A program made the translations under genes and the position numbers. Source: Micractinium sp. NFX-FRZ (lineage: Eukaryota > Chlorophyta > Trebouxiophyceae > Chlorellales > Chlorellaceae). Taken from it: a stretch of DNA of 64,000 nt. The stretch is taken from contig JAPTJF010000282.1 in the NCBI GenBank assembly GCA_029339195.1, positions 19,135 through 83,134 on the forward strand, read 5' to 3'. Of the stretch, positions 1 to 64,000 are shown in pieces (within the stretch, counting starts at the first letter, position 1; the number at the start of each line of letters is the position of its first letter). Below the pieces are notes generated by a model. It did not search any database. It had not been told where the DNA came from and was given only the letters and a program-made list of their open reading frames with translations.

Positions 1-3000
1 TGAAGGCGCCGGTGACGTTCACATAAGTGCCCATGGGAGCGGGCTTGCAGTCGGTGCCTGCACAGACGGGGCAGCCACGGAGAGATGTCGACGTGAGGGG
101 GAGAGCCGGCAAAGCATTGGGCTCCACTGAGCTTCACTCCGGCTCCTAGCTTAGCTCCAGACGACTCCTAGCTCATCCCCACCCCGGGCACTCACCAAGA
201 GCGTTGTTGAAGTAGCCGATGGGGCAGGCAGTGCACTCCACGTTGCCGGTGTCCTGCGTCTGGGTGCCCTTGGGGCTGCACAGGAATGGGCGGCAAGTGC
301 GTCAGCGGATCAAGCAGGCAGGGAGGGTGGGGGAGAGGAGCAGGCATGCAAGCTGGCATACTAGGGTGGTGCCACGTGCACGAATCACATGTTCTGACAC
401 CAGGCAAGGCAAGAAGGCGCCCGCCGAGCTAGCCCTCAAGAGAGCAACCCCACTTGGAAGGCTGTCAGCAGGGCGGTCTCACCAAGGCAGGCAGGAGGTG
501 GCGCCAAAGGTGGGGCGGTACTGGTGCTTGGGGCACTCGGCACAGTTGTTGGCCAGGGGGGTGGTGAGCCGGGTGCGGTCCTCGGGCATGTAGAAGCCGG
601 GGCGGCACTGCTGGCAGGCCATCTTGGAGGAGGGGCCCACCTCGTAGCCGGCGCCGCAGGGGGTACACTCGGAGCTGCGGCCAGGGGACGAGGGGTGGAC
701 AGGGGCAGGCGGGGGCGGTGAGGAGTCGTGCGGCAGGAGGCGTGGAAGGGTAGCAGAGAAGAGCGTGCCTCTCGGCTGGATGGACCTGCTATGGAAGGCA
801 AGGGTGCCATGTCACACTGTTGCATCAGCGCCAGGTGCTGCGCTTCCTCCGCACCCAGGCGGGCACGTGCCGCTGTGCGTCTTCCACCCCCAACCCTGCT
901 CACTCAATGGTGTAGGCATCACGGTAGTCGCCGTTGTTGCAGGCCACGCAGGCGGCGGTGGCGCCGTTGGCGGTGAGCGGCTTGGTGCCGCCGGGGCAGG
1001 GGATGCAGGCGGACAGGCCCTTGCGGGGCGCGTAGGTGTGGGCCCACTTGAGGTTGGGGGGAGACAGGCCCAGGGCATCGTCAATGTCGGCGCATGCGAT
1101 GCAGGACTGGTCGGCACCACGGGGGATGCGCTCGCCAGTGGCGGTGTCATTGAAGGAGACGGTGCCGGGGGGGCAGAGGTCGATGGAGGTGTGGGAGGCG
1201 TCGGCGAGCTTGTAACCTGCAGGAGGGGGAGGGGGAGGCAGGGAGGTGGGGGTGAGCGGGCGTGAGCATATTTGATTGATTGAATTGATTGAATGCTTGG
1301 TTGATTGATAGTATAGCACACAAGCAGCGGCTTGCGGGGCTGGCTTGTGAGCAGGCGGACACGGCAAAGGACGCGCCAATAGGCACCTGCTCTTGCTGAC
1401 TGGCCCACACGCAACAAGGCAACTGGCAGGCAGGCAGGCAGGCAGGGCGGGGCGGGGCGGGCGCGGCTCACCTGCGGGGATGGGGTTGCATTTGTTGTTG
1501 TCGGGTGTGGCGTCGCCGGCACGGAAGGTGTCATCGGGGCAGATCTGGCAGGACTGCTCCTGGTCGGGCAGGTAGGTGCCAGCGGGGCTGCAGGGTGCCA
1601 AGGGGTGGTGAGAAGTTGCAGGCGGTGAGCGGGAGGCGAGGGGGCACACCTGGCAGGCCTCGGTGTGATTGCCGGTGGGGCATGCGGGAGGGGTGACTGG
1701 TGCTAGCTCGAATAAGCCCTGCCAATGCTGCTCCCCCTGCCACGGAATATAATACCGGCGGCGTCGCATAAGCCAGCCCCACATAGCCCTCCACTCTTAC
1801 TTGGGCCAGGCAGCTGATCAGGGCACACCCGATCTAAAGGCTCACTCATCACTCACTCACCAGGCGTCACAGAAGGTGGAGCCCTCCGCGGGCGCGGCGG
1901 TGGTGCCTGCCGTGCCAGAGGTCAGCGGCATGCTGCCCTCGGCGCACTTGATGCACTGGAACCCGGTGATGGAGGACTGGTCGCCCAGGCCGGCAGAGGG
2001 GTTGTACTGCCCAATGGGGCAGGGGGTGCAGTCTGCGTCGCCCTCGGCGGAGAAGGTGCCGGCGGGGCTGCGAAGGGAGACATGGGGGGAGGGACGGGAG
2101 GGGTCAGGCAGCGTAGGTGGGGGGCAGGGCGGGGGGCAGAAGAGTTGGTATGAGTGCTGTCACATCAAGGTGCACAAGCCACGTGGTGCGCAAGGTGCAT
2201 CTCATTTGCCATGCCCCACGACTCACAGCACCACCCCAAGCCCCAAGCACCCCGCTTTACAAGCCAGCTCACCAGTCTTCGCAGGTGGTGGGGCCCTCGT
2301 AATCGCGGTAGGTGCCGGCGGCGCAGGGCAGGCAGTCCTGGGCGGCACGGTCCCATGCAAAGGAGCGGGATGTGTCTGCAGGCAGGCAGGGGAGCGGGCG
2401 GGCGGGCGGGGCAGGGGCAGGGGCCGGTGAGAAGGGAAGATGTGGGCTAATGCTGGATGCATATGCTGGGAAGCGGCCCTGGGGCATCCCCTGGGTGAAT
2501 GGAGTGCCTGGCTGTGCCTGGAAGCGCAAGGCAGCAAAGGCCAGGTGCATTTGTGGTGGCACTTGGATGCCTGGTCGACGGCAAGCCCAGGCCCAGCAGG
2601 TGCAAACCGTGCGCAATCAACCCGTGCCCCCTCAAGCGCCCTCGCCCTCGCCCTACCAGCTTGCCCACTACAAACATACACGCACGAGTCGATCAACACA
2701 CTCACCGCTGTCGCAGGCGAGGTCCTGGCGCTCCACATCGCACTGCTGGGCAGCGGCGTAGTTGGTGAAGGTGCCGGGGGCGCTGCCGGGGCAGGTGGTG
2801 CAGGCGGCGCTCAGGCCCAGCATGCCGTTGTACGTGTCTGCAAGAAGGGAGGCAGGGGGCGCATGCCTTGTGTTAAGGACAGGGACGGGTGTAGCGGAAC
2901 AGCTGCGGGCGTGTAGAAGGAAGGAAGAGGAGAGGGGCTGGGCCGGCGGGCAAGGGCTGCTCTGATATGTGCTGGGGGTGCACACGCAGCAGGGGTTGAG

Positions 3001-6000
3001 CTGAGCTGCTGTGGTGGGGCAGGACTCACTGGGGGAGCAGGGGCGCAGCTCGCCAGTGCTCTTGTCACCGCCGGGGCAGGAGTAGCCGACAGGGCTGCAG
3101 GGGAGGGAAGAAGGGCAGAGGCGGATTGCTCAGCATGGAGGTCGTGCATGGGCCTTGGGAGCATGCGGCGTGCGCCAGACAGCCAGCGCACGGATGTGGA
3201 CGCGCCACGCCACCCCAGTTGGTATAAGGGGGAATGGGCTTGGGGACAGCTCTCATCCAACCAACCCACCCGCCAGCAAACCAACCAACAAAGTGTGAGG
3301 CAGTTCCTGGTGAAAGGTACCCACTCACCAGATGGGGCACACCAAGTCCTCATCATAGTAAGAGCCAGGGGGGCAGCTCCAGGAGCCGGGCAGGATGCGG
3401 GCGGGGGAGGCGGGGGCGGCAAGGTTGCCGGCGCCCAGGATGTTGCCGCCGGTGACGGTCAGGGTGCTGCGGCAGACCTGCAGCACACAAGGCGGGGCGT
3501 CCGGATGAGTGAGGGGAGGGATGAGTTGAGGGGTTGTGGGCGACAGGGGGTGCCCATGCCGCTGAGCCTGTTTAAAAACCTGTCTCACGCACTGTGTCTG
3601 CAGGCAGCTCTCACGCGGGCGGCAAGCTCAGCCAGGGGGCCCGCTGCTCTCCTACCCCAACCCCACACACTCCTGTGCAAGTGCATTACCTGCCCCGGGG
3701 CCCCGGTTGAGGGCGCCACCCTGGTGGCATCCCATCCCAGCCACACACCCAGCTTCCACACAGCTTCCCCAGTGGGTGCACCTCGGGGATGGCGGGGCCA
3801 ATGCCGTCCTGGTCCCGGATCAGGCCGTTCTTCCAGGCCTCGTCAGCCTCCTTGGTGACGGGGAACCAGCGGGCCACCAGGGTGGTGGGGGAGGCATAGT
3901 CAATGGCAACCATAGTGGAGCTGCAGGCAGGCAAAGCGGGCACAACATAGGGCGGAGGCACAGTTGTAGGGTGAGGGAGAGAGGAGTTGGGGAGAGGGGG
4001 GAACACCAGGCTGGCCAGCAGGGGCACAGTTGTAAGGCCACGTGCAAACAGGGCCTAGGGTGTTGGGTTCCAAGCATGCCCTGGTGCCTGTGGGAACATG
4101 CGCGTGCTGAGGCGTGCTGCAAGCAGGCCCCGGCTCCCAGGTATGTGTGTGTGTGCACTCACGAGTTGACGCCACTGGTGGTGTCGAAGAGGGAGCGGAT
4201 GCGGAAGTTGCCCTGGCCGTCGGAAGTGTAGTAGGCACGCTGCTGGATGGCGCCGAACTGGTGGCCCGTGGTGCTGGTGGGGTCGGAGCAGGTGGGGTCC
4301 GAGATGGGGGAGATCTGGATGGAGCAGTCCTGCAGCAGGGGGGGGAGCACAGGCGCGGGTGGCAGTGGTCAGCAGGGGTTGTTAGCAGGGGGGTTGAGAG
4401 GAGGGCGGCCCGACATAACACTGTCAGGAGCCTCAGCGGTGGCTGCATGCACATACTAGGCCAACTGTTGGGGGGCTGGCCACACAGCGGCCCAGGGTAT
4501 AGAGGATTGCAAAAGTTGACGAACTCGCAGCACCCGATCAGCACTCACCCCGTTGACAGTGAAAGCAAAGCGCATGCCGCTGCCCCACTTGGTGCACTTG
4601 GTCAAAGCCTTGATCTCATAAGTGGGGTTGGCAGCGCTCAGGCGGCAGGCGCCGCTGGCACCAGCCATGGCGCCGACGTAGGCAATGTGGGTGCCTGCGG
4701 GGGGCGGCGGAGGGGAGCGCACGGCGGGCTAGGAGGGTCAACGCAAGAGCAGGCGAGGCAGTCGCGGGCGGGGGAACAAGGTGCGCCCCGCTGCAAGCTG
4801 TCTTTGTGGAAACAGACAGCAGAGCGGAGATGAGCCCATGCACTGACCGCAGCAGCACGCCTGGCAGCGGCTGGCGGCGGCGCGTGCTCACCGGGAGAAG
4901 ACTTGGGGATGCGGGGCAGGGGCACGCCGCTGGGGCAGTCTCCGTTGGGGCACTCCTCTGGCAGGCCGTTGATGCAGCGGTAGCACATCTGGCTGCCAGG
5001 GATCCATGCATAGGTGTCCTCAGAGCACTCCACGCACTCGTCGGTGCCCGGCTGGCTGGAGTAGGTGCCGATGGGGCAGGGGATGCAGACGGCGCTGCCG
5101 GCATTGGAGTAGGTGCCGGCGGGGCAATCCTGGCAGCCGCCGCCGATGACAGAGAACTGGCCGGCGGGGCAGGCGCTGCAGCCGTAGCCGTTGCCAAACG
5201 TGCCTGCAGCATTAGAAACGAGGGGTGGAGGGAAGGATGTGAGGACAGGGTGGGGGCAGCAGGAGGACCTGGCAGGAGGCGGCAGGCCGCATCCCCTTTC
5301 CCACAGAGCAGGGAGGCACGTCAGCACCCGTGTCTGCCCCGCCCGCACACGCTTGCCCCGCCCACCCCCTGCCGCTCGCTCACCTGGGGGGCACCAGGCG
5401 CAGACCTTGAACGTCTTCTCCTTCTCGTTGAACTTGTTCACGGCGGCATCCTCAATGATCATCACGCCTGCCGGGGGTTCGGGGGTGGGAGGCGGGGCGG
5501 GGTGGGGATGGTGGATTGGTTGGCAGGCAGGTACCATTGTGTGCCACACACACACGTGCACACCACGCACAGCCAGCCTCGCCACCCAGCATGGGCCCCT
5601 CGGAGCGCCGCCCTGTGCCACCCGCCGCACCCAGCCAGGCTGCCTTACACGCACCGTAGGAGTTGTCGGGGCAGGGGTCGGCGATGGCCTCGTTTTGCAT
5701 GCACAGGCCGATGGCGGAGTAGAAGGGGTCACGAGAGTCCATGTCAGTGCAGTCCGTCACCTCGCCCAGGGGCGTGATGTCGTCGTCTTGCAGCATGTCA
5801 TCCTTGGAGACGTCGGCCTGCGTTGAGACAGGAGGGGCTAGGGTGAGTGGGTGGGTGGGAGGGTGTGCTGGGGGCGCGGCGGTGCCAGCAGGAGCGCCGC
5901 CCCGCGCAGGCAGCCTGGCGCGCGCTCCGGGCCCTTGCGTCCGCCACCAATATCACTGGCACCGCTTGCGTTGCGTTGGGTGACTGCATGCCCAAGCACC

Positions 6001-7334
6001 CCCCGTGCCCTTCCCGCCCTCCCAGCCCGCCCTACTGCCGCGGGCACTGCCCGCACGGCCCATCGCTGGCAGGCAGTGCGCCACCAGCAGGGGGCCGCCC
6101 AGGGGCGCCTACGCGCAGGGGCAGCATGGCTCACCTCTGTGATTGCATACACCAGGTTTGGCGCATCCATGCGCTTGACGATCAGCTTCCCGGGGAAGAA
6201 GTCCAGATCCGGCACCTCGATGCGGTAGTTGAACTGCTTGTACTCGTCCAGACCGTACACGTAGCTCTCGAGTGCCTTGATCACGGCGCGGCGCACGCCC
6301 TCCAGCTTGGAGCCGGTGCCGATGGAGGGGATCACGGCGGGGCGGCTGGCGGGGCAGTCCTGGTAGTTTTGGATATCGGTGAAGTTGGTAGCGGCGGACC
6401 AGAGGGAGGGCACCTGGGCGCCAAAGGCCTGCAGGGAGGTGAGGGTGACCTGCGGGGAGGAAGGGAGAAGGGGAGGGTGGAAGGGGCGGGAAGGGGTGAG
6501 ATGACTGGGCGGGGCAGGACAGCAAGGCGGCATGGGGGTTGCACAGTCGTGGGGGCGGGGCGGGAGCGGAGGGGCGCAGGGCACGGCACGGCACAGCGGC
6601 GGCGGGTGGGCGGCAGGCGGGGCTGGCAGCGTGGCGTGCTGCGCTGTGCTGTGCTGTGCTGTGCTGCGCGCCTCACCCCGCAGTTTGCGCCCAGGTCGAG
6701 TCGGAAGCTGGTGAGGCAGGTGGCAATGAGGTCGCTGGAGGCGTCTGTGGGGGCAACAAACTCGAGCTTCAAGTGTCCTGCGGGGCAGCAAGGGCGGGCA
6801 GCCAGGGGCGGGCGGGCGGGCGGGCGGATGAGCGGCAGGTGGGTCCGTAGTGCGTCCGTAGGGCCGCGCGCGAGGCAGGCAGGCACGGCAGGGCAAACCG
6901 CGGTGTCATCTGCCAGATGGGGGGCGGTTGGGAAGCAGTGCCAGCGGGGAGGGGGCAGGATAATGGTGGGCTGCCAACCACTGGTGCTGGGCGCACACAA
7001 GGTATGTGGAGGATGTGGGCAGGCAGGCGGAGGGTGCAAACACCCCTCCCGCCCGCTCGCACACCCGCGACCAAAGGCAGCAACGTGCGGGCCGGCCGCC
7101 GCCTGCCACTGCCACGGCGCCCCTCCCATCCGCCGGCCCGACTGCCCCACAACATCAACCCAAGCAGAGCCAATGGTGTGGCAGATGCGGGGTATGAGTC
7201 GTCAGAAGACAGGGAGCAGGGCAGGGGAGGATCCAGGACAGGCTCCAGGACGCACCGGGGGTGCAGCTCGGCTGAGCGGCGGCGCCGGCGACGAGGGCCA
7301 GCAGGCAGGCCGCCAGGGCGGCCGTGCGCTCCAT
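1..7334 (-). CDS. Secreted Cys-rich protein with GCC2/GCC3 (ephrin-receptor-like) repeats, 3' end outside window
   Basis: The ATG is followed by a clear signal peptide (MERTAALAACLLALVAGAAA, then QPSC), so the product should be secreted or anchored at the cell surface. Nineteen exons were read: 7334-7256, 6777-6677, 6449-6135, 5817-5655, 5467-5384, 5203-4892, 4694-4549, 4329-4163, 3920-3782, 3477-3329, 3094-3030, 2837-2706, 2375-2273, 2067-1861, 1587-1472, 1216-904, 674-483, 275-196 and 57-1. All join in phase, giving about 973 residues with the frame still open at the edge. The first 240 residues are not Cys-rich. After that come repeated units such as CPAGTYSNAG, CPIGTYSSQPGTDEC and CPPGTVSF, the pattern of the GCC2/GCC3 (ephrin type-A/B receptor-like) family common in green algal extracellular proteins. 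A unique stretch (about residues 390-600) splits the Cys-rich array. Function is unknown; matrix or adhesion protein is an inference. No transmembrane segment is seen in the part present. Confidence 0.8.
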
Positions 7335-8968
7335 CGTGCTGCGGTCTCCTGCAGCGAGCAAACAAGCGATCCAGCGCGCGATGTTGGTGCTCGGGCCCTG
7401 CTCGTAGCGCAAACCGCCCAGCAGCAGCAACCATGCGAACCGGCCGGCGACCAGCCAGGCCGCTGCGGCGCCGCCTGCAGCGCTGCAAACTGCAGCAGAG
7501 ACATGTGCAGCGCTGCTGGGATGCTCGCAGGGGGTCAACAAGGGCAGGCAGCTGCAGTTAACCGGTGTGTCACCTGACGAGTGGCTGGGACAAGAAAGGA
7601 GTGGCGGACGGTGCTCGGCTATGCCGGGTGACCGGGTCAACCGAGATGGGAAGATGGCTAGGCTGGAATGCCGAGACGCTTTCAACCTCCTGCGCGCACG
7701 AGGGCCGTGGCACTAGCCACGCTGGCAGTCTGAGAGGACGGGCACCGCACGGCACGAGGAGCGAACATCGGTGACAGGGCTCCAGGAAGGTATGAAACGC
7801 AGGAAGTCGGATGAAAGCGGGGCGTTTGTGAGCATGGCACCCACGGCCGGGACGGGGTCTGGTCCTGGAGGTGCTGGGACACGCCATGGGACACGCCCAG
7901 TTCCTCTTCTCCCGCCTGCCGGGACACCGCTCGTTTAGCTGCAGGACGGGGTGAACGAACAGCCAGAGCGAGCAGTTCAGTTACAAGCGTCGAGATGGGC
8001 CGAAAAGGACAGCTGGGAAGGCCTGCAACGCCAGCATTGGCTGGCCCGCCGACCCCAGCGGCGGCGGGGCGGGCGGGCGGCCGCTGCGATGTCACACGTG
8101 TGCTGCTAGTGGGGCCCTTCTGACCTCTGCTTTTTGCTGTGGGTGCTTGAAATGACTTTACAAGCGCATGCCACTCCACCGCAGACATGCTAACACACTG
8201 TGCAGCCAATTCCCCCAAACATCTCATCCGGTGCTGCTAGAGCGCTGCTCCAGTGCGCATCCGCCGCCGCCGTGTGCGGCAGGAGCGTGCGCACTGCGAT
8301 GTCACATGTTTGCATGCATACACGATGTGCGTTTCTCTCCGCGCATCGGATCTGAGCACCATGTTGACATCATACTTGCGTGCAGTCCTCCCTTTGTTGT
8401 GCCCTCTGCCGTTGCCCTCTCTTGCCTCCCGGCCAGTGCTCGCCCCGCCCTGGGGCTTGTAAAGTGCAACCCTGCTCTGCGGCCGCCCCCTGAGCCTGCC
8501 ACCTTGTCTAATTGCATTTGCACAAGTGCTGACCACTGCACATTCCAAGTCATGGGCCTGCATGAAGAATCGACATCGCCCAAAGCTGGTGGGACCAGGG
8601 GAGCTCTAATCGACCTGGCTGTCCACCCGTGCACCAACGGTGGCTGGGGTGGCCCAGCACGAGCGAGCGAACTACGGTTCTAGCTCCCTCGGGTAGATTT
8701 CGGCGGAGCAAATACACTGCAAGGCTCCTTGAAGAGGTTGTGCGCTCGGCACAGAGACCGGGTGGATCGGTCGCCGGGATACGACCGCTTCCTCCCTGGA
8801 GAGCGAGCACCTGCCGGGACACCGGCTCGCCCGGGCACTTGCACGGCAAACGAACACGCGCCTGGAGGAGTTACAACCTTCTTGAGACGAAACGGACAGC
8901 TTGCACGCGGGACAGGCCCAGCAGCACTGGGAAGGCCCCGCTTCGCCATCCCCATCTCTGCGCCGCCG
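7335..8968. other. Gene-free spacer upstream of the Cys-rich gene and downstream of SEC15
   Basis: This 1.6 kb should hold the promoter and 5' leader of the Cys-rich gene and the 3' UTR of SEC15, both on the minus strand. Frames here are short, lack splice-linked continuation and resemble no family. No RNA gene was recognised. Confidence 0.5.
8871..8875 (-). terminator. TGTAA poly(A) signal candidate of SEC15
   Basis: TGTAA on the minus strand, about 95 nt past the SEC15 stop. TGTAA is the usual poly(A) signal in green algae; use here is inferred from position only. Confidence 0.4.
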
Positions 8969-11808
8969 TCAGCTGCCGCCCCGGCTGGTGGTGCTGCCTG
9001 CGCGCCTCGCAGCCGCTTCGCTGGCCGTGAAACTGCCGCCCCGGCTGGCTGCTGGTGAGGAGGAGCGGCTCTGCTCCCTCAGCTCCCGCAGCACTCGGTC
9101 CACAGTCTTGCGGCTGATGAAGCGCTGCAGGCAGGCGGCGGGGCCGGGTTGCGTCCAGGGCAGGGGGCGAAGGGATGGGGGGCAGGGAGGGTCAGCACAA
9201 AGTCCCTGCTTGTCCGGCAGCAGGGCAATGCGCGGCTGCCGGCGTAGCTTCACCTGGCAGGGTTGCATTGCACTCTCAGGCGCCCCTGCTCGGCGGTTAC
9301 AGGCCGACTGACGCTGGCGGCACCCAGCAGCAGTGGCTGGGTGGCCTCTGGCTGGGGCAGAGGAGGCCAGCAGCACGATCCATCAGCAGCGGAGCCCGCC
9401 CCTCTGCCACCTGCCCACCTGCCACCTGCTCGTCCCCACACACTTGCCCCTCTCATGGGGTCCCTACCCCTCCCTGCCCCGTCCATGGCCCTCACCCGGA
9501 ACCTGAGCCCCACAAGGACTTGAGCTCCCACCACATGCCCCTGCCAGCACCCCCCCACACCCCGCACCCCTCCACACACCCTGCACCCCCCTGCCCGGTT
9601 GCTGTCATGTAGCCCTGCACCCACACCCGGCAGCCAGTAGCGCGCCACTCCCGCACCCCCGCCCGCTCGCCCTCGTGCACCTGCACACCCTACAGCCAGC
9701 AGCGCGCCCCTCCCGCACCTCTGCCTGCTTGCTCTTGTGCATCCCCGCAAACTGGGAGGCCTTGTCCAGCTCCCGGTACTTGTCCAGCACAAGGGCCGCC
9801 CGCCGCAGGTCGAGAGACATGTACTTGCCCAGGCGCAGCTCCGGCTGCAGCAGCTCTTCCAGGCTGCGTTCGAGGGGGGAAGAGGGCAGGGAAGGAAGGG
9901 AAGGAAGGGGAAGATGAGTGCGGGGAAGAATCGTGCAGCCGCCCATGTGCGCAGCTCCGGCTGCAGCAGCACTTCCAGGCTGCGTCAGAAAGGAAAAGAG
10001 GAGGGCAGGCAGGGGAGGGCTGACGGGGAAGATGAGTGCAGGGAAGGAGCCACCAAACCACCCACCCACTCACGTGGTAAGCAGTCATCAACAAATCGGG
10101 CATGCAAGCCTCCTGCCGGGCACCCGTGAGCCACACGCTAGCAGCGGCTCTGCCGGCGCATGCCCCACCCACAGCGCCCTCCCAATTTCCTGGGAAAAAG
10201 AAGCAAACCACAAACAGAGGGGCACCCACCTTCCAAACACCATCATCTCGCAGAACAGCAGCGGCTCCGCCAGCTCATCCGACAGCCCAGGCGCCCCCAT
10301 GCTGCCCGCCGCGCGGCTGCAGGGGCGGCAAGGGGTAGAGGAGTGGATGCAGCTGTGAGGTTGAAGGGCAGAGCAGCAGTGCAGGTCAGGTCTGGCGCGG
10401 GCCTGTTGAAGATGGACCGAGACAGGCAGGCACGCACTGTGGTTGCTAGGGCCTGGGGAGGGACAGGCAGGCAGGCAGGCGGCGGGCGGCGGGCTGGCGG
10501 GCAGACACTGGCTGAGAAGGGAGGCTGGAGGGCAGGCAGGCTCAAGGGCAGGCAGGCCAGCTCACCTGATGCCACCCAGGTCGCTGTACAGCCGCTGCAG
10601 GCCAAAGATGTTGAAGGCGGGCACCGCATCTGCACGTGGGCAATAGGCGGGCAGGCACAGAGGGTGACGGGCAGGAGAGGGCGGTGTGTGCCGGGGCAGG
10701 CGGGGCAGCACAGGCAAGGAGGAGTTGGCAGGCAAGCGGCCGGCAGCAGGGCGCCTTTTGTGAGCCCAACGACGCCAGCAACATGGGTGAGTGAGCTCCT
10801 TGGCACAGCCTACTTGCAACCCAGGCCTTCCCACTGCCGGTTCGGCGCTCCTGCTGCTGCAGCCCCAGATGCACCCTCACTTGCCACCCTCCCCTCCATA
10901 GCCCCCCACAAGGCCACACACACAAGAGCTTGCACCCGACATGAGCTGCAGCATGCTGGCGTGCCCCACGTATCGCCTCTTATGTTCTTGCCCTATGCCG
11001 CCCTCGCACCCTCTACCACCGCGGCAGAGAAACACTCACCGGACATGAGCTGCAGCATGGTGGCGTCGCCCACGTACCGCACCATCCCGCGCAGCATGCG
11101 CTCGGCGCTGGCATCGGGAGCCATGCGGTTCACCAGGCTGGCGCACTCCTGGAGCCAGCACATGCCAGTTGAAGCGGAAGGTAAAGTGGAGTCTGCCAAG
11201 TGGTCTGCCAGGAGCCATGCGGTTCACAGCCCAGTGCCGCACAGCAACGCATGGCATAGCGCAGCACAGCATGCCCCGCCCTCCAGCACTTGGTCTTTGG
11301 GTGCAGTATGAAGTCGCGCACATCAGCACCGCCTGCCTCCACAAACGCAGCACAGCACAGCATGGCACGGCACAGCACAGCGCCTTACACCCGGGTGTCC
11401 TCCCCCGCCCGCACTCGCCTTGAGGTAAAGGATGAGCTCATCCACATAGGGGCTGTATGCCGTGCTGCGCTGCTGCTCAGCGGGCGCCCAATCCAGCTGC
11501 TCCGCTTGCGCCAGCAGCTCTGCTGCCTGCGCTGCCATGGCCTGCACCACCAACGCTTCGGCTGAGCCCAGTAGAGAGGCAAATGCAGCGGCACTGCTGC
11601 CCGCCACCTCAGCTGCTGCGCCGCCGCCGCCGGCACGTGCCCCGCCTGGCCCCCTGCTGGTTGCTGTGGCAGCAGTCATGGCTGTGGCAGAGACGGACAG
11701 CACGGTGTGGCCAGACTGCAGGCTGCTGGCGGGCTGCGGCTGGGCGGTATGCTGCGGGGCGGGGCCGCCGGGCGCCGCGCCGGCGGCGGCCTGTCGTGCC
11801 GCTGCTGC

Positions 11809-11852
<44 letters not shown>

Positions 11853-14800
11853 GAGGAGACCCTCCTGGCGAGGGCGCGCTGCCGTGGCTGCTGGTGGGGC
11901 TGCCTGCACGCTGCCGCACGCTGCTGCCGCCCGGCCCCTCACCAGCCCCTGCTGCCCCGCCATCCGCCTGCTGCCTGCCCCGCTGCTGCCCCTCCTCAGC
12001 CTCTAATCCTCCCCTGCCCGGCGACCGGCTGCGGCTCCGGCTGCGTCGCCCAGGGCTGGGGCTCCTGCTAGCGGCGGCGGCTGTTGCGGCCGCCGCCGCC
12101 GCCACCGTCTCTGCGGTGTCCCCACGCGCCTGGGCCAGCGCAAGATCGTCCAGCGGGCCCAGTGCGTGCATCAGCGCCGCCACATTTGCCACCAGCTGCA
12201 GCGCAGCTTCCACCGGGAGATCCGCTTCCCCGGCAGCGGCATCCACCCGCCGCTGCAGCGCCTCCACAACGACGCGGGACAGCATGCGGTCGCGGTACTG
12301 CCGCGCTGCCGGCACCACCTCCCCGGCGGTCAGCAGGCCTTTGAGGTAGGCAACTGCATGGCGGGGACGGGGGAGGGGAGGGGAGGGAGGCGAGAGGGGA
12401 GCGGGGACTGGTGTGTGTGTGTTTGGGGGCCGATGCATCACCGCTCGTGAGCCCGCCCTGCCATCCACCATGCAACCTGCCCCTCCTGCACGCCTCGTCA
12501 AAACAGCAGCGCTACTGCCCCACCAAACACGCTCACACTGCCTGTTCTTGATTTCTTACTGCCCACACCCACCCACCTGTGTCCACGCATGCTCCCGTGT
12601 TGCATACCCCTATGTTTGGACCACCTGCTCTGGTACCTTGCCCACCCTCTGTTACTGCCCGCACCCACCCACCTGTGTCCACGATGTGCTCCCGGATGAT
12701 GCGCACCAGCTGGGGCACCATGGGGGTGAAGGGAGCCTTGAAGGGCGGCCGCTTGTTGCCCGCATCCTGAGGGGCAGGCATGCGGGGGGGTGCGCACATG
12801 CCAAGGAGTGTGCTGAGTGCTGGGCGGCGTGCAAACACACGGCAGAGAGCTCCCACACGTAACTAAGAGCTCCCACAGTAACCAAGCACAGCACAGGCAC
12901 AGGCCGGCAGAGATGAAGGCAAACGGTGCAGGGGCAGAGAGGCTGGCAGGCTTGATGACGCGATTGCTGCCCAGGGGCGGCCCATCGGAGCACCTAAGCA
13001 TGCCCCCCCACACCACAATATGTGTGCACGCCTCCACCACAGAGCACCAGTGCACCAATGTCACGCCTTCTACCAACCTGTGTGCGGAAGGTGGGGGGCA
13101 GCGCCAGCTGTCCAAACAGCTCCTGCCACCGCGCCCCGCTCTCCACCTCAACAGGCGCCGCCAGGCTGTCGTTTGCCACCGCTGCCTGTTGGTGCGAGGG
13201 GCGGGGCCGGGCAGGCAGGCAGGGATGGGAGATTGTCACGCAAAGAAGGCAGGTGCGGGGCACGGTCTGGCAAGCAATCAATCTTTGTGCCACCTGGCAG
13301 CGGCCATGCCTGCCCCCCCGTACCTGCCAGTGCCTGTGTATTGGCCTGTGTCTAGCACCAGCCATCGCATGGTGCCACCCCATGCTGCCGTGACACGCGC
13401 ACCGCCCCCGCACCCACCTGTACTGCCGCCACCGAGGCCGCCTCCAGCAGCTCCTGGTGCTTCCCTCCACCCTTGCACTGTACCGCCCCAGCACGCACCT
13501 GTACTGCCGCCACCGAGGCCGCCCCCAGCAGCTCCTGGTACTTGCCCCGCCCGCCCATCAGCACTTCCTTGATGGCCACGGTGTGGTAGCCACAGTGGTC
13601 TGCAGGGCATCAAAGAAAGATGCACATCACGGCTGAGCAGGCTGTGCAAGTGCGTGGCCCCAGTTGTACAACATGCAAACCCCAGCGCTGTTGCTTCACA
13701 TGCACAGCACCTTGGCCCACCCTGCGTCCACCCTGCCGCCCTCCAGCCAGCTCAGCATCCTGCCCAGCTGCGCTCTATCCCCCCACCTTGCGCCAGGCAA
13801 ACCAGCAGCATGGGGTCTGTCACTACTGACCCACCCACCGTCCGCCCTGCTGCGCAACCAGCCAGCCAGCCAGCCCTGCACCCTTGCACGCTGCCCCGCC
13901 CCCTGCCCACCCGAAACCCCATCTTTCTGTCATGCTCCCGTCCACCCACCCAGTGCAAGGCAGACAAGCAGCAGGAAGTCTTTGACCGTCAGCATGGCGG
14001 CGGCGGCCGTGGCCCCCCGGAACGCAGGCTCAAGCACCCGCTTCAGGGCCGCCACTGCTGTGTCCCAGGCGGCGTCCACCTGCTCAGGGTGGCACATGAG
14101 AGGTAAGGGTGGGTTGACAGGCGACCTCAGGAAGCAGGCAGTGTGCTGCGACTGAGGTGTCCCAGGTGCCAATCCACCCGGGCAAAAGGTCAGAGTGGGT
14201 TGTCTAGCAGCTGAGCGCTGAAAGAAGCTGTTGTGTCACCACTGTGGCACCCGCATGAACTTGCACGGGTGAGCCACGCAGGTGCCCCAACTGCCCAAGC
14301 CCCGCCGGCCCCCTCCCCTCACCTGCGCCACCAAATCCAGCGGCCCCTCTGCGGTACCGACCCCCGCCGTGCGGGATACCGCGTCCTCCACCAGGAAGTA
14401 TCCCACCAGCTGGGTGAGGTACGCCTGGTAGTGGGACAGGAAGTCGCCAGCTAGCGCCAGGTCAGTCGCCAACTGAGGAACCAAGCGGGGCGGGGGGTGG
14501 GGGCGGCAAGGGGTGTGGTGGCTCAGGGCGGTGCGGGCATTGGGGCAAAGCAAGGGAGCAAAGCAGGGGTGGCCGGCACGGGGTGTGGGCAAGCCAGCAA
14601 AGCATGGCGGGGCGCTGCCTTCCGTCCTGACCTCTCTTAAACATGTGCTGCCCCTGCCCCGCCCCACCTGGCACCGCAAGCCCAACCTTCACATACGCCG
14701 ATCCACAACGATGCCAGCCCCCCTCCTTACCCCCACCCTCGCCCCCACCTGCTGCCTCCTGTTCTGTGCGTAGTACTCGACGAACTGCGGCAGGCGGCCG

Positions 14801-17520
14801 AGGCAGGCGTGGATGTGCACGCAGCGGTGGAGCGGCGTCATGTCCACTCCATCCAGCAAGTCGCCTGCATGCGGGGCCAAATGATTTGAAAAGTTGGGTC
14901 AATTATTACTGTCAAGCGTAGTATGTGTGCATTCTCGGGAAAATACAGCAGCGGGGTGGCGCCATGTCCAGGCATGTGCAGCAAACCGCCAACATTGGAT
15001 GTACACTTTAATGCATGGTTCAGTGTCATATGTCTGTCCCCAGAGTGCGTAGCGGCGGAGGGGGTTCAAGCCCAGGTGCCGCCTCGTGGGCAGTGCGACA
15101 GGCGGGGCAGGCGGCAGGAGGGAGGCGCACCGGTTGCGACGGAGGTGTTGGAGCGAGCCATGCCGCGAGTGTGCATTGGCTGTGGTGTCTGCACCGCCGC
15201 TGCCTCTGTTGCCGCCGCTGCTGCTGCTGCTGCTTTGGTTGTTGAGGTGCCAATGCCTGGTGGGGACGCAGCAGACCCTGCTGCTCCTGCTGCTGCTGCT
15301 GCTGCTGCTGCTGGCCCTGCTCCTGCTGAGCGTGTGGGCGAGCTGGCTGCCTGGCGGGCCGTCCGGAACGTGGCCATGCGGGCAGCGGCGCTGCCGCTGC
15401 CGCCAGGGCTCGAGGCGGCACCGCGCGGCGAGCCTGCAGCTGCTGCTCCTGCTGCCGCCGACTGCGGCGTGCCGACGGCGGCTGGCAGGTCGAGGGGAGT
15501 GGGCGGCGCCACGTCCTGCACCCCGGGCGCCCGAAGCGACCGTGCCACAAGCTCCCCAGCCGCCCGCACGTCAGCCAGCTGCTCCAGCTGGGGCAGCAGC
15601 AGCTTGCGCTGCCTCGCCAGCTGCTCCTCCTGCTGCCGCTCGGAAGCGGCCCAGCGGATGGCACGCAGCCCAATGGTGCGCGCCTGCGCCCGCACGCTGG
15701 CCAGCCAATTGTTGAAGTCGGCTATGGCACGCTGCTCCAGTGCCGCCGCCAGCTCAGCCACCCGCTCCCGGAGGAAGGGAGCCAAGGGGCCTAGCTGTGG
15801 TACACCGCCGCCGCCACTGCCGCCGCCGCTGCCGGGCCGCAGCCGCCCGCCTGGCGCCGGTGTGCCGCCACCGCCCCCTGCCGCCCCGCCCGGGGTGCCC
15901 GCCTTCATGGGGGTCCCCTCCCGGCTGCCCCCCACCGCCGCCCCTGCACCCCCGCGCGGCAGCGGCGTCCCCGGGCCAGCGCTGCCGGGCGGCTGCAGCT
16001 GGGCGTCATAGCCGCCGCGCAGCAGGGCGCCGTGGTCCCGCTGTACTGCCTCCAGCGTCTTGTACGCCTTGTACAGCTGCTTGCCCTCAATCAGCTTGGC
16101 CGCCTTCACACACAGCTGCAGCACCTGGAGCGCGCTGCCCACCGCCTGCAGTGAGGAAAGACACACGCACACAAGGCACAAGGGCGGCGTGGCGAGGGGC
16201 TGGGTGGGGTGCAGGGAGCATGGCGAGGTGCAGGGCAGCCATGTTGCCGTTACTGCAACAGGTGCCGTGGGATGCAGCAAAAGTGACTGCCACCCTGCTC
16301 TCCGTCTTTCCTCCAGGCTCGCTCTTCATTCAATGCCCCAACAAATCAACAGCCCGGCCAGCCTACCGCAGCAGCTGGCAGATGCCCAGCTCACCTGCCG
16401 CGCCTCCGCCACGCCCTGCTGCAGCGCCGCCGCCTCCTGCACCTCCTCAAGCCGGCCCGCAAAAGAGGTGCCCGCCGCCTGCAGGGCCGAGGCAGACAGG
16501 CAGGCATTGTCACTCAGGCAGGCAGTGCATGCATGCACGCATGTGTGCTGAAACGCTTAGGCGGCCCTGACCACAACAACAGGTGCCCGCCGCGTGCGCA
16601 GCAGCTGCTCCTTCAGCGCCTGCCGCCCCTCTGCTGCGCCGCTGCCGCCCTCCTGGGAGAGGCATGGAGGCAGGCAGTGCGTGCATGCTGGCATGCCTGC
16701 ATGATGACGCCCTCACGAACGCCCCGAGGGTGTCCCCGCACATGCCACCCTCACGCACTGACACCCACGGCAATCCCTGCGCGTTCAACCCTCCGCCCCC
16801 CGCCCGCCCGCCCCCCCCCAACCCCCCCCCCAACCCCGCACCTGCAGCGTGCCATTGCTGGCCAGCAGGTGCTTGCGCAGGGCAGCGGTGTCGCGCTGCA
16901 TGGTGCCCAGCTCATGCAAGGCGCCTGCTATCTCGGCGGCATTGGACCTGCAGGAGGACAGAGAGGGCACCTCGGGGGCAGCGTGGAGGGGGCTGGATGT
17001 TTGAGGTTGGGGATGGGATGAGCGCAGCAGCCTATTGCAGGCACGTAGGCCCGGGCTATCGGTGCAGGCAGGCGTGCTGTGCCCTCCGCACTGCACCCAC
17101 CTCGCCCGCCCCACACATCTGTCCTGCCCTCAGCACCCACCACCGAACCCTCCTCCCCCACCTGCAGATCTGGGCAATCTCCGCCTCCTTCTCCTCCGCC
17201 ACCTCCCCTAGAAGCTCCAGCACCCTCTCGAGCACACTGCCCTCTTCAGCCCCGCCGCCGCCCTCGCTGTCACGAGTCGTTGCCGACAGCGCCGACTCCC
17301 CGCCGTCGCCGCGCCCCGGCGGCAGCGGCACCGCCGCCCCCGCCGCTCCCATAGGCTCCCCGCTGCCGCCGCCGCGCTCCTCGCCTGCCTCTGCTGAATC
17401 CACTTCGAACACGGCTTTGACCAGGGGCCCCACATCGTGGCTCTCTATCGCTGACTCCACCAAGTCGCGGAGGTGCTCAAGCGTGGCGCCAGAGGCAGCC
17501 AGCGTGCCCGCCTGGTTCAT
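8969..17520 (-). CDS. SEC15: Exocyst complex subunit SEC15 (EXOC6 family)
   Basis: SEC15 is an exocyst subunit that binds Rab GTPases on secretory vesicles and tethers them to the plasma membrane. Seventeen exons join in phase to about 1276 residues: 17520-17162, 16947-16842, 16652-16581, 16478-16395, 16145-15131, 14864-14749, 14472-14323, 14079-13950, 13599-13499, 13185-13078, 12766-12673, 12353-11419, 11148-11040, 10629-10566, 10316-10230, 9863-9719 and 9124-8969. Diagnostic blocks in order are SHDVGPLVKAVFEVD, LCVKAAKLIEGKQLYKAYKTLE, DLLDGVDMTPLHRCVHIHAC, a FLVEDAV block and the EQLDWAP..YVDELILYLK helix. Plant SEC15 is near 790 residues. The excess lies in two low-complexity inserts: Ala/Pro/Gly-rich in exon 5, and RS-like plus poly-Ala in exon 12. 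Intron 3 has a weak GTTGTT donor; intron 12 needs a GC donor to keep phase. Several introns hold exon-edge echoes. The gene starts 625 bp from the divergent AIP2 gene. Confidence 0.9.
9628..9743 (-). repeat. Echo of SEC15 exon 16 3' edge
   Basis: The exon end and donor at 9695-9743 recur about 63 bp further into the intron (9628-9682), including the string AGCGCGCC and the Arg/Cys-coding surround. Confidence 0.75.
9833..10070 (-). repeat. Tandem duplication (about 117 bp unit) across SEC15 exon 16 acceptor
   Basis: GCAGCTCCGGCTGCAGCAG occurs at 9835 (true exon start) and 9951. The following intron also repeats: AAGATGAGTGC at 9911 and 10029. Exon edge and intron were duplicated together. Confidence 0.9.
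10936..11090 (-). repeat. Echo of SEC15 exon 13 3' edge
   Basis: GACATGAGCTGCAGCATG occurs at the true exon end (about 11043) and 104 bp into the intron (about 10939), followed by similar CCCACGTA(C/T)CGC. Confidence 0.88.
11117..11232 (-). repeat. Short echo within SEC15 exon 13 / intron 12
   Basis: GGAGCCATGCGGTTCAC is present in exon 13 (about 11118) and again in the upstream intron (about 11212), 95 bp apart. Confidence 0.75.
12557..12695 (-). repeat. Echo of SEC15 exon 11 3' edge
   Basis: ACCCACCCACCTGTGTCCAC lies at the true exon end (about 12663) and 95 bp into the intron (about 12568), with TGCTCCCG following in both. Confidence 0.85.
13413..13555 (-). repeat. Echo of SEC15 exon 9 3' edge
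   Basis: Roughly 55 bp including the donor recur 81 bp away: TACTGCCGCCACCGAGGCCG at 13421 and 13502, then CAGCAGCTCCTGGT(A/G)CTT in both. Near-perfect. Confidence 0.93.
13786..13975 (-). repeat. Decayed echo of SEC15 exon 8 3' edge
   Basis: The intron at about 13789-13812 encodes LLVCLAQGG in the same sense as the exon end LLVCLALGG at about 13949-13974, 160 bp away. Confidence 0.6.
16465..16590 (-). repeat. Direct repeat at both ends of SEC15 intron 3
   Basis: AGGTGCCCGCCGC spans the end of exon 3 (16581) and the start of exon 4 (about 16467-16478), so the intron lies between two copies of one short sequence. Confidence 0.7.
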
Positions 17521-18145
17521 CCCGCCTGCTGCTGCCGGCCGCAAGCAAGGCGCCTGCAGGAGAGGGGGCAGCATCTGGTGGGCCAGCAGATGGGGAGGGC
17601 AGGGGAGCAGCGCGGGAATGGCGGCGGGCGGCAGCAAGCGGCGGCGGGTGGCGGCAGGCCCCCCCATCTTCTGCCTGCCAGCCTTGCCTTCGTGGCAGCA
17701 GAAGCATGCGACTCCAGGCCACTTCCTCGTACGGGCAAGCGGAACAAGGCCGTGCCAGCTTCAAGTCTGGGGCCGAAGCGATCAAGCGATCCATGATAGA
17801 CTCACCGCTTGCTCCTGCCGTTCCCCACCGCTATGCGCACTCTCTGATCACGCTCAGCACCCCATATGGGCGCGAAAAGCCGGCCGCTTGCGGTCACCGA
17901 TTGCTTTGCAGCGAAAGTAGCTGCTCCAGCCCCGGGTTGGACTCCGTCAAGTCACAGGACCGGGATGGGCGTTGTGGGAAAGTTCAAGCGAATGCAGCAG
18001 GGGCCCATGTTGCATGGGGAGGCTCCGCAACTTCCTTCCTGCGACGGCTTCCCGTGATTGTTCCTGCTGCTTTACGGTTTACTCTGATCGGAGACAGGTT
18101 CTGACCCTGTGCATTGGTGTCCCTACCTCTCTTGCACGCCTCAGA
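17521..18145. promoter_or_regulatory. Divergent promoter region SEC15 / AIP2-like
   Basis: 625 bp between two start codons facing away from each other, so it should carry both promoters and 5' leaders. No TATA-like or other named element could be assigned by eye. Confidence 0.45.
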
Positions 18146-19841
18146 ATGGCCGCCGCTGTAGCAGAGCTGGACTGGCCAGCCTTGCAGCAGCTGCTGAACA
18201 AGAAGGCCAGCTTCGAGGGCGCCTGCAGCAGCGCCCGCAGCGAGCTCGAGGCGCGGCCCCGGGCCGCCCTCTCCCCCGCCGCCCGCACCGCCCTCGCCCG
18301 CACCCGGACGCTTCTGAGGAGCCGCTTCACCAGCCGCCCCTTCCTCGTGGCCGGCCGCCAGCTGTTCCTGGCGGCGCAGCAGGCCGCCATTGCCAGCGGC
18401 GACAGCGAGCTGGCTGCGCAGGTGGGCGAGTATGTGACGGAATGCAACGGCTGGCTGGGGGAGGAGCCAGAGGGCAGCGGCGACGGCTCAGCGGCGGCAG
18501 CACCCACGTCCAGCAACAGCGGCGGTTTCCTATTTGAAGGCCAGCTGTCTGGGCAGGAGCAGCCGCCGCCGCGCCCAGCCAGCCTGCTGGACCAGCTGCT
18601 TGGAGGGGCGCTGGGGCAGCAGCTGGCGGCAGTGGCGGCGCAGGCGCAGGCCCAGGCGGCACAGCAGCAGGGCGGGGGCCAGGGCCAGCAGCAGGGCGCC
18701 CCTGACAGCCAGCAGCAGGCAGGCATCGCTGGTGCCGACGCTGATGCTGGCACCGCTGCCGGGCAGCAGGCGGCTGAGGCGGCGGGGCAGCAGGCGCCTT
18801 CCCCTGAAATGCTGGAAGCAATCGAGCGTGAGCTAGATGCGATTGCTGTTCAGATCATGGAAGAGACGGGGCAGGAGGCAGCAGCGCAGCGAGCAGCGCC
18901 GCCTGCCTCCAAAGCAGTGGTGGCGAGGCTGCCTGTGGAGATGCTCACAACGCAGCGCCTGCAGCAGCTGGGCGGCGAGGGCACACGCTGCCCTGTGTGC
19001 ATGTGAGCGGGCCGGGCTGGGCTGGCTGTTGTGGGGCGAGGCTGGCTGATGGGGTACTGCCTGGGACTCACTGCTGCTCTACTAGCAGCACAGCCGGCTC
19101 GGCCAGAGGCAGGGTTGATGAATGTGTGCACGCAGCCCGCCGCCTATGTGGTACCGCATGCACCCTTCCTGAAGCGCTTGCTGCTGCCGACCTTCCAGTC
19201 CTCCCATCTTGCCAGACCGCTGGCGTTCCTACCTCTTTGCTGTGCCCCTTGCTGCCCTCACTTGCCTGCAGGGAAGAGCTGGCAGAGGGCGACGAGGTGC
19301 AAGTCATGCCGTGCAACCAGGGGCACGTGTTCCACCCGCCCTGCCTGCGCCCCTGGCTGGAGCAGCACAACTCCTGCCCCACCTGCCGGTGAGCGCCAGG
19401 GGAGGGAGAGGGGCACTGGGCTTGGGATGGGCAGGGGCTGTGCATCCCTTGCTGCGTGCATGGCAGCCAGGTGCATGCCGCACATGTTGTGGTAGCCACA
19501 TGACTGAGTGTTCACAGCGCGCGTCAACGCGTCACGCTGCTGTGTGCCGCGCCGGTTTTCCGCCACGCTGTTTCCCCTCTCCAAGCGCTGGTGATAGGAC
19601 CTTACTCTCCACCACCAGCCCAGCTGCCAAATGATAACCAGCGGTACCAGCGTGCCTCCCCGCCTCCCCCCTCGTCTGTCTCCACTCATCACCATGCCCC
19701 ATTTCCCTTGCGTCGTGCAGGCACGAGCTCCCCACCGACGATCAGCGCTACGAGCGGGCCAAGGTGCGGGAGCGGGAGGAGGCGGAGGAGCGGCGGGGGG
19801 CGGAGAACGCGCTGTCGCACAACGAGTTCCTGTACATCTGA
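18146..19841 (+). CDS. AIP2: RING-H2 E3 ubiquitin ligase, AIP2-like
   Basis: The three exons 18146-19002, 19272-19388 and 19721-19841 give 364 residues. The RING-H2 finger is split by both introns: CPVCM / EELAEGDEVQVMPCNQGHVF with HPPCLRPWLEQHNSCPTCR / HELPTDDQRYE. All zinc ligands of the C-x2-C...C-x-H-x2-H... pattern are present. The RING with the trailing HELPTDD(Q)KYE block and acidic/basic tail ending NEFLYI is the signature of Arabidopsis AIP2, which ubiquitinates ABI3 in abscisic acid signalling. The N-terminal 120 residues are an AIP2-like helical region (EMLTTQRLQQLG lies just before the RING). A Gln/Ala/Gly-rich linker fills the middle, making it longer than the 310-residue plant protein. 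Whether an alga uses it in ABA signalling cannot be said. ATG 18146 is chosen because the aligned N-terminus (MAAAVAELDWPALQQLL) starts there. Confidence 0.88.
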
Positions 19842-21156
19842 TCCCTTTTGGAGAGGCACTTCTGTACATTCCGGTCGCATGCCGTTTGCAACTAAATGCC
19901 ACTGATGTATTGTCAAAAAACATACTTGGACGTGGGCTGTGTACATTTGCCTTGACCTGATATGGCCCTCCCCTCCTGCGACAAACCACCCTGTCATTGG
20001 TTGGACGCTGTATTAAAACAACAGTGCGCCAATAGCGGTCCCTGGGCAGAGCTGCTTTGTGCCTCAGCTAGGCAGAGGCACGGCACACATGACAACAGCA
20101 AGAGCACGTGTGACCAGAGCTGCCAGGCACGGCAGGGGCGTCAGCAGAGGCCGGCATGAAGGCTGCATTGGCAGCAGGCCGGTGCTTTGGATATTACCAG
20201 CTGCCAGTGCTGCTGCTGCTGCTCTTTCCAGGCTAGTACAAGCCTTCCTAGTTTCAGCAATGTGTCACATGAAACGCACTCCAAGACACTCCGCACTGCT
20301 GTCGCCTGCGCCTGACAATGTCTCAAGAAGCCAGCAAGCACCCAAGCCTCCTGTGCTGGGCACGGCTTGCACCTTGTTCCCCTGCGAACAGGCATGCCAT
20401 CCCACGCCTGTCTTCCTTCAAGGCCACTAAAACCCCGGAGTCACACACAACAGGTCTGTGAAGAGGGTAAGGATAGGCGGGTAGGTAGCGTGGGGTGCGG
20501 TGGCATGCCCAACAAAATGCACGCGCAAGGCAGGGCTGCCCCGGGCAAGGGGGCAGGGGGCGGGCGAGGGAACCGTGGGGAGGGGTGCAACAGGGACAGC
20601 GGAGCGGAACAGAGCAAAGAAAGCACAAGAGCGGGGGGGGGAAGGAGGGTTCTTGCAGACATGAAATGCAGCGCTGCGGGGTGCCGTGGGGTGGGGAGGA
20701 GCGAGCGCGCAAGGGGAGCAGTGAAATACAGAGCCAGAGCAAATGGGAAGGGGGCCCGAGGCTGGTGCGCCAGAGTCAGCAGGGTCAATTGAGAGGGAAA
20801 GGGAGGCGCAGCAATGTCAGGGCACCCCCGCCCCAGGGGCGAGAGAGGGAGAGAGCGGGTGAGGGAAGAGACAACAGCAGAGCTCAGAGGGGAGCCGTCA
20901 TCCGTTCGGGAGGGAGGGAGCAGCGCTCGGGGCTCGGGGCGGGGCGCGAGGGAAAGGAAGCACAGGCATGCCAGCAGGCAGGCACGGCAGGCGCTGCCTG
21001 CAACAGCCCGCTAAACATGGCCGCCGCCGGGCCAGCACCTTGAGAGCTGCCATGCCGGCCGCCCCAGCCCGGCGGGGACCGGCGCGTGGTGCCAGGTCAG
21101 CGCACGCGCCAGCTCAGCGGCGGTGGTGGCGCCCTTACGGATCACCTCACAGCAGC
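19842..21156. other. Convergent intergenic stretch AIP2 / eRF1
   Basis: 1.3 kb between two stop codons facing each other. It should contain both 3' UTRs. From about 20460 on it is purine-rich on the plus strand, with G- and GA-runs. No splice-linked coding exons, tRNA or repeat family was seen. Confidence 0.5.
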
Positions 21157-24100
21157 TTACAGCCCCCAGTCCTCCTCCTCCGACCACAGCGCGTCGTCGT
21201 GCCCGTCCCCCTCCTCATCAGGCTCCTCAAATTCTGTGAGGTCCACCGAGTAGCGCAGCACGCCGCCGATGCCGCCAAAGCCCTTGCAAAACTGGTTGCC
21301 CTCCTCGGAGCGGTCGGTCACAAACTCCAGCAGGCACCCAAACTTCTTGTACCCGTTGGCCAGCCACTCCAGCATGGGTTGCTGCAGCACGGCAGAGCGG
21401 AGAGGAAGCAGGTGAGTGAAGGGTAAAAACGAGGCATGAAGTAGGTTGGCCAGCCACTCGAGCATGGCTTGCTGCAGCAGGAAGGGCGGGCACGGCAGGG
21501 CGGAGAGGGACGGATGGAATGGAAGGGTTCAGGGAAGGGACGTGTGCCAGGCCAGACCGCGCACAGGTCGAGTGAGGCGGGGGAACGAGTGTGGGGAGGT
21601 GAGGTGGCACCACACTTCCTGCAGCCATTGGCCAGCCATTCAAGCAGGGGGCTGCAGCTCGGCGGGACACGCGACAGCACACAGCCCACCCCGCAACATA
21701 CAACGCGGTACTGCCCCATAACAATGCAAGGTGCACAACAATGGCCCGCGCACACTGTGTACATGCAACCCAGAGTGGCCCCACCATTTCAAATGTGTGC
21801 ACAAACCAGCGCGCTGCAGCGGCCCCCGCCCCCACCTTGTCGGCGACCTCCACGCCCAGGCGTGTGCACGCCACAGCGGCTTTTCCACCTGCCCTGACCA
21901 TGCCCAGCACACCCACACGTGTGCCCCAAAACTAGCCCCCGCCCCCCACCTTGTCTGTGACCTCCAGGTCCAGGTTTGTGGCCGGGTCCTTGAAGTGCTT
22001 GGCATCCGTCTCCTGCTCCTTGGTCAGGTACTTTACCTCCTGGACGCCTGCGGCAGCGGGGCCACAGCGTGGCACAGCATGGCACAGCGTGAGGGCACGT
22101 CGTGGGCACGGTTTGAAGGTGCCCCCCCCGCTCCTGGGGAAGTGCAGCACACACAGGGCAGGCAGCAAGTCAGCAGCCTGTAGACCAAAAACGTGTCCAG
22201 GATCTCCCGTCCTGCCCAACACACACGCCAGCACAGCATGCACGGCACAGCAGGCAGCACACGCAGCGTGCACAGCATGCACCCAGCACGCACCCGTGGA
22301 TGCGTTGGTGAACACGTATCTCTGGATCTCCAGGTTCTCCCACACAATCAGCGTCTCCACCGCCCCCATCTCCAGGCACGCCAGCGTGTCCTTCACCCCA
22401 AACACAAACTTTCCAGTGTCCTGGCTGATCTGGTCGAAGAAGCTGCGGGGAAGGTGGGCGGAGGAGGAGGGGGAGGGGAGGCAGGGGGGGAGGTGATGCA
22501 GTGGGAGCAGCGTCCTGCCTGGTCTGCTTGAGACAGCTGTGGAGCGCTTGCAGGCGACGGCGGGACTGGGGAGCTACACGAGAGCGCGCCACCAGCCCGC
22601 TCTGCGCCTCGGTATGGCCAAATGGTGCCGCCAACAACAGCCGATTTTCTTGGCACGCGCGCCACTGCCCTCTGAGCACCCAGTGTGCATGAACCGCTAG
22701 AGCAGCGTGTGCCCGCACCCACCTGCTGATCAGCCGCTTTTCCTGCACAAACTTGACGTTGGCTAGCGTCTCTGCCGACAGCTCGATGGCCTGATTGAAC
22801 CCATTCTCGCCGCCTGGAGGGGCAAAGAACACAGGCAAGGGTAGGGAAACCATGAGACAGAGGCCAGCAGGCAGCGGGGGAAGGGAGCAGAGAAGCAGAA
22901 GGGCAGGGTGCAACGGCAGAAGACGGCAGCAGGATCAAGAGAGCAGCAAGGCGCTGCCGGAGGAACACCAGGTGGCGAGGAATTGGAAGGAGCAGGGGGA
23001 GGCAGCAGGGGTGCATTACTGCTCTAGAAAAGGTGCGTGTGCGTGTGCGTATGCATGCATATGTGTTTGCTGGTGTAGCAAGATATGCCAGCTCCCCACG
23101 AGGCGGCCGTGAGGTGAGCTCGCGGCGTGTGGGGGGGGCTGCCCCCGCCTGGTTTGCGAGACCGGGCGGGGGGGATGTTTCTGTAGGGTAACCGCCATTT
23201 GATCTGCTGCCATATGCGTGGCGCGAGCGCCACCGGCAGGAAATTGGTAAGGCACCCAAATGTGTGCACTCCTTGCTTCTCGTCTTTTCACAGACACCAT
23301 TGCCCGGCTCCCGGCGCCTGTGTTCCTTACTCCGCATCCGTCTAACTGCCCCTCACCCCCTCCAAAAACACATGCGTGCACAGCACTCCAAAAACACATG
23401 CATGCACAACACAAGAAGACATCAGCGATTGAACAAGAAACCCAACGTGGGAGACATCCACCACGGCCAGCACGCCCGCCTGCCTCCAACCAACAATACC
23501 CACATGCGTGCTCAACACAAGCAGACATTGGGCACGATACACAAACCCACCCACCGTATGAGACGTCCACCACGGCAAGCACCACGGCCTGCAGGCGCGG
23601 GTCAAACATGTCACTCTGGCTGAGCTCCGTCTTGAAGTCGGCGCTGCCCGCCAGCACCAGGCCCGCCACGTTGGGGCGGTCCGCGGTGATGAAGAACTGC
23701 ATGAGGAGAGGACGCGAGGGAGAGGGGAGGGAGGGGGAGGAGGGGAGGGGTGAGGAAGCGGGGGCGCATGTGCCAGCACCGGGCCTGCCGCAGCCGCCGC
23801 CCGCGGTGGCAACCTCGAAGCACACCATGCCAGGTCAGCACACCATGCCACGTCAACACACCTGCGCCACCAGCTTATGCGTGACAGCACCAGCCCAACC
23901 CACAACCTCAGCACACCCCTGCCACGTCAGCGCACCTGCACCGCCAGCTCCGCCACCTTGCGCACGTAGTTGTGCCGCTTCTCCATGCGCAGGCGTGCAA
24001 AGCGCAGCGCCGACTGGCCACCGCGGCCGTGCTTCTTGGGGAGGTCCACAGACACTGTGGGGAGAGAGGGACGGAAGGGGGTGTGGAGAGCATAGAAAGG

Positions 24101-25916
24101 GAAGGTGAGGGAGGCACAGCGGCCGGGACGGTGGCCGGGGTGGGCGAGGCGGCAGGTGCAGCGCAGCAGCAGAGGGGTCGCAAGAGCAGCGGGGCTGCCC
24201 CGAATGATGCAGGCAGGCACAGGCACACTTCCACTTACCATCCCAGGCTGCATGGCCAGGGACCCACCTGGCACCCAGCCTTAGAACCCACATTGCCTAC
24301 CCACCGTACCCACCCACCCTTGTGCAGGATCTCCCGGTTGTTGCCGCACAGCGTACCAAACAGCGACCCGTTTCCGTCCATGACAATGAAGCCGTACCTG
24401 CCCGGCACGGGCAGCACATGGGTGGCGGGTGCGGTTCACGTGAGTCAGAAGTCAGGAGGTACAAGTCAGGAGGGGCCGTCCGGGCTGGTTCTGTGCACGA
24501 CGTTTGATACCGGCACACTAGCAGCAGCACAGGTTTTCTGAAGAAGCAGGTCGTCCCGCCTCCCCCCCGCCCAGACCCTCTATGCCGGCCCACCTTCCCC
24601 TTGGTCCCGCCTCCTGCGCCGCCGCTCCCTCCCCCTTGAGGTCTCTCAACTTATGCCCGCCTTCAGCAGCCACCCAACAACTGCATCCCCGCTTCATGCT
24701 CCCCCGCTCCCTGCAGGCTGCAGACCCGCATCCTCAAAGACACACCCCCTTCTCACTTCCCCAACCCCAACCCTCCGCCCTCACTTGTTGTCCGCCTCCA
24801 GCAGCTCGTTCAGCGCCTCGGTGTGGAACTTGTTGTCGCAGAGGTACAGGGAGGTGTTGATGGGCTTGAAGGGCCTGCGGGGTGGGGCGGGGCGGGGCGG
24901 TGGGGGAGGGGCAAAGGTACAGGGAGGTGTTGTTGGGCTTGAAGGGCCTGGGGGGTGGGGTGGGGAGGGGCGCGGGAGGGGGCGGGGCGGCTGGATCCAC
25001 GGCAAAGGGGGCGGAGGGAAGCCGCGCGGCTGCGAGAGGACGCCTGCCCTCTACTCTCCTTGATGCACTCGTTACCCGAGCGTCAGCATCCTTCTCTTCC
25101 TGGGCCAACCGCTGCCATCACCACCCCTTGCCCGCTCTTTTCCAGCACAAAAAATCCATTGCCAATCCCCCAAGACCAATCCAATACACCTCGTTCCCAC
25201 ACAGGACTCACTCGAAGTCAATGTTCATCTTCTTCTCCTTCCCATCCTCCGTCATCACCATGCCCGTGTACACCACCAGCCCATTGGGCGGCACCCGAGT
25301 GTACAGCTTCAGGCGCTGCTGCGCGCTGGTGATGGCGCCCAGCACCGACTGCCGGTTGACGCGCGACTTGATGTTGGAGGCGGTGCCGTACTCGTTGGCA
25401 AGCATGGCCTGGGTCTGGGCGACCTGCAGGGTGCACGCAGGGGGAGGAAGCACAGATGGAGTTGGTCGGCAGGCGGGAACGTGTGTCCAACGGGCGCCCC
25501 AGCAACCTCGGCGACGACGGCGCTGCTTTCCGGGGGCCCCTGTGCAGATGCGCTGGCTCAGTATCCCTGCTGCACTTGTTCTAACACTGAATTGAGCCAT
25601 GCCGCAGCAGCGGGCAGCGCCACCATACTAGCGGGCCGGCGGGCAGCAAGCGGGCGGGCGGCGGCGGCACCTGCGACTTGGGCGGCATGATGAGGCTGAT
25701 CATGGAGGTGCCGTTGCCTCGTGCATTGTCCAGCGCCTTGATCAACTGCAGAGGAGCGGGCAGTAGGGCGCTCAGGGGGCTGCGGCGGGCTGTAGGCTTA
25801 GCCGAGGTGTGGGCGGGGTGCGCCCGGGCCGCCTGGCTGCCGCCTTGGCTTACCCGCTTGACCTTCCAAATCTCAATCTGCTGGTCCGCCTCCGACTTCT
25901 CCGACTTGTCCCCCAT
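21157..25916 (-). CDS. ERF1: Eukaryotic peptide chain release factor 1 (eRF1)
   Basis: eRF1 reads all three stop codons in the ribosomal A site and triggers peptide release together with eRF3. Eleven exons (25916-25854, 25745-25671, 25423-25212, 24884-24785, 24397-24318, 24054-23936, 23696-23555, 22813-22733, 22442-22294, 22047-21950, 21381-21157) join to 447 residues, against about 437 in animals. Domain 1 carries TASNIKS and YLCDNKF, the stop-recognition motifs. Domain 2 carries [20 protein letters not shown] with the universal GGQ that enters the peptidyl transferase centre. The C-terminal eRF3-binding domain ends in the usual acidic tail ([12 protein letters not shown]). All motifs are of the standard-code type, so no stop reassignment is expected. 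Five exon edges have echoes in neighbouring introns. It is divergently paired with RIO1. Confidence 0.97.
21350..21660 (-). repeat. Three copies of eRF1 exon 11 5' edge
   Basis: TTGGCCAGCCACTC(C/G)AGCATGG with the trailing CTGCAG acceptor occurs at the true exon start (about 21357-21386), at about 21444-21480, and decayed at about 21625-21657. Confidence 0.92.
21832..21985 (-). repeat. Echo of eRF1 exon 10 3' edge
   Basis: CACCTTGTC(T/G)G(T/C)GACCTCCA is at the true exon end (about 21947) and again at about 21835; the copy encodes EVADK against EVTDK and keeps the donor. Confidence 0.88.
23440..23605 (-). repeat. Echo of eRF1 exon 7 3' edge
   Basis: GAGAC(G/A)TCCACCACGGC(A/C)AGCAC occurs at the exon end (23560) and 109 bp into the intron (23451). 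Confidence 0.88.
23849..23960 (-). repeat. Echo of eRF1 exon 6 3' edge
   Basis: CACGTCA(G/A)C(G/A)CACCTGC plus CGCCAGC/CACCAGC recurs 74 bp apart (23923 and 23849). Confidence 0.75.
24841..24960 (-). repeat. Echo of eRF1 exon 4 5' edge
   Basis: AGGTACAGGGAGGTGTTG, then TGGGCTTGAAGGGCCTG, at 24842 (true) and 24916 (intron), 74 bp apart, with one internal mismatch. Confidence 0.95.
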
Positions 25917-26176
25917 GGCTGCCGCTGCTCTGAGAGGATGCTTGGGTGATGGGTACAAGCGTGCACAGGTGCTGGGCCCAGCGGCACGTGCCCAGAGCAA
26001 AAGAGAGGGCTTGAGGCGCCCTGGTGAGCAAGATGCATGCAGTCTCAGCGCGCCGCCGCGAACGTGGCACTTGACATGGGGACTTTGCTCTCCGCGTCGC
26101 TGCATACGGCATGCACATTGCATGCACAATTTGCACTATACAGTAGCAGGCTGCATTGGACTTGCACTTGGGTACC
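25917..26176. promoter_or_regulatory. Short divergent promoter eRF1 / RIO1
   Basis: Only 260 bp separate the start codons of eRF1 (-) and RIO1 (+), a likely shared bidirectional promoter for two translation-related genes. No specific element is identifiable by eye. Confidence 0.5.
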
Positions 26177-29100
26177 ATGCAGGAGGTGCCGCTAGAGGAC
26201 CTTGCGGCCCGGTATGACGACGACAGCGGCGAGGAGGAAGCTACTCCTAACCCGGTGCAGGGCGCCAGCCACGCAGAAGGCGCCGACGCGAAGCAGCAGG
26301 CAGCGCCGGCGGCGGTAGCGGCGGCTGGCGGCGCCGGCGGGGCGGCGGAGCCTGCTGCTGCTGCCGCTGAGGCCAGCAGCGCCGAGGAGGAATGGGAGGA
26401 CGAGGAGGAGGATGAGTGGGACAGCGACGACGATGGGCTGGCCTCAGCGCTTGAGTGGGCAGACCTGCGGGAGGGTGAGCAGGGTGGCCGGGAGGGGAGG
26501 GAAGGGGGCGAGCTGGGCGGCAGCAGGCGGCGACTGCATGTGGCCCAGGACTCCAGGGATCCAGGCCTGCGCTGCCAAGACTTGCCAAGCATGCCCACCG
26601 CTTGCTTGCCGCACACCTGCCTGCTGCCCGCCTGCAGTGCACGAGGCGCGGGGGCACGCCGGCATGTCTGGCGGGTCGCTGTCGCTGCCGGGGCACCGCC
26701 CCAACGCTCACGGCGGCGCGCTCAACCGCCCCGCCGGCGCCAAGCTGCTGCCCACCGCCGGCAACATGGGGCGGCTGGACACCCACTTCAATGCGGGGGC
26801 GGTACAGCTGCGGGACGATCTCATCGACAGCCTGGGAGGCTTCTCGGGCTCCGCCACCAACGCGATGAAAGTGGCGCACTCGGGGAAGGCCGCCGCCGCC
26901 GCCAACCGCAGCAAGGACAGGAGCGACCGAGCCACGGGTGAGTGGTGGTGGGTGGGGCAGGGCAGGGAAAGCAGAGATGCCTGCCATCGGCCGGCCTGGC
27001 TGCCGTCGGCCGGGCTGGCAGGCGTGCTTGATGTGTGTGCACGAAACCGTTTCCTTCTCAGCAACCAACCACGATGTGTGAGCTGGTGGGATGAGGTGTC
27101 AGCAGATAGGGGGTGGTTGAGCTGGCGCCAGAGGCCTACCGGTGTTTGAGGCCAACTGTGCGGCATGTGCAGCAGCTGAGCCCTGCAGCCGCCCGGCTGG
27201 TCTGCCCCCCTCCCTTCTTGCCCTGCCCTGCCTGATCCCCACCCCACCCGGCCCTCTAGTCCTGTGCCCTCCCCTCTTTCCCTCCTTTTGCACCGAGCAA
27301 GTGCCGGCCCCGCTCATCAGCATTGCAATAAGGCACTTATACCGCACGGCTTTTGCCACACGGCCGGTCCCTAACCTGCTGTGTTCGCCACTACCCACCC
27401 CCCGCCGTGTGCAGTGGAGCAAGTGCTGGACCCGCGCACCCGCATGGTCCTCTTCAAGATGCTCAACCGCGGGGTGTTCTCCGAAATCAACGGCTGCGTG
27501 AGCACGGGCAAGGAGGCGAATGTGTACCACGCCAGCGCGCCAGGTGGCGCTGAGCTGGCCATCAAGGTGTACAAGACAGCTATCCTGGTGTTCCGAGACC
27601 GAGACAGGTGCGGGGGCCCTCTAGGGCTTCTTGGGGGGGTATGGGTGGTGTGGGCTGCTGCCATGGGGGTGAAAGGTGCGGGTGATGGCGGGAGAGGTGT
27701 GGGCGACTGAGACAGGGGATCTCCCCACATGATCACCAATGGGCATGCCCGCGTTGGGCAACCTGCGCTTCTGCAAGCCCCACCCGCCCCCTCTGCTCCC
27801 CACATGCAAGCACCTCTCCTCCGCCCCCCTTTCCCCAGCTCTGCCTCTCTCGTACAAACCTCCCCCTCTCCCCGAATTCTCCCTCCTGTTGCCCAGGTAT
27901 GTGGTGGGCGACTCCCGGTTCCAGCGCTACTGCAAGTCCAACCCCCGCAAGATGGTCAAGATGTGGGCGGAGAAGGAGATGCGCAACCTGGCGCGCCTGC
28001 ACGCGGCAGGCATCCCCTGCCCCAAGCCACTGCAGCTGCGCATGCACGTGCTGGGTGAGTTGGGCAGGGTAACCATGGGTGGGGTAAACCATTTGTACGC
28101 TGAACTCTAAAGGTCCGAACCATAAACCATGACCCATGAAAGCCATGCACGTGCGAGAGCACCGAGCGCCCTGCTGCTGCACCACCCGCTTTCACTACGC
28201 CTGCCCCCGGCCCACACCGTCCTCGCCTTGCTGTGCCTGGTCCCACATTGTCTGACCCTCTCCATGCCCTGCAGTGATGGAGTTTCTGGGGGAGGGCGGC
28301 GTGGCGGCACCGCGGCTCAAGGACGCAGGCCTGCCGCCCGCCCGCATGCGCCAGGCGTACACAGGCAGGTCTTTGTGTTTCAAGAGGGGTTTCAAGGGGT
28401 GGACAATAGTGACGCAGGCATGTGCTGTGGAGGAGGGGTGGGGCTTAGTTGGTCCAGAGTTAGAGAGGAGTCGTGCACACATTTGTGGGTGCCTTACCAT
28501 TTGTGGGTGCCTGCCTGCCTGCCTGCCTGCCTGTGCTGCAGAGATGGTTGTGATGATTCGCCAGCTGTACCAGAAGTGCCGCCTGGTGCACGCCGACCTG
28601 TCAGGTAAGCTGTGTGCAGGGACACTGCCTGCCCTTCAAGCTACCTGCACGGCAGCGCCCTCATGGGCGCACAGCTGGGGGTGGCAGCGTGCTGCTGGAT
28701 TGGGGCCGCCCGCCCTGGACCTGCTGCGCCGCCCGTGTATTGTACTTGTGTATTGACCTGCCTGTCACCCATGAATTGTACTTGTGTATTGCCCTGCGCA
28801 CCGTGTCACCTGCCCTGAACCTTGGCGCGCCCCCTGCTGTACTGCCCGTACCGCCTGCAGAGTACAACGTGCTGGTGCACAACAACGAGCTGTACTGCAT
28901 TGACGTCAGCCAGGCCGTGGAGCTCGACCACCCCCGCGCCTTTGACTTCCTGCGCGAGGGTGAGCCAGCCGGGGGCGAGGAGGGGCGGTGCAGGGGTGGT
29001 GCGGGATGCGGGACACTGAGGCGTTTGCTTCCTGCGGGGGGGTGGGCCAGCTGTGCAGCTGGGGCTGACGGCAGAGACGGGGGGGAAGGCAAAGCGCATG

Positions 29101-31513
29101 CAGGGGGAAGGCAAAGCGCATGCAGGAGGGTGAGCCAGGCGTGGCAGCTGGGACTTGGGGGACTGGGGGGCCTCTCTGAGGGAGTGCAATGTGCTTGCAG
29201 GGGGTGTTGGGACTGCGGGGCTGGGGGGCCTTTTGAGGGAGTGCACACCGCATGCGGGGGGTGCGCGGGCTGCGGCGCTGGGCTCAAACGGTGCAGCTGG
29301 GAGTGCTTGGCGCGTGGCGGGTCACCATCCGGTCGGCATCGGAGCACACATGCTATGCAGTGTGTGGTATGCAGCCGCTTCCGTGCGCTGAGTTGCGTGC
29401 TCCGGCGAGAGCGCATGGCAACGCTGTGAATGCTGTGCTCATGCTGTGCTCACTCTTCCCCACTCCTTCACTACGGCTGCCCCACTGCCGCTGACTGCCA
29501 GCACGTCAACTACCCTCTCGCAGCGCGCAGGCGTGGCCTGGCCACTCTGAATGTTTGAAGCTCTGCTCACGTATTTCTCTAACACTGCTGCCCCCTATGC
29601 TTCAGACTGCCAGCACGTCAACGACTTCTTCCGGCGCGCGGGCGTGGCCACGCTGACTGTGCGCGAGCTGTTTGAGTTCACGGTGGACCCCGGCCTAGGT
29701 GGCGCCAGCGGGGCATGCGAGGGCGCTGAGCTGGACGCTGAGCTGGACCGGCTCATGGAGCTGGCATCCACGTAAGCTAATGCGATGTGGCAGCTTCACT
29801 GACAAGCCCCAGCCCTGCTTGTTTTGGGTGTGCGGATGTGGGGAGGGCGAGCGGGTGACAATGCTGGCCACTTGAGGTGTGGCATCTTGAGTTGGGTGGC
29901 GCCGTAGAGTTAGGAAGCAGGGAGCCAGGGAGAGCACCATTGGGCAGCCTGCTGGCAGCAGCGCTCAGCAGGGCGCGCTGTGCCCGCTGCGCTGCTGCCC
30001 TTCCTGTCCCCCGTACTCGCTCCCCGCCTCATGCTGCCCATGTGCCCCCGCCCCCGAACCCCGCAGCCGCCCAAAGATGACGGCGGAGGAGGAGGTGGCG
30101 GACGCGGTGTTTGCCCAGGTGCGCCCTGCCCTGCCCTGCCTCGCCCCGGCCCTGTCCTGCCCTACCCTGCCCGCACAGCGCCCCTCCCCTGCCAGGCCTA
30201 CGTGGATGTCTTGATAACCCACGACTGAAGCTAGCCCCCATGGTTTCAATGTTCCCCCCGCAGGCCTACATCCCCAAGAAGCTGGATGACGTGATGAACT
30301 ATGAGCGCGACCATGCGCGGCTCACAAAGGGCACCGACACGGGTGGGTGGGTGGGTGGGTGGGTGGGAACAGGGCAGGGCAGCTAAAGGCTGGGCCCGTC
30401 ATAGCAGGGCACCAGCACGGGCGGGCGGGGGTCCAGTGGGCAGGCGGGCGGTTGGTTTGGGTGGTGGCATGACAAATGGAACTGGCCTCAGGTGCTCTGC
30501 TCGTGGGTTTGAAGAGGCGAGATGCAGTGGGCACAGCTTTGCATGCACAGTGTCGACCACAACAACACAGGCTGGCATGCGCTGTGCCTGCACTGCCTCA
30601 CTCCCCCTCGGCCTGTCTGCTCCACCCCCCGCCCCCCGCCCATGTCCCCCTTTTCCCTCTTATGCTGCTCTCATTGCCTGCCCAACCTTGGCTCTTTCCT
30701 CTGCAGAGGGCATCTACTACCAGGCTCTGGCTGGCATGAAGAACGACATGAGCGGGGCACGCGAGGCGCCAGCTCAGCAGGCGGCAGAGTCTGGCAAGCG
30801 CCAGAAGGGCGCGGCGCAGAAGGCGGCAGCAGCGCGGCAGGCGGAGCAGCAGGGCGCGGCGCCGGCGGCGCCGGCCGAGCAGCAACAGCAGCAGCAGCAG
30901 CAGGAGGAGGGGGATGTGAGCCAGCCACCCGCGGAGCAGCGGGGTGCCGCGCCGGCGACGCCGCTGGCAGAGCAGCAGGGCGCGGCCGCGCCCGGCAGCG
31001 AAAATGGTAGCGAGTGCGGCGACAGCGAGGCCGGCGGCGGCGACGAAGCCGGCGGCGACCCCACTGCCGATGGCGACGGCAGCGGCAGCGGGAAGAAGGC
31101 GGGGCGGCGGGTGCGGTTTGAAGGGCTGGATGACGGCAGCGAGGACGGCAGCGGCAGCGGCAGCGAGGGCGAGGAGGAGTGGGAGGAGCGGCCCAAGCTG
31201 ACAAAGGAGCAGCAGCGGGAGCAGCGGAGGGAGAACAAGAAGGAGGTGGGTGCGGAGCATGTGGCAGCTGCCTGCCTGGCCCTTCAGCTGCCAGCTGCCT
31301 GTGCTGTGCTTGCACCGGTTTGGGGGGGCTTTTGGGGGGTGGGGCCGTACTGTCTGCACTCCCAGTGTGTGCAGCCGTGTCTGTGCCCAACAGCGCGGCC
31401 CCGCCCGCCACACTGTGCAGGTCAAGGCAGCCAATGCTGAGCGGCGCAAGACCAAGATCCCCAAGGCCGTCAAGAAGAAGGCAGTGGCCAAGAGCGGCAA
31501 CAAGAAGAAGTGA
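26177..31513 (+). CDS. RIOK1: RIO1 atypical protein kinase
   Basis: RIO1 is an ATPase/kinase that acts in the last cytoplasmic steps of 40S ribosomal subunit maturation. Twelve exons join in phase to 709 residues: 26177-26474, 26638-26937, 27415-27607, 27897-28054, 28275-28364, 28542-28604, 28861-28959, 29606-29771, 30067-30118, 30264-30342, 30707-31245 and 31421-31513. Seen motifs: [11 protein letters not shown] (P-loop), [19 protein letters not shown] (catalytic Lys and RIO1-specific flexible loop), LVHADLSEYN (catalytic Asp) and [13 protein letters not shown] (metal-binding Asp). The acidic N-terminus ([18 protein letters not shown]) matches the family. The C-terminus has a long Gln/Ala/Gly/acidic tail, mostly one exon, then a Lys-rich end ([16 protein letters not shown]). 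Intron 5 has a GC donor. ATG 26177 is used; the in-frame codon 26156 is TTG. Confidence 0.95.
28501..28533 (+). repeat. (CCTG)n simple repeat in RIO1 intron 5
   Basis: Six to seven TGCC units just upstream of the exon 6 acceptor at 28541. Confidence 0.85.
29473..29670 (+). repeat. Echo of RIO1 exon 8 5' edge
   Basis: GACTGCCAGCACGTCAAC and a downstream GCGTGGCC(T/A) block occur at the true exon start (29606) and about 112 bp upstream in the intron (29493). Confidence 0.9.
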
Positions 31514-33263
31514 TGATCACGGGGAGCCAGCGATGGGCACAGCCCTGCCGACGGTCGTGCTTGCGCAGCAGCAGCTTGGGAAGTGCGGGAGCTTGCGCCC
31601 CAGGGTGCAGCCGCGGCTGCAGGCCTGTATTTCCCCCGGACAGGAGAGCCCAAGCTCCTTAAACATCCCGACCTGCCCTGCCCCATTGCGCCCTCCACGT
31701 TGTAACCCCCGCCACGCTGCGCACGCCAACCCGCCCACTGAGTGGTTCACGACTGGGCATCGCCGCTGTGCTGGCCAGTCCCAGCCTGGCCATGCGCTGT
31801 GGCCAGACAGCAGTGACGGGTGGGGTACCTCCTGCACTTTACACACAGTACGAGAGAGGTTGTGTGCACTCCTGCCCCAGCCGCTGCTGACGTGGCGACC
31901 ACAGCAGGCAGCCTGCCAGAACCCCCGCCCTTCCCCAAGGCGCACGTGACGACGGGCCGACCCACCCCCAAGCTCTGCAGATCCCCCTGTGCCCACACCT
32001 CGCGGGCCTGCCCCGGCGCCTGAGGGTGCCACACGCGCTCGCAACAGCCAAGCAGGGGCAGGCCGCAGGCTGCCCAACGGAGTGTGCACGCTGTGCCAGT
32101 CACGCTCAGCATGTGATTCGCTGATTACAGACAAACACACGCACGGGAGCTGGAGGGGACACACAGAAAGGATCGCACAAAGGGGGGTGGGGTGGGGGGA
32201 ATGAAGTGCAGAAGCCAGGTTGGGAGCTGCCCTGCCACAGGCGCGCGCAGCGCCTCAGCCAGGGGGGAAATAACTCGGCAGGGGGCAGTGTCAAGACAAT
32301 CAAGAGCGGGTGGGTGGGTGGGGGGGGGGGGGGTGCAGCGGGGTGTGTGGCGTGGGGCGGTGCTGCGCAGAGCAGGGTGGCGCAAAGAAGTGGGGGGGAT
32401 GAATGGAAGGGTTGCTTGCTTGCAATTGGATTCTGGGCTGGGGGGCGGAGGGGGGTAGGCACTGTGCGTGTAGGTGGGTGTGTGCGTGGGAACAGAGCAG
32501 GCGCGGGACGCTGCCCGGCTTCTGCGGTAATGAAAACAAGTGGTGGAAATGAGGTGGGTGGGTGCGGTGCCTTGAGAGGGGGCCTGTGCAGCACTCCCGA
32601 AAGCTGTGGGTGCAGCTTCGGGGGCGCAGCTCGGCGTGCCCCCGGGGAAAAAGGTACAGGCAGCCAAGAAGCAGGCAAACAAACAAGGCAGCAGGCGTGT
32701 CGTGGGGGGCGAGGAGGCACAGGCAAAGGCTTTGGGGGGTGGGGGTGGGGCGCCGGGGAAGTGAGGTGGCACGGGGAAAGGGTGTGTGTGGCCGTGCCAT
32801 CGTACTCCTAAGCGGGATGGATGGTGCAAGGCGCAATCAGGGGGTGCAAGAGACACATGGCGGCCCGTCCCACAGGGGCCAACTGGTGTGCAGGATTAGC
32901 ATGGGGGGAGGCTGAAGGGGAAGATGTGCGTGCATGGGTGGGAGGGCGGGGCAGGACAGCGGGGCTCCTGGCTTGGTGGTTCGGGTTAAGGGCGGGAAAA
33001 GGATGAAACGTGGGGTGAGGCAGCATGGGCAAAACGAATTCAGGGGGGCGTTGCTTCCCGCCCGCAGCTCTGGCGGCCAGCTCACCAGATCAGCTCTGCT
33101 TTGGGCTCATGTGCCGAGCACGCTGCGAGCGGGGGCGGTGGACAGCGGGGCGCCTTCAGCTGGCATTCACGCCACTATGGCACTCATGCAGCCACGGCGC
33201 TGGCTGCCAGCCTGGCGCGGGCTGCCAGCTCAGCACGGCAGCCACGTTTGTGTGGCAGCTGCC
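31514..33263. other. Convergent intergenic stretch RIO1 / SBP factor with a long G-run
   Basis: 1.75 kb between facing stop codons. Plus-strand G content is very high in 32150-33000, with a G-tract at about 32308-32333. No coding exons could be linked. Long 3' UTRs or a non-coding transcript cannot be excluded. Confidence 0.5.
31701..31705 (+). terminator. TGTAA poly(A) signal candidate of RIO1
   Basis: TGTAA on the plus strand about 190 nt after the RIO1 stop; green-algal poly(A) consensus, assigned by position only. Confidence 0.4.
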
Positions 33264-36200
33264 TCAGTCCGACACAGTGTCCAGAAAGATGCGGCGGGAG
33301 CGCCTCTCAGAGGCATACACCAGGGCGCAGGGCAGCGCAAAGCATGTGAGCGCCTGCCACACCATCAGCAGCGCGTTGCAGGCCCGGCCTGCGGCAGCAG
33401 GGGAGAGGGGAGGGAGGCGGGTGGAGGGGCGGGAGGGGTGAAGGAGGGCGGGGGAGTGACGGGACGGGAGCGCAAGAGCTGACGGGAGCCGCGCCTGGCA
33501 CCCTGCGCCGTCGGTGTGCCACCAGCCAAGCGCGCCACCCGCAGCACTTGTGCTATGCCCCCCCACGCCATCACCCCCACATCCTCAACAGCAGCGGCCT
33601 GCAGCCCCGGTACCGCTCACCCCAGCCCTCCCCACCACCGCCTGGCGGTTGCAGTTGTGTGCGCAGGCGCAGAAGCTTACCCGGTAGGAAGGGGAAGCCG
33701 GCGGCGCAGATCTGGTCGTTGGCGGCCAGCGACGTGAGGAAGTGGAACGCGGCCACCCCCAGGTGCGCGCCAAACCGCAGCTTGAGCCCAAACGACAGCA
33801 TGTGCACTTGGGCCAGGGAGGAGGACTCCAGCAGGGCGACGGTGGGGTTGTAGGACGCCGAAAAGATGGTGCCCACTGGAGGCACCAGCGTGACCGCCAG
33901 CTGGGCAAGCTTGTGTATGATGTGGGACCACACGCAGATCGGCTCCCGCCACTTGGCGTAGACAGCGGGGAAGAGGACGGCCATCTGCAGGAGGGGCGGG
34001 GGGTGCGGGGGGAGGCGGGAGGGAGGTGAGGCGTGGCGCTTGGCATGGGCGGCAGGTTGGACCAGGGGGGAGTCGGAGGGCTGGGGAAGGAGGGTGGCGA
34101 GGTGGGCCGGACGGCAGGTCGGGCGAGAGGGTGAGGTGGGGAGCAGTGAGGGGGCTAGGCACCGGGGAGGCAAAGCAGACTGGTGCCACCTCTCAAACTG
34201 ACACCACCACAGGCAATCACCGGACGCCACCTACCTCTACCCACCTGGCAGGCACGCCACCCCCTCCCCAACCCCTTTCAACTCCAAATGCGTCGAATCG
34301 CAATGCACAGGTGTGCCTGCCTGCCTGCATGTCACAGCCCCAGGCCACCGCTGTACCCCAATGCACACCGCCCACCCCACACAACTACGGAGCAGCGCCC
34401 ATACTGACCGCGGCGGTCGCACTCGCCTGCATCACCGCCGCGTTCATGGCCATGAGGGCCACCATGGCGGCACCCAGCCAGGAGGCGTCGCGGGACCAGC
34501 GAAAGATCCAGGCGCCCTGGCTCAGGGTGGCAATCACCAGAAAGGCAATGTCCACGGGTACCTGCGGCCGGGTCATGCCCAGGAGGGGGTGATGATGGAG
34601 GCATGGCGGTTGGGAAACACACAAACAAACAGAGGCAGGGAGGGGGGTTGAGGTACCGCAGCATTGAGGCAGCGCCCGTGCCCTTCCCATCCATCAAACA
34701 CACTGTGGATTCTTCCCCCGCCGCCACAGCGGTGGAGCGAGCGCCCAGGTGTTGGCGTGCCAGAATAGAAGCCTGTTGTGCCTCACCTGCCCAGTGTGGT
34801 ACCACGCCTTGTACTTGCCCTCCAGCTCAGTGTTGCGGAAGCGCAGCAGGGTGCCCTGCGCGTGCTCCTCCGCGCGGCGCGCCCTCAGCGCCGCCTTCTG
34901 CGCCGCAATGTCCTCCTCGCCGGCGTCGGAGGCGTCGTTGGCGGGGGCGGCGGGCACGCCGTCTGCAGGGGCGGGGCAGGGGGCAGGCGGGGGCGGAGGG
35001 GGCGTGGCGGTGACCGGCTGCAAAGGAAACCGCCGGCGGGGCAAGGACAGGGGGGCGGGGCACAGGGGCGTGCCGAAAGCAGGGCGCAGCAGCACAGCGC
35101 GCACAGCACGGCGCGCACCTGTCAGGTCCTTGGAGGGGGTGCGGGAGGAGGAAGCGCTGTCGCATCCAGCCTTGGGCCCTCGGCGCTGCACCAGGCTGGC
35201 CTTGGCGGCCCCCGGGCCCACAGACACGGGCGCCGGCAGCACTTGTGGGGCGCCGGCGCCTGCAGCGCAGGCGCCGTCGCAGGCGCCGGCGACGCAGGTG
35301 ACGCCGGCACCCGCCAGCTTGACGGGGGCTGCTGACTGGGCGGCCTCGTAGCGGTGGGTGGCAATGAGGCGCTCCACGACGGCAGAGTTGCCGGTGCGGC
35401 GGGCAAAGTCGAGGGGCAGGGTGCCGTCCTCGGCGCGCGCGTGCTCCCAGCCCTCGAGCGCGTCTGTAAGAGGTGGGGGTGGCAAGCAACGTGCGGGGCG
35501 GGGTTGGGGGCCAGTGGCTGAGCGGCACAGCCAGGGGCGGCGGCGACAGTCGGCGGGAGGAAAAGGGCAGGGCAGGCAAGGGGGGCGAGCTGGCAGCTGA
35601 TGCAGCGGCAGGTGCAGCAGCGCACCTGCAGCGGCACACGCCATGAGCTCAAGCAAGCACGCCAAGCGTGGGCAGCAGGCAGCTTTGCAGGCACTTGCAA
35701 GCGCAGGGCAAGCAACAAGCCTGCTCACCGGTGCACTTCTCGGACAGCAGGGCGGCAATGGCCCCGCCGTCGTTCACCAGGCCCGCCAGGTGCAGAGCCG
35801 TCAGGCCGCGGCGGCCGGGTGTGGTGGACTTGAAAGTGTAGCCTGCGGGGGGGTGGAGGATGCGTGCGGGGCGGGTGAGGCGGGGGGGAGCGGAAGGGAA
35901 GGTGTGGCGGGGTCGCTGCATCCCATGCCCATCGGAAAAGCACGTCCTAGGCAGCAGCGCCCCCTTCGGGCACCCGCGCTCTCTGCTCCCCGCCAGGCCA
36001 AGCAGCTACCTCCAACGCGGATCGTGCCCGGCCCTCCTCCCCCACCAGAGCCACGGCAACTTGCAAACAAGGAACACGTAAGCATCCAGTCCAGCGCACT
36101 CACCGCGGGCCTCTCCCCAGGTCAGCACGGCGCGCACCAGCTCCAGCAGCTGGCTGCGCACGGCCAGCTGCAGCAGGGGCATGCCGGTGGTGCCGACGCA

Positions 36201-39200
36201 GATGACGTCCACCGCTGACATGGCGTCCTCTGCTGAGCTGTCAGCCGCAACGGCGGCCAGCAGGGCCCGCGTAGCAGACACCCACTTGCGCTGCACCGCG
36301 TAGGGCAGCAGGCGGCGGGCAGACTTGGCCAGGACTGCAGGGGGAGGGCGGGGAGGGAAGGAGTGAGGGAGATTCATGGCATGGCAGGGCACCTTGGCAC
36401 ACGCTCAGCACAGCGCAGCGCAGCACAGCACAGCACAGCAGAGTGTTGCTGCCGCTGCTGCACGCCCTGCTGGCAGCTCCTTGCTGCACACAATATCTCT
36501 TGTGGCCCCGGCATATGCCATGCCGCCCACCTTGCCCTAATCACTTGGAACACACCGCCCCCCTGCCCACCCACCCTGGCGGTCGTCGGGCGAGAACTCG
36601 CGGGCGCCGGCGCCCGCCACCCACGCCTCGCTGGACGCCAGCTGGAAGAGGAGGGAGTCAATGTCGGTCTCGCTCTGCTCCGCCTCCAGGCAGCGCACCT
36701 CGGCGGCCAGGGCGCGGTCGGGGGTCAGAAGCATGGCCTGCAGCACGCAGGGAGAGGGTGAGTGAAGGCAGCAGTTGGGTGAGAACTAGCGGGGCAGGTG
36801 TGCATGCCAACTCCCGCTGTTCATTCGCGCTGAGCAGCAGGGGACTTGCGTCGAGGGGCTGGCACTTCTGCTCCCGCCTCCCCTCCATTGCCGGTCCCAA
36901 CGCACGCTTGGCTGGGGGCCAGCCCCAAAGGCCTGCACCCTCCCTGCACACCCCTTCCTCCCCTCCCTTGGATGATTTGGGTAAACCCCCACATGATCCC
37001 TCCCCCCCCCCCCCACCTTGGACCCCGAGATGTAGCCGCCACGCATGACCTCCACCTGCACCGCCCCCGGGCCCGCCAGCCCCGTCAGGCGCAGGTCCAG
37101 CCGCTGCATGCCGTTCCAGGAGGGGTCGGCCTCCAGGTGAACGCGCTCCACCTCGGCATAGGTGCCTGCAGGGGGGAGGTAGGTAGATTGGGTGGGTGGG
37201 TGTCGGGGTAAGGACGACAGGGGGCCGAGGGCAGGGTGGGAGGCGAGAGAAGGTGGGGCACCTCCACAGCCCCCAAACCATGCACTCAGTGCACAAACTC
37301 GGTGCACAGAGATGAGGGGGCAAGGCCGGGATTACAGCTCTTCTCGCCAGCAAAGCGCGCCAGGATGGCGTCCTGCTCAATACCCAGGGCGTTACAGTAC
37401 CCCCGCACAGCCAGCCACCTCCACAGCCTGGCCACCGCACACTCCAGTAAAGGCCGAGAATTAGAGATACACAACACACACACACATGCACTGCCCTTTC
37501 TCAGTTCCTCCCTGCTGAATCAGGAAATTGCAACACCGCCCTTCCTCACCGTTGGAGCGCGCCAGGATGGTGTCCTGCTCGCTGTCCAGGTTGTAGCCCC
37601 AGACAGAGACCTCCACGGCGCTGCCCTCGCGCGCGGGCTCGGCGGCCAGCGGGCGCAGCGCGGCGACGCGCGGGAAGAGGGAGGAGTTGGCGGTGGCGAG
37701 CACGTGCACCACGCGCCCGTCGCGCACCAGTGCCAGCTTGTCGCCCAGCTGGACCTGCCAGGGGGGCGCCAGGGGGGCAGGGGAGGGGGAGGGATGAGGC
37801 ACGGGGCGGTGGGGCGGAAGGGGCAGGCGGGCGGGGCGAGGCGGCAGCTGGCTAGTCCTGGAGCGGGGGCGCTGGCTGCGGTGCATGCTTAGGCATGGGG
37901 CATCCAGGGCAGGAAGCAGGCGTGTCTCCCTTCACAGTGATGAAGAAACCTCCCCTTGGCGGCATACAAGACACCAGCAGCACGTGAAACCCAGGCTCAC
38001 CAGCATGGCGTGCTGGCCCCAGAAGGCCTCGGGCTGGCGGGCGACCAGGCGCTCCACCACAGCGCGCACGCCGCTGGTGGCCAGCAGGGCGCGCTCCTCG
38101 GGGCCCATCAGCGCGTTCACTGCACAGCGTTCGAGGGGGGTGGGAAACAAAGGAAGGGTCAGGGGAGGAGGGAGGTCTGTAGGGGAGGAAGGGTGGCCGA
38201 GCATGGCTCCTGGCAGAGGCAGGCAGGGCATCAGAACGCACCCCCCTCGCCTGCTCCACGCCTGTGCCCCCTGCTGCTGCCTCCCAAACCCTGCCTCCCA
38301 AACCCGCACAAATTGCAGACCCACACGTAATGTGCCCCACCCCCCAAGCCTGCACCACAACCCACCCCGCCTCACAACCTTCACAACCCGCCCCGCCTCG
38401 CAACCCACCCCGCCTCACAACCCTCACAACCCACCCACCCACCCGTGATGTGCACGCAGCCGGGGCGCAGGTAGCCCTCCATCGACTGGCAGCTCAGCAT
38501 GTTGACGAGGGAGGCCTTGAGGTCGGAGGGCAGCTGGGCGGGGGTGCAGTTGAAGAGCTTGGCGGAGAAGCGCACCAGCTTCTCCTCGGGCACATAGGTC
38601 ACCTGTGTGTATGAGGAGGTGGGAAGCAGCCGGTTAATGAAATCAGCATGTGCAGGCTGATTCAAGCTGAGAGGCTTGGCAGAGCAGCGCACCAGCTCCT
38701 CCTCACAGGACCTCCCCTACACAGCCAGCCAGCCAGCCAGCCAGCCAGCCAAGGGCCGCTCCCCGTCAACAAACCCAAACCCGCTTCTCCCACTAGAAGG
38801 ACCCCACTCCCAGCCCCCACCCTGTGCCCACCCACCTGGGCGCTGTCATAGGAGAGCAGGTTGAGCGCCTCATCCAGGCAGCTGCCGCTCATGCCGCGCG
38901 GCAGGTTGAAGGCGGTGGCGGCGGAGCGCCCCGAGGGCGGGCTCTCCACGCGCGCGCCCGCGCCCAGGCGCATGTGCGCGCCCGGCAGCGGCGGCGGCGG
39001 CTGCAGGGAGGCGCCGAAGTGCGTGCCGCCTAGCAGGGCGGCGGGGAAGGCGTTGGGCGCCAGGGGCTGGGGCGCGTGCAGCGCCGACTGGGTGAGGTAG
39101 GGCGGGGGCACGGTGAGCGGGGTGTCTGAGGAGCTGGGGGTGGCAGGGAAGGCTGCAGGGAAGGCAGCGGGGGGGGGCAGGGGAGGGAGGGGGGGTGGGG

Positions 39201-42200
39201 GCGGGCTCGGGCCAGGTGTGGTGGGACCTGCGGGCCAGGAGGCGTGAGGCGCGGGCGGCGTGGCAGCAGGGCACGGAAGGGACGGGACGCAGCAGCATTC
39301 CCGGTACAGTGGCAGCACCACACTGCGCGCACAGCCCGCGCAGGCGGCATCTCCAGGCAGCAGCAGCCCCGCAACGCAGCAGCAGCATCTCGATTGGCGG
39401 CAGCTGTTGCAGCGCCAGACGCACCGGGGGCCTGGGGCCAGGTGGCACTGGGCCCGCCCAGCATGCGTGCCGCGGGGGGCACCCCCTGCATGAGCTGATC
39501 CGTGAGGGCCTCCAGCCCTGCCATGTCATCGAGGTCCATGGCAGAGGCGGCGTCCATCTGAAGGAAAGCGGCGGCCGCGGCGGCGGCGCCGGCGGCGCCA
39601 CCTGGCAGCAGCAGGAGGAGGAGGAGCAGCGAGGCGCGCGTGTCAGCGATGGCCACAACCGCAGGGCAGACGCGGTGCCTGCTGCCCCTCTACGCCTGGC
39701 AGTCTCCTCCGCGCAGCATGGTGGCTCCTCCCGGCACGACTCTCTGCAGCGCACCACAACGCTCACCTGCCATGCTGGCGCCAGCTGGGTCCGTCATCAT
39801 CGGGTTGAACACGTCATCCAGGAACTCGTCGTCCAGCAGCAGGGAGAGGCCGTTGGCAGCTGCCGCCAGCTGGTTCTCAGAGGAGCTCATGGAGGCGACC
39901 ATCAAAGCGTCGCCAGCATCGCCCAGCAGCTGGGCGGGCGCGCCAAAGGCCGCCGCCTGCTGCGCCAGCTGCACAGCCTGCTGCTGCGCCGCCACCGCCG
40001 CCGCCGCCTTCTCCACCGCCGCCTGCTGCGCCTGCATCTGCTGCATCAGCACGGCGGCCTGCGCCGCGGCCTCCGCCTCGGCGGCCTGCTGCTGCGCCGC
40101 CGCCGCCTGCGCGGCGGCGGCGGTGCCGCCGTGCACGCTCATGCTGCCCCCCGCGCCCTCCGTGGGCTGGCTGATGGAGGGGCTGGGGCTCTTGGCGCCC
40201 CTGGCAGTGCCCACAGTCCCTGTGGGGCTGCCGCTGCTGGTGGAGGGCTTGACCGAGTAGCCTGCCTTGGCCATGCGGGCCAGCTTGGGCGCCAGCTCCT
40301 CCTGCTTCAGGCCATACTTCTCTGCCAGCACCTGCGCACACCACAAGCAAGGGAGGGGCGGGCGGATGTGGCTGAGCAACCCTCCTTGCTGGGTCGCTGC
40401 TTCAGAACATGCCCCTTTTGTGAGCACCGCACGGCACGGCGCGACGCGGCGCGGCACGGCGCAGCGTAGGAAGCAGGCCAAGCCTACAGCCGCGCGCGCC
40501 CACCCTCGCATCAACCATCCCCGCCTCGCTGCTGTCCCCGCCCACAGCGCGCCCACGCCAGGCCGGCACTTGCCGCCGCCGGCACCCCGCCCCCCACCCA
40601 CCTTCTCATCGACGGTCCCAGTCTTCTTCAGCATGTGGGCCATCTCACGCTGCCGCCGGCGGCGCGCGTTGTGCTTCTCCAGCCGTGCGCGGCAGGAGCG
40701 CTTGTCGCCATCGAAGTCATCCAGCGGCTGGAACTTGCCGCACTGCACAGGGGGCGGGGGTGAGACGTGCGGGGGGCGGGGCAGGGGGGAGGCGTGGGCC
40801 CGGTCAGCAGGGGCGGGTGCGCTTGGGTGGGGTGGGCCGCTACAGTTAGGGGGTAGGGCGGGCTGCAGGCGGCGGGGCAGCAGCGTCACCTCGCGAGGCG
40901 GCGGCAGCAGCAGCAGCAACCCCAGCACCCCCTGCTGATGGACAGGCGCATGCGGGGGCAGCGGCAGCAGGCCGCTCGCTGCGCACGCCACCAGCGGCAG
41001 CACCCCCTGGGCTTGTCCCTAGCCACTTGCTGGTACAAGCGCCAGCTTTCCCTCGCCTCCTCCTCAACCCGCTCAATCCTCGCACTGGCAGCACACCCCG
41101 GCAGGCCCCCTGGCGCATCTGGCAGTGAGAAGCGGGGCGGGCACAACCGCAGCGGCAGCGGCGATTGCACCAGCCCAATGCCCACGACCAGGAGGGAGGG
41201 AGCTCCCGCCACAGCTCCAGACAGGAAGCTCACTGCCCCCCACAGGCAGCACCCACCTGCTGACAGAAGCGGTGGGGGCGGCCGTCGTGCAGGACAACGG
41301 ACGCCTTGAGGTGCACCTCGCAGATTTTGTAGCGCGAGTGGTAGTCCTTCTGGCCGCCCACTTCAATGGTGCAGCCGTCCACCTGCAAGCGGGGAGGCGG
41401 GTGGACACAGGGAGGGGGACGGGGGGTGCGGTGATGTGCGGGGCAGGCGGGAGGTGTGCACGTCCTTGCGGCCTTGCTCTGGGGTGCGGCCGTCTGCCTG
41501 CGGGGGGCACAGGCGGGTGGGAGTGGAGGGTCTGAAGTGGGCAAGGGACGGGGGCAGGGGCAGGGAGGGAGATGATGTGGTAGATGGGGATGTGTGGGGG
41601 TGGGGGCCGAAGGGGCACGAGGAGAGGGGGTAAGTGAGGGCATAAGCAGGCGGCGCGTGAGAGGGTCTGGGGAATTGGACGCAGGTTAGGTCCGGTACTA
41701 TCAGGGGGGCACAACACCTGCCGCTGGCTGTGCAAGGTGCCAGCTGGGTATCTGGTGCAGCCTGACGCCCTTGAGACAAGAATGGTGGGGAGGGGCGCAA
41801 GGAAGGCCCAACCTAGGGCGCCAGGGCATGCTGTTTGAAAGGCCACACGCGAAGCGGTACCGCCCTGAAAGGAACTGGCCAGTGCGCACAAGCGGCGGCA
41901 CCTGACGGCCATTCTGCAGCAGGCACACGCAGCTGCTGCCGGCCCGGGCGCCAGGCCACCCCCCACAAGCTGTGCGCCCCTGCAGGCTGCTGCGCAATGC
42001 CCTACTGTCCTGCCGCCGCTGGCGTCCCGACCCACCCCACCAGCACGCACCTGACATCCTTGCTTGCCGCCGTCGGCGACGGCGCGGGCGCTCCCAGCCT
42101 TGCTGCCTCCCTCCTTGGTCGCTGTCGCATCGGCTGGGGCCGCTGTCAGCTTGTAGGCGTCCCACTTCCAGTCCTCTGCCTGCCACGCCGCATCGTCTAC

Positions 42201-42209
42201 AAACGCCAT
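33264..42209 (-). CDS. SBP-box transcription factor with ankyrin repeats and multi-span membrane C-terminus
   Basis: Eighteen exons join in phase to about 1242 residues: 42209-42051, 41382-41257, 40742-40602, 40331-39767, 39601-39425, 39152-38836, 38602-38443, 38119-38001, 37754-37550, 37165-37017, 36737-36575, 36334-36104, 35842-35729, 35463-35119, 34962-34787, 34561-34409, 33984-33681, 33388-33264. The SBP DNA-binding domain (about residues 52-125) is complete: CQVDGC, KDYHSRYKICEVH, HRFCQQCGKF, then KRSCRARLEKHNARRRR as nuclear signal. It targets GTAC cores in known members. Middle blocks (FSAKLFNCTPAQLPSDLKASL, MEGYLRPGCVHIT) match the large plant SPL1/SPL7 group and CRR1, the copper regulator of Chlamydomonas. 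Ankyrin-like repeats follow (GLTALHLAGLVNDGGAIAALL; GTLPLDFARRTGNSAVVERLI). The last 200 residues hold about five hydrophobic segments. Subfamily and copper role are unproven. Confidence 0.9.
37338..37610 (-). repeat. Echo of SBP-factor exon 9 3' edge
   Basis: GCGCGCCAGGATGG(T/C)GTCCTGCTC occurs in the exon (about 37557) and in the intron (about 37356), 201 bp apart. The copy still reads EQDAILAR against EQDTILAR. Confidence 0.9.
38550..38710 (-). repeat. Echo of SBP-factor exon 7 5' edge
   Basis: GCTTGGC(G/A)GAG(A/C)AGCGCACC, then AGC(T/C)(T/C)CTCCTC, at about 38557 (exon) and 38675 (intron). Confidence 0.88.
38720..38756. repeat. (CCAG)n simple repeat in an SBP-factor intron
   Basis: Seven tandem CCAG units within intron 6 of the SBP factor. 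Confidence 0.85.
41352..41500 (-). repeat. Decayed echo at SBP-domain exon 2
   Basis: The intron at about 41455-41500 encodes ADGRTPEQGRKD, matching the exon start VDGCTIEVGGQKD in order; heavily diverged. Confidence 0.55.
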
Positions 42210-42875
42210 AGCGGGCGGCCTGCTAGCCTGCCGCCTCCTGTGCTTGCAGCAATAACTGGTTGTCCCGAATTGGGTTGCCAGGCCCTGCGGAGTTTCACGG
42301 GAGTGGAAAACCCGAGGTTTGGGCAGCCGGCCGGAAGGAGGGGAAGCCGGCTGCTGGCTGCAGGGTACGCTTGTGCTTTCTGGAACACAGCACCAGTGTC
42401 AGGTGCAGCGGCACAGCCGGAGCAGGCTGGAGAGGGGTCCTGAGAGGCGGCTACTGAGGCGGTCCTGCAGGGCACAGGCTCCCAGCCACCCGCGCCAGGG
42501 TGCCCGGCCCGCTCATATGCAGCCCACACTCAAACCAAGACTGCTGGAGCACAGCAACCGAGGAGGGGCAGCAAGCAGGGGCGTCGGCGAGCTCCGCCAC
42601 TCACCTGCTCCTGTGTTCGGCGAGCTGGCTGGGTTTGCAGCCGCACTTCAATGTTCTAAGTGCCGGATGGGTGGCGAGTGGGCAGCGGGCGCAGGTTTTG
42701 GCAAAGCCCACATGCCGGCGCAGCATGGCCGCAGCAGCTAGAGTTTAAGGCTGCTTCTGCCTTTCGTGCACCCTCCGGTCACAGGGTTTACATTACTTGA
42801 TCAGGCAGGCAAGCGCGCCGCTCAGTCCAGCAACCACGAGCAGTCAGTGAGAGAGAGCAGAGGAGCTCGGGGGCG
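42210..42875. promoter_or_regulatory. Divergent promoter region SBP factor / epsilon-COP
   Basis: 666 bp between oppositely directed start codons. No GTAC-rich cluster, TATA element or other named motif stood out. Confidence 0.4.
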
Positions 42876-45794
42876 ATGGACAAGCTCTTTCCGTGAGTCG
42901 GGAAGCTCGGATCCGGGCTCCTTCCGCGCGTGGAGTGACCCGTGCAGCCAGGCGAACGCCCTCTCTGCTATACCTCAACTCCCGCGTGCCCCGCCGCGCT
43001 CCCAACATCCTAGACGCTTGGGCAGTGCACAATAGCGGCCGGCAGTGCTGCCGGGCGTCGCTGCCGCGCCCCCGATCGCTACCTGCTTCCACCGCCTCGT
43101 GCCGCCGCTGCTGCCCCGCCGCGGCCGCCCCTGCCCTGCTGCGGTGTATGTGCCTCTGGTTGAAGAGGGCTCTCCACTGTAGCGTGCATGCATTCGCACC
43201 TCGCACCTGGCTGTCCTCTCTCGAGTCCCGCCCCACACTGCTCGCTCATTGCAGCGGCCGCACTCGCTCGCCGCCGCCTGACCTGCGTGTGGCCTTGTGG
43301 CTGTGCTTGTGTGGCTGCAGCGTGAAGAATGCGTTTTATTTGGGTGCCTACCAGACGGCCATCAGCGAGGCCAGCCAGCTGACGGGGCTGAGCGAGGCGG
43401 AGAAGATCGAGCGGGACGTGTATGTGTACCGCTCATACATTGAGCTGGGCAGCCACGAGGTCAGTGGGTGCTGCGCATGCCACTGATTCTTTGCTGTTTG
43501 CCGTGCTGGCAGAAGGTGCATGCTGCAGGGCTGCAGGGTGGGGGCAAGGGCTGTGGGGGGTTGGGGCAGGCTGCGGCGGTGGAGCGCCAGTGGCGTGTGG
43601 CGTGCGTCCCTGCCTGAGCTGCAAGAGGTGCCGTAGCATCGCCCTGGGACCCCCGGCCAGCACAGCACCCTCCCCGCATCGCGCTTCCTCCCCCTCCCCG
43701 CCCCTGCAGCCGTCGTTTGCCGAGGTCAGCCCGAAGCCTTGTGCACTGCCTGCATGTCAATTCACACGCCTTGTCTGCCCCCCTCCGCCCCATATACATA
43801 CCTGCAGCTGGTGATGTCCGAGATCAGCCAGGCGTCCCCCGCCGCCCTGCAGGCGGTGCGCGCCCTGGCGCAGTACAGCAAAGCGCAGCGCGCCGCCGCC
43901 ATGGACGCCGTGGCTGGCTGGCTGACCGACCCCGCCGCCGCCTCCAACCCAACCGTGCTCCTCATTGCGGGGCTGCTGTACGCGCTGGAGGAGAACTACG
44001 TGGAGGCGCTGCGCGCGTGCCACACCGGCGGCAGCCTGGAGATGTGAGGCTGGGGGTGCAGGGTGGGGTGCGCTGCTGTGCGGGCTGTGCGCCCTGGTGG
44101 GGACGCTGCACGCCTGCCGCACCGGCGGCACCCTGCGGTTGCGTGAGCACCTTGTGTTTGTGGTAACCCTGCGAGCGAACTATGTTTGCACGCCAACTAG
44201 AGGACTGCTGACAGCCTCACCGCCCTACCAATGTGTGCACACTCGCAGGATGGCGCTGTGCGTGCAAGTGTACCTCAAGATGGACCGCGTTGACCAGGCG
44301 GAGCAGCAGGCCAAGGCCATGTCAGCGGTGGACGACGACGCGACGCTCAGCCAGCTGGCGGCCGCCTGGGTGGGGCTGCACCAGGTGCGCTGGCGGGGGC
44401 CCAGGGTTGGGGCCTGGGCTGGGCCAATAAGCCAGGGGAGGTGCGGAGGAGGCCAGCTGGCGGCTGCTTGGGTGGGGGCTGCTCCAGCACTGCACTTCTG
44501 CCCTGCCCCTGCCTGTGCCCCACGAGTCGCTGCCGCTGCCGAAGCTGTGCCTGCCCCGTGACCTGGCTCAATGGACCAGCCCCGGGCGCTGCCCTGGGTG
44601 AAATTCTCGATGTCAACATCCCCGGCGTGCCTGTGCTGCACTGCAGGGCGGCGCCAAGGTGCAGGAGGCCTTCTACATCTTCCAGGTGTGCTGAGCTGGC
44701 AGCGTGCTGAGCTGGCGGGCGGCAGAGGGTGCTGGGGTTGCGCTGGCGGCTGTGCTCTCACAAGCTCCCCGCGGCTTGCTCTATGTCAAATCATGCCCTT
44801 GCATTTGTTCCAATGTACTGAATGGTTCGTGTTGGGACCTGCACCGCGGAAGCTGAGGGCTCACTCTGTGCGGCTGCTACACACACACCCACACATTTTC
44901 AACTCTCTCATTGGTCGTTGAAACAGCTCTCAACCACTGGTTTTGCACTGCCGCAGGAGCTGGGCGACAAGTTCACGTGGACGGTGCGGCTGCACAACGG
45001 GCTGGCGGCCTGCCAGATGCGCATGGGGCGGTGGGAGGACGCCGAGTCGGAGCTGCTGCAGGTGGGGGGGGCGGCAGGGAGAGGAGGGAAAGGATGCGGA
45101 GGGTGTAATAAGCAGTCGTTATTGGTTGGATGCTCAAGCTGTTGCCAGTGCTGGTAGTGATGGGAGGAGTGCAATGTTGATGGGAGGAGTGCGGCTGTGA
45201 TGACTCAGGCTACACAACACTCCTTCCCAATTGGAACCACAATGAATTAATGTTTGAGAGTGTTTGAGAAGAGCCCCAAGGATGCCGACACCCCAGCCAA
45301 CTTGTTCCCGTCTCCCTACTTTCTCCCCACTCTCTCCTAACACGCGCACTCGTGTCCTCCCCTCCTCCCTCACCCGTCCCAGGCGTTTGAGAAGACCCCC
45401 CAGGCTGCCGACACCCAGGCCACTCTCAAGCCGTCTCCTCACTCCCCCCGACTCCCGCGATCACCTCCTCCCCTCCTCCCTCACCTGTCCCAGGCGTTTG
45501 AGAAGAACCGCAAGGCCGCCGAACATCCAGGCCACTCTCACGCCGTCTCCTCACTCCCCCTGACTCCCGCGATCACCTCTTCCCCTCCCCCTTCACCTGT
45601 CCCAGGCGTTTGAGAAGAACCCCAAGGACGCCGACACCCTGGCCAACCTGGTGGCCGTCTCCCTGCACCTGGGCAAGCCCGCGGGGCGCTACCAGACCCA
45701 GCTCAAGGCGGTGTCGCCCGACCACGCCATTGTGAAGCGCAGCGAGGAGGGGGAGGCCGCGTTTGAGCGCGCCGCCGGCGCCGTCACCGCGTGA
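42876..45794 (+). CDS. COPE: Coatomer epsilon subunit (epsilon-COP)
   Basis: Epsilon-COP is the TPR-rich subunit of the COPI coat, which retrieves cargo from Golgi to ER and binds alpha-COP. Seven exons (42876-42892, 43321-43459, 43808-44043, 44249-44384, 44647-44685, 44957-45061, 45606-45794) give 286 residues, the normal family length. Exon 1 is only 17 bp (MDKLFP, last codon split), followed by the hallmark KNAFYLGAYQTAISEA. Further family blocks are LLYALEENYVEALRACHTGG, QVYLKMDRVDQAEQQAK, KVQEAFYIFQELGDKF and ANLVAVSLHLGKP. The region before the last exon contains three extra tandem copies of the exon start, each with a possible acceptor, so alternative 3' splice sites are available. The gene converges on a sterol dehydrogenase whose KKRS tail is a COPI-type retrieval signal. 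Confidence 0.94.
44018..44150 (+). repeat. Echo of epsilon-COP exon 3 3' edge
   Basis: The end of exon 3 (CACACCGGCGGCAGCCTG) recurs about 94 bp on as CGCACCGGCGGCACCCTG followed by another GTGAG. Confidence 0.85.
44342..44490 (+). repeat. Echo of epsilon-COP exon 4 3' edge
   Basis: The SQLAAAWVGLHQ coding end is repeated about 104 bp into the intron, where it still reads GQLAAAWVG. Confidence 0.88.
45261..45660 (+). repeat. Four-copy tandem array (about 111 bp period) at epsilon-COP exon 7 acceptor
   Basis: GTTTGAGAAGA begins copies at about 45262, 45385, 45496 and 45608; the last is the true exon. Copies 2-4 carry GTCCCAGGCG acceptors, and the pyrimidine-rich spacers (CGTCTCCTCACTCC...) repeat too. 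Confidence 0.97.
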
Positions 45795-46273
45795 GGTGGA
45801 CCCTGGGGCACGTGCTGGCACCGCCGGCAGTGTTTGCAGCACCGGTGGCAGCGGCAGCCCATGATTCGTCGCGGACTTCAACGCCGCTGGTCTGTGCGAG
45901 GGCAGCGGGCGCTGCACTGGAACACGGCAACCTTGCTTCCCATAGCACCCCATAGCACCAATGTAGTAATGATTTCCCCATGCTGCCCGTCTGCGTGCTG
46001 TGCTCAGCAGCTGAACGTGCTTTTACAATGCTGACCTTAAGAGGAGCTAGCAGCAGGCTCGTGATTTTGTTTTTGGTCATTTGCAAGCAAGCAACAAGCA
46101 ATGAGGTGCAAGGCAGGTGCAACACACTTGAAGAATGGTAGTGTGTGAGTAGCCACACCGCAGCAGTGGGCATGGCAGGGGAGCAGAGGGCAGGAACTCC
46201 ATTGGCCACAGGCCGGGGTGTGTGCGGCGCGTATGCCTAGGAACGCGGCACCATCCCGGCTGGGCATCCACCC
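45795..46273. other. Convergent 3' spacer epsilon-COP / sterol dehydrogenase
   Basis: 480 bp between facing stops, presumably the two 3' UTRs. AT content is higher than elsewhere around 45940-46130. No gene seen. Confidence 0.5.
46023..46027 (-). terminator. TGTAA poly(A) signal candidate of the sterol dehydrogenase
   Basis: TGTAA on the minus strand about 250 nt after the stop; green-algal poly(A) consensus, assigned by position only. Confidence 0.35.
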
Positions 46274-48906
46274 TCAGCTACGCTTCTTGGTGCCCTGCGC
46301 CGCCGCGCCCTTCTTGCCGGCCGGCGGCTGCTGCTGGCTGGCGTGCAGGTGGCTAAAGTGCTTCAGCGTGCGCTTCAGGGCTTCGTCCACCGGGACCTGC
46401 AGAGGACGATGGGTGCGCATGAAAGCCGTGGGCATATGGGGCGGGCGGGCGGGTGGACCAGCCAGGCAGTCGCACCAGCCAGCCAGCCGCACCCAGCAGG
46501 GGCCAACGGCAGTACTGGGGGTGTGGGTGCACAAAGGGCGCCTGCCTGCCTGCCTGCCACCCTACCCCAACCCAACCCACCTTGGGCGAGTAGCCAAAGT
46601 CCCGCTTGGCAGCGGCGCACGAAAAGGTGCGGTTGGCGGCGGACAGGGTGATGCGGAAGGGAGTGAAGTCAGACTGCAGGTGGTGGAGGGCAGGAAGGGG
46701 AGGGCTGGGCGGGTCAGGCTCCAGGGGAGGGGGAGGGCAGCGCACAGCACAGCGCCGCACAGCACAGCACAGCGGCGCCTCCCGACCGACCTGCAGGTTT
46801 TTGCCAAGCAGGCAGCACAGGTCCTTGCCAAACAGGCGGCACAGCACAGCACAGCACAGCACAGCACAGCACAGCGGCCCCACCTCCCCACCGACCTGCA
46901 GGTCCTTGCCAAACAGGCGGCACAGCGGTACGACCAGGTACTGCACGATGAGGGCGATGAAGTAGATGAGGAAGAAGGGCAGCCTGCGCAGAGGGGGGAC
47001 GGGAAGGTGAGGGGAGGGGTAGGGATGAGTGGGGTCAGGGAGGGGGGCGGAGGGGAGGGAGAGGAGGCAGGGGGCGGGAAGGGGTGGGGAGGTCAGGGCG
47101 GCGGGCCCCAACCCCCAGGAACGCGCTGGTGCCACATGTGCCTAACCACATACTGCCTTGATAGAGCCAGGCAGCCCGCACACTTGCCCACCCTGCACTC
47201 CCTCCCTCCCTGCCTCCCCCCAACCCCTCACTTGATGTGGGGCCGCCCGTAGCCCAGCCCCTCGCACACGTCCCCCATGAACCCCCAGAAGGGGCGGGGG
47301 TCGTCGTTTGTGACGAAGTAGGGCTTGCCAGCCAGGGGGGAGTCCAGGGACAGGGCGTCCGCCGCCTCAATGTGCGCCTGCAGGAGGGTGGGACCGGTGG
47401 ACGGTGAAAGGGAGAGTTGACGGTGGTGAGGTTGAGCCAAGTAAAGAGGGGAGCCCAGGAGCAGGCCACCGGCCGCAGCTTTGATGTGCACCTGCCAGCG
47501 GGCGGCGGGGGTGAGTGTGTGGGTGTATGCACCATTCCCTCCCACCGCACTGCCCGCATACGTCCCGTCGGCACATCTCCGGTCTCCCCATGCCCAAACC
47601 CATCAAGGAATCCTAACCAGGCTAACAAGCAGTGTGCCCTCCCGCCACGCACCTGTGCCACGTTGCCTGCATACGTCCAGTCCATCTCGTTGCGCCCGCT
47701 CCCAATCACGTACTTCATCTTGCCGGCCTTGGCGTTCCGCACAGCGGTGGGCACCATCAGCGTGTCCCACTCGCCAAATATGCCGCTGGGGCGCAGGGCA
47801 CAGGTGGCAAGGGTGCCGCCCCGCCCGTTGGCTGCCAGGGCCAGCTTCTCGCCTGGGGCGGGGGGCAGGCAGGGGAGGAGGGAGGGGCAGAGGGGTTGAG
47901 GTTCAGAGGGGTGAGGTGCAGGGAGGGAGGTGCACGGGGGCATGGTGGGCCTAGGCAGCGCAGGGAGGTAATGGGTTGCAAGCTCTCATCAAAGGCTGCC
48001 CCGATGCCCCCCAAACCCTCGTCACCCTTCCACTTTACGCAGCACCCTCGCCACCCGCCTCACCCTCGATCTTGGTGTGGGTGTAGAAGTCCATGGGCTT
48101 GCCGGCATACCCCTGCGCCTCGTCCACAGCGTGCAGGTCGCGCCCATCAAACACGACGGAAGCCGAGGAGGTGTAGATGAGGCGGGGCACTCCGGCTGCC
48201 ACGCAGGCGTCGATGACGTGGCGCGTGCCGTCCACATTCACGGCCCGCATCAGCTCCTCGTTGTGCGCGTTGTGCGCGGTGGGGGCGGCCGTGGCCACGT
48301 GGAACACCACGTCCTGGCCTGCAGGGGACGGCAATCGGGTGGGTAAGCAGGTGCTTGTGAGAAGCAGGAGGCAGCGTGCAGCAGACGCCGCATCGTTGTG
48401 CCGTGGAGGGCAGCAGTGACCTCCTGGACGGATGGCGAGCGGCACGGGGGTCACATGACGGCACAACAGCGGGCTCTGAGCTTCCATGAGCACACATGAC
48501 GCCCACATGACGCCCATGCCGGCAGCCCGAAGAATTGAACACGCAGGGAGGCCCTCTGCACGGTCCTCCTGGCTCCCGCCCCGAACTCCAGCCATTGCAC
48601 GCACCCCCACCCCATCACCTGCGCTCGACCCACACTGCCGCACCTCCCACCCGCCCCATCCACGCCTCCCGCTCGCTCACCCTTGCACGCGGCCTCCACC
48701 TGTGCCGGCTGCCGCAGGTCTCCCACAATGTAGGTGGCCCGCTCCTCTCCCTCCACCGCCCGGATGTCAAACACCGTCACCTCCCAGCGCCCGCTGTCCA
48801 GCAGCTGCTGCACCAGGTGCCGCCCCAGGAAGCCGCTGCCGCCGGTGACGAGGCAGCGCTGCTTGGCGGGGGCGGCCGCCTTGCGGCGAGGGCTCAGCCA
48901 CACCAT
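46274..48906 (-). CDS. NSDHL: Sterol-4-alpha-carboxylate 3-dehydrogenase, decarboxylating (NSDHL/ERG26 type)
   Basis: The enzyme oxidises the 3-beta-hydroxyl of 4-carboxysterols with NAD(P), releasing the C4 carboxyl during sterol C4 demethylation at the ER. Seven exons (48906-48681, 48318-48064, 47852-47653, 47377-47232, 46983-46896, 46673-46581, 46396-46274) give 376 residues, close to human NSDHL (373). The Rossmann glycine motif is VTGGSGFLGRHLV near residue 20. The catalytic Tyr-x3-Lys is YTHTK (DFYTHTKIEGEK), preceded by LIYTSSASVVFDG with the active-site Ser region. Further family blocks are LRPSGIFGEWD and a GNVAQ-AHIEAA junction. A hydrophobic helix (PFFLIYFIALIVQYLVVPL) near residue 280 and the C-terminal KKRS (a KKXX dilysine signal) place it in the ER membrane. 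Exon 5's 3' edge is repeated three times in the gene. Confidence 0.93.
46784..46930 (-). repeat. Three copies of sterol dehydrogenase exon 5 3' edge
   Basis: CCTTGCCAAACAGGCGGCA at the exon end (about 46903), again at about 46823, and diverged at about 46799, interleaved with GCACA pentamers. Confidence 0.92.
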
Positions 48907-49170
48907 TGTGCAAAGGCTGGGCTGCTGCTGCTGCGGTTGGGTGGGCGGTGGGGCTGGAGGCTGCGGTGCGGCGCTGCTGCTTGCGCTGCTTCTTCTAAAC
49001 CTGCGTTAATGTTAGTGGCTGCTGCTGCCTGCTGAGATTTGTCAAAATCGAAAAGATTTCAATCGAGAAGCGAAGATGTGCTGTGGTTCTCAATTGCCGG
49101 TGGCACAGAGGCTGAGCTGAGGGCGCCGCCGGTCTGGGCGCCTGCTCCCTCCCTGGCTGCTGGCGCGCAC
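48907..49170. promoter_or_regulatory. Promoter of the sterol dehydrogenase / 3' end of PET100-like gene
   Basis: 264 bp between the stop of the PET100-like gene and the start of the sterol dehydrogenase, both on the minus strand. CTG-rich just before the start; no named element assigned. Confidence 0.35.
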
Positions 49171-49799
49171 TCAGAACTTGCGGGCGCGCTCCTCCTTAAG
49201 AAGCTGCATTGCAGAAGGCGGATTTGGGGGTTGCTGAGCGCAGGGAAGCTTGGGCTGCTCCCAACCACTGATCACTCAATTCCACTGTTGTTTCACGCCC
49301 CTCGTGCAGCTCACCTCTTGAATCTTCTCGTCGGTGACGTCGCTTGGCGGGTACCTCACGTAGCCGCGCTGCAGGGCAGGTGGAGAGAGGGTGAAGGAGG
49401 TGGAGAGAGACGGCTCTCCCAGAACCCTGCCGCCTCCCTTGACTTCAGTGAACTCACGCTTCGAATGATGGCTTGCAGCACGTCCTCTCGCAGCACCACA
49501 GCAGCTGTGAGCGAGATAGGGAGGGCAACGTAGAGCGCGAACTTCCAAGCCTGCGGATTTGCGGGTGCAGGGCAATGCGAGATGGCAAGTCACCGATGCC
49601 AGATGCAGCTCAGACACAGTGCAAGGTCAAATGAGCCCCTGTACTGTGAGTAAAAGGGTTGCCACGCTGGAAGAGTGGCCGACCACCAGGAGGCAACCAA
49701 AGGCTGAACCCCGTGGCGTAGAAGGCTGCAGAGTAAATTCCAATTAGTATGATGTAGCACAGGAGAGCACCAGCCCACCTCAAGCTTGAAGCCGCCCAT
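49171..49799 (-). CDS. PET100-like small mitochondrial membrane protein (cytochrome c oxidase assembly)
   Basis: Four tiny exons (49799-49779, 49550-49458, 49368-49315, 49203-49171) with good splice sites join in phase to 66 residues. The product starts MGGFKLEAWKFALYVALPIS, followed by a short hydrophobic helix and a charged tail with RYPPSDVTDEKIQELL. PET100 proteins share this plan: MG-x-KLE followed by a single membrane helix and a 'PPE-KLQE' tail, and they act in assembly of complex IV at the inner mitochondrial membrane. The match is short, so the assignment is tentative. Exon 1 codes for only seven residues, so automated annotation may well miss the gene. It starts 247 bp from the divergent gene at 50047. 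Confidence 0.6.
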
Positions 49800-50046
49800 A
49801 GTCACGCAGCCTGGGATGCTTTTGGAGTGGTGCGTCACAATGCAGGGAAGGTGGGTTCGTTAGAGCGCTGCAAAGCAGCAGGAGAGACCCGTCTGGCCAC
49901 CTTTCTCGCAATTCATTGCTGATGTGGCAGCAGGGCGCAAAAGCCGCATTCTTTCGGCTGTTTCGGGCGCGCCATCTTCAGATCGTTCAGCCTTGAAGGT
50001 TATAACACGTTTGGGAAGCACTCACACGACACCGACAGAAGAGCAG
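49800..50046. promoter_or_regulatory. Divergent promoter region PET100-like / Pro-Tyr-rich gene
   Basis: 247 bp between opposite start codons; lower GC than its surroundings. No named element assigned. Confidence 0.4.
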
Positions 50047-53000
50047 ATGTCGCTCTCGGCCGAGGCGGCCCCCACGCGGCCCCCGAGCGGCCCTCCACCT
50101 GCATATGACGATCGCAGCTGGGCGCCGGCATCATTGACAGGCGGAGCGACGGCAGCGGCCCCGCCGTCCACCCGGCGGACGCAGGCGGACCTGGAAATCC
50201 CCCCGGCACCGCTGGTGAGACGGACAGCCGCTGTGCTTGCAGAGGACCACAGCTGACCCATGGCAGAAGTGGGGCTTGGCAGTGTACACCAGCAAGCAAG
50301 GCTTCAACGGCAGCCCACCGGCCACTGCTCCCAACGGGAAGGACGCTTGTGACGGCACTGCCGCCAGCCACCGCCGGCAGCAGCCCCTCTTGAAGCTTCT
50401 TTGCCTGCGCCTGCGCTCGCCAGAAGCCCAAACTCTGGGTGCTTGCCCCACTGCTTTATTGGGCACCTGATCCACCCACAGTCCTTGCAGGCGCTTGTGG
50501 CCATGCAAAAAGACAACTGGCACCAGAAGCATCGGCCGTAGCCGGCGCATGAAGCATGCCTGGAGGGCCCCTTGATCGCCAACCAACCGTCTGTCCTTCA
50601 TTCTGTCTGCTTTTGTTCCTGCAGGGGCTTGTGGCCCTGTGGGACCTGTGGAGGAAGACAACTGGCACCCTCAGCATCGACCTCAGCCGCCGCAAGATGG
50701 TGAAGGCAGCCGCACCGGGGGACTCGCTGTGGCGCGTGCGCCCCGAGAGCGTGCGAGCCGAGGCGGTGGCAGGCAGACGCAGGTGCGGCGGTGCTTGCTG
50801 CTGCTGCTGCTGCTGCTGCTGTGCAGCCAAACAGCTTCGTGCTGGCACTCAGCTGTTGTGCGCAGCACGGCGCTGCTGCCCAGCGGTTCCAGGCCTGCAC
50901 AGCAACCGCGCCGCCACCCACCCCTGCCTTCCTCTGGGTGCAGGGGGCGGCCGCCGGCGCGCCCAGTGGCGCCACGCTACGGAGCCCCGCCCGGCGCATA
51001 CGGCGCCCCGCCAGGCGCCTACGCCGCCCCGCCTGCTGCCTATGCAGCCCCCGGTGGCTACCAGAGCAATGCTGCCTACCAGGGCGGCCTAGTGGACCTG
51101 CCCTCCTTGTCGTTTATGGACACGGGGGCTCGGGTGAAGGTGATGCGCCACATACAGGTGGGTACCACACGGTGTGCGTGTGTGTGTGTGTGAGGTGTGG
51201 GCAGCTTTGTGGGCAGGGACGGACCTGCAAGTGTTTATTAATATGGGGGTGCGGGGGGGTCATGCCACACCCACGTGGGCACCACTGTGTGCTCCCTACT
51301 GTTGTGGTGTGGGCAGGTGGGTCGGCGTGGGGCGAGCCTGCATATGCTATATGAGTATCGGGGCGCGGGCGACGGTCATATGGAACATCTAGAACCACCA
51401 CACCCTGCCCTGCTCCCCGTGTTTACCACACCCGCCCCTCCTTGGACCCCGCATCGCCTCGACTTACACCCATCCACACCCATCCACCTGCACCCCACCA
51501 CCTTCCCGCCCACAGTTTGGCCCCCAGGTGGAGGTCACCCGCTCCACGGGTCTCACCCGCCAGGTGCCGGCGCTGGACCTGGGGGTGGGCCTGGCCTTTG
51601 AGCTGGACACGGCGGAGCTGCAGCCGCAGGTGGGTTTGTTGGCAGGCCGCAGGTGTGTAGGGGTGGCCGCGGTGTGTGGGTGGTCGGCAGCAAAGCGACT
51701 TGGCTTGTTAGTGGAATTGGAAGACCGCTTCGTGTGATTGGTGGGGTGGCAGCATCCAAGGAGGTGGTTGGGCTGGGCGCCTTTGAGCGAGCTGGATCAC
51801 AACGGGCCTGCAGCCTCAGGTGTGTGATTCCATCCGTGGAACAGCACACAGTGTGTGGGGAATCACTTGGCATCCTGTCCCTCAAGGCCCTGCCTTGCCC
51901 CTCCCTCTCTTTGTCCGAAGCAGAAATTTTGAAACCAATGATGCTGTGCTGTCCGCCCACAGGCCCGCCTCAAGTTCCGGGACATCCTGTCCCTCAAGGC
52001 CCTGCCCTACCCGGCGCTCAGGATCCAGAAGCGGCTGCGGGCCCCCAACAGCAGCTGGGGCGTGCGGCTGAGGTGCGCGGGGCAGCAAGCGGTTGGGGTG
52101 CAGGGGGCGCTGGCACGCGGGGCAGCAGTGCTGCTTCCATCACCGTTGCATCTTGCTGGCCACGCTGCTCTTGCCAACCAACCTCTGCAATGACCCTCCT
52201 GCCGCTCCCATGGGAGTGTTGCATTCCACCCTCCATACCCTCCCCTCCTCGAGAAGTGTTGCATTCCTCGCACACTGTGCCCACCTTGCCTGGTCACTAC
52301 ATGCCCCCCAGCCCACCCTGGGGCTTGCTCTCCCGCCGCACGACCTTGTGCCGGCCTGCCGGCCTGCCTGCCGGCCTGCCCGCTGACCACCCCCGCTGAC
52401 CACCCTGCCTAGCGTGTGTCTCTCCCTGTGCCCCTGCCCCTCCAGCTAGGAGTGCCCCCCGGGAACCTGGCCGCCCTCTACCCGCCCTCATGCTGCCTGC
52501 CCATCCGCCCCCGCTGCCTCCCCTTCTTCCCTCTCTCTCCACTGCAGCTACGAGTGCCCCCTGGAAAACATCACCACCTTCTACCGCCCCCCGGCCCGCC
52601 TCATGCTGTCCATTGACAACATGCACAGCAACGGGGTGCAGCTGACGCAGGCGGGGCTCGAGGTGGGCGGGCAGGGCGGGGCGGGGAGGGCAGGGCAGGG
52701 CTGTGCGGCTAGCCCAGCACAGGCAGCATGGGCCCACCGCTCATCTTGCCGCTGGATTGCACAGGCGTCCCATCGCTCCAGGCAGCATGTTTTGATCCTG
52801 CTGCGCCGAGCGGGGTTCAGCGGGCAAGCTTCGACACGTCCTCTTGTGCCTCCCTCTTCACCTCCTGACCCCCTCCATCCCTCCCGTGACCACCGCTGCA
52901 GTTCAACTTTGCGCAGCTGTTTGGGGAGAAGCAGAATGCGCAGTTCCGGGCAGCCGGCCTGGTGGCACTGTGAGCGCTGCTGCTGTTGTCTTGCTGTTGT

Positions 53001-53388
53001 CATGCTGTTGTCATGCTAGCTGCCATTGTGCTAGGTCGCAGAATGGATGTACTGCTCGTCTGGTAGTCGTACTGCTCGTACTGCTCGTCCGTGAGTCGTA
53101 CCAAGCGCCGCTCCAGTGATCTGGCTAAACTTCAGGGAGGTCTGGGTGTGCAGCGTGTGTTGCCGTGCTGCATGCATGTTTACACCCCCCTGAGCTCCAG
53201 TCGTAAGTGCTCCAAAGCTTGCCAGCTTGGATGCTTCCCCTGATGCCACCCGACTGCCAATCCTTTGGGCATGCCCTTCCCTGCTGCCCACCCTGACGCC
53301 ATGCAGGCCCCGGGAGCTGCCGATTGTGGAGGGCCAGCCGCTGGCTGGGCTGGAGATCAAGCGGCTCGGCTTCAAGACGGAGTGGTGA
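50047..53388 (+). CDS. Unrecognised conserved-looking protein with Pro/Tyr-rich N-terminal half
   Basis: Eight exons (50047-50214, 50625-50782, 50944-51157, 51516-51629, 51963-52072, 52548-52662, 52902-52969, 53307-53388) join in phase to 342 residues with good splice sites. I do not recognise the family. The first 60 residues are Ala/Pro-rich (PTRPPSGPPPAYDDRSW). A short block, GLVALWDLWRKTTGTLSIDL, precedes a Pro/Tyr-rich repeat (YGAPPGAYGAPPGAYAAPP). The C-terminal 190 residues look like a globular domain with alternating hydrophobic stretches that suggest beta strands (GARVKVMRHIQFGPQVEVTR, GVGLAFELDTAELQPQARLK, WGVRLSYECPLENITTFYRP, RLMLSIDNMHSNGVQLTQ), ending GLEIKRLGFKTEW. A beta-barrel or lipid-binding role is only a guess. 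No transmembrane helix or clear signal peptide is seen. Start ATG 50047 is the first in frame. Four echoes lie in its introns. Confidence 0.75.
50488..50700 (+). repeat. Echo of exon 2 5' edge in the Pro-Tyr-rich gene
   Basis: TTGCAGGCGCTTGTGGCC at about 50485 mirrors the true CTGCAGGGGCTTGTGGCC at about 50620; AGACAACTGGCACC follows both. The copy contains a stop. Confidence 0.9.
51590..51830 (+). repeat. Echo of exon 4 3' edge in the Pro-Tyr-rich gene
   Basis: CTTTGAGC...GCTGGA...CTGCAGCC(G/T)CAGGTG recurs about 187 bp downstream with several differences. Confidence 0.7.
51866..52012 (+). repeat. Echo of exon 5 5' part in the Pro-Tyr-rich gene
   Basis: CATCCTGTCCCTCAAGGCCC occurs in the intron (about 51871) and the exon (about 51982), 111 bp apart, identical over more than 20 bases. 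Confidence 0.93.
52444..52615 (+). repeat. Echo of exon 6 5' edge in the Pro-Tyr-rich gene
   Basis: CAGCTA(G/C)GAGTGCCCCC and CTCATGCTG mark an intronic copy (52444-52500) of the exon start (52545-52610), with an acceptor-like CCAG before it. Confidence 0.88.
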
Positions 53389-54127
53389 TTGATAGGAGAG
53401 CAGACAGCAGAACACGAGCCTGAGAGTTGGCTTCAGTCAAGACCCAACACTTGATCCTCTCTCGACACAGGCCTCAACTCAGGCATTTCCGTAGCCATGC
53501 GCACGGCATGCACAGCTGCACAACAATTCGCGCCGCCCCACTGCTGCGCCGCATTTCCTGCACACCGGCTGCCCCTGCTGCTGCTGCTGGGCCCCTCTCA
53601 GAGCACTGCACTCAGACTCAACCATCCCCGCTGCACTCAGACGTAACCACCCCGTATTGGTCCGCCAATCACTTGTTTACAGCTCCCTCACTTGTAATCA
53701 GAGCGTGGCAGCCGGTGCTGTGGGCGCTGGCTAGGCGGTGCAAGGGCAAGGTCTGGCTCTCGGCAGAGAGGGAGGGCAGAGTGTGGGAGTCAGGTTGATT
53801 TGAGAGCACAAGGGTGGGGGCAGCGCGCAAGGAGCGGGTGCGGGAGGCGCCCATCAAAATACCAGTGCGGCTTAACATAACGGGGTGCGTGGGGAGGAAT
53901 GCTTACGGTAAAGGGGGCAGCAGTGGAAACGAGGCAGGGAGGGGTGCGCAAAGGGGGAGCAGCAGGAGAGCGAGCAAAACAATCTGGGCATGTACGGCAT
54001 GGGCAGCAGCAGCCGCGCACAGGAGACGCGCAACGCTGGAGCGAGCTGGCGCCAGGCTGGCCCCCGGCAAGGAAGAAAGAAGCAGTAGACTGCCAGCACG
54101 GTACGGTGGCTTGTGCTGACGGGTGCC
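53389..54127. other. Convergent spacer between the Pro-Tyr-rich gene and the DUF212 gene
   Basis: 739 bp with facing stops on both sides; presumed 3' UTRs. TGTAA occurs on the plus strand at 53693-53697 and on the minus strand at 53677-53681. Nothing else was recognised. Confidence 0.5.
53693..53697 (+). terminator. TGTAA poly(A) signal candidate of the Pro-Tyr-rich gene
   Basis: TGTAA about 305 nt past the stop, and 12 nt from an oppositely oriented TGTAA that could serve the convergent gene. Assigned by consensus and position only. Confidence 0.35.
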
Positions 54128-55970
54128 TCAGAAGACGGGGAAGAGCAGCCCAACAACCACACCCAGCGTGAGTCCGGCATACACCTGCAGCGCACCAGGC
54201 AGCACGTGCGTCCTCCCAGTCAGTCGGTCGGAAAAATTATAGCATGTGTGCCTGGCTGCCTGGCCAAGGAGCATGCGCCAGCTGGCGCTGCCCAAGGGGC
54301 CTGCACCCCACGCTGCCCACGACGCGTCGTACCTCCAAACTCACAAACAACGTGCAATCAGGCAGCCTCGTGCGCTAGCATGCCACAACGGTGTGCTCAT
54401 GAACAACGGTTCGAACAACACCTGTGAGAGCAAGGGCTGCTTACCTGGCGGGGTGTGTGGCCCAGCACCTCCTTTAGCTTCCGCTCTGCCTTCGGGTGCC
54501 CCTCGAGCACCTCCTTGGCCACAATGTTCAGCACCTGCACAGCACAGCGTGCACAGCATGGCACAGCATGGCGCAAAGTCAGCACAGCTTGGTGAAGCCT
54601 GGGGCCAGCCCTCCAGCACCTCTTCGGGCACGGCGTTCATGGCATGCGCCACGCATGCTGCGCCTGACGCCATGCTGCTGCTGTCTCTGCCGTTGCCGCT
54701 GCTGCCACTGCTGCCAGTGCTGCTGCTGCTGCTGCTGCCGCTGCAGCTCCTTTCCCTTTGCTCTTCATCTCTGCATGGCAAAAGCGGGCGACAGAGATCG
54801 GCTGCTGCTGGCCGGCGCACCTCTGCCTGGAGACCTGCATGCCGCCGAATGCCCATTGCATCATACATCACAATAACGCTGCATGAGTGGGAGAGTGGGA
54901 GAGGATGCACCGCATGATTTGGACGCTCAAGGCACAGAGGCATCGAATGAGCCGAGCGATGCATGTGTGCATGCCAATGACATGGCAGGGATGCGGTTGC
55001 TCGTTCACGGTGCAGGCGACCCTGGGTTCAGCACCTATGACCTGCACCCATGACGCCGACAGAAAGACAGAAGGCATGTACCGGCACACAGCAGACAGCA
55101 ACAGAGAGCACGCTGGCAGTGCACACATGCCTGTTCACAAGCCATGCTGCCTCCCCGCCTCCCTGCCCGCACCCTCAATGCCAGGCTGGCCGGCCTCCTG
55201 GCTGTTCCTCTTCAACCCATTCCCCTTTGAGGCCCGCCCTGCACCTGCTCCCAGCCGCACCTGAAGCAGACGGAGACCGCAAACAGAGGGCTCCCCAGGC
55301 CTTGCGACATGGCGATCGCTGTGGCCACGGAGGAGCAGAGGGCGGAGTGGGAGGAGGGCATGCCGCCGCTGTCGAAGAACGCGCGCACATCCCACACCCC
55401 CGTCTTGTAGGCTTTGGTGAAGATCTTCAAGAACTGCGCTGAGAACCAGCCGCAGAAGCCGACCACAAACACATAGTTTGAGGAGAGGTCTGCCAGAATG
55501 GAGGCGCCGCCGCGGCCCACGGGACCCGCCGCCGCCGCCGCGCACAGCAGCAGGCTGCCCAACCGCTGCGGCGATGTTGGGCTGCTGCCGGAGCTTGCTA
55601 GTCTGCGGGCAGGTAGGTTCGGTGAGGGAGTGAGGCAGGTAGGAGCAGGGCGGGTGCAGGCAATTGTGAGTGCTGTGCGTCTGCAGGCACGGGCGGCGCC
55701 GCCAGCGCCGCCGCCCCGCTGCCACCCTTAACCCCACCTTTGCAGCTGCTGGGAGGCCGCCGTTCGTTGCTCCACCACTGCTGCTGCTGCCCGCTGCACG
55801 GTCGCCGCTAGCCGCTGCACAAGGGAGGGCGGCTGCTGTCCGCTCTCTTGCCACACTGCCGCGCTACTGCTGCACTCCGTTCGCCATCTGCGACACCGCA
55901 ATGGCGAGGTTTTGCTGGAAGACTGCAGGGAGGGGCCTGCAAAGCAGGCCCGCTGCACCAGGCCGGCCAT
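54128..55970 (-). CDS. Divergent PAP2 family (DUF212, YuiD-like) membrane protein, plastid-type leader
   Basis: Five exons (55970-55738, 55602-55261, 54878-54821, 54534-54445, 54184-54128) give 259 residues. The first 115 are Ser/Ala/Gln/Arg-rich, typical of a plastid leader. Then comes the DUF212/divergent-PAP2 core: NYVFVVGFCGWFSAQFLKIF, FFDSGGMPSSHSALCSSVAT, SVIVMYDAMGIRRHAGLQAE, LKEVLGHTPRQVYAGLTLGV and a final helix ending GLLFPVF. MPSSHSA corresponds to the histidine-containing phosphatase motif of PAP2 proteins. Plant and bacterial (YuiD) members have the same order. The biochemical activity of the family is not settled. The start is uncertain: the frame stays open upstream and another ATG lies at 56129, but the 55970 start leaves room for a promoter shared with the gene at 56199. 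Confidence 0.85.
54495..54650 (-). repeat. Echo in the DUF212 gene at exon 4 5' edge
   Basis: The exon reads LNIVAKEVLEGHPKAE; the intron about 105 bp upstream in the gene still reads MNAVPEEVLEGWPQA in the same sense. Confidence 0.85.
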
Positions 55971-56198
55971 CGGGTCGCTGCGGCCGGGGTGGTGGGGGTG
56001 GGCAGGAGGGGGCAGGACTCGCAGAGCACTGCAATTGTGGACTGCCGGATGCTGCAACGCAGTAGTGCAAAGCAGTAGAGATGCAGGTAGCGCCCGGCCT
56101 AGCTGGATTGAGCTGAGCTGGTGCGACATGGTCGCTGCGGCTGCGCACCCTTTGTCAATTCTTTGCAGTGCAGTGGAACAACCAGTACCTGCAGCATC
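55971..56198. promoter_or_regulatory. Divergent promoter region DUF212 gene / plastid membrane protein
   Basis: 228 bp between the two chosen start codons; both products look plastid-targeted, so a shared light- or plastid-related control is possible but not shown by any motif I can name. Confidence 0.4.
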
Positions 56199-57919
56199 AT
56201 GCCGGCCACCCTCCTCGCCGCAGCGGCTGCACCCGCAGTCAGCAGCCATCGCGCTGGCCCCTGCGCCAGCAGCAGGCGGCCATTCACCACACTGCGGCCC
56301 CAGCACCGCCGGTGGCAGCATCTGGCGCGTGCAGAGGGCGAGGGCAGCAGTGAGCAGACCACCCAGGTGGGAGCGGCGGGTCGGTGGTGGCGGTGGCGGC
56401 GGCTGCAGCCCTTCTCTGGAGGCTGATTTACTCTCAATCTTAATGGTCATCGTCGGCCTTCTCTGCCGCGCCGGGCACGCTGTCGTCCTCATTTGCCTGC
56501 TGCCCTCACCACGCGCTGCTGCTGCCGCCCCTGCTGCCTCCCCTCCCCGCCGCAGTCGCCGCCAGCGCAGCAGCAAGCGCAGCCGCCGGCAGGGCAGCAG
56601 GAGGAGGAGCCAATCTGGGTGCGGCGTGAGCGGGAGCGCCAGGCACAGAAGGAGTCGGGTGCCAAGGGAGACCTGCCCTTCGGCGCCTACCTCCTCTTCT
56701 CCTCCTTCACCGCCATTGCCGCGGTGAGCCGCCAGCCTGCCGCTGCCGCTGCCGCCCCAAGCAGCAGCAGCTGCAATTGCTGCGTGCATGCTGTTGCCAC
56801 GGGGCTGGGCAGCTGCCTAAGCGGAGCCGCGCTGCTGCCAACGCCATGTGCTGCCTGTCTGTGCTGTGTACCATGCTGCCGTCGCGCTCGGTGCGCCGCC
56901 CTCTCAGCCGTGCCAACAGACGACTCTGGCTCACCCTGCCCCTCACTGCACTCTTCCCCAGGCCCAGGCGCACTTCATCTTTTTGTGCATCAACGAGCAA
57001 GCCATCTTGGATGCCGTTTTTTCACACAAGCGCACTCTCTCTCGTTCCCTGCCACCCTGATCTCTTGCTCCCCCTCCCTCTCACTCCCTGTGTCTACAGG
57101 TGGGCTCCATCTTTGAGTACATCAACCAGAACCCGATCTTTGACGTGATTGGCCCCGACTCCCCGCTCTACGTTCCCATCCTGGGCTTCTTTGCCGTCAC
57201 CGGCATCCCTACCTCCGGCTACCTCTTCTTCAAGGCAAGCGGTGAAGAGCGAGGGATGCAGGCTGCGTGTGACGGGGAGAGGATGTGTGTAGGTTGCACC
57301 AAAGAGTGACTACCTCGTGCCAAAGTGTGTGGGCTTCTGAAACCGGTGCCAGCATCCCTGCCTGCGGGTTCTCTGCCCTTCAAGGCAAGGGTGTTGTTGG
57401 TGTGCCTGCTGGGCGCATGCTGTCTGCACCCTTGCTGAGCGCTGCTGCGGTTGAACCCCCGCTGTTGACTGCTGCTGCTGCTGCCGCTGCACCGCCTGCT
57501 GCGGTTGGCCCCCCTCTGTTGACTGCTGCTGCTGCCGCTGCTGCTGCACTGGCGCCTGCTGCGCCTGCCACTGCGTGGCGCTCAGGCGGGCTGCCATGTT
57601 TGTGGTGGCGCGTCCTTGCCTAGCGTGGCTGCATGTGCTGCTTTGCTGCCACCGTCGTGCCCGCCTCGGGCTTCCTCTCCCGCGGGGTGTGGGGAGTGTG
57701 GCGATGCACTGCCTTCGTTTGGCGCACGCTTCTTGCACGTGTTAGAGATTGTAGTTTGCAGAGGGATGCTGTGGGAAGCGCCCACCATTGAGGTGCTTTG
57801 CGTGCACGTCACAGAAGTGAAGAAAGCACACACACACACACCATCTATTTCGTGCTGTGCAGTCGGTCCAGGCGGCCAATGCTGAGGCGGAGCGCATGGA
57901 CAAGCTGGACGGCTACTGA
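56199..57919 (+). CDS. Small plastid-type protein with two membrane helices, family not recognised
   Basis: Four exons (56199-56366, 56556-56723, 57100-57234, 57863-57919) give 175 residues. The N-terminus (MPATLLAAAAAPAVSSHRAG, then Arg/Ser-rich to about residue 50) looks like a chloroplast transit peptide. A charged segment (EEEPIWVRRERERQAQKESG) leads into two hydrophobic helices, YLLFSSFTAIAAVGSIFEYI and YVPILGFFAVTGIPTSGYLF, separated by NQNPIFDVIGPDSP. The short tail is AANAEAERMDKLDGY. A thylakoid or envelope location is an inference from the leader and helices. The third intron keeps phase only with a GC donor (AAG/GCAAGC), a strong GC-AG consensus. That intron also contains an echo of the exon-3 end. 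Confidence 0.8.
57185..57400 (+). repeat. Echo of exon 3 3' edge with its GC donor in the plastid membrane protein gene
   Basis: GGCTTCT...ACCGG..., CATCCCT(A/G)CCT and CTTCAAGGCAAG recur about 148 bp into the intron, so even the unusual GC donor is duplicated. Confidence 0.88.
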
Positions 57920-58411
57920 GCTGGCATGCTGAGCTGGCGGCGGTGCTGAGCTGGCAGGGTGCGGCAGCCGCCCCCTGAGCCCCCTGCACATACTGCTTGC
58001 TTGTAGGCAGGCAGCGAGCGAACCAGGCAGCCAGCCGGGGTGGGGTGGCCCCTCAGCCGACCTTCCAGCCCTGCACTTGTCTTGCCACCCCGCTTGCTTG
58101 CGTGCCTGCCGTCATCTCCTTTCTGTATCTGTGTACCCTCACACCGGAACTTTCATCTCTGATCTGATCTCTCTCTGAGCCTGTAATCTCAGCTAGTGCG
58201 CTTGCTTGCCGCAGGCTGGGCTCTGAAGCTGGCGGTCACAGGGCTACCGGCCCACACTGTTGGAAAAAGCGTGGCTTGGTTGATTGACAAAGGATGGAAC
58301 GGGGGCACAATCTGAAGATGCAGTGTGGTGTGCACATTAATCAAATGTGCCTGGCACACGGGAGGGCGGTGCGCGAGACGGAGTGCGCTCAAAGCCGGCC
58401 GGCCGGCCGCG
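57920..58411. other. Convergent spacer plastid membrane protein / TBC gene
   Basis: 492 bp between facing stops, expected to hold the two 3' UTRs. Nothing other than a TGTAA was recognised. Confidence 0.5.
58182..58186 (+). terminator. TGTAA poly(A) signal candidate of the plastid membrane protein gene
   Basis: TGTAA about 263 nt after the stop on the coding strand; assigned by consensus and position only. Confidence 0.4.
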
Positions 58412-58600
58412 CTACCGCGGCGCAGGCGGCTGCTGTGCCTGCTGCTGCTGCGCCTCCCGCTGCTCCCGCTTGGCGGCATCCTGCTTTCCAGATGAGAGGA
58501 ACCCCAGCAAGGATTGCTCCTGCAGCGACCCCGCCCGCTGCCTCGCATCATCAACGCTTGGCCGTGGGCCACGCTGCTGACCGCCATCCGCACCTGCCGT

Positions 58601-58632
<32 letters not shown>

Positions 58633-61600
58633 TGGCCGGCATGTAGTGGCTGCTGGCGGTGCTGCTGAGGCCGCTGCCCTGCCGCCTGCAGTCGGCAGCA
58701 GATTGCCAGCTGGGCTCGCTGTGCGAATCTCCTCCCTGGGCCGTCTTCCAACTCCCAAACTCCTCAATCTCGCTGCTGTGCCGCAGGCGCCGGCTGCCTC
58801 CCGAGCCCAGCGTCGCCGCCCCAGCTGCGTCGCCGCCGGCCCCGCCGCTGGCGGCAGCCGCGCTCCCCTGAAGCCCCAGCTGCTGCAGCACGGCTGCCAG
58901 GCTAGAGCCGTGGCTGCTGGGTGCATCTTGCAGGCTGCTGCCGCCTTCGCTGTCCGCCTCGTCCGCATGCCTGCCGCTGCCGCTTCCCCGTCCCGGCGAC
59001 TTTTGAAAGAGGTTGAGGAAGGAGTGCAGTGGGGAGGTGCTGTCGCCAGCTGGCGGTACCGCAGAGGGCTGACGTGGCGATGTGTCCACCAGGGGCAACG
59101 TTGAGTTGAGGGAACCCAGCTGGAAGCTGCCCTCTGACCTGGCACCCTCTGCCTGCTGCTGCCGCTGCCGCTGCTGCTGCTGGTGCGCTGCCCGCGCAGG
59201 CGCCCCTGCTGTTGCGCCCGCTGCTGCGCTGGTGCTAGGCCCGCCGGCGTGCTGCGTGCCCTGCGTCCCGCTGCCGCTTGCCCCGCCGTCCATGTGCTCT
59301 CGGACCAAGGCAGGGTCCAGTGTGGTGGCACGAGGGATGGGGGAGGAGTCGAACGGTGAGGGCGCCGCCTGCAGGCTTATGCTGGACTGGGCGGCAAAGC
59401 TGTCCCACCTGGCACGAGCCTCGGCATCGCTCACCGCCCTGCGCACCGGCGAGCCCTGCTGCTGCCGCTGCTGCTGTTTCTGCTGCGCTCCGTCCTCCTG
59501 CTGCTGCTGCTGCTGCTCTAGCACCGGCACTGCCACTCCTTCTGCTGCCGGCTTCCCCGTAGATGCCCCTGCTGCCGGCTCCCACCCATGCGGGGCATAT
59601 GTGGAGAGCACTTGGCTGAGGCGTGGGTCCAAGTCGACGGCATTCATGTCATCATTGAACGTCAGCTCAATAGGCAGCGCCCGTTGGGTGGCCACTGCAC
59701 AGCAGGAGGCAGGCAGGCAGCGAGGGAGGGGAGGCAGCACAAGCCAGAGGTAGGCATCAAGGCAACGTCTCCACAGCAAGGTGCTGTTGCCCCCTGCTCT
59801 ACTGATATCTGCACCCAGCTGAGAGCAGGTCTGCAATTAAGGCAGAATGGCACAGCAGCAGGTCCTCCCGGCACAGCAACCCCCTCCCAGACTTGCTTAC
59901 GCGAGTGAAGGTCAGGTGATGTGAAGGCGGACCATGCCGGAGCGCCCGCCTTGCCGGCCGCCGGCGGTGGCGGTGGCGGCGGCAGCAGGCGGGGCAGGAA
60001 GCCGCTGTGCAGCGAGCGGGCAACGGTGCGCGGCGTGAGCTGCTGTGAGCCCTCAGCCCGCGCCTCCTCCCCCGCCGCCTGCCTCGCTGGAGCATCGCTG
60101 CCTGCCCCTCCCGCTTGTGACTTCGTCCCTGCCGCCACCCCTCCTGCCGCGGCCTCGCTCCCTGCTGCCGACCCTCCTGCCGCCGGCCCCGCGCCCGTCA
60201 CGCTGCTGCTGCCGCTGCCGCCGGCGGCCTCTGCCTCCAAGGATGCCACCACCTCTGCTGACTCCGGGGTGGGCTGCTTGGAGAGGTTGTTCACCCGCGC
60301 CACCGCTTCCATCACCGTCTCAGCCCCGTTCATCTGGGCGAGCACCCGCAGCTGGCGGGGGGTCCACGGCTTGCTGCATGTGGGGGCGGGCGGGCGGGTG
60401 GGCAGGCGGGGGCAGGGTGCAGGGGACAGGAGGGGTGTGAACAGCGGTGGCATGAGAGTTGGGCAGGCAGGTTGGCGAGCCTGGGATGGCACCGCAGTCA
60501 GTTTGCCACCGGCGCGCCCTTGCTCCCTTGCCCCTACCGCCGCCTGCCCACCTCCCCCTGCCCGCCCATGCCCGCCCAACTTCCCTCCTACACACCTCAT
60601 GTCAGCGCATCTCTTGGCAGTCCCGTCCTGCCCCTCAACCGCCTCACCTCAGAGCATCCGTCAGCAGCTCCTGCAGCCTCGTCTTGCTCCACTGAGGCAC
60701 CTCCTGGCGCAGGTAGTGCACCTGCAGGGGGGTGGCGTGCCCATCAAGCCCCCGGGCAGCGGGCAGCCATGAGGCAGCGCGATGGTAGGCTGCTGGTCAG
60801 AGCAGCTGGCACACCTGCGTGCGCATGCCTCTGAGCACTGCTCGGCGGATGGTGCCAACGCACTGCACCCTGTGCACTGCGCCACACATTCCGTGCGCTG
60901 CCCTTCTTGGGCCCGACCTCCCGCGCGCCCACCTCCCACATGCATCCCCCCTGTCCATCTCTGGCCTCACCACCCGACTTCACCCTGGCAGCAACACAGA
61001 GCAGTCCAAGTAAAGTGTGACTCGCCTACCACCCCACCCACCCACCATGTCCTCGAAATCGTCCATCTTCAGCAGCGCCGTCTCACAGTGCGCCACAATG
61101 GTCACAGCCACCTGCGGGGGCAGCACAGGCGCAGCCAGGGTGGAGGCAGCGGGCGGGCGGGCAGGCGCAACACGGCGGGGCGCAACGCCCGGCACAGCAG
61201 AAGCGCAACCGGGCAGCACACACCCACGCAGGCACTTGCCCCACCAGCTGCTTGCTTCTGCACATTGCCAGCGCCCATTGAGGGGCCCAGCCCTGCCACA
61301 ATCTGCCTGCAAAGCGCAGCACCAGCCTCTCCCCTCGCCCCTCACCCCTGTGAACCTTGCTCACCACCTCACCTTGAGTATGGGCGACGCCACCTGGTGC
61401 TTCCCGGTCACCAGCACGTCCACCACCCTCCCCGCAAAGTGCAGCGGGAAGTCGGCGGCAAAGCATGTGAGGAGCCAGGAGGAGGCGTAGAGGACGGGCA
61501 GCACGGCGTGCGCCTCCAGGTGCTCGCCCAGACGGGAGGGCAGCAGCTTGGACAGCTGCCAGAGGCGGATTTGGAGGAGTGACATGTCAGGCATGTACCT

Positions 61601-62251
61601 GCAGGGTAGCGCAGGGCATGCAAGGAGGGGGAAGGATGCGAGGCAGGGACAGGGAGGGTAAAGGGAGTGCACGGCAGCCTGAGCGCCTTGCAGTGCCGCA
61701 ACGCCACCTACACTCCCAACGCGAGTCTGCTCCGGGCCAGCGCACCAGGAAACAACCCCACATCGGCAGGCAGGCGGGCGCGGCACGGCAGGAAAGCAGG
61801 CAGGCGGGCAGGCAGCGCACATCTCTCTCAGCCCGCGCTGGCGCATGAGCAGGGAGAGGGCAGCAAAGGCGTCTGCCTCGGCGGGCAGCCATGTCAGCAG
61901 CACGCCTGCCAGAAAATTCATGCCCTGCGCACCAGGAGAGCACACAGGGGGGACCCGTTGCATCAGCAGACATGCTTGAACAGCAAACGCTGGGAGCACA
62001 GTGAGCGCTGCCCAGTCAGCCAGGGCACGTGTCTTGTTTGCGCTCACACGCAATCGAATGCAACATCCAGAGTGCCCACCGCCTGCCCAGCTGGCCACAC
62101 CTGTGTGTAGCCAATCTCGGGGTCAGACATTGCATACGCGCTCAGCACATTCAGCAGCGCCCGGTGGCCCTCCGGCGTGGACAGCCTGCGGCGGGGGCAG
62201 GAGGGACAGGAGACGTGCTGGGCGTGCATGTAGGCACGCGACACCAGGCAC

Positions 62252-62296
<45 letters not shown>

Positions 62297-63467
62297 GCAG
62301 CAGCAGCAGTGGCAGCAGGCTCAGGTGCACACAAGGGGAGCAAGCGGCTGCCTGCCTGTCCGACTGTCTGCATCTTGCTCCCGGTGCGTCTGAGCCCCTG
62401 CCCCCCCTCGTGCACGCCCCGCCCTGCCCCCTGCACGGCTGCAGACTGACCGGGGGTGGCCTGGAAAGGTGCGGTGCGTGTCCTTGTCTATCTCAGACAG
62501 CACATCTGGGGACAGCTTCTGCGCGCGCTGCGGGTGGGGATGCACAGCAGGGCACAGCCGGCACATACGGGTGGTGGTGGTGTGAGGGAGGGAGGGTGAG
62601 CCAGGAGCACGAGGGAGGCAGGAGGCGGTAGGGTTGCAGGACGATGCAGCAGCAGCTGGGGTACAAGCAAGCAGCGGCACCTGGGGCACAGGCAATCAGC
62701 TGCAATCCAGACGTGGCTGGGAGCTTCTTGCCGGCTGCACAGGCCGGCGGGAGCGCCCTCCCTCAGCTGCCGCAGTGCCCCACCCCTCCCTGCCTCCACC
62801 CGCTGCTGTACCTCGAACAGCAGGTCGTTGTACTGCCCCGCCGGCACCGCCCCGCCCTGCAGCCCCTTGTGCTGCAGCTGGCTCAGCCACAGCTCCGAGC
62901 GCATCTGCAGGGTGCCAAAAAGGGGGGCGGCACAAACAGGCACACAAACGGTCTGTTGAAGGACGTTAAGAAGCCGCTTCCCGTCCGCTGAAAGGAGGCA
63001 GGTGCAGAGCGCCTGCCTCCTGCACCTCGCAGGCTGCCCCCCACATGTGTGTCGCACAGCCTCACAGGGTGCACACCTTTGCTGGGACATCGTGAAAGAC
63101 GGTCTTGCCGACCTGCAGGGTGTGTTGCCAGCGTGACGACAGCATGGCGGGTCACTAGGAGTTGCTGTGGCGGTGGCATGCAGCACGGCATGCCCTGCGG
63201 CCCGGCCTCTGCCCAAGTGCGCAGACGAGGCCGAGCATGCTAACCTGGTGTACATTCCTGACATTCCACACCACCTTCCATGTGCGGGATTTGCTTTCAT
63301 GCCAGGCATGACAGTGGCACAGTTGCACAGCCTGCCCCGTGCCTGGGCTGGCCGCTTGCCTGCAAGTCGACGGTGGTGCCGCCGTCCGCGCCCTGCACAC
63401 CGGCCACGCTGCCCACCACGTCGAAGACCTGGGTGGCCACCCATGATGCGAACTCCACCACGCCCAT
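58412..63467 (-). CDS. TBC-domain Rab GTPase-activating protein
   Basis: TBC proteins switch off Rab GTPases by supplying an Arg and a Gln finger in trans. Eleven exons (63467-63360, 63112-63077, 62904-62812, 62527-62451, 62185-62101, 61924-61821, 61598-61373, 61111-61046, 60721-60648, 60373-59901, 59694-58412) join in phase to 874 residues. The TBC core runs from about residue 45 to 310. IDKDTHRTFPGHP holds the Arg finger (IxxDxxRT type) and IGYTQGMNFLAGVLLTW the Gln finger (YxQGM). ALLNVLSAYAMSDPEIGY and HFAGRVVDVLVTGKHQV are further family blocks. The C-terminal 500 residues are low complexity (Ser/Ala/Gln/Gly), with one ordered-looking patch, LPIELTFNDDMNAVDLDP. The Rab partner cannot be inferred. 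Intron 1 has a GC donor (CAG/GCAAGC). ATG 63467 begins MGVVEFASWVATQVFDVVG. Confidence 0.92.
62251..62315. repeat. (CAG)n trinucleotide tract in an intron of the TBC gene
   Basis: About 14 uninterrupted CAG units followed by interrupted ones, in intron 4 (between exons ending 62451 and starting 62185). Not coding in the model; CTG on the transcript strand. Confidence 0.85.
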
Positions 63468-64000
63468 GGCGTGGCCCCTAACACGGGAAGTGGCGCTTGT
63501 GTGGATCGCGGCCAGCGAAGTTGAGCTGCCTGCAATGATCGCTACCTATTTAACCCACGACAGCCAATAAGCAGTGCGTATGAGCACCGCTATGTGCCTC
63601 TCCAAGCGGTGAGGGCACCCCGCCCGTGCTGTGCTGCGGCCCGCTCAAACAGTCAGGCAAAGCGGGGTTTCGGGGATATGGGCAGGCAACTGAGCACCAT
63701 GATGGCTGCTGGAACCGCTGCAGCCATTCACCAGCATAGCAGCGCTCCAATTTGCTGTGCCTGCCAAGCACCCCTGCCGCCTTGCCTGCCGCCTCCTCCC
63801 GCCAGCCTGCGTGCTGAAGTCAACGGCGTGCTGAGCGGGGCGGCTACCAAACCTTCGCCGCATCTGATGCCCTACGAGTATTTGTCCCATGGAAAACTCG
63901 GGCAAGCAAACGAGTCTCCAGCCGCTCTGCAACCCCCGCACCCGCCCAGACCTCCCCTCCGCCCCCACCAGGACTCCAACCCACCCCCTTCGCAGCCAGG
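63468..64000. other. Upstream region of the TBC gene to window edge
   Basis: 533 bp with the presumed TBC promoter. No other gene could be supported, although the first exon of a further gene could begin beyond the edge. Confidence 0.4.

Follow-up and report, generated by a model that had tools for sequence, protein, structure and literature searches.

Direct copies of exon edges within adjoining introns of Micractinium sp. NFX-FRZ: probable tandem duplications across exon-intron junctions

Gene models and exon-edge copies in the window

The DNA is from Micractinium sp. NFX-FRZ (Chlorellaceae; assembly GCA_029339195.1), and the window, by which we mean the whole 64,000-nt stretch analyzed, covers positions 19,135 to 83,134 of contig JAPTJF010000282.1. 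The window and 200 kb out of ten other contigs make up a training sequence of 264 kb, and 80 kb was held out. Gene models are annotation-free and come from an ab initio semi-Markov gene finder that was trained on the test sequence except for the held-out part, where the model was kept frozen. In the training sequence it predicts 47 genes with 611 exons. The eRF1 model aligns with a solved homologue over residues 5 to 440 of 451 (E=1.8e-215), and the epsilon-COP model does so over residues 2 to 284 of 291 (E=9.2e-65).

We scanned 1446 intron edges (1128 training and 318 held-out) for copies of the adjoining exon edge at a score of ≥16, with a looser cutoff of ≥14. Repeats failing a simple-repeat filter were dropped before counting, as were edge matches with an exon part of <12 bp. 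Matches at a copy distance (d) of >400 (2 of 66 in the training sequence) are left out of the pooled counts of 97 copies and of the exon-length and distance tallies. In the window, 22 of 256 edges have a copy at ≥16, spread over eight of the nine genes named in the preliminary description of this DNA, and 30 of 256 have one at ≥14, all within exactly those nine genes (Sec15 region, eRF1, RIO1, SBP, epsilon-COP, 3-beta-HSD, Pro-Tyr-rich, DUF212, and plastid-type). That description had reported exon-edge echoes in nine of 13 genes at 24 or more places. The nine hosts are confirmed and 24 pairs of an exon copy and a noncoding copy are found in the window, but the total of 13 genes is not reproduced, as our models give 11 window genes, one of which merges Sec15 with its neighbor. 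The dedicated edge scan found no edge copy in the window's RING and TBC genes.

In Sec15 (minus strand), the donor-side exon edges 9684-9741 and 11037-11080 are copied at 9622-9679 (d 62, 83% identity) and 10933-10976 (d 104, 89% identity), and the donor-side junction 12648-12683 is copied at 12552-12587 (d 96) with its splice site intact. The acceptor-side exon edge 9833-9885 is copied at 9949-10001 (d 116), and the gapped alignment of this copy extends over the full length of the unit (exon 35/37, intron 62/80). The same gene contains an 81-bp in-frame tandem pair, 13401-13465 and 13482-13546 (13401-13546, 92% identity), which may be a coding repeat of 27 residues or an echo read through by the gene model. 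In eRF1 (minus strand), the acceptor edge of the last exon, 21355-21389, has one copy at 21445-21479 (d 90, 94% identity) and a second at 21610-21650 (d 272, 80% identity); this exon is verified against the eRF1 homologue. The donor edge 21937-21980 is copied at 21823-21866 (d 114), and 12 bp of this copy is called a microexon by the gene finder, a microexon that is absent from the best solved homologue. The eRF1 donor edge 23549-23592 is copied at 23440-23483 (d 109) with loss of the donor GT, the donor junction 23917-23949 is copied at 23843-23875 (d 74), and the acceptor edge 24838-24899 has a young tandem copy, almost complete, at 24911-24972 (d 73, spacer ~0, 92% identity).

RIO1 (plus strand) has copies of the acceptor edges 27417-27445 and 29592-29625 at 27295-27323 (d 122) and 29480-29513 (d 112) and of the donor edge 28942-28969 at 29024-29051 (d 82). 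In the SBP-domain gene (minus strand), the donor edge 37556-37594 is copied at 37354-37392 (d 202) and the acceptor edge 38548-38587 at 38665-38704 (d 117). The donor edges 44000-44038 and 44350-44375 of epsilon-COP (plus strand) are copied at 44097-44135 (d 97), where the exon is verified against the homologue, and at 44452-44477 (d 102). Upstream of the true last exon of epsilon-COP (45606), three successive copies of its start lie at 45262-45554, with start-to-start distances of 123, 111, and 112 bp, and the two nearer copies also have a pyrimidine tract and AG. The 3-beta-HSD gene (Pfam PF01073, minus strand) has two copies of the donor-side exon edge 46883-46926 at 46778-46845 (d 105 and d 81). 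Three acceptor edges of the Pro-Tyr-rich gene (plus strand), 50649-50697, 51983-52019, and 52539-52567, are copied at 50504-50552 (d 145), 51871-51907 (d 112), and 52437-52465 (d 102). The acceptor edge that ends at 54534 in the DUF212 gene (minus strand) has a weak copy at 54609-54639 (d 109, score 15.4, which is below 16), and the one that starts at 57100 in the plastid-type gene (plus strand) has a copy at 56965-57011 (d 132, score 17.0); the coordinates of these last two copies are derived from h and d.

Abundance and geometry of edge copies

At 97 of the 1446 edges (6.7%), the exon edge has a direct copy within the adjoining intron. In the training sequence, 66 of 1128 edges match their own exon at ≥16, compared with 0, 0, and 0 in three shuffles in which exon partners are permuted among edges, and 89 match at ≥14, compared with 2, 2, and 1. 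The held-out sequence has 33 copies at 318 edges versus 0 in each of five partner shuffles (for the first 162 held-out edges alone, 14 copies versus 0, 1, 0, 0, and 0). GC-rich composition, which the preliminary description had raised as a possible source of such matches, is excluded as the cause because partner-shuffled edges almost never reach a score of 16 in either set. In scans of 45-bp exon edges against their own intron (score ≥16), 8.1% of 495 and 8.8% of 500 match, whereas the controls give 0.3 to 0.5% (edges from other genes), 0.6 to 1.5% (deeper exon sequence), 0.4 to 0.6% (reverse complement), and 1.3% (edge against the next intron). The 264 kb contain 116 local direct repeats with a spacing of 25 to 500 bp (score ≥18), compared with 0 to 4 in five dinucleotide shuffles. 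In 63 of these, one copy is exonic and the other noncoding (24 of the 63 being the window pairs), and for 58 of the 63 the noncoding copy is located within the intron that borders the facing exon edge. Inverted repeats are near the shuffle level (4 in 264 kb versus 1, 1, and 2 in three shuffles).

Copies are found on both sides of introns, with 53 at donors and 44 at acceptors (32/32 in the training sequence and 21/12 in the held-out sequence). The median d of the 97 copies is 111 bp, and most lie at 60 to 160 bp. Training introns with a copy are longer than those without (346 versus 226 bp, p=2e-10), and this difference is lost when d is subtracted (p=0.45). The held-out introns behave in the same way (352 versus 257 bp, p=7e-7; minus d, p=0.19), in agreement with the intron growth proposed earlier. 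Among 64 training copies, divergence from the exon is 0 to 31% with a median of 14%, so the range from near-identical to decayed copies and the recurrence read from it hold up, and the copies are of mixed ages. Mismatch rates of 0.118, 0.148, and 0.171 at codon positions 1, 2, and 3 indicate decay at all positions, as in noncoding DNA. Purely exonic duplications are scarce, as had been supposed: there are 4 exon-exon repeat pairs versus 14.5 expected from a position null. Intron-intron pairs match the plain position null (38 observed, 38.0 expected), and 12 of the 38 are short-period repeats of <50 bp.

The copied exon part, the lower end of which is set by the 12-bp filter, exceeds 57 bp in only 5 of 97 copies by the edge scan, compared with 42 were its end uniform, and in 1 of 59 by repeat hits. 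The intron part is <50 bp in 8 of 78 copies versus 36 expected. Exons of 80 to 299 bp have copies at 85 of 870 edges and exons of ≥300 bp at 1 of 136 (p=5e-5), and the rate is highest at exons of 100 to 200 bp. The absence at long exons was total in the training sequence (0 of 118 edges) and became 1 of 136 when the held-out sequence was added. By a banded gapped alignment with permissive scoring, which may overextend, the alignment of 35 of 59 copies stops no more than 20 bp short of the unit end and that of the other 24 stops earlier; clear full-unit tandem cases are 24838/24911, 9833/9949, and 45411/45523.

Origin and survival of the copies

Based on these observations, we propose that short tandem duplications recurrently cross existing exon-intron junctions, with one copy turning into intron and the intron growing, and we put the probability of this reading at about 0.8. 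A tandem duplication, mostly of 60 to 160 bp, would arise repeatedly over an existing junction, and the splice site touching the intact exon would remain in use, so that the protein is unaltered. The remaining copy would become intron together with its own splice site and an exon part that is usually <60 bp, lengthening the intron by one unit, and would then decay as noncoding DNA. A surviving unit would contain roughly ≥50 bp of intron together with too little exon sequence to be perceived by the spliceosome as an exon, and it would adjoin an exon of ~80 to 300 bp that is recognized as a unit. Tandem duplication at the DNA level is the probable origin, given the 35 of 59 copies whose alignment reaches almost to the unit end; for the other 24, a tandem origin is presumed. 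We infer that splicing filters the duplications that survive. The rarity of wholly intronic duplications is not accounted for by this explanation.

The preliminary description had attributed the survival of the copies to neutrality. In a purely neutral reading, duplications fall at random everywhere, those within exons are purged, and edge copies stay recognizable longer against the selected exon. As a complete account this is rather unlikely. The depletion of exonic pairs and the fit of intron-intron pairs to the position null agree with it, the copy rate in exon-edge windows is only ~2 times that of intron windows, and simulated edge copies are detected 1.4 to 1.6 times better than interior copies. 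However, among introns that are long enough to be compared, 6.9% of edges have a copy versus 1.15% of interior pseudo-edges in introns without an edge copy, an excess at edges of the kind that the preliminary description had proposed looking for, and the simulation permits a ratio of ~1.5; over all introns the interior rate is 2.1%, a figure that includes the intron halves of edge units. Decay simulations that permit indels in the copied exon part predict roughly as many interior as edge duplications (ratios of 0.75 to 0.9, and 0.9 to 1.3 at d 80-200), compared with 44:13 observed, and they place about half of the copies >57 bp into the exon, compared with 1 of 59 and 5 of 97. The avoidance of exons of ≥300 bp also speaks against random placement. 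What stands of the earlier account is that direct tandem duplications cross junctions recurrently, are few within exons, and lengthen introns; survival and slower decay explain part of the edge bias and leave a ~2- to 8-fold excess, depending on the counting. A filter on survival takes edge duplications away and adds none, so it is insufficient alone for this excess. Junctions may be duplication hot spots, splicing may filter the survivors, or the two may act together. We favor a putative extra formation of duplications at junctions, e.g., by fill-in of staggered breaks. That junctions are themselves mutational hot spots, where breaks or nicks in or near exon ends undergo fill-in and end joining with homology-independent tandem duplication of the overhang, is plausible at a little less than even odds; the setting may be transcribed strand-asymmetric DNA or the nucleosome borders of nucleosome-sized exons. 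This is consistent with the restriction to direct copies, with an edge excess beyond the simulated detection bias, with the peak at exons of 100 to 200 bp, and with tandem duplications from protruding-end breaks documented in mouse ES cells in the excerpts of PMC5730883 and PMC8355091. On the other hand, visual inspection of the end points on the exon side showed no common motif, and hot spots alone give no account of the 57-bp limit. More tentatively, both elements may hold together, with junctions a focus of tandem duplication (~2- to 8-fold over intron interiors) and survival set by spliceosomal exon recognition (≤~57 bp of exon, ≥~50 bp of intron, exons of 80 to 300 bp).

The remaining explanations fare less well. 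Copies could be kept for function, serving as decoys or alternative splice sites through which splicing is tuned or poison isoforms are made, and a few observations favor this. GT or AG is retained in 42 of 52 aligned copies, copied splice sites score slightly above the neutral expectation (P=0.10 for donors and 0.06 for acceptors), and some junctions have several copies. The retention is nevertheless within the neutral expectation of 38.7 of 52, and neither selection to kill nor selection to keep copied splice sites is significant in the 52 aligned copies or in the splice scores; with decay at all codon positions, a divergence spread of 0 to 31%, and no frame bias of copy distance in the training edge scan, a functional origin is improbable. 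There is a very small chance of an assembly or gene finder artefact: the models are ab initio and some short predicted exons coincide with copies, but the eRF1 and epsilon-COP exons are verified by homologues and the held-out sequence gave the same result with a frozen model. Assembly in particular is an unlikely source, judging from the sequences, because training copies differ from the exon by a median of 14%. Templated insertion by Pol-theta leaves copies in both orientations near breaks, and it was rejected because inverted copies are near the shuffle level. Intron birth by tandem duplication of exonic AGGT (the Rogers model) likewise involves a tandem duplication carrying splice motifs, as the excerpted text of PMC3443670 describes, but under this model the copy distance and the intron length would be the same. 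The present copies lie ~110 bp away inside existing introns of ~350 bp, and they often carry their own junction and adjoining intron, so this geometry was rejected and the model is highly improbable as the source. Intron sliding, as far as the excerpt of PMC7730772 goes, has no bearing on edge copies.

Known systems and meaning

A pervasive pattern of junction duplication is not among the results listed by our literature search; the potato RdRp gene is one precedent, in which, according to the excerpt of PMC4974935, an intron was gained by a tandem duplication crossing an intron-exon boundary and the duplicated unit carries the branch site, polypyrimidine tract, and acceptor. As in our acceptor-side copies, the potato unit joins the 3' end of an intron to the 5' start of the next exon. 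The potato example, as excerpted, is one case with a new intron born with a cryptic donor, whereas here there are ~100 cases, at donors and acceptors, that the gene models place inside an old intron. In Rogers-type intron gain (reviewed in PMC3443670, with Drosophila cases in PMC2891723, both in excerpt), tandem duplication also provides duplicate splice motifs and the protein can stay unchanged, but the duplicated sequence there is exonic and the new intron is one unit long, while in this alga it extends over a junction and lengthens an intron already present. Repair of protruding-end breaks in mammalian cells, with overhangs of ~50 bases, likewise yields small duplications that are direct and tandem, most of which need no homology; in the excerpts of those two reports (PMC5730883 and PMC8355091) the breaks are experimental and have no tie to splice junctions.

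The course of intron lengthening is as a rule difficult to follow, since an intronic duplication loses both of its copies to decay. When a duplication crosses a junction, selection preserves one copy, against which the decaying twin can be compared, and such events can thereby be both counted and dated. Should the limits on the copies stem from splicing, they would amount to a natural measurement, made in vivo, of how an alga recognizes exons. If junctions are indeed a focus of duplication, introns would grow by junction duplication, and each copy would date an event and show where exon recognition has its limits. By analogy with potato, the copies may also be a large stock of near-complete splice sites with potential for alternative splicing and new introns.

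In the first samples, 31 of 75 distances fall at 100 to 119 bp, compared with 25% under a smooth filter model (p=0.002). A sharp 110-bp unit length, which had been seen in the first 78 cases, was rejected when it did not repeat in the second held-out part (5 of 19 at 100 to 119 bp). The end of the copy lies a median of 174 bp from the far intron end at donors and 229 bp at acceptors.

Direct copies of exon edges

Scored against local composition with simple repeats removed, direct repeats 25 to 500 bp apart number 116 in 264 kb (the window and a further 200 kb), compared with 0 to 4 in five dinucleotide shuffles. The same scan finds 4 inverted repeats, versus 1, 1, and 2 in shuffles. In 63 of the 116 direct repeat pairs (24 of them in the window), one copy bears exon sequence and the other is noncoding, and 58 of these 63 noncoding copies lie within the intron adjoining the exon edge that they face. 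Among all 63, the edge faced is a donor for 30 and an acceptor for 29, while 4 face no annotated edge. The alignments show that many of these copies, here called echoes, include the splice site and adjoining intron tract.

When 45-bp exon edges are compared with their own introns, 8.1% of donors (n = 495) and 8.8% of acceptors (n = 500) score at least 16. This score is reached by 0.3 to 0.5% of edges from other genes (3,378 each), 0.6 to 1.5% of segments deeper in the exon, 0.4 to 0.6% of reverse complements, and 1.3% of edges compared with the next intron. With the model and thresholds frozen, 33 of 318 edges in 80 kb of held-out sequence have an echo, and five partner shuffles, in which edges are paired with the wrong exons, give none (in the first 40 kb alone, 14 of 162 edges, with one shuffle in five giving one). 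The copies thus exceed what composition and shuffling produce. The preliminary description had located them in nine genes (SEC15, eRF1, RIO1, SBP, epsilon-COP, 3-beta-HSD, DUF212, and the Pro-Tyr-rich and plastid-type genes), and the 30 of 256 window edges that score at least 14 occur in precisely those nine; the 22 that score at least 16 are in eight of them. Training and held-out sequence combined have an echo at 97 of 1,446 edges (53 donors and 44 acceptors).

Duplication, decay, and intron length

Plain tandem duplications are seen at window positions 24838/24911 (copy distance, 73 bp), 9833/9949 (116 bp; exon part 35/37, intron part 62/80), and 45411/45523 (112 bp, full length). Under permissive gapped scoring, the unit alignment reaches within 20 bp of the copy in 35 of 59 cases and does not in 24. 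Introns with an echo measure 346 bp, compared with 226 bp for those without (p = 2e-10); after subtraction of the copy distance the value is 201 bp and the difference is gone (p = 0.45), and held-out data agree. Echo introns are longer by the copy distance, which fits insertion of one unit and bears out the earlier proposal that junction duplications make introns grow.

Mismatches to the exon fall across all three codon positions (11.8, 14.8, and 17.1% at positions 1, 2, and 3), which indicates that the copies decay as noncoding DNA; the difference between positions 1 plus 2 and position 3 (p = 0.03) is as expected if the exon itself changes at silent sites. Divergence values cover the range between 0 and 31% and form no young cluster, which suggests a recurrent process, as had been thought. 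Copy distances show no frame bias. GT or AG is retained in 42 of 52 aligned copies (neutral expectation, 38.7), and the splice scores of the copies do not significantly exceed neutral values. The copies therefore show no clear sign of either silencing or maintenance. Several edges have two or more echoes (window 45262-45645 and 46778-46926, and the joined sequences L014L015, L018L019, and L020L021), where copies may be breeding further copies in place.

Possible junction-focused formation, biased detection, and proposed splicing limits

When a copy is compared with a conserved exon, only one of the two sequences is decaying. Duplications might therefore be random everywhere, with edge copies merely recognizable for longer, and the just two-fold contrast in copy rate between exon-edge and intron segments is what one-sided decay predicts; intron-intron pairs also equal a plain position null (38 versus 38.0). 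We nevertheless consider this explanation unlikely. When tandem duplications placed at random are simulated along with substitutions and indels, and the gene finder is rerun and its output classified like the real data, the edge/interior ratio is 0.75 to 0.9 at copy distances of 80 to 200 bp (0.9 to 1.3 in a simpler run), compared with 44:13 observed. In a like-for-like scan, 6.9% of real edges score in the 604 introns able to host pseudo-edges, versus 1.15% of interior pseudo-edges in introns without an edge copy (44/3,834, in 12 of 527 introns) or 2.1% in all introns (98/4,678, which includes intron halves of edge units), whereas the simulated detection ratio is only 1.4 to 1.6. These rates would leave an edge excess of ~2- to 4-fold. 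By a count of introns (an edge copy is present in 80 of 723 and an interior copy only in 12; 117,724 possible interior and 63,624 possible junction placements), it may be up to ~8-fold. The overall estimate of 2- to 8-fold, like both of its components, depends on ab initio gene models and an assumed decay process.

Echo geometry is limited as well. The copied exon part exceeds 57 bp in 5 of 97 cases, versus 42 under a uniform end point and about half in the full simulation; the lower end of its length is fixed by a filter at 12 bp. In the implied unit, fewer than 50 bp of intron are present in 8 of 78 cases versus 36 expected (held-out, 4 of 33). By exon length, the share of edges with an echo is 11 of 440 for exons shorter than 80 bp, 85 of 870 for those of 80 to 299 bp, and 1 of 136 for those of 300 bp or more (p = 5e-5 for the last two classes). 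Edges of long exons have roughly ordinary splice scores and intron lengths. We infer that these limits reflect a splicing filter. A duplication would survive if the true splice site retained enough intron context and the copied exon piece were shorter than the smallest recognizable exon, for which the usual lower limit is ~50 nt; the host exon would also have to be recognized as a unit (exon definition).

Such a filter cannot create an edge excess, so the excess, if real, also implies junction-focused formation. That tandem duplications simply form preferentially at junctions we put a little short of an even chance. Repair of breaks with protruding ends, which yields tandem duplications in mouse cells as outlined in PMC5730883 and PMC8355091, would be a speculative source at junctions. 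The reading that we develop here, in which junctions, more than intron interiors, are a focus of tandem duplication and exon recognition sets the survivors, is tentative (probability, roughly 0.37). In one case, 3-beta-HSD, GCACA pentanucleotide arrays (window 46742-46773 and 46839-46875) flank the donor-edge echoes, and GCTGTGC, from the other strand of the arrays, also starts the copied exon segment; this shared motif suggests slippage through microhomology.

Tandem genomic duplication is already known and has been described as one way in which new introns arise (PMC3443670; PMC2891723); in one potato gene, a tandem duplication across an intron-exon boundary is described as having produced a new intron (PMC4974935). 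The event in the alga is of the same kind but differs in place and in outcome, which is intron growth. Genome-wide exon-edge copies inside introns were absent from the matches listed in a search of mostly open-access titles and abstract openings. In the alga the event recurs at high frequency and within regular limits.

Gene models and ambiguous exons

The genome comprises 838 contigs and 66.07 Mb, of which the window is 64 kb. The predicted epsilon-COP shares 81% identity with proteins of Chlorella vulgaris and C. sorokiniana and 79% with that of Micractinium conductrix; judged by this protein, the source is a green alga near Chlorella. Gene models came from a semi-Markov gene finder trained without annotation on the window plus 200 kb from ten other contigs, which learned AG/GTGAGT-like donors and TGCAG/G-like acceptors and gave medians of 107 bp for exons and 228 bp for introns. 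The alignment of the epsilon-COP model covers 2-284 of 291. For eRF1, the match to the best solved homologue spans residues 5-440 of 451 and is interrupted by small gaps, one of them being four extra residues from an echo misread as exon. Pfam matches are RIO1, SBP, 3Beta_HSD, DUF212, Sec15_C, RING, and TBC; the search gave no family for the Pro-Tyr-rich or plastid-type protein. The first model (window 1-17794) fuses Sec15 with a same-strand cysteine-rich repeat protein. The RIO1 model (28861-29606) has an in-frame stop across a predicted intron, and its exon structure is ambiguous near several tandem repeats (29081-29282).

Within the Sec15 model, an 81-bp tandem pair that keeps the reading frame (window 13401-13546) is translated as a 27-residue repeat in the protein; it may be genuinely coding, or else an intron copy read through by the model. 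Predicted microexons of 8 to 21 bp coincide with echoes at window 21836-21847 (eRF1; absent from the best solved homologue) and in joined sequences at about 14230-14250 of L016L017, 3364-3375 of L014L015, and 2201-2208 of L020L021. These are either gene-finder errors, which annotation pipelines may repeat, or echoes turned into microexons.
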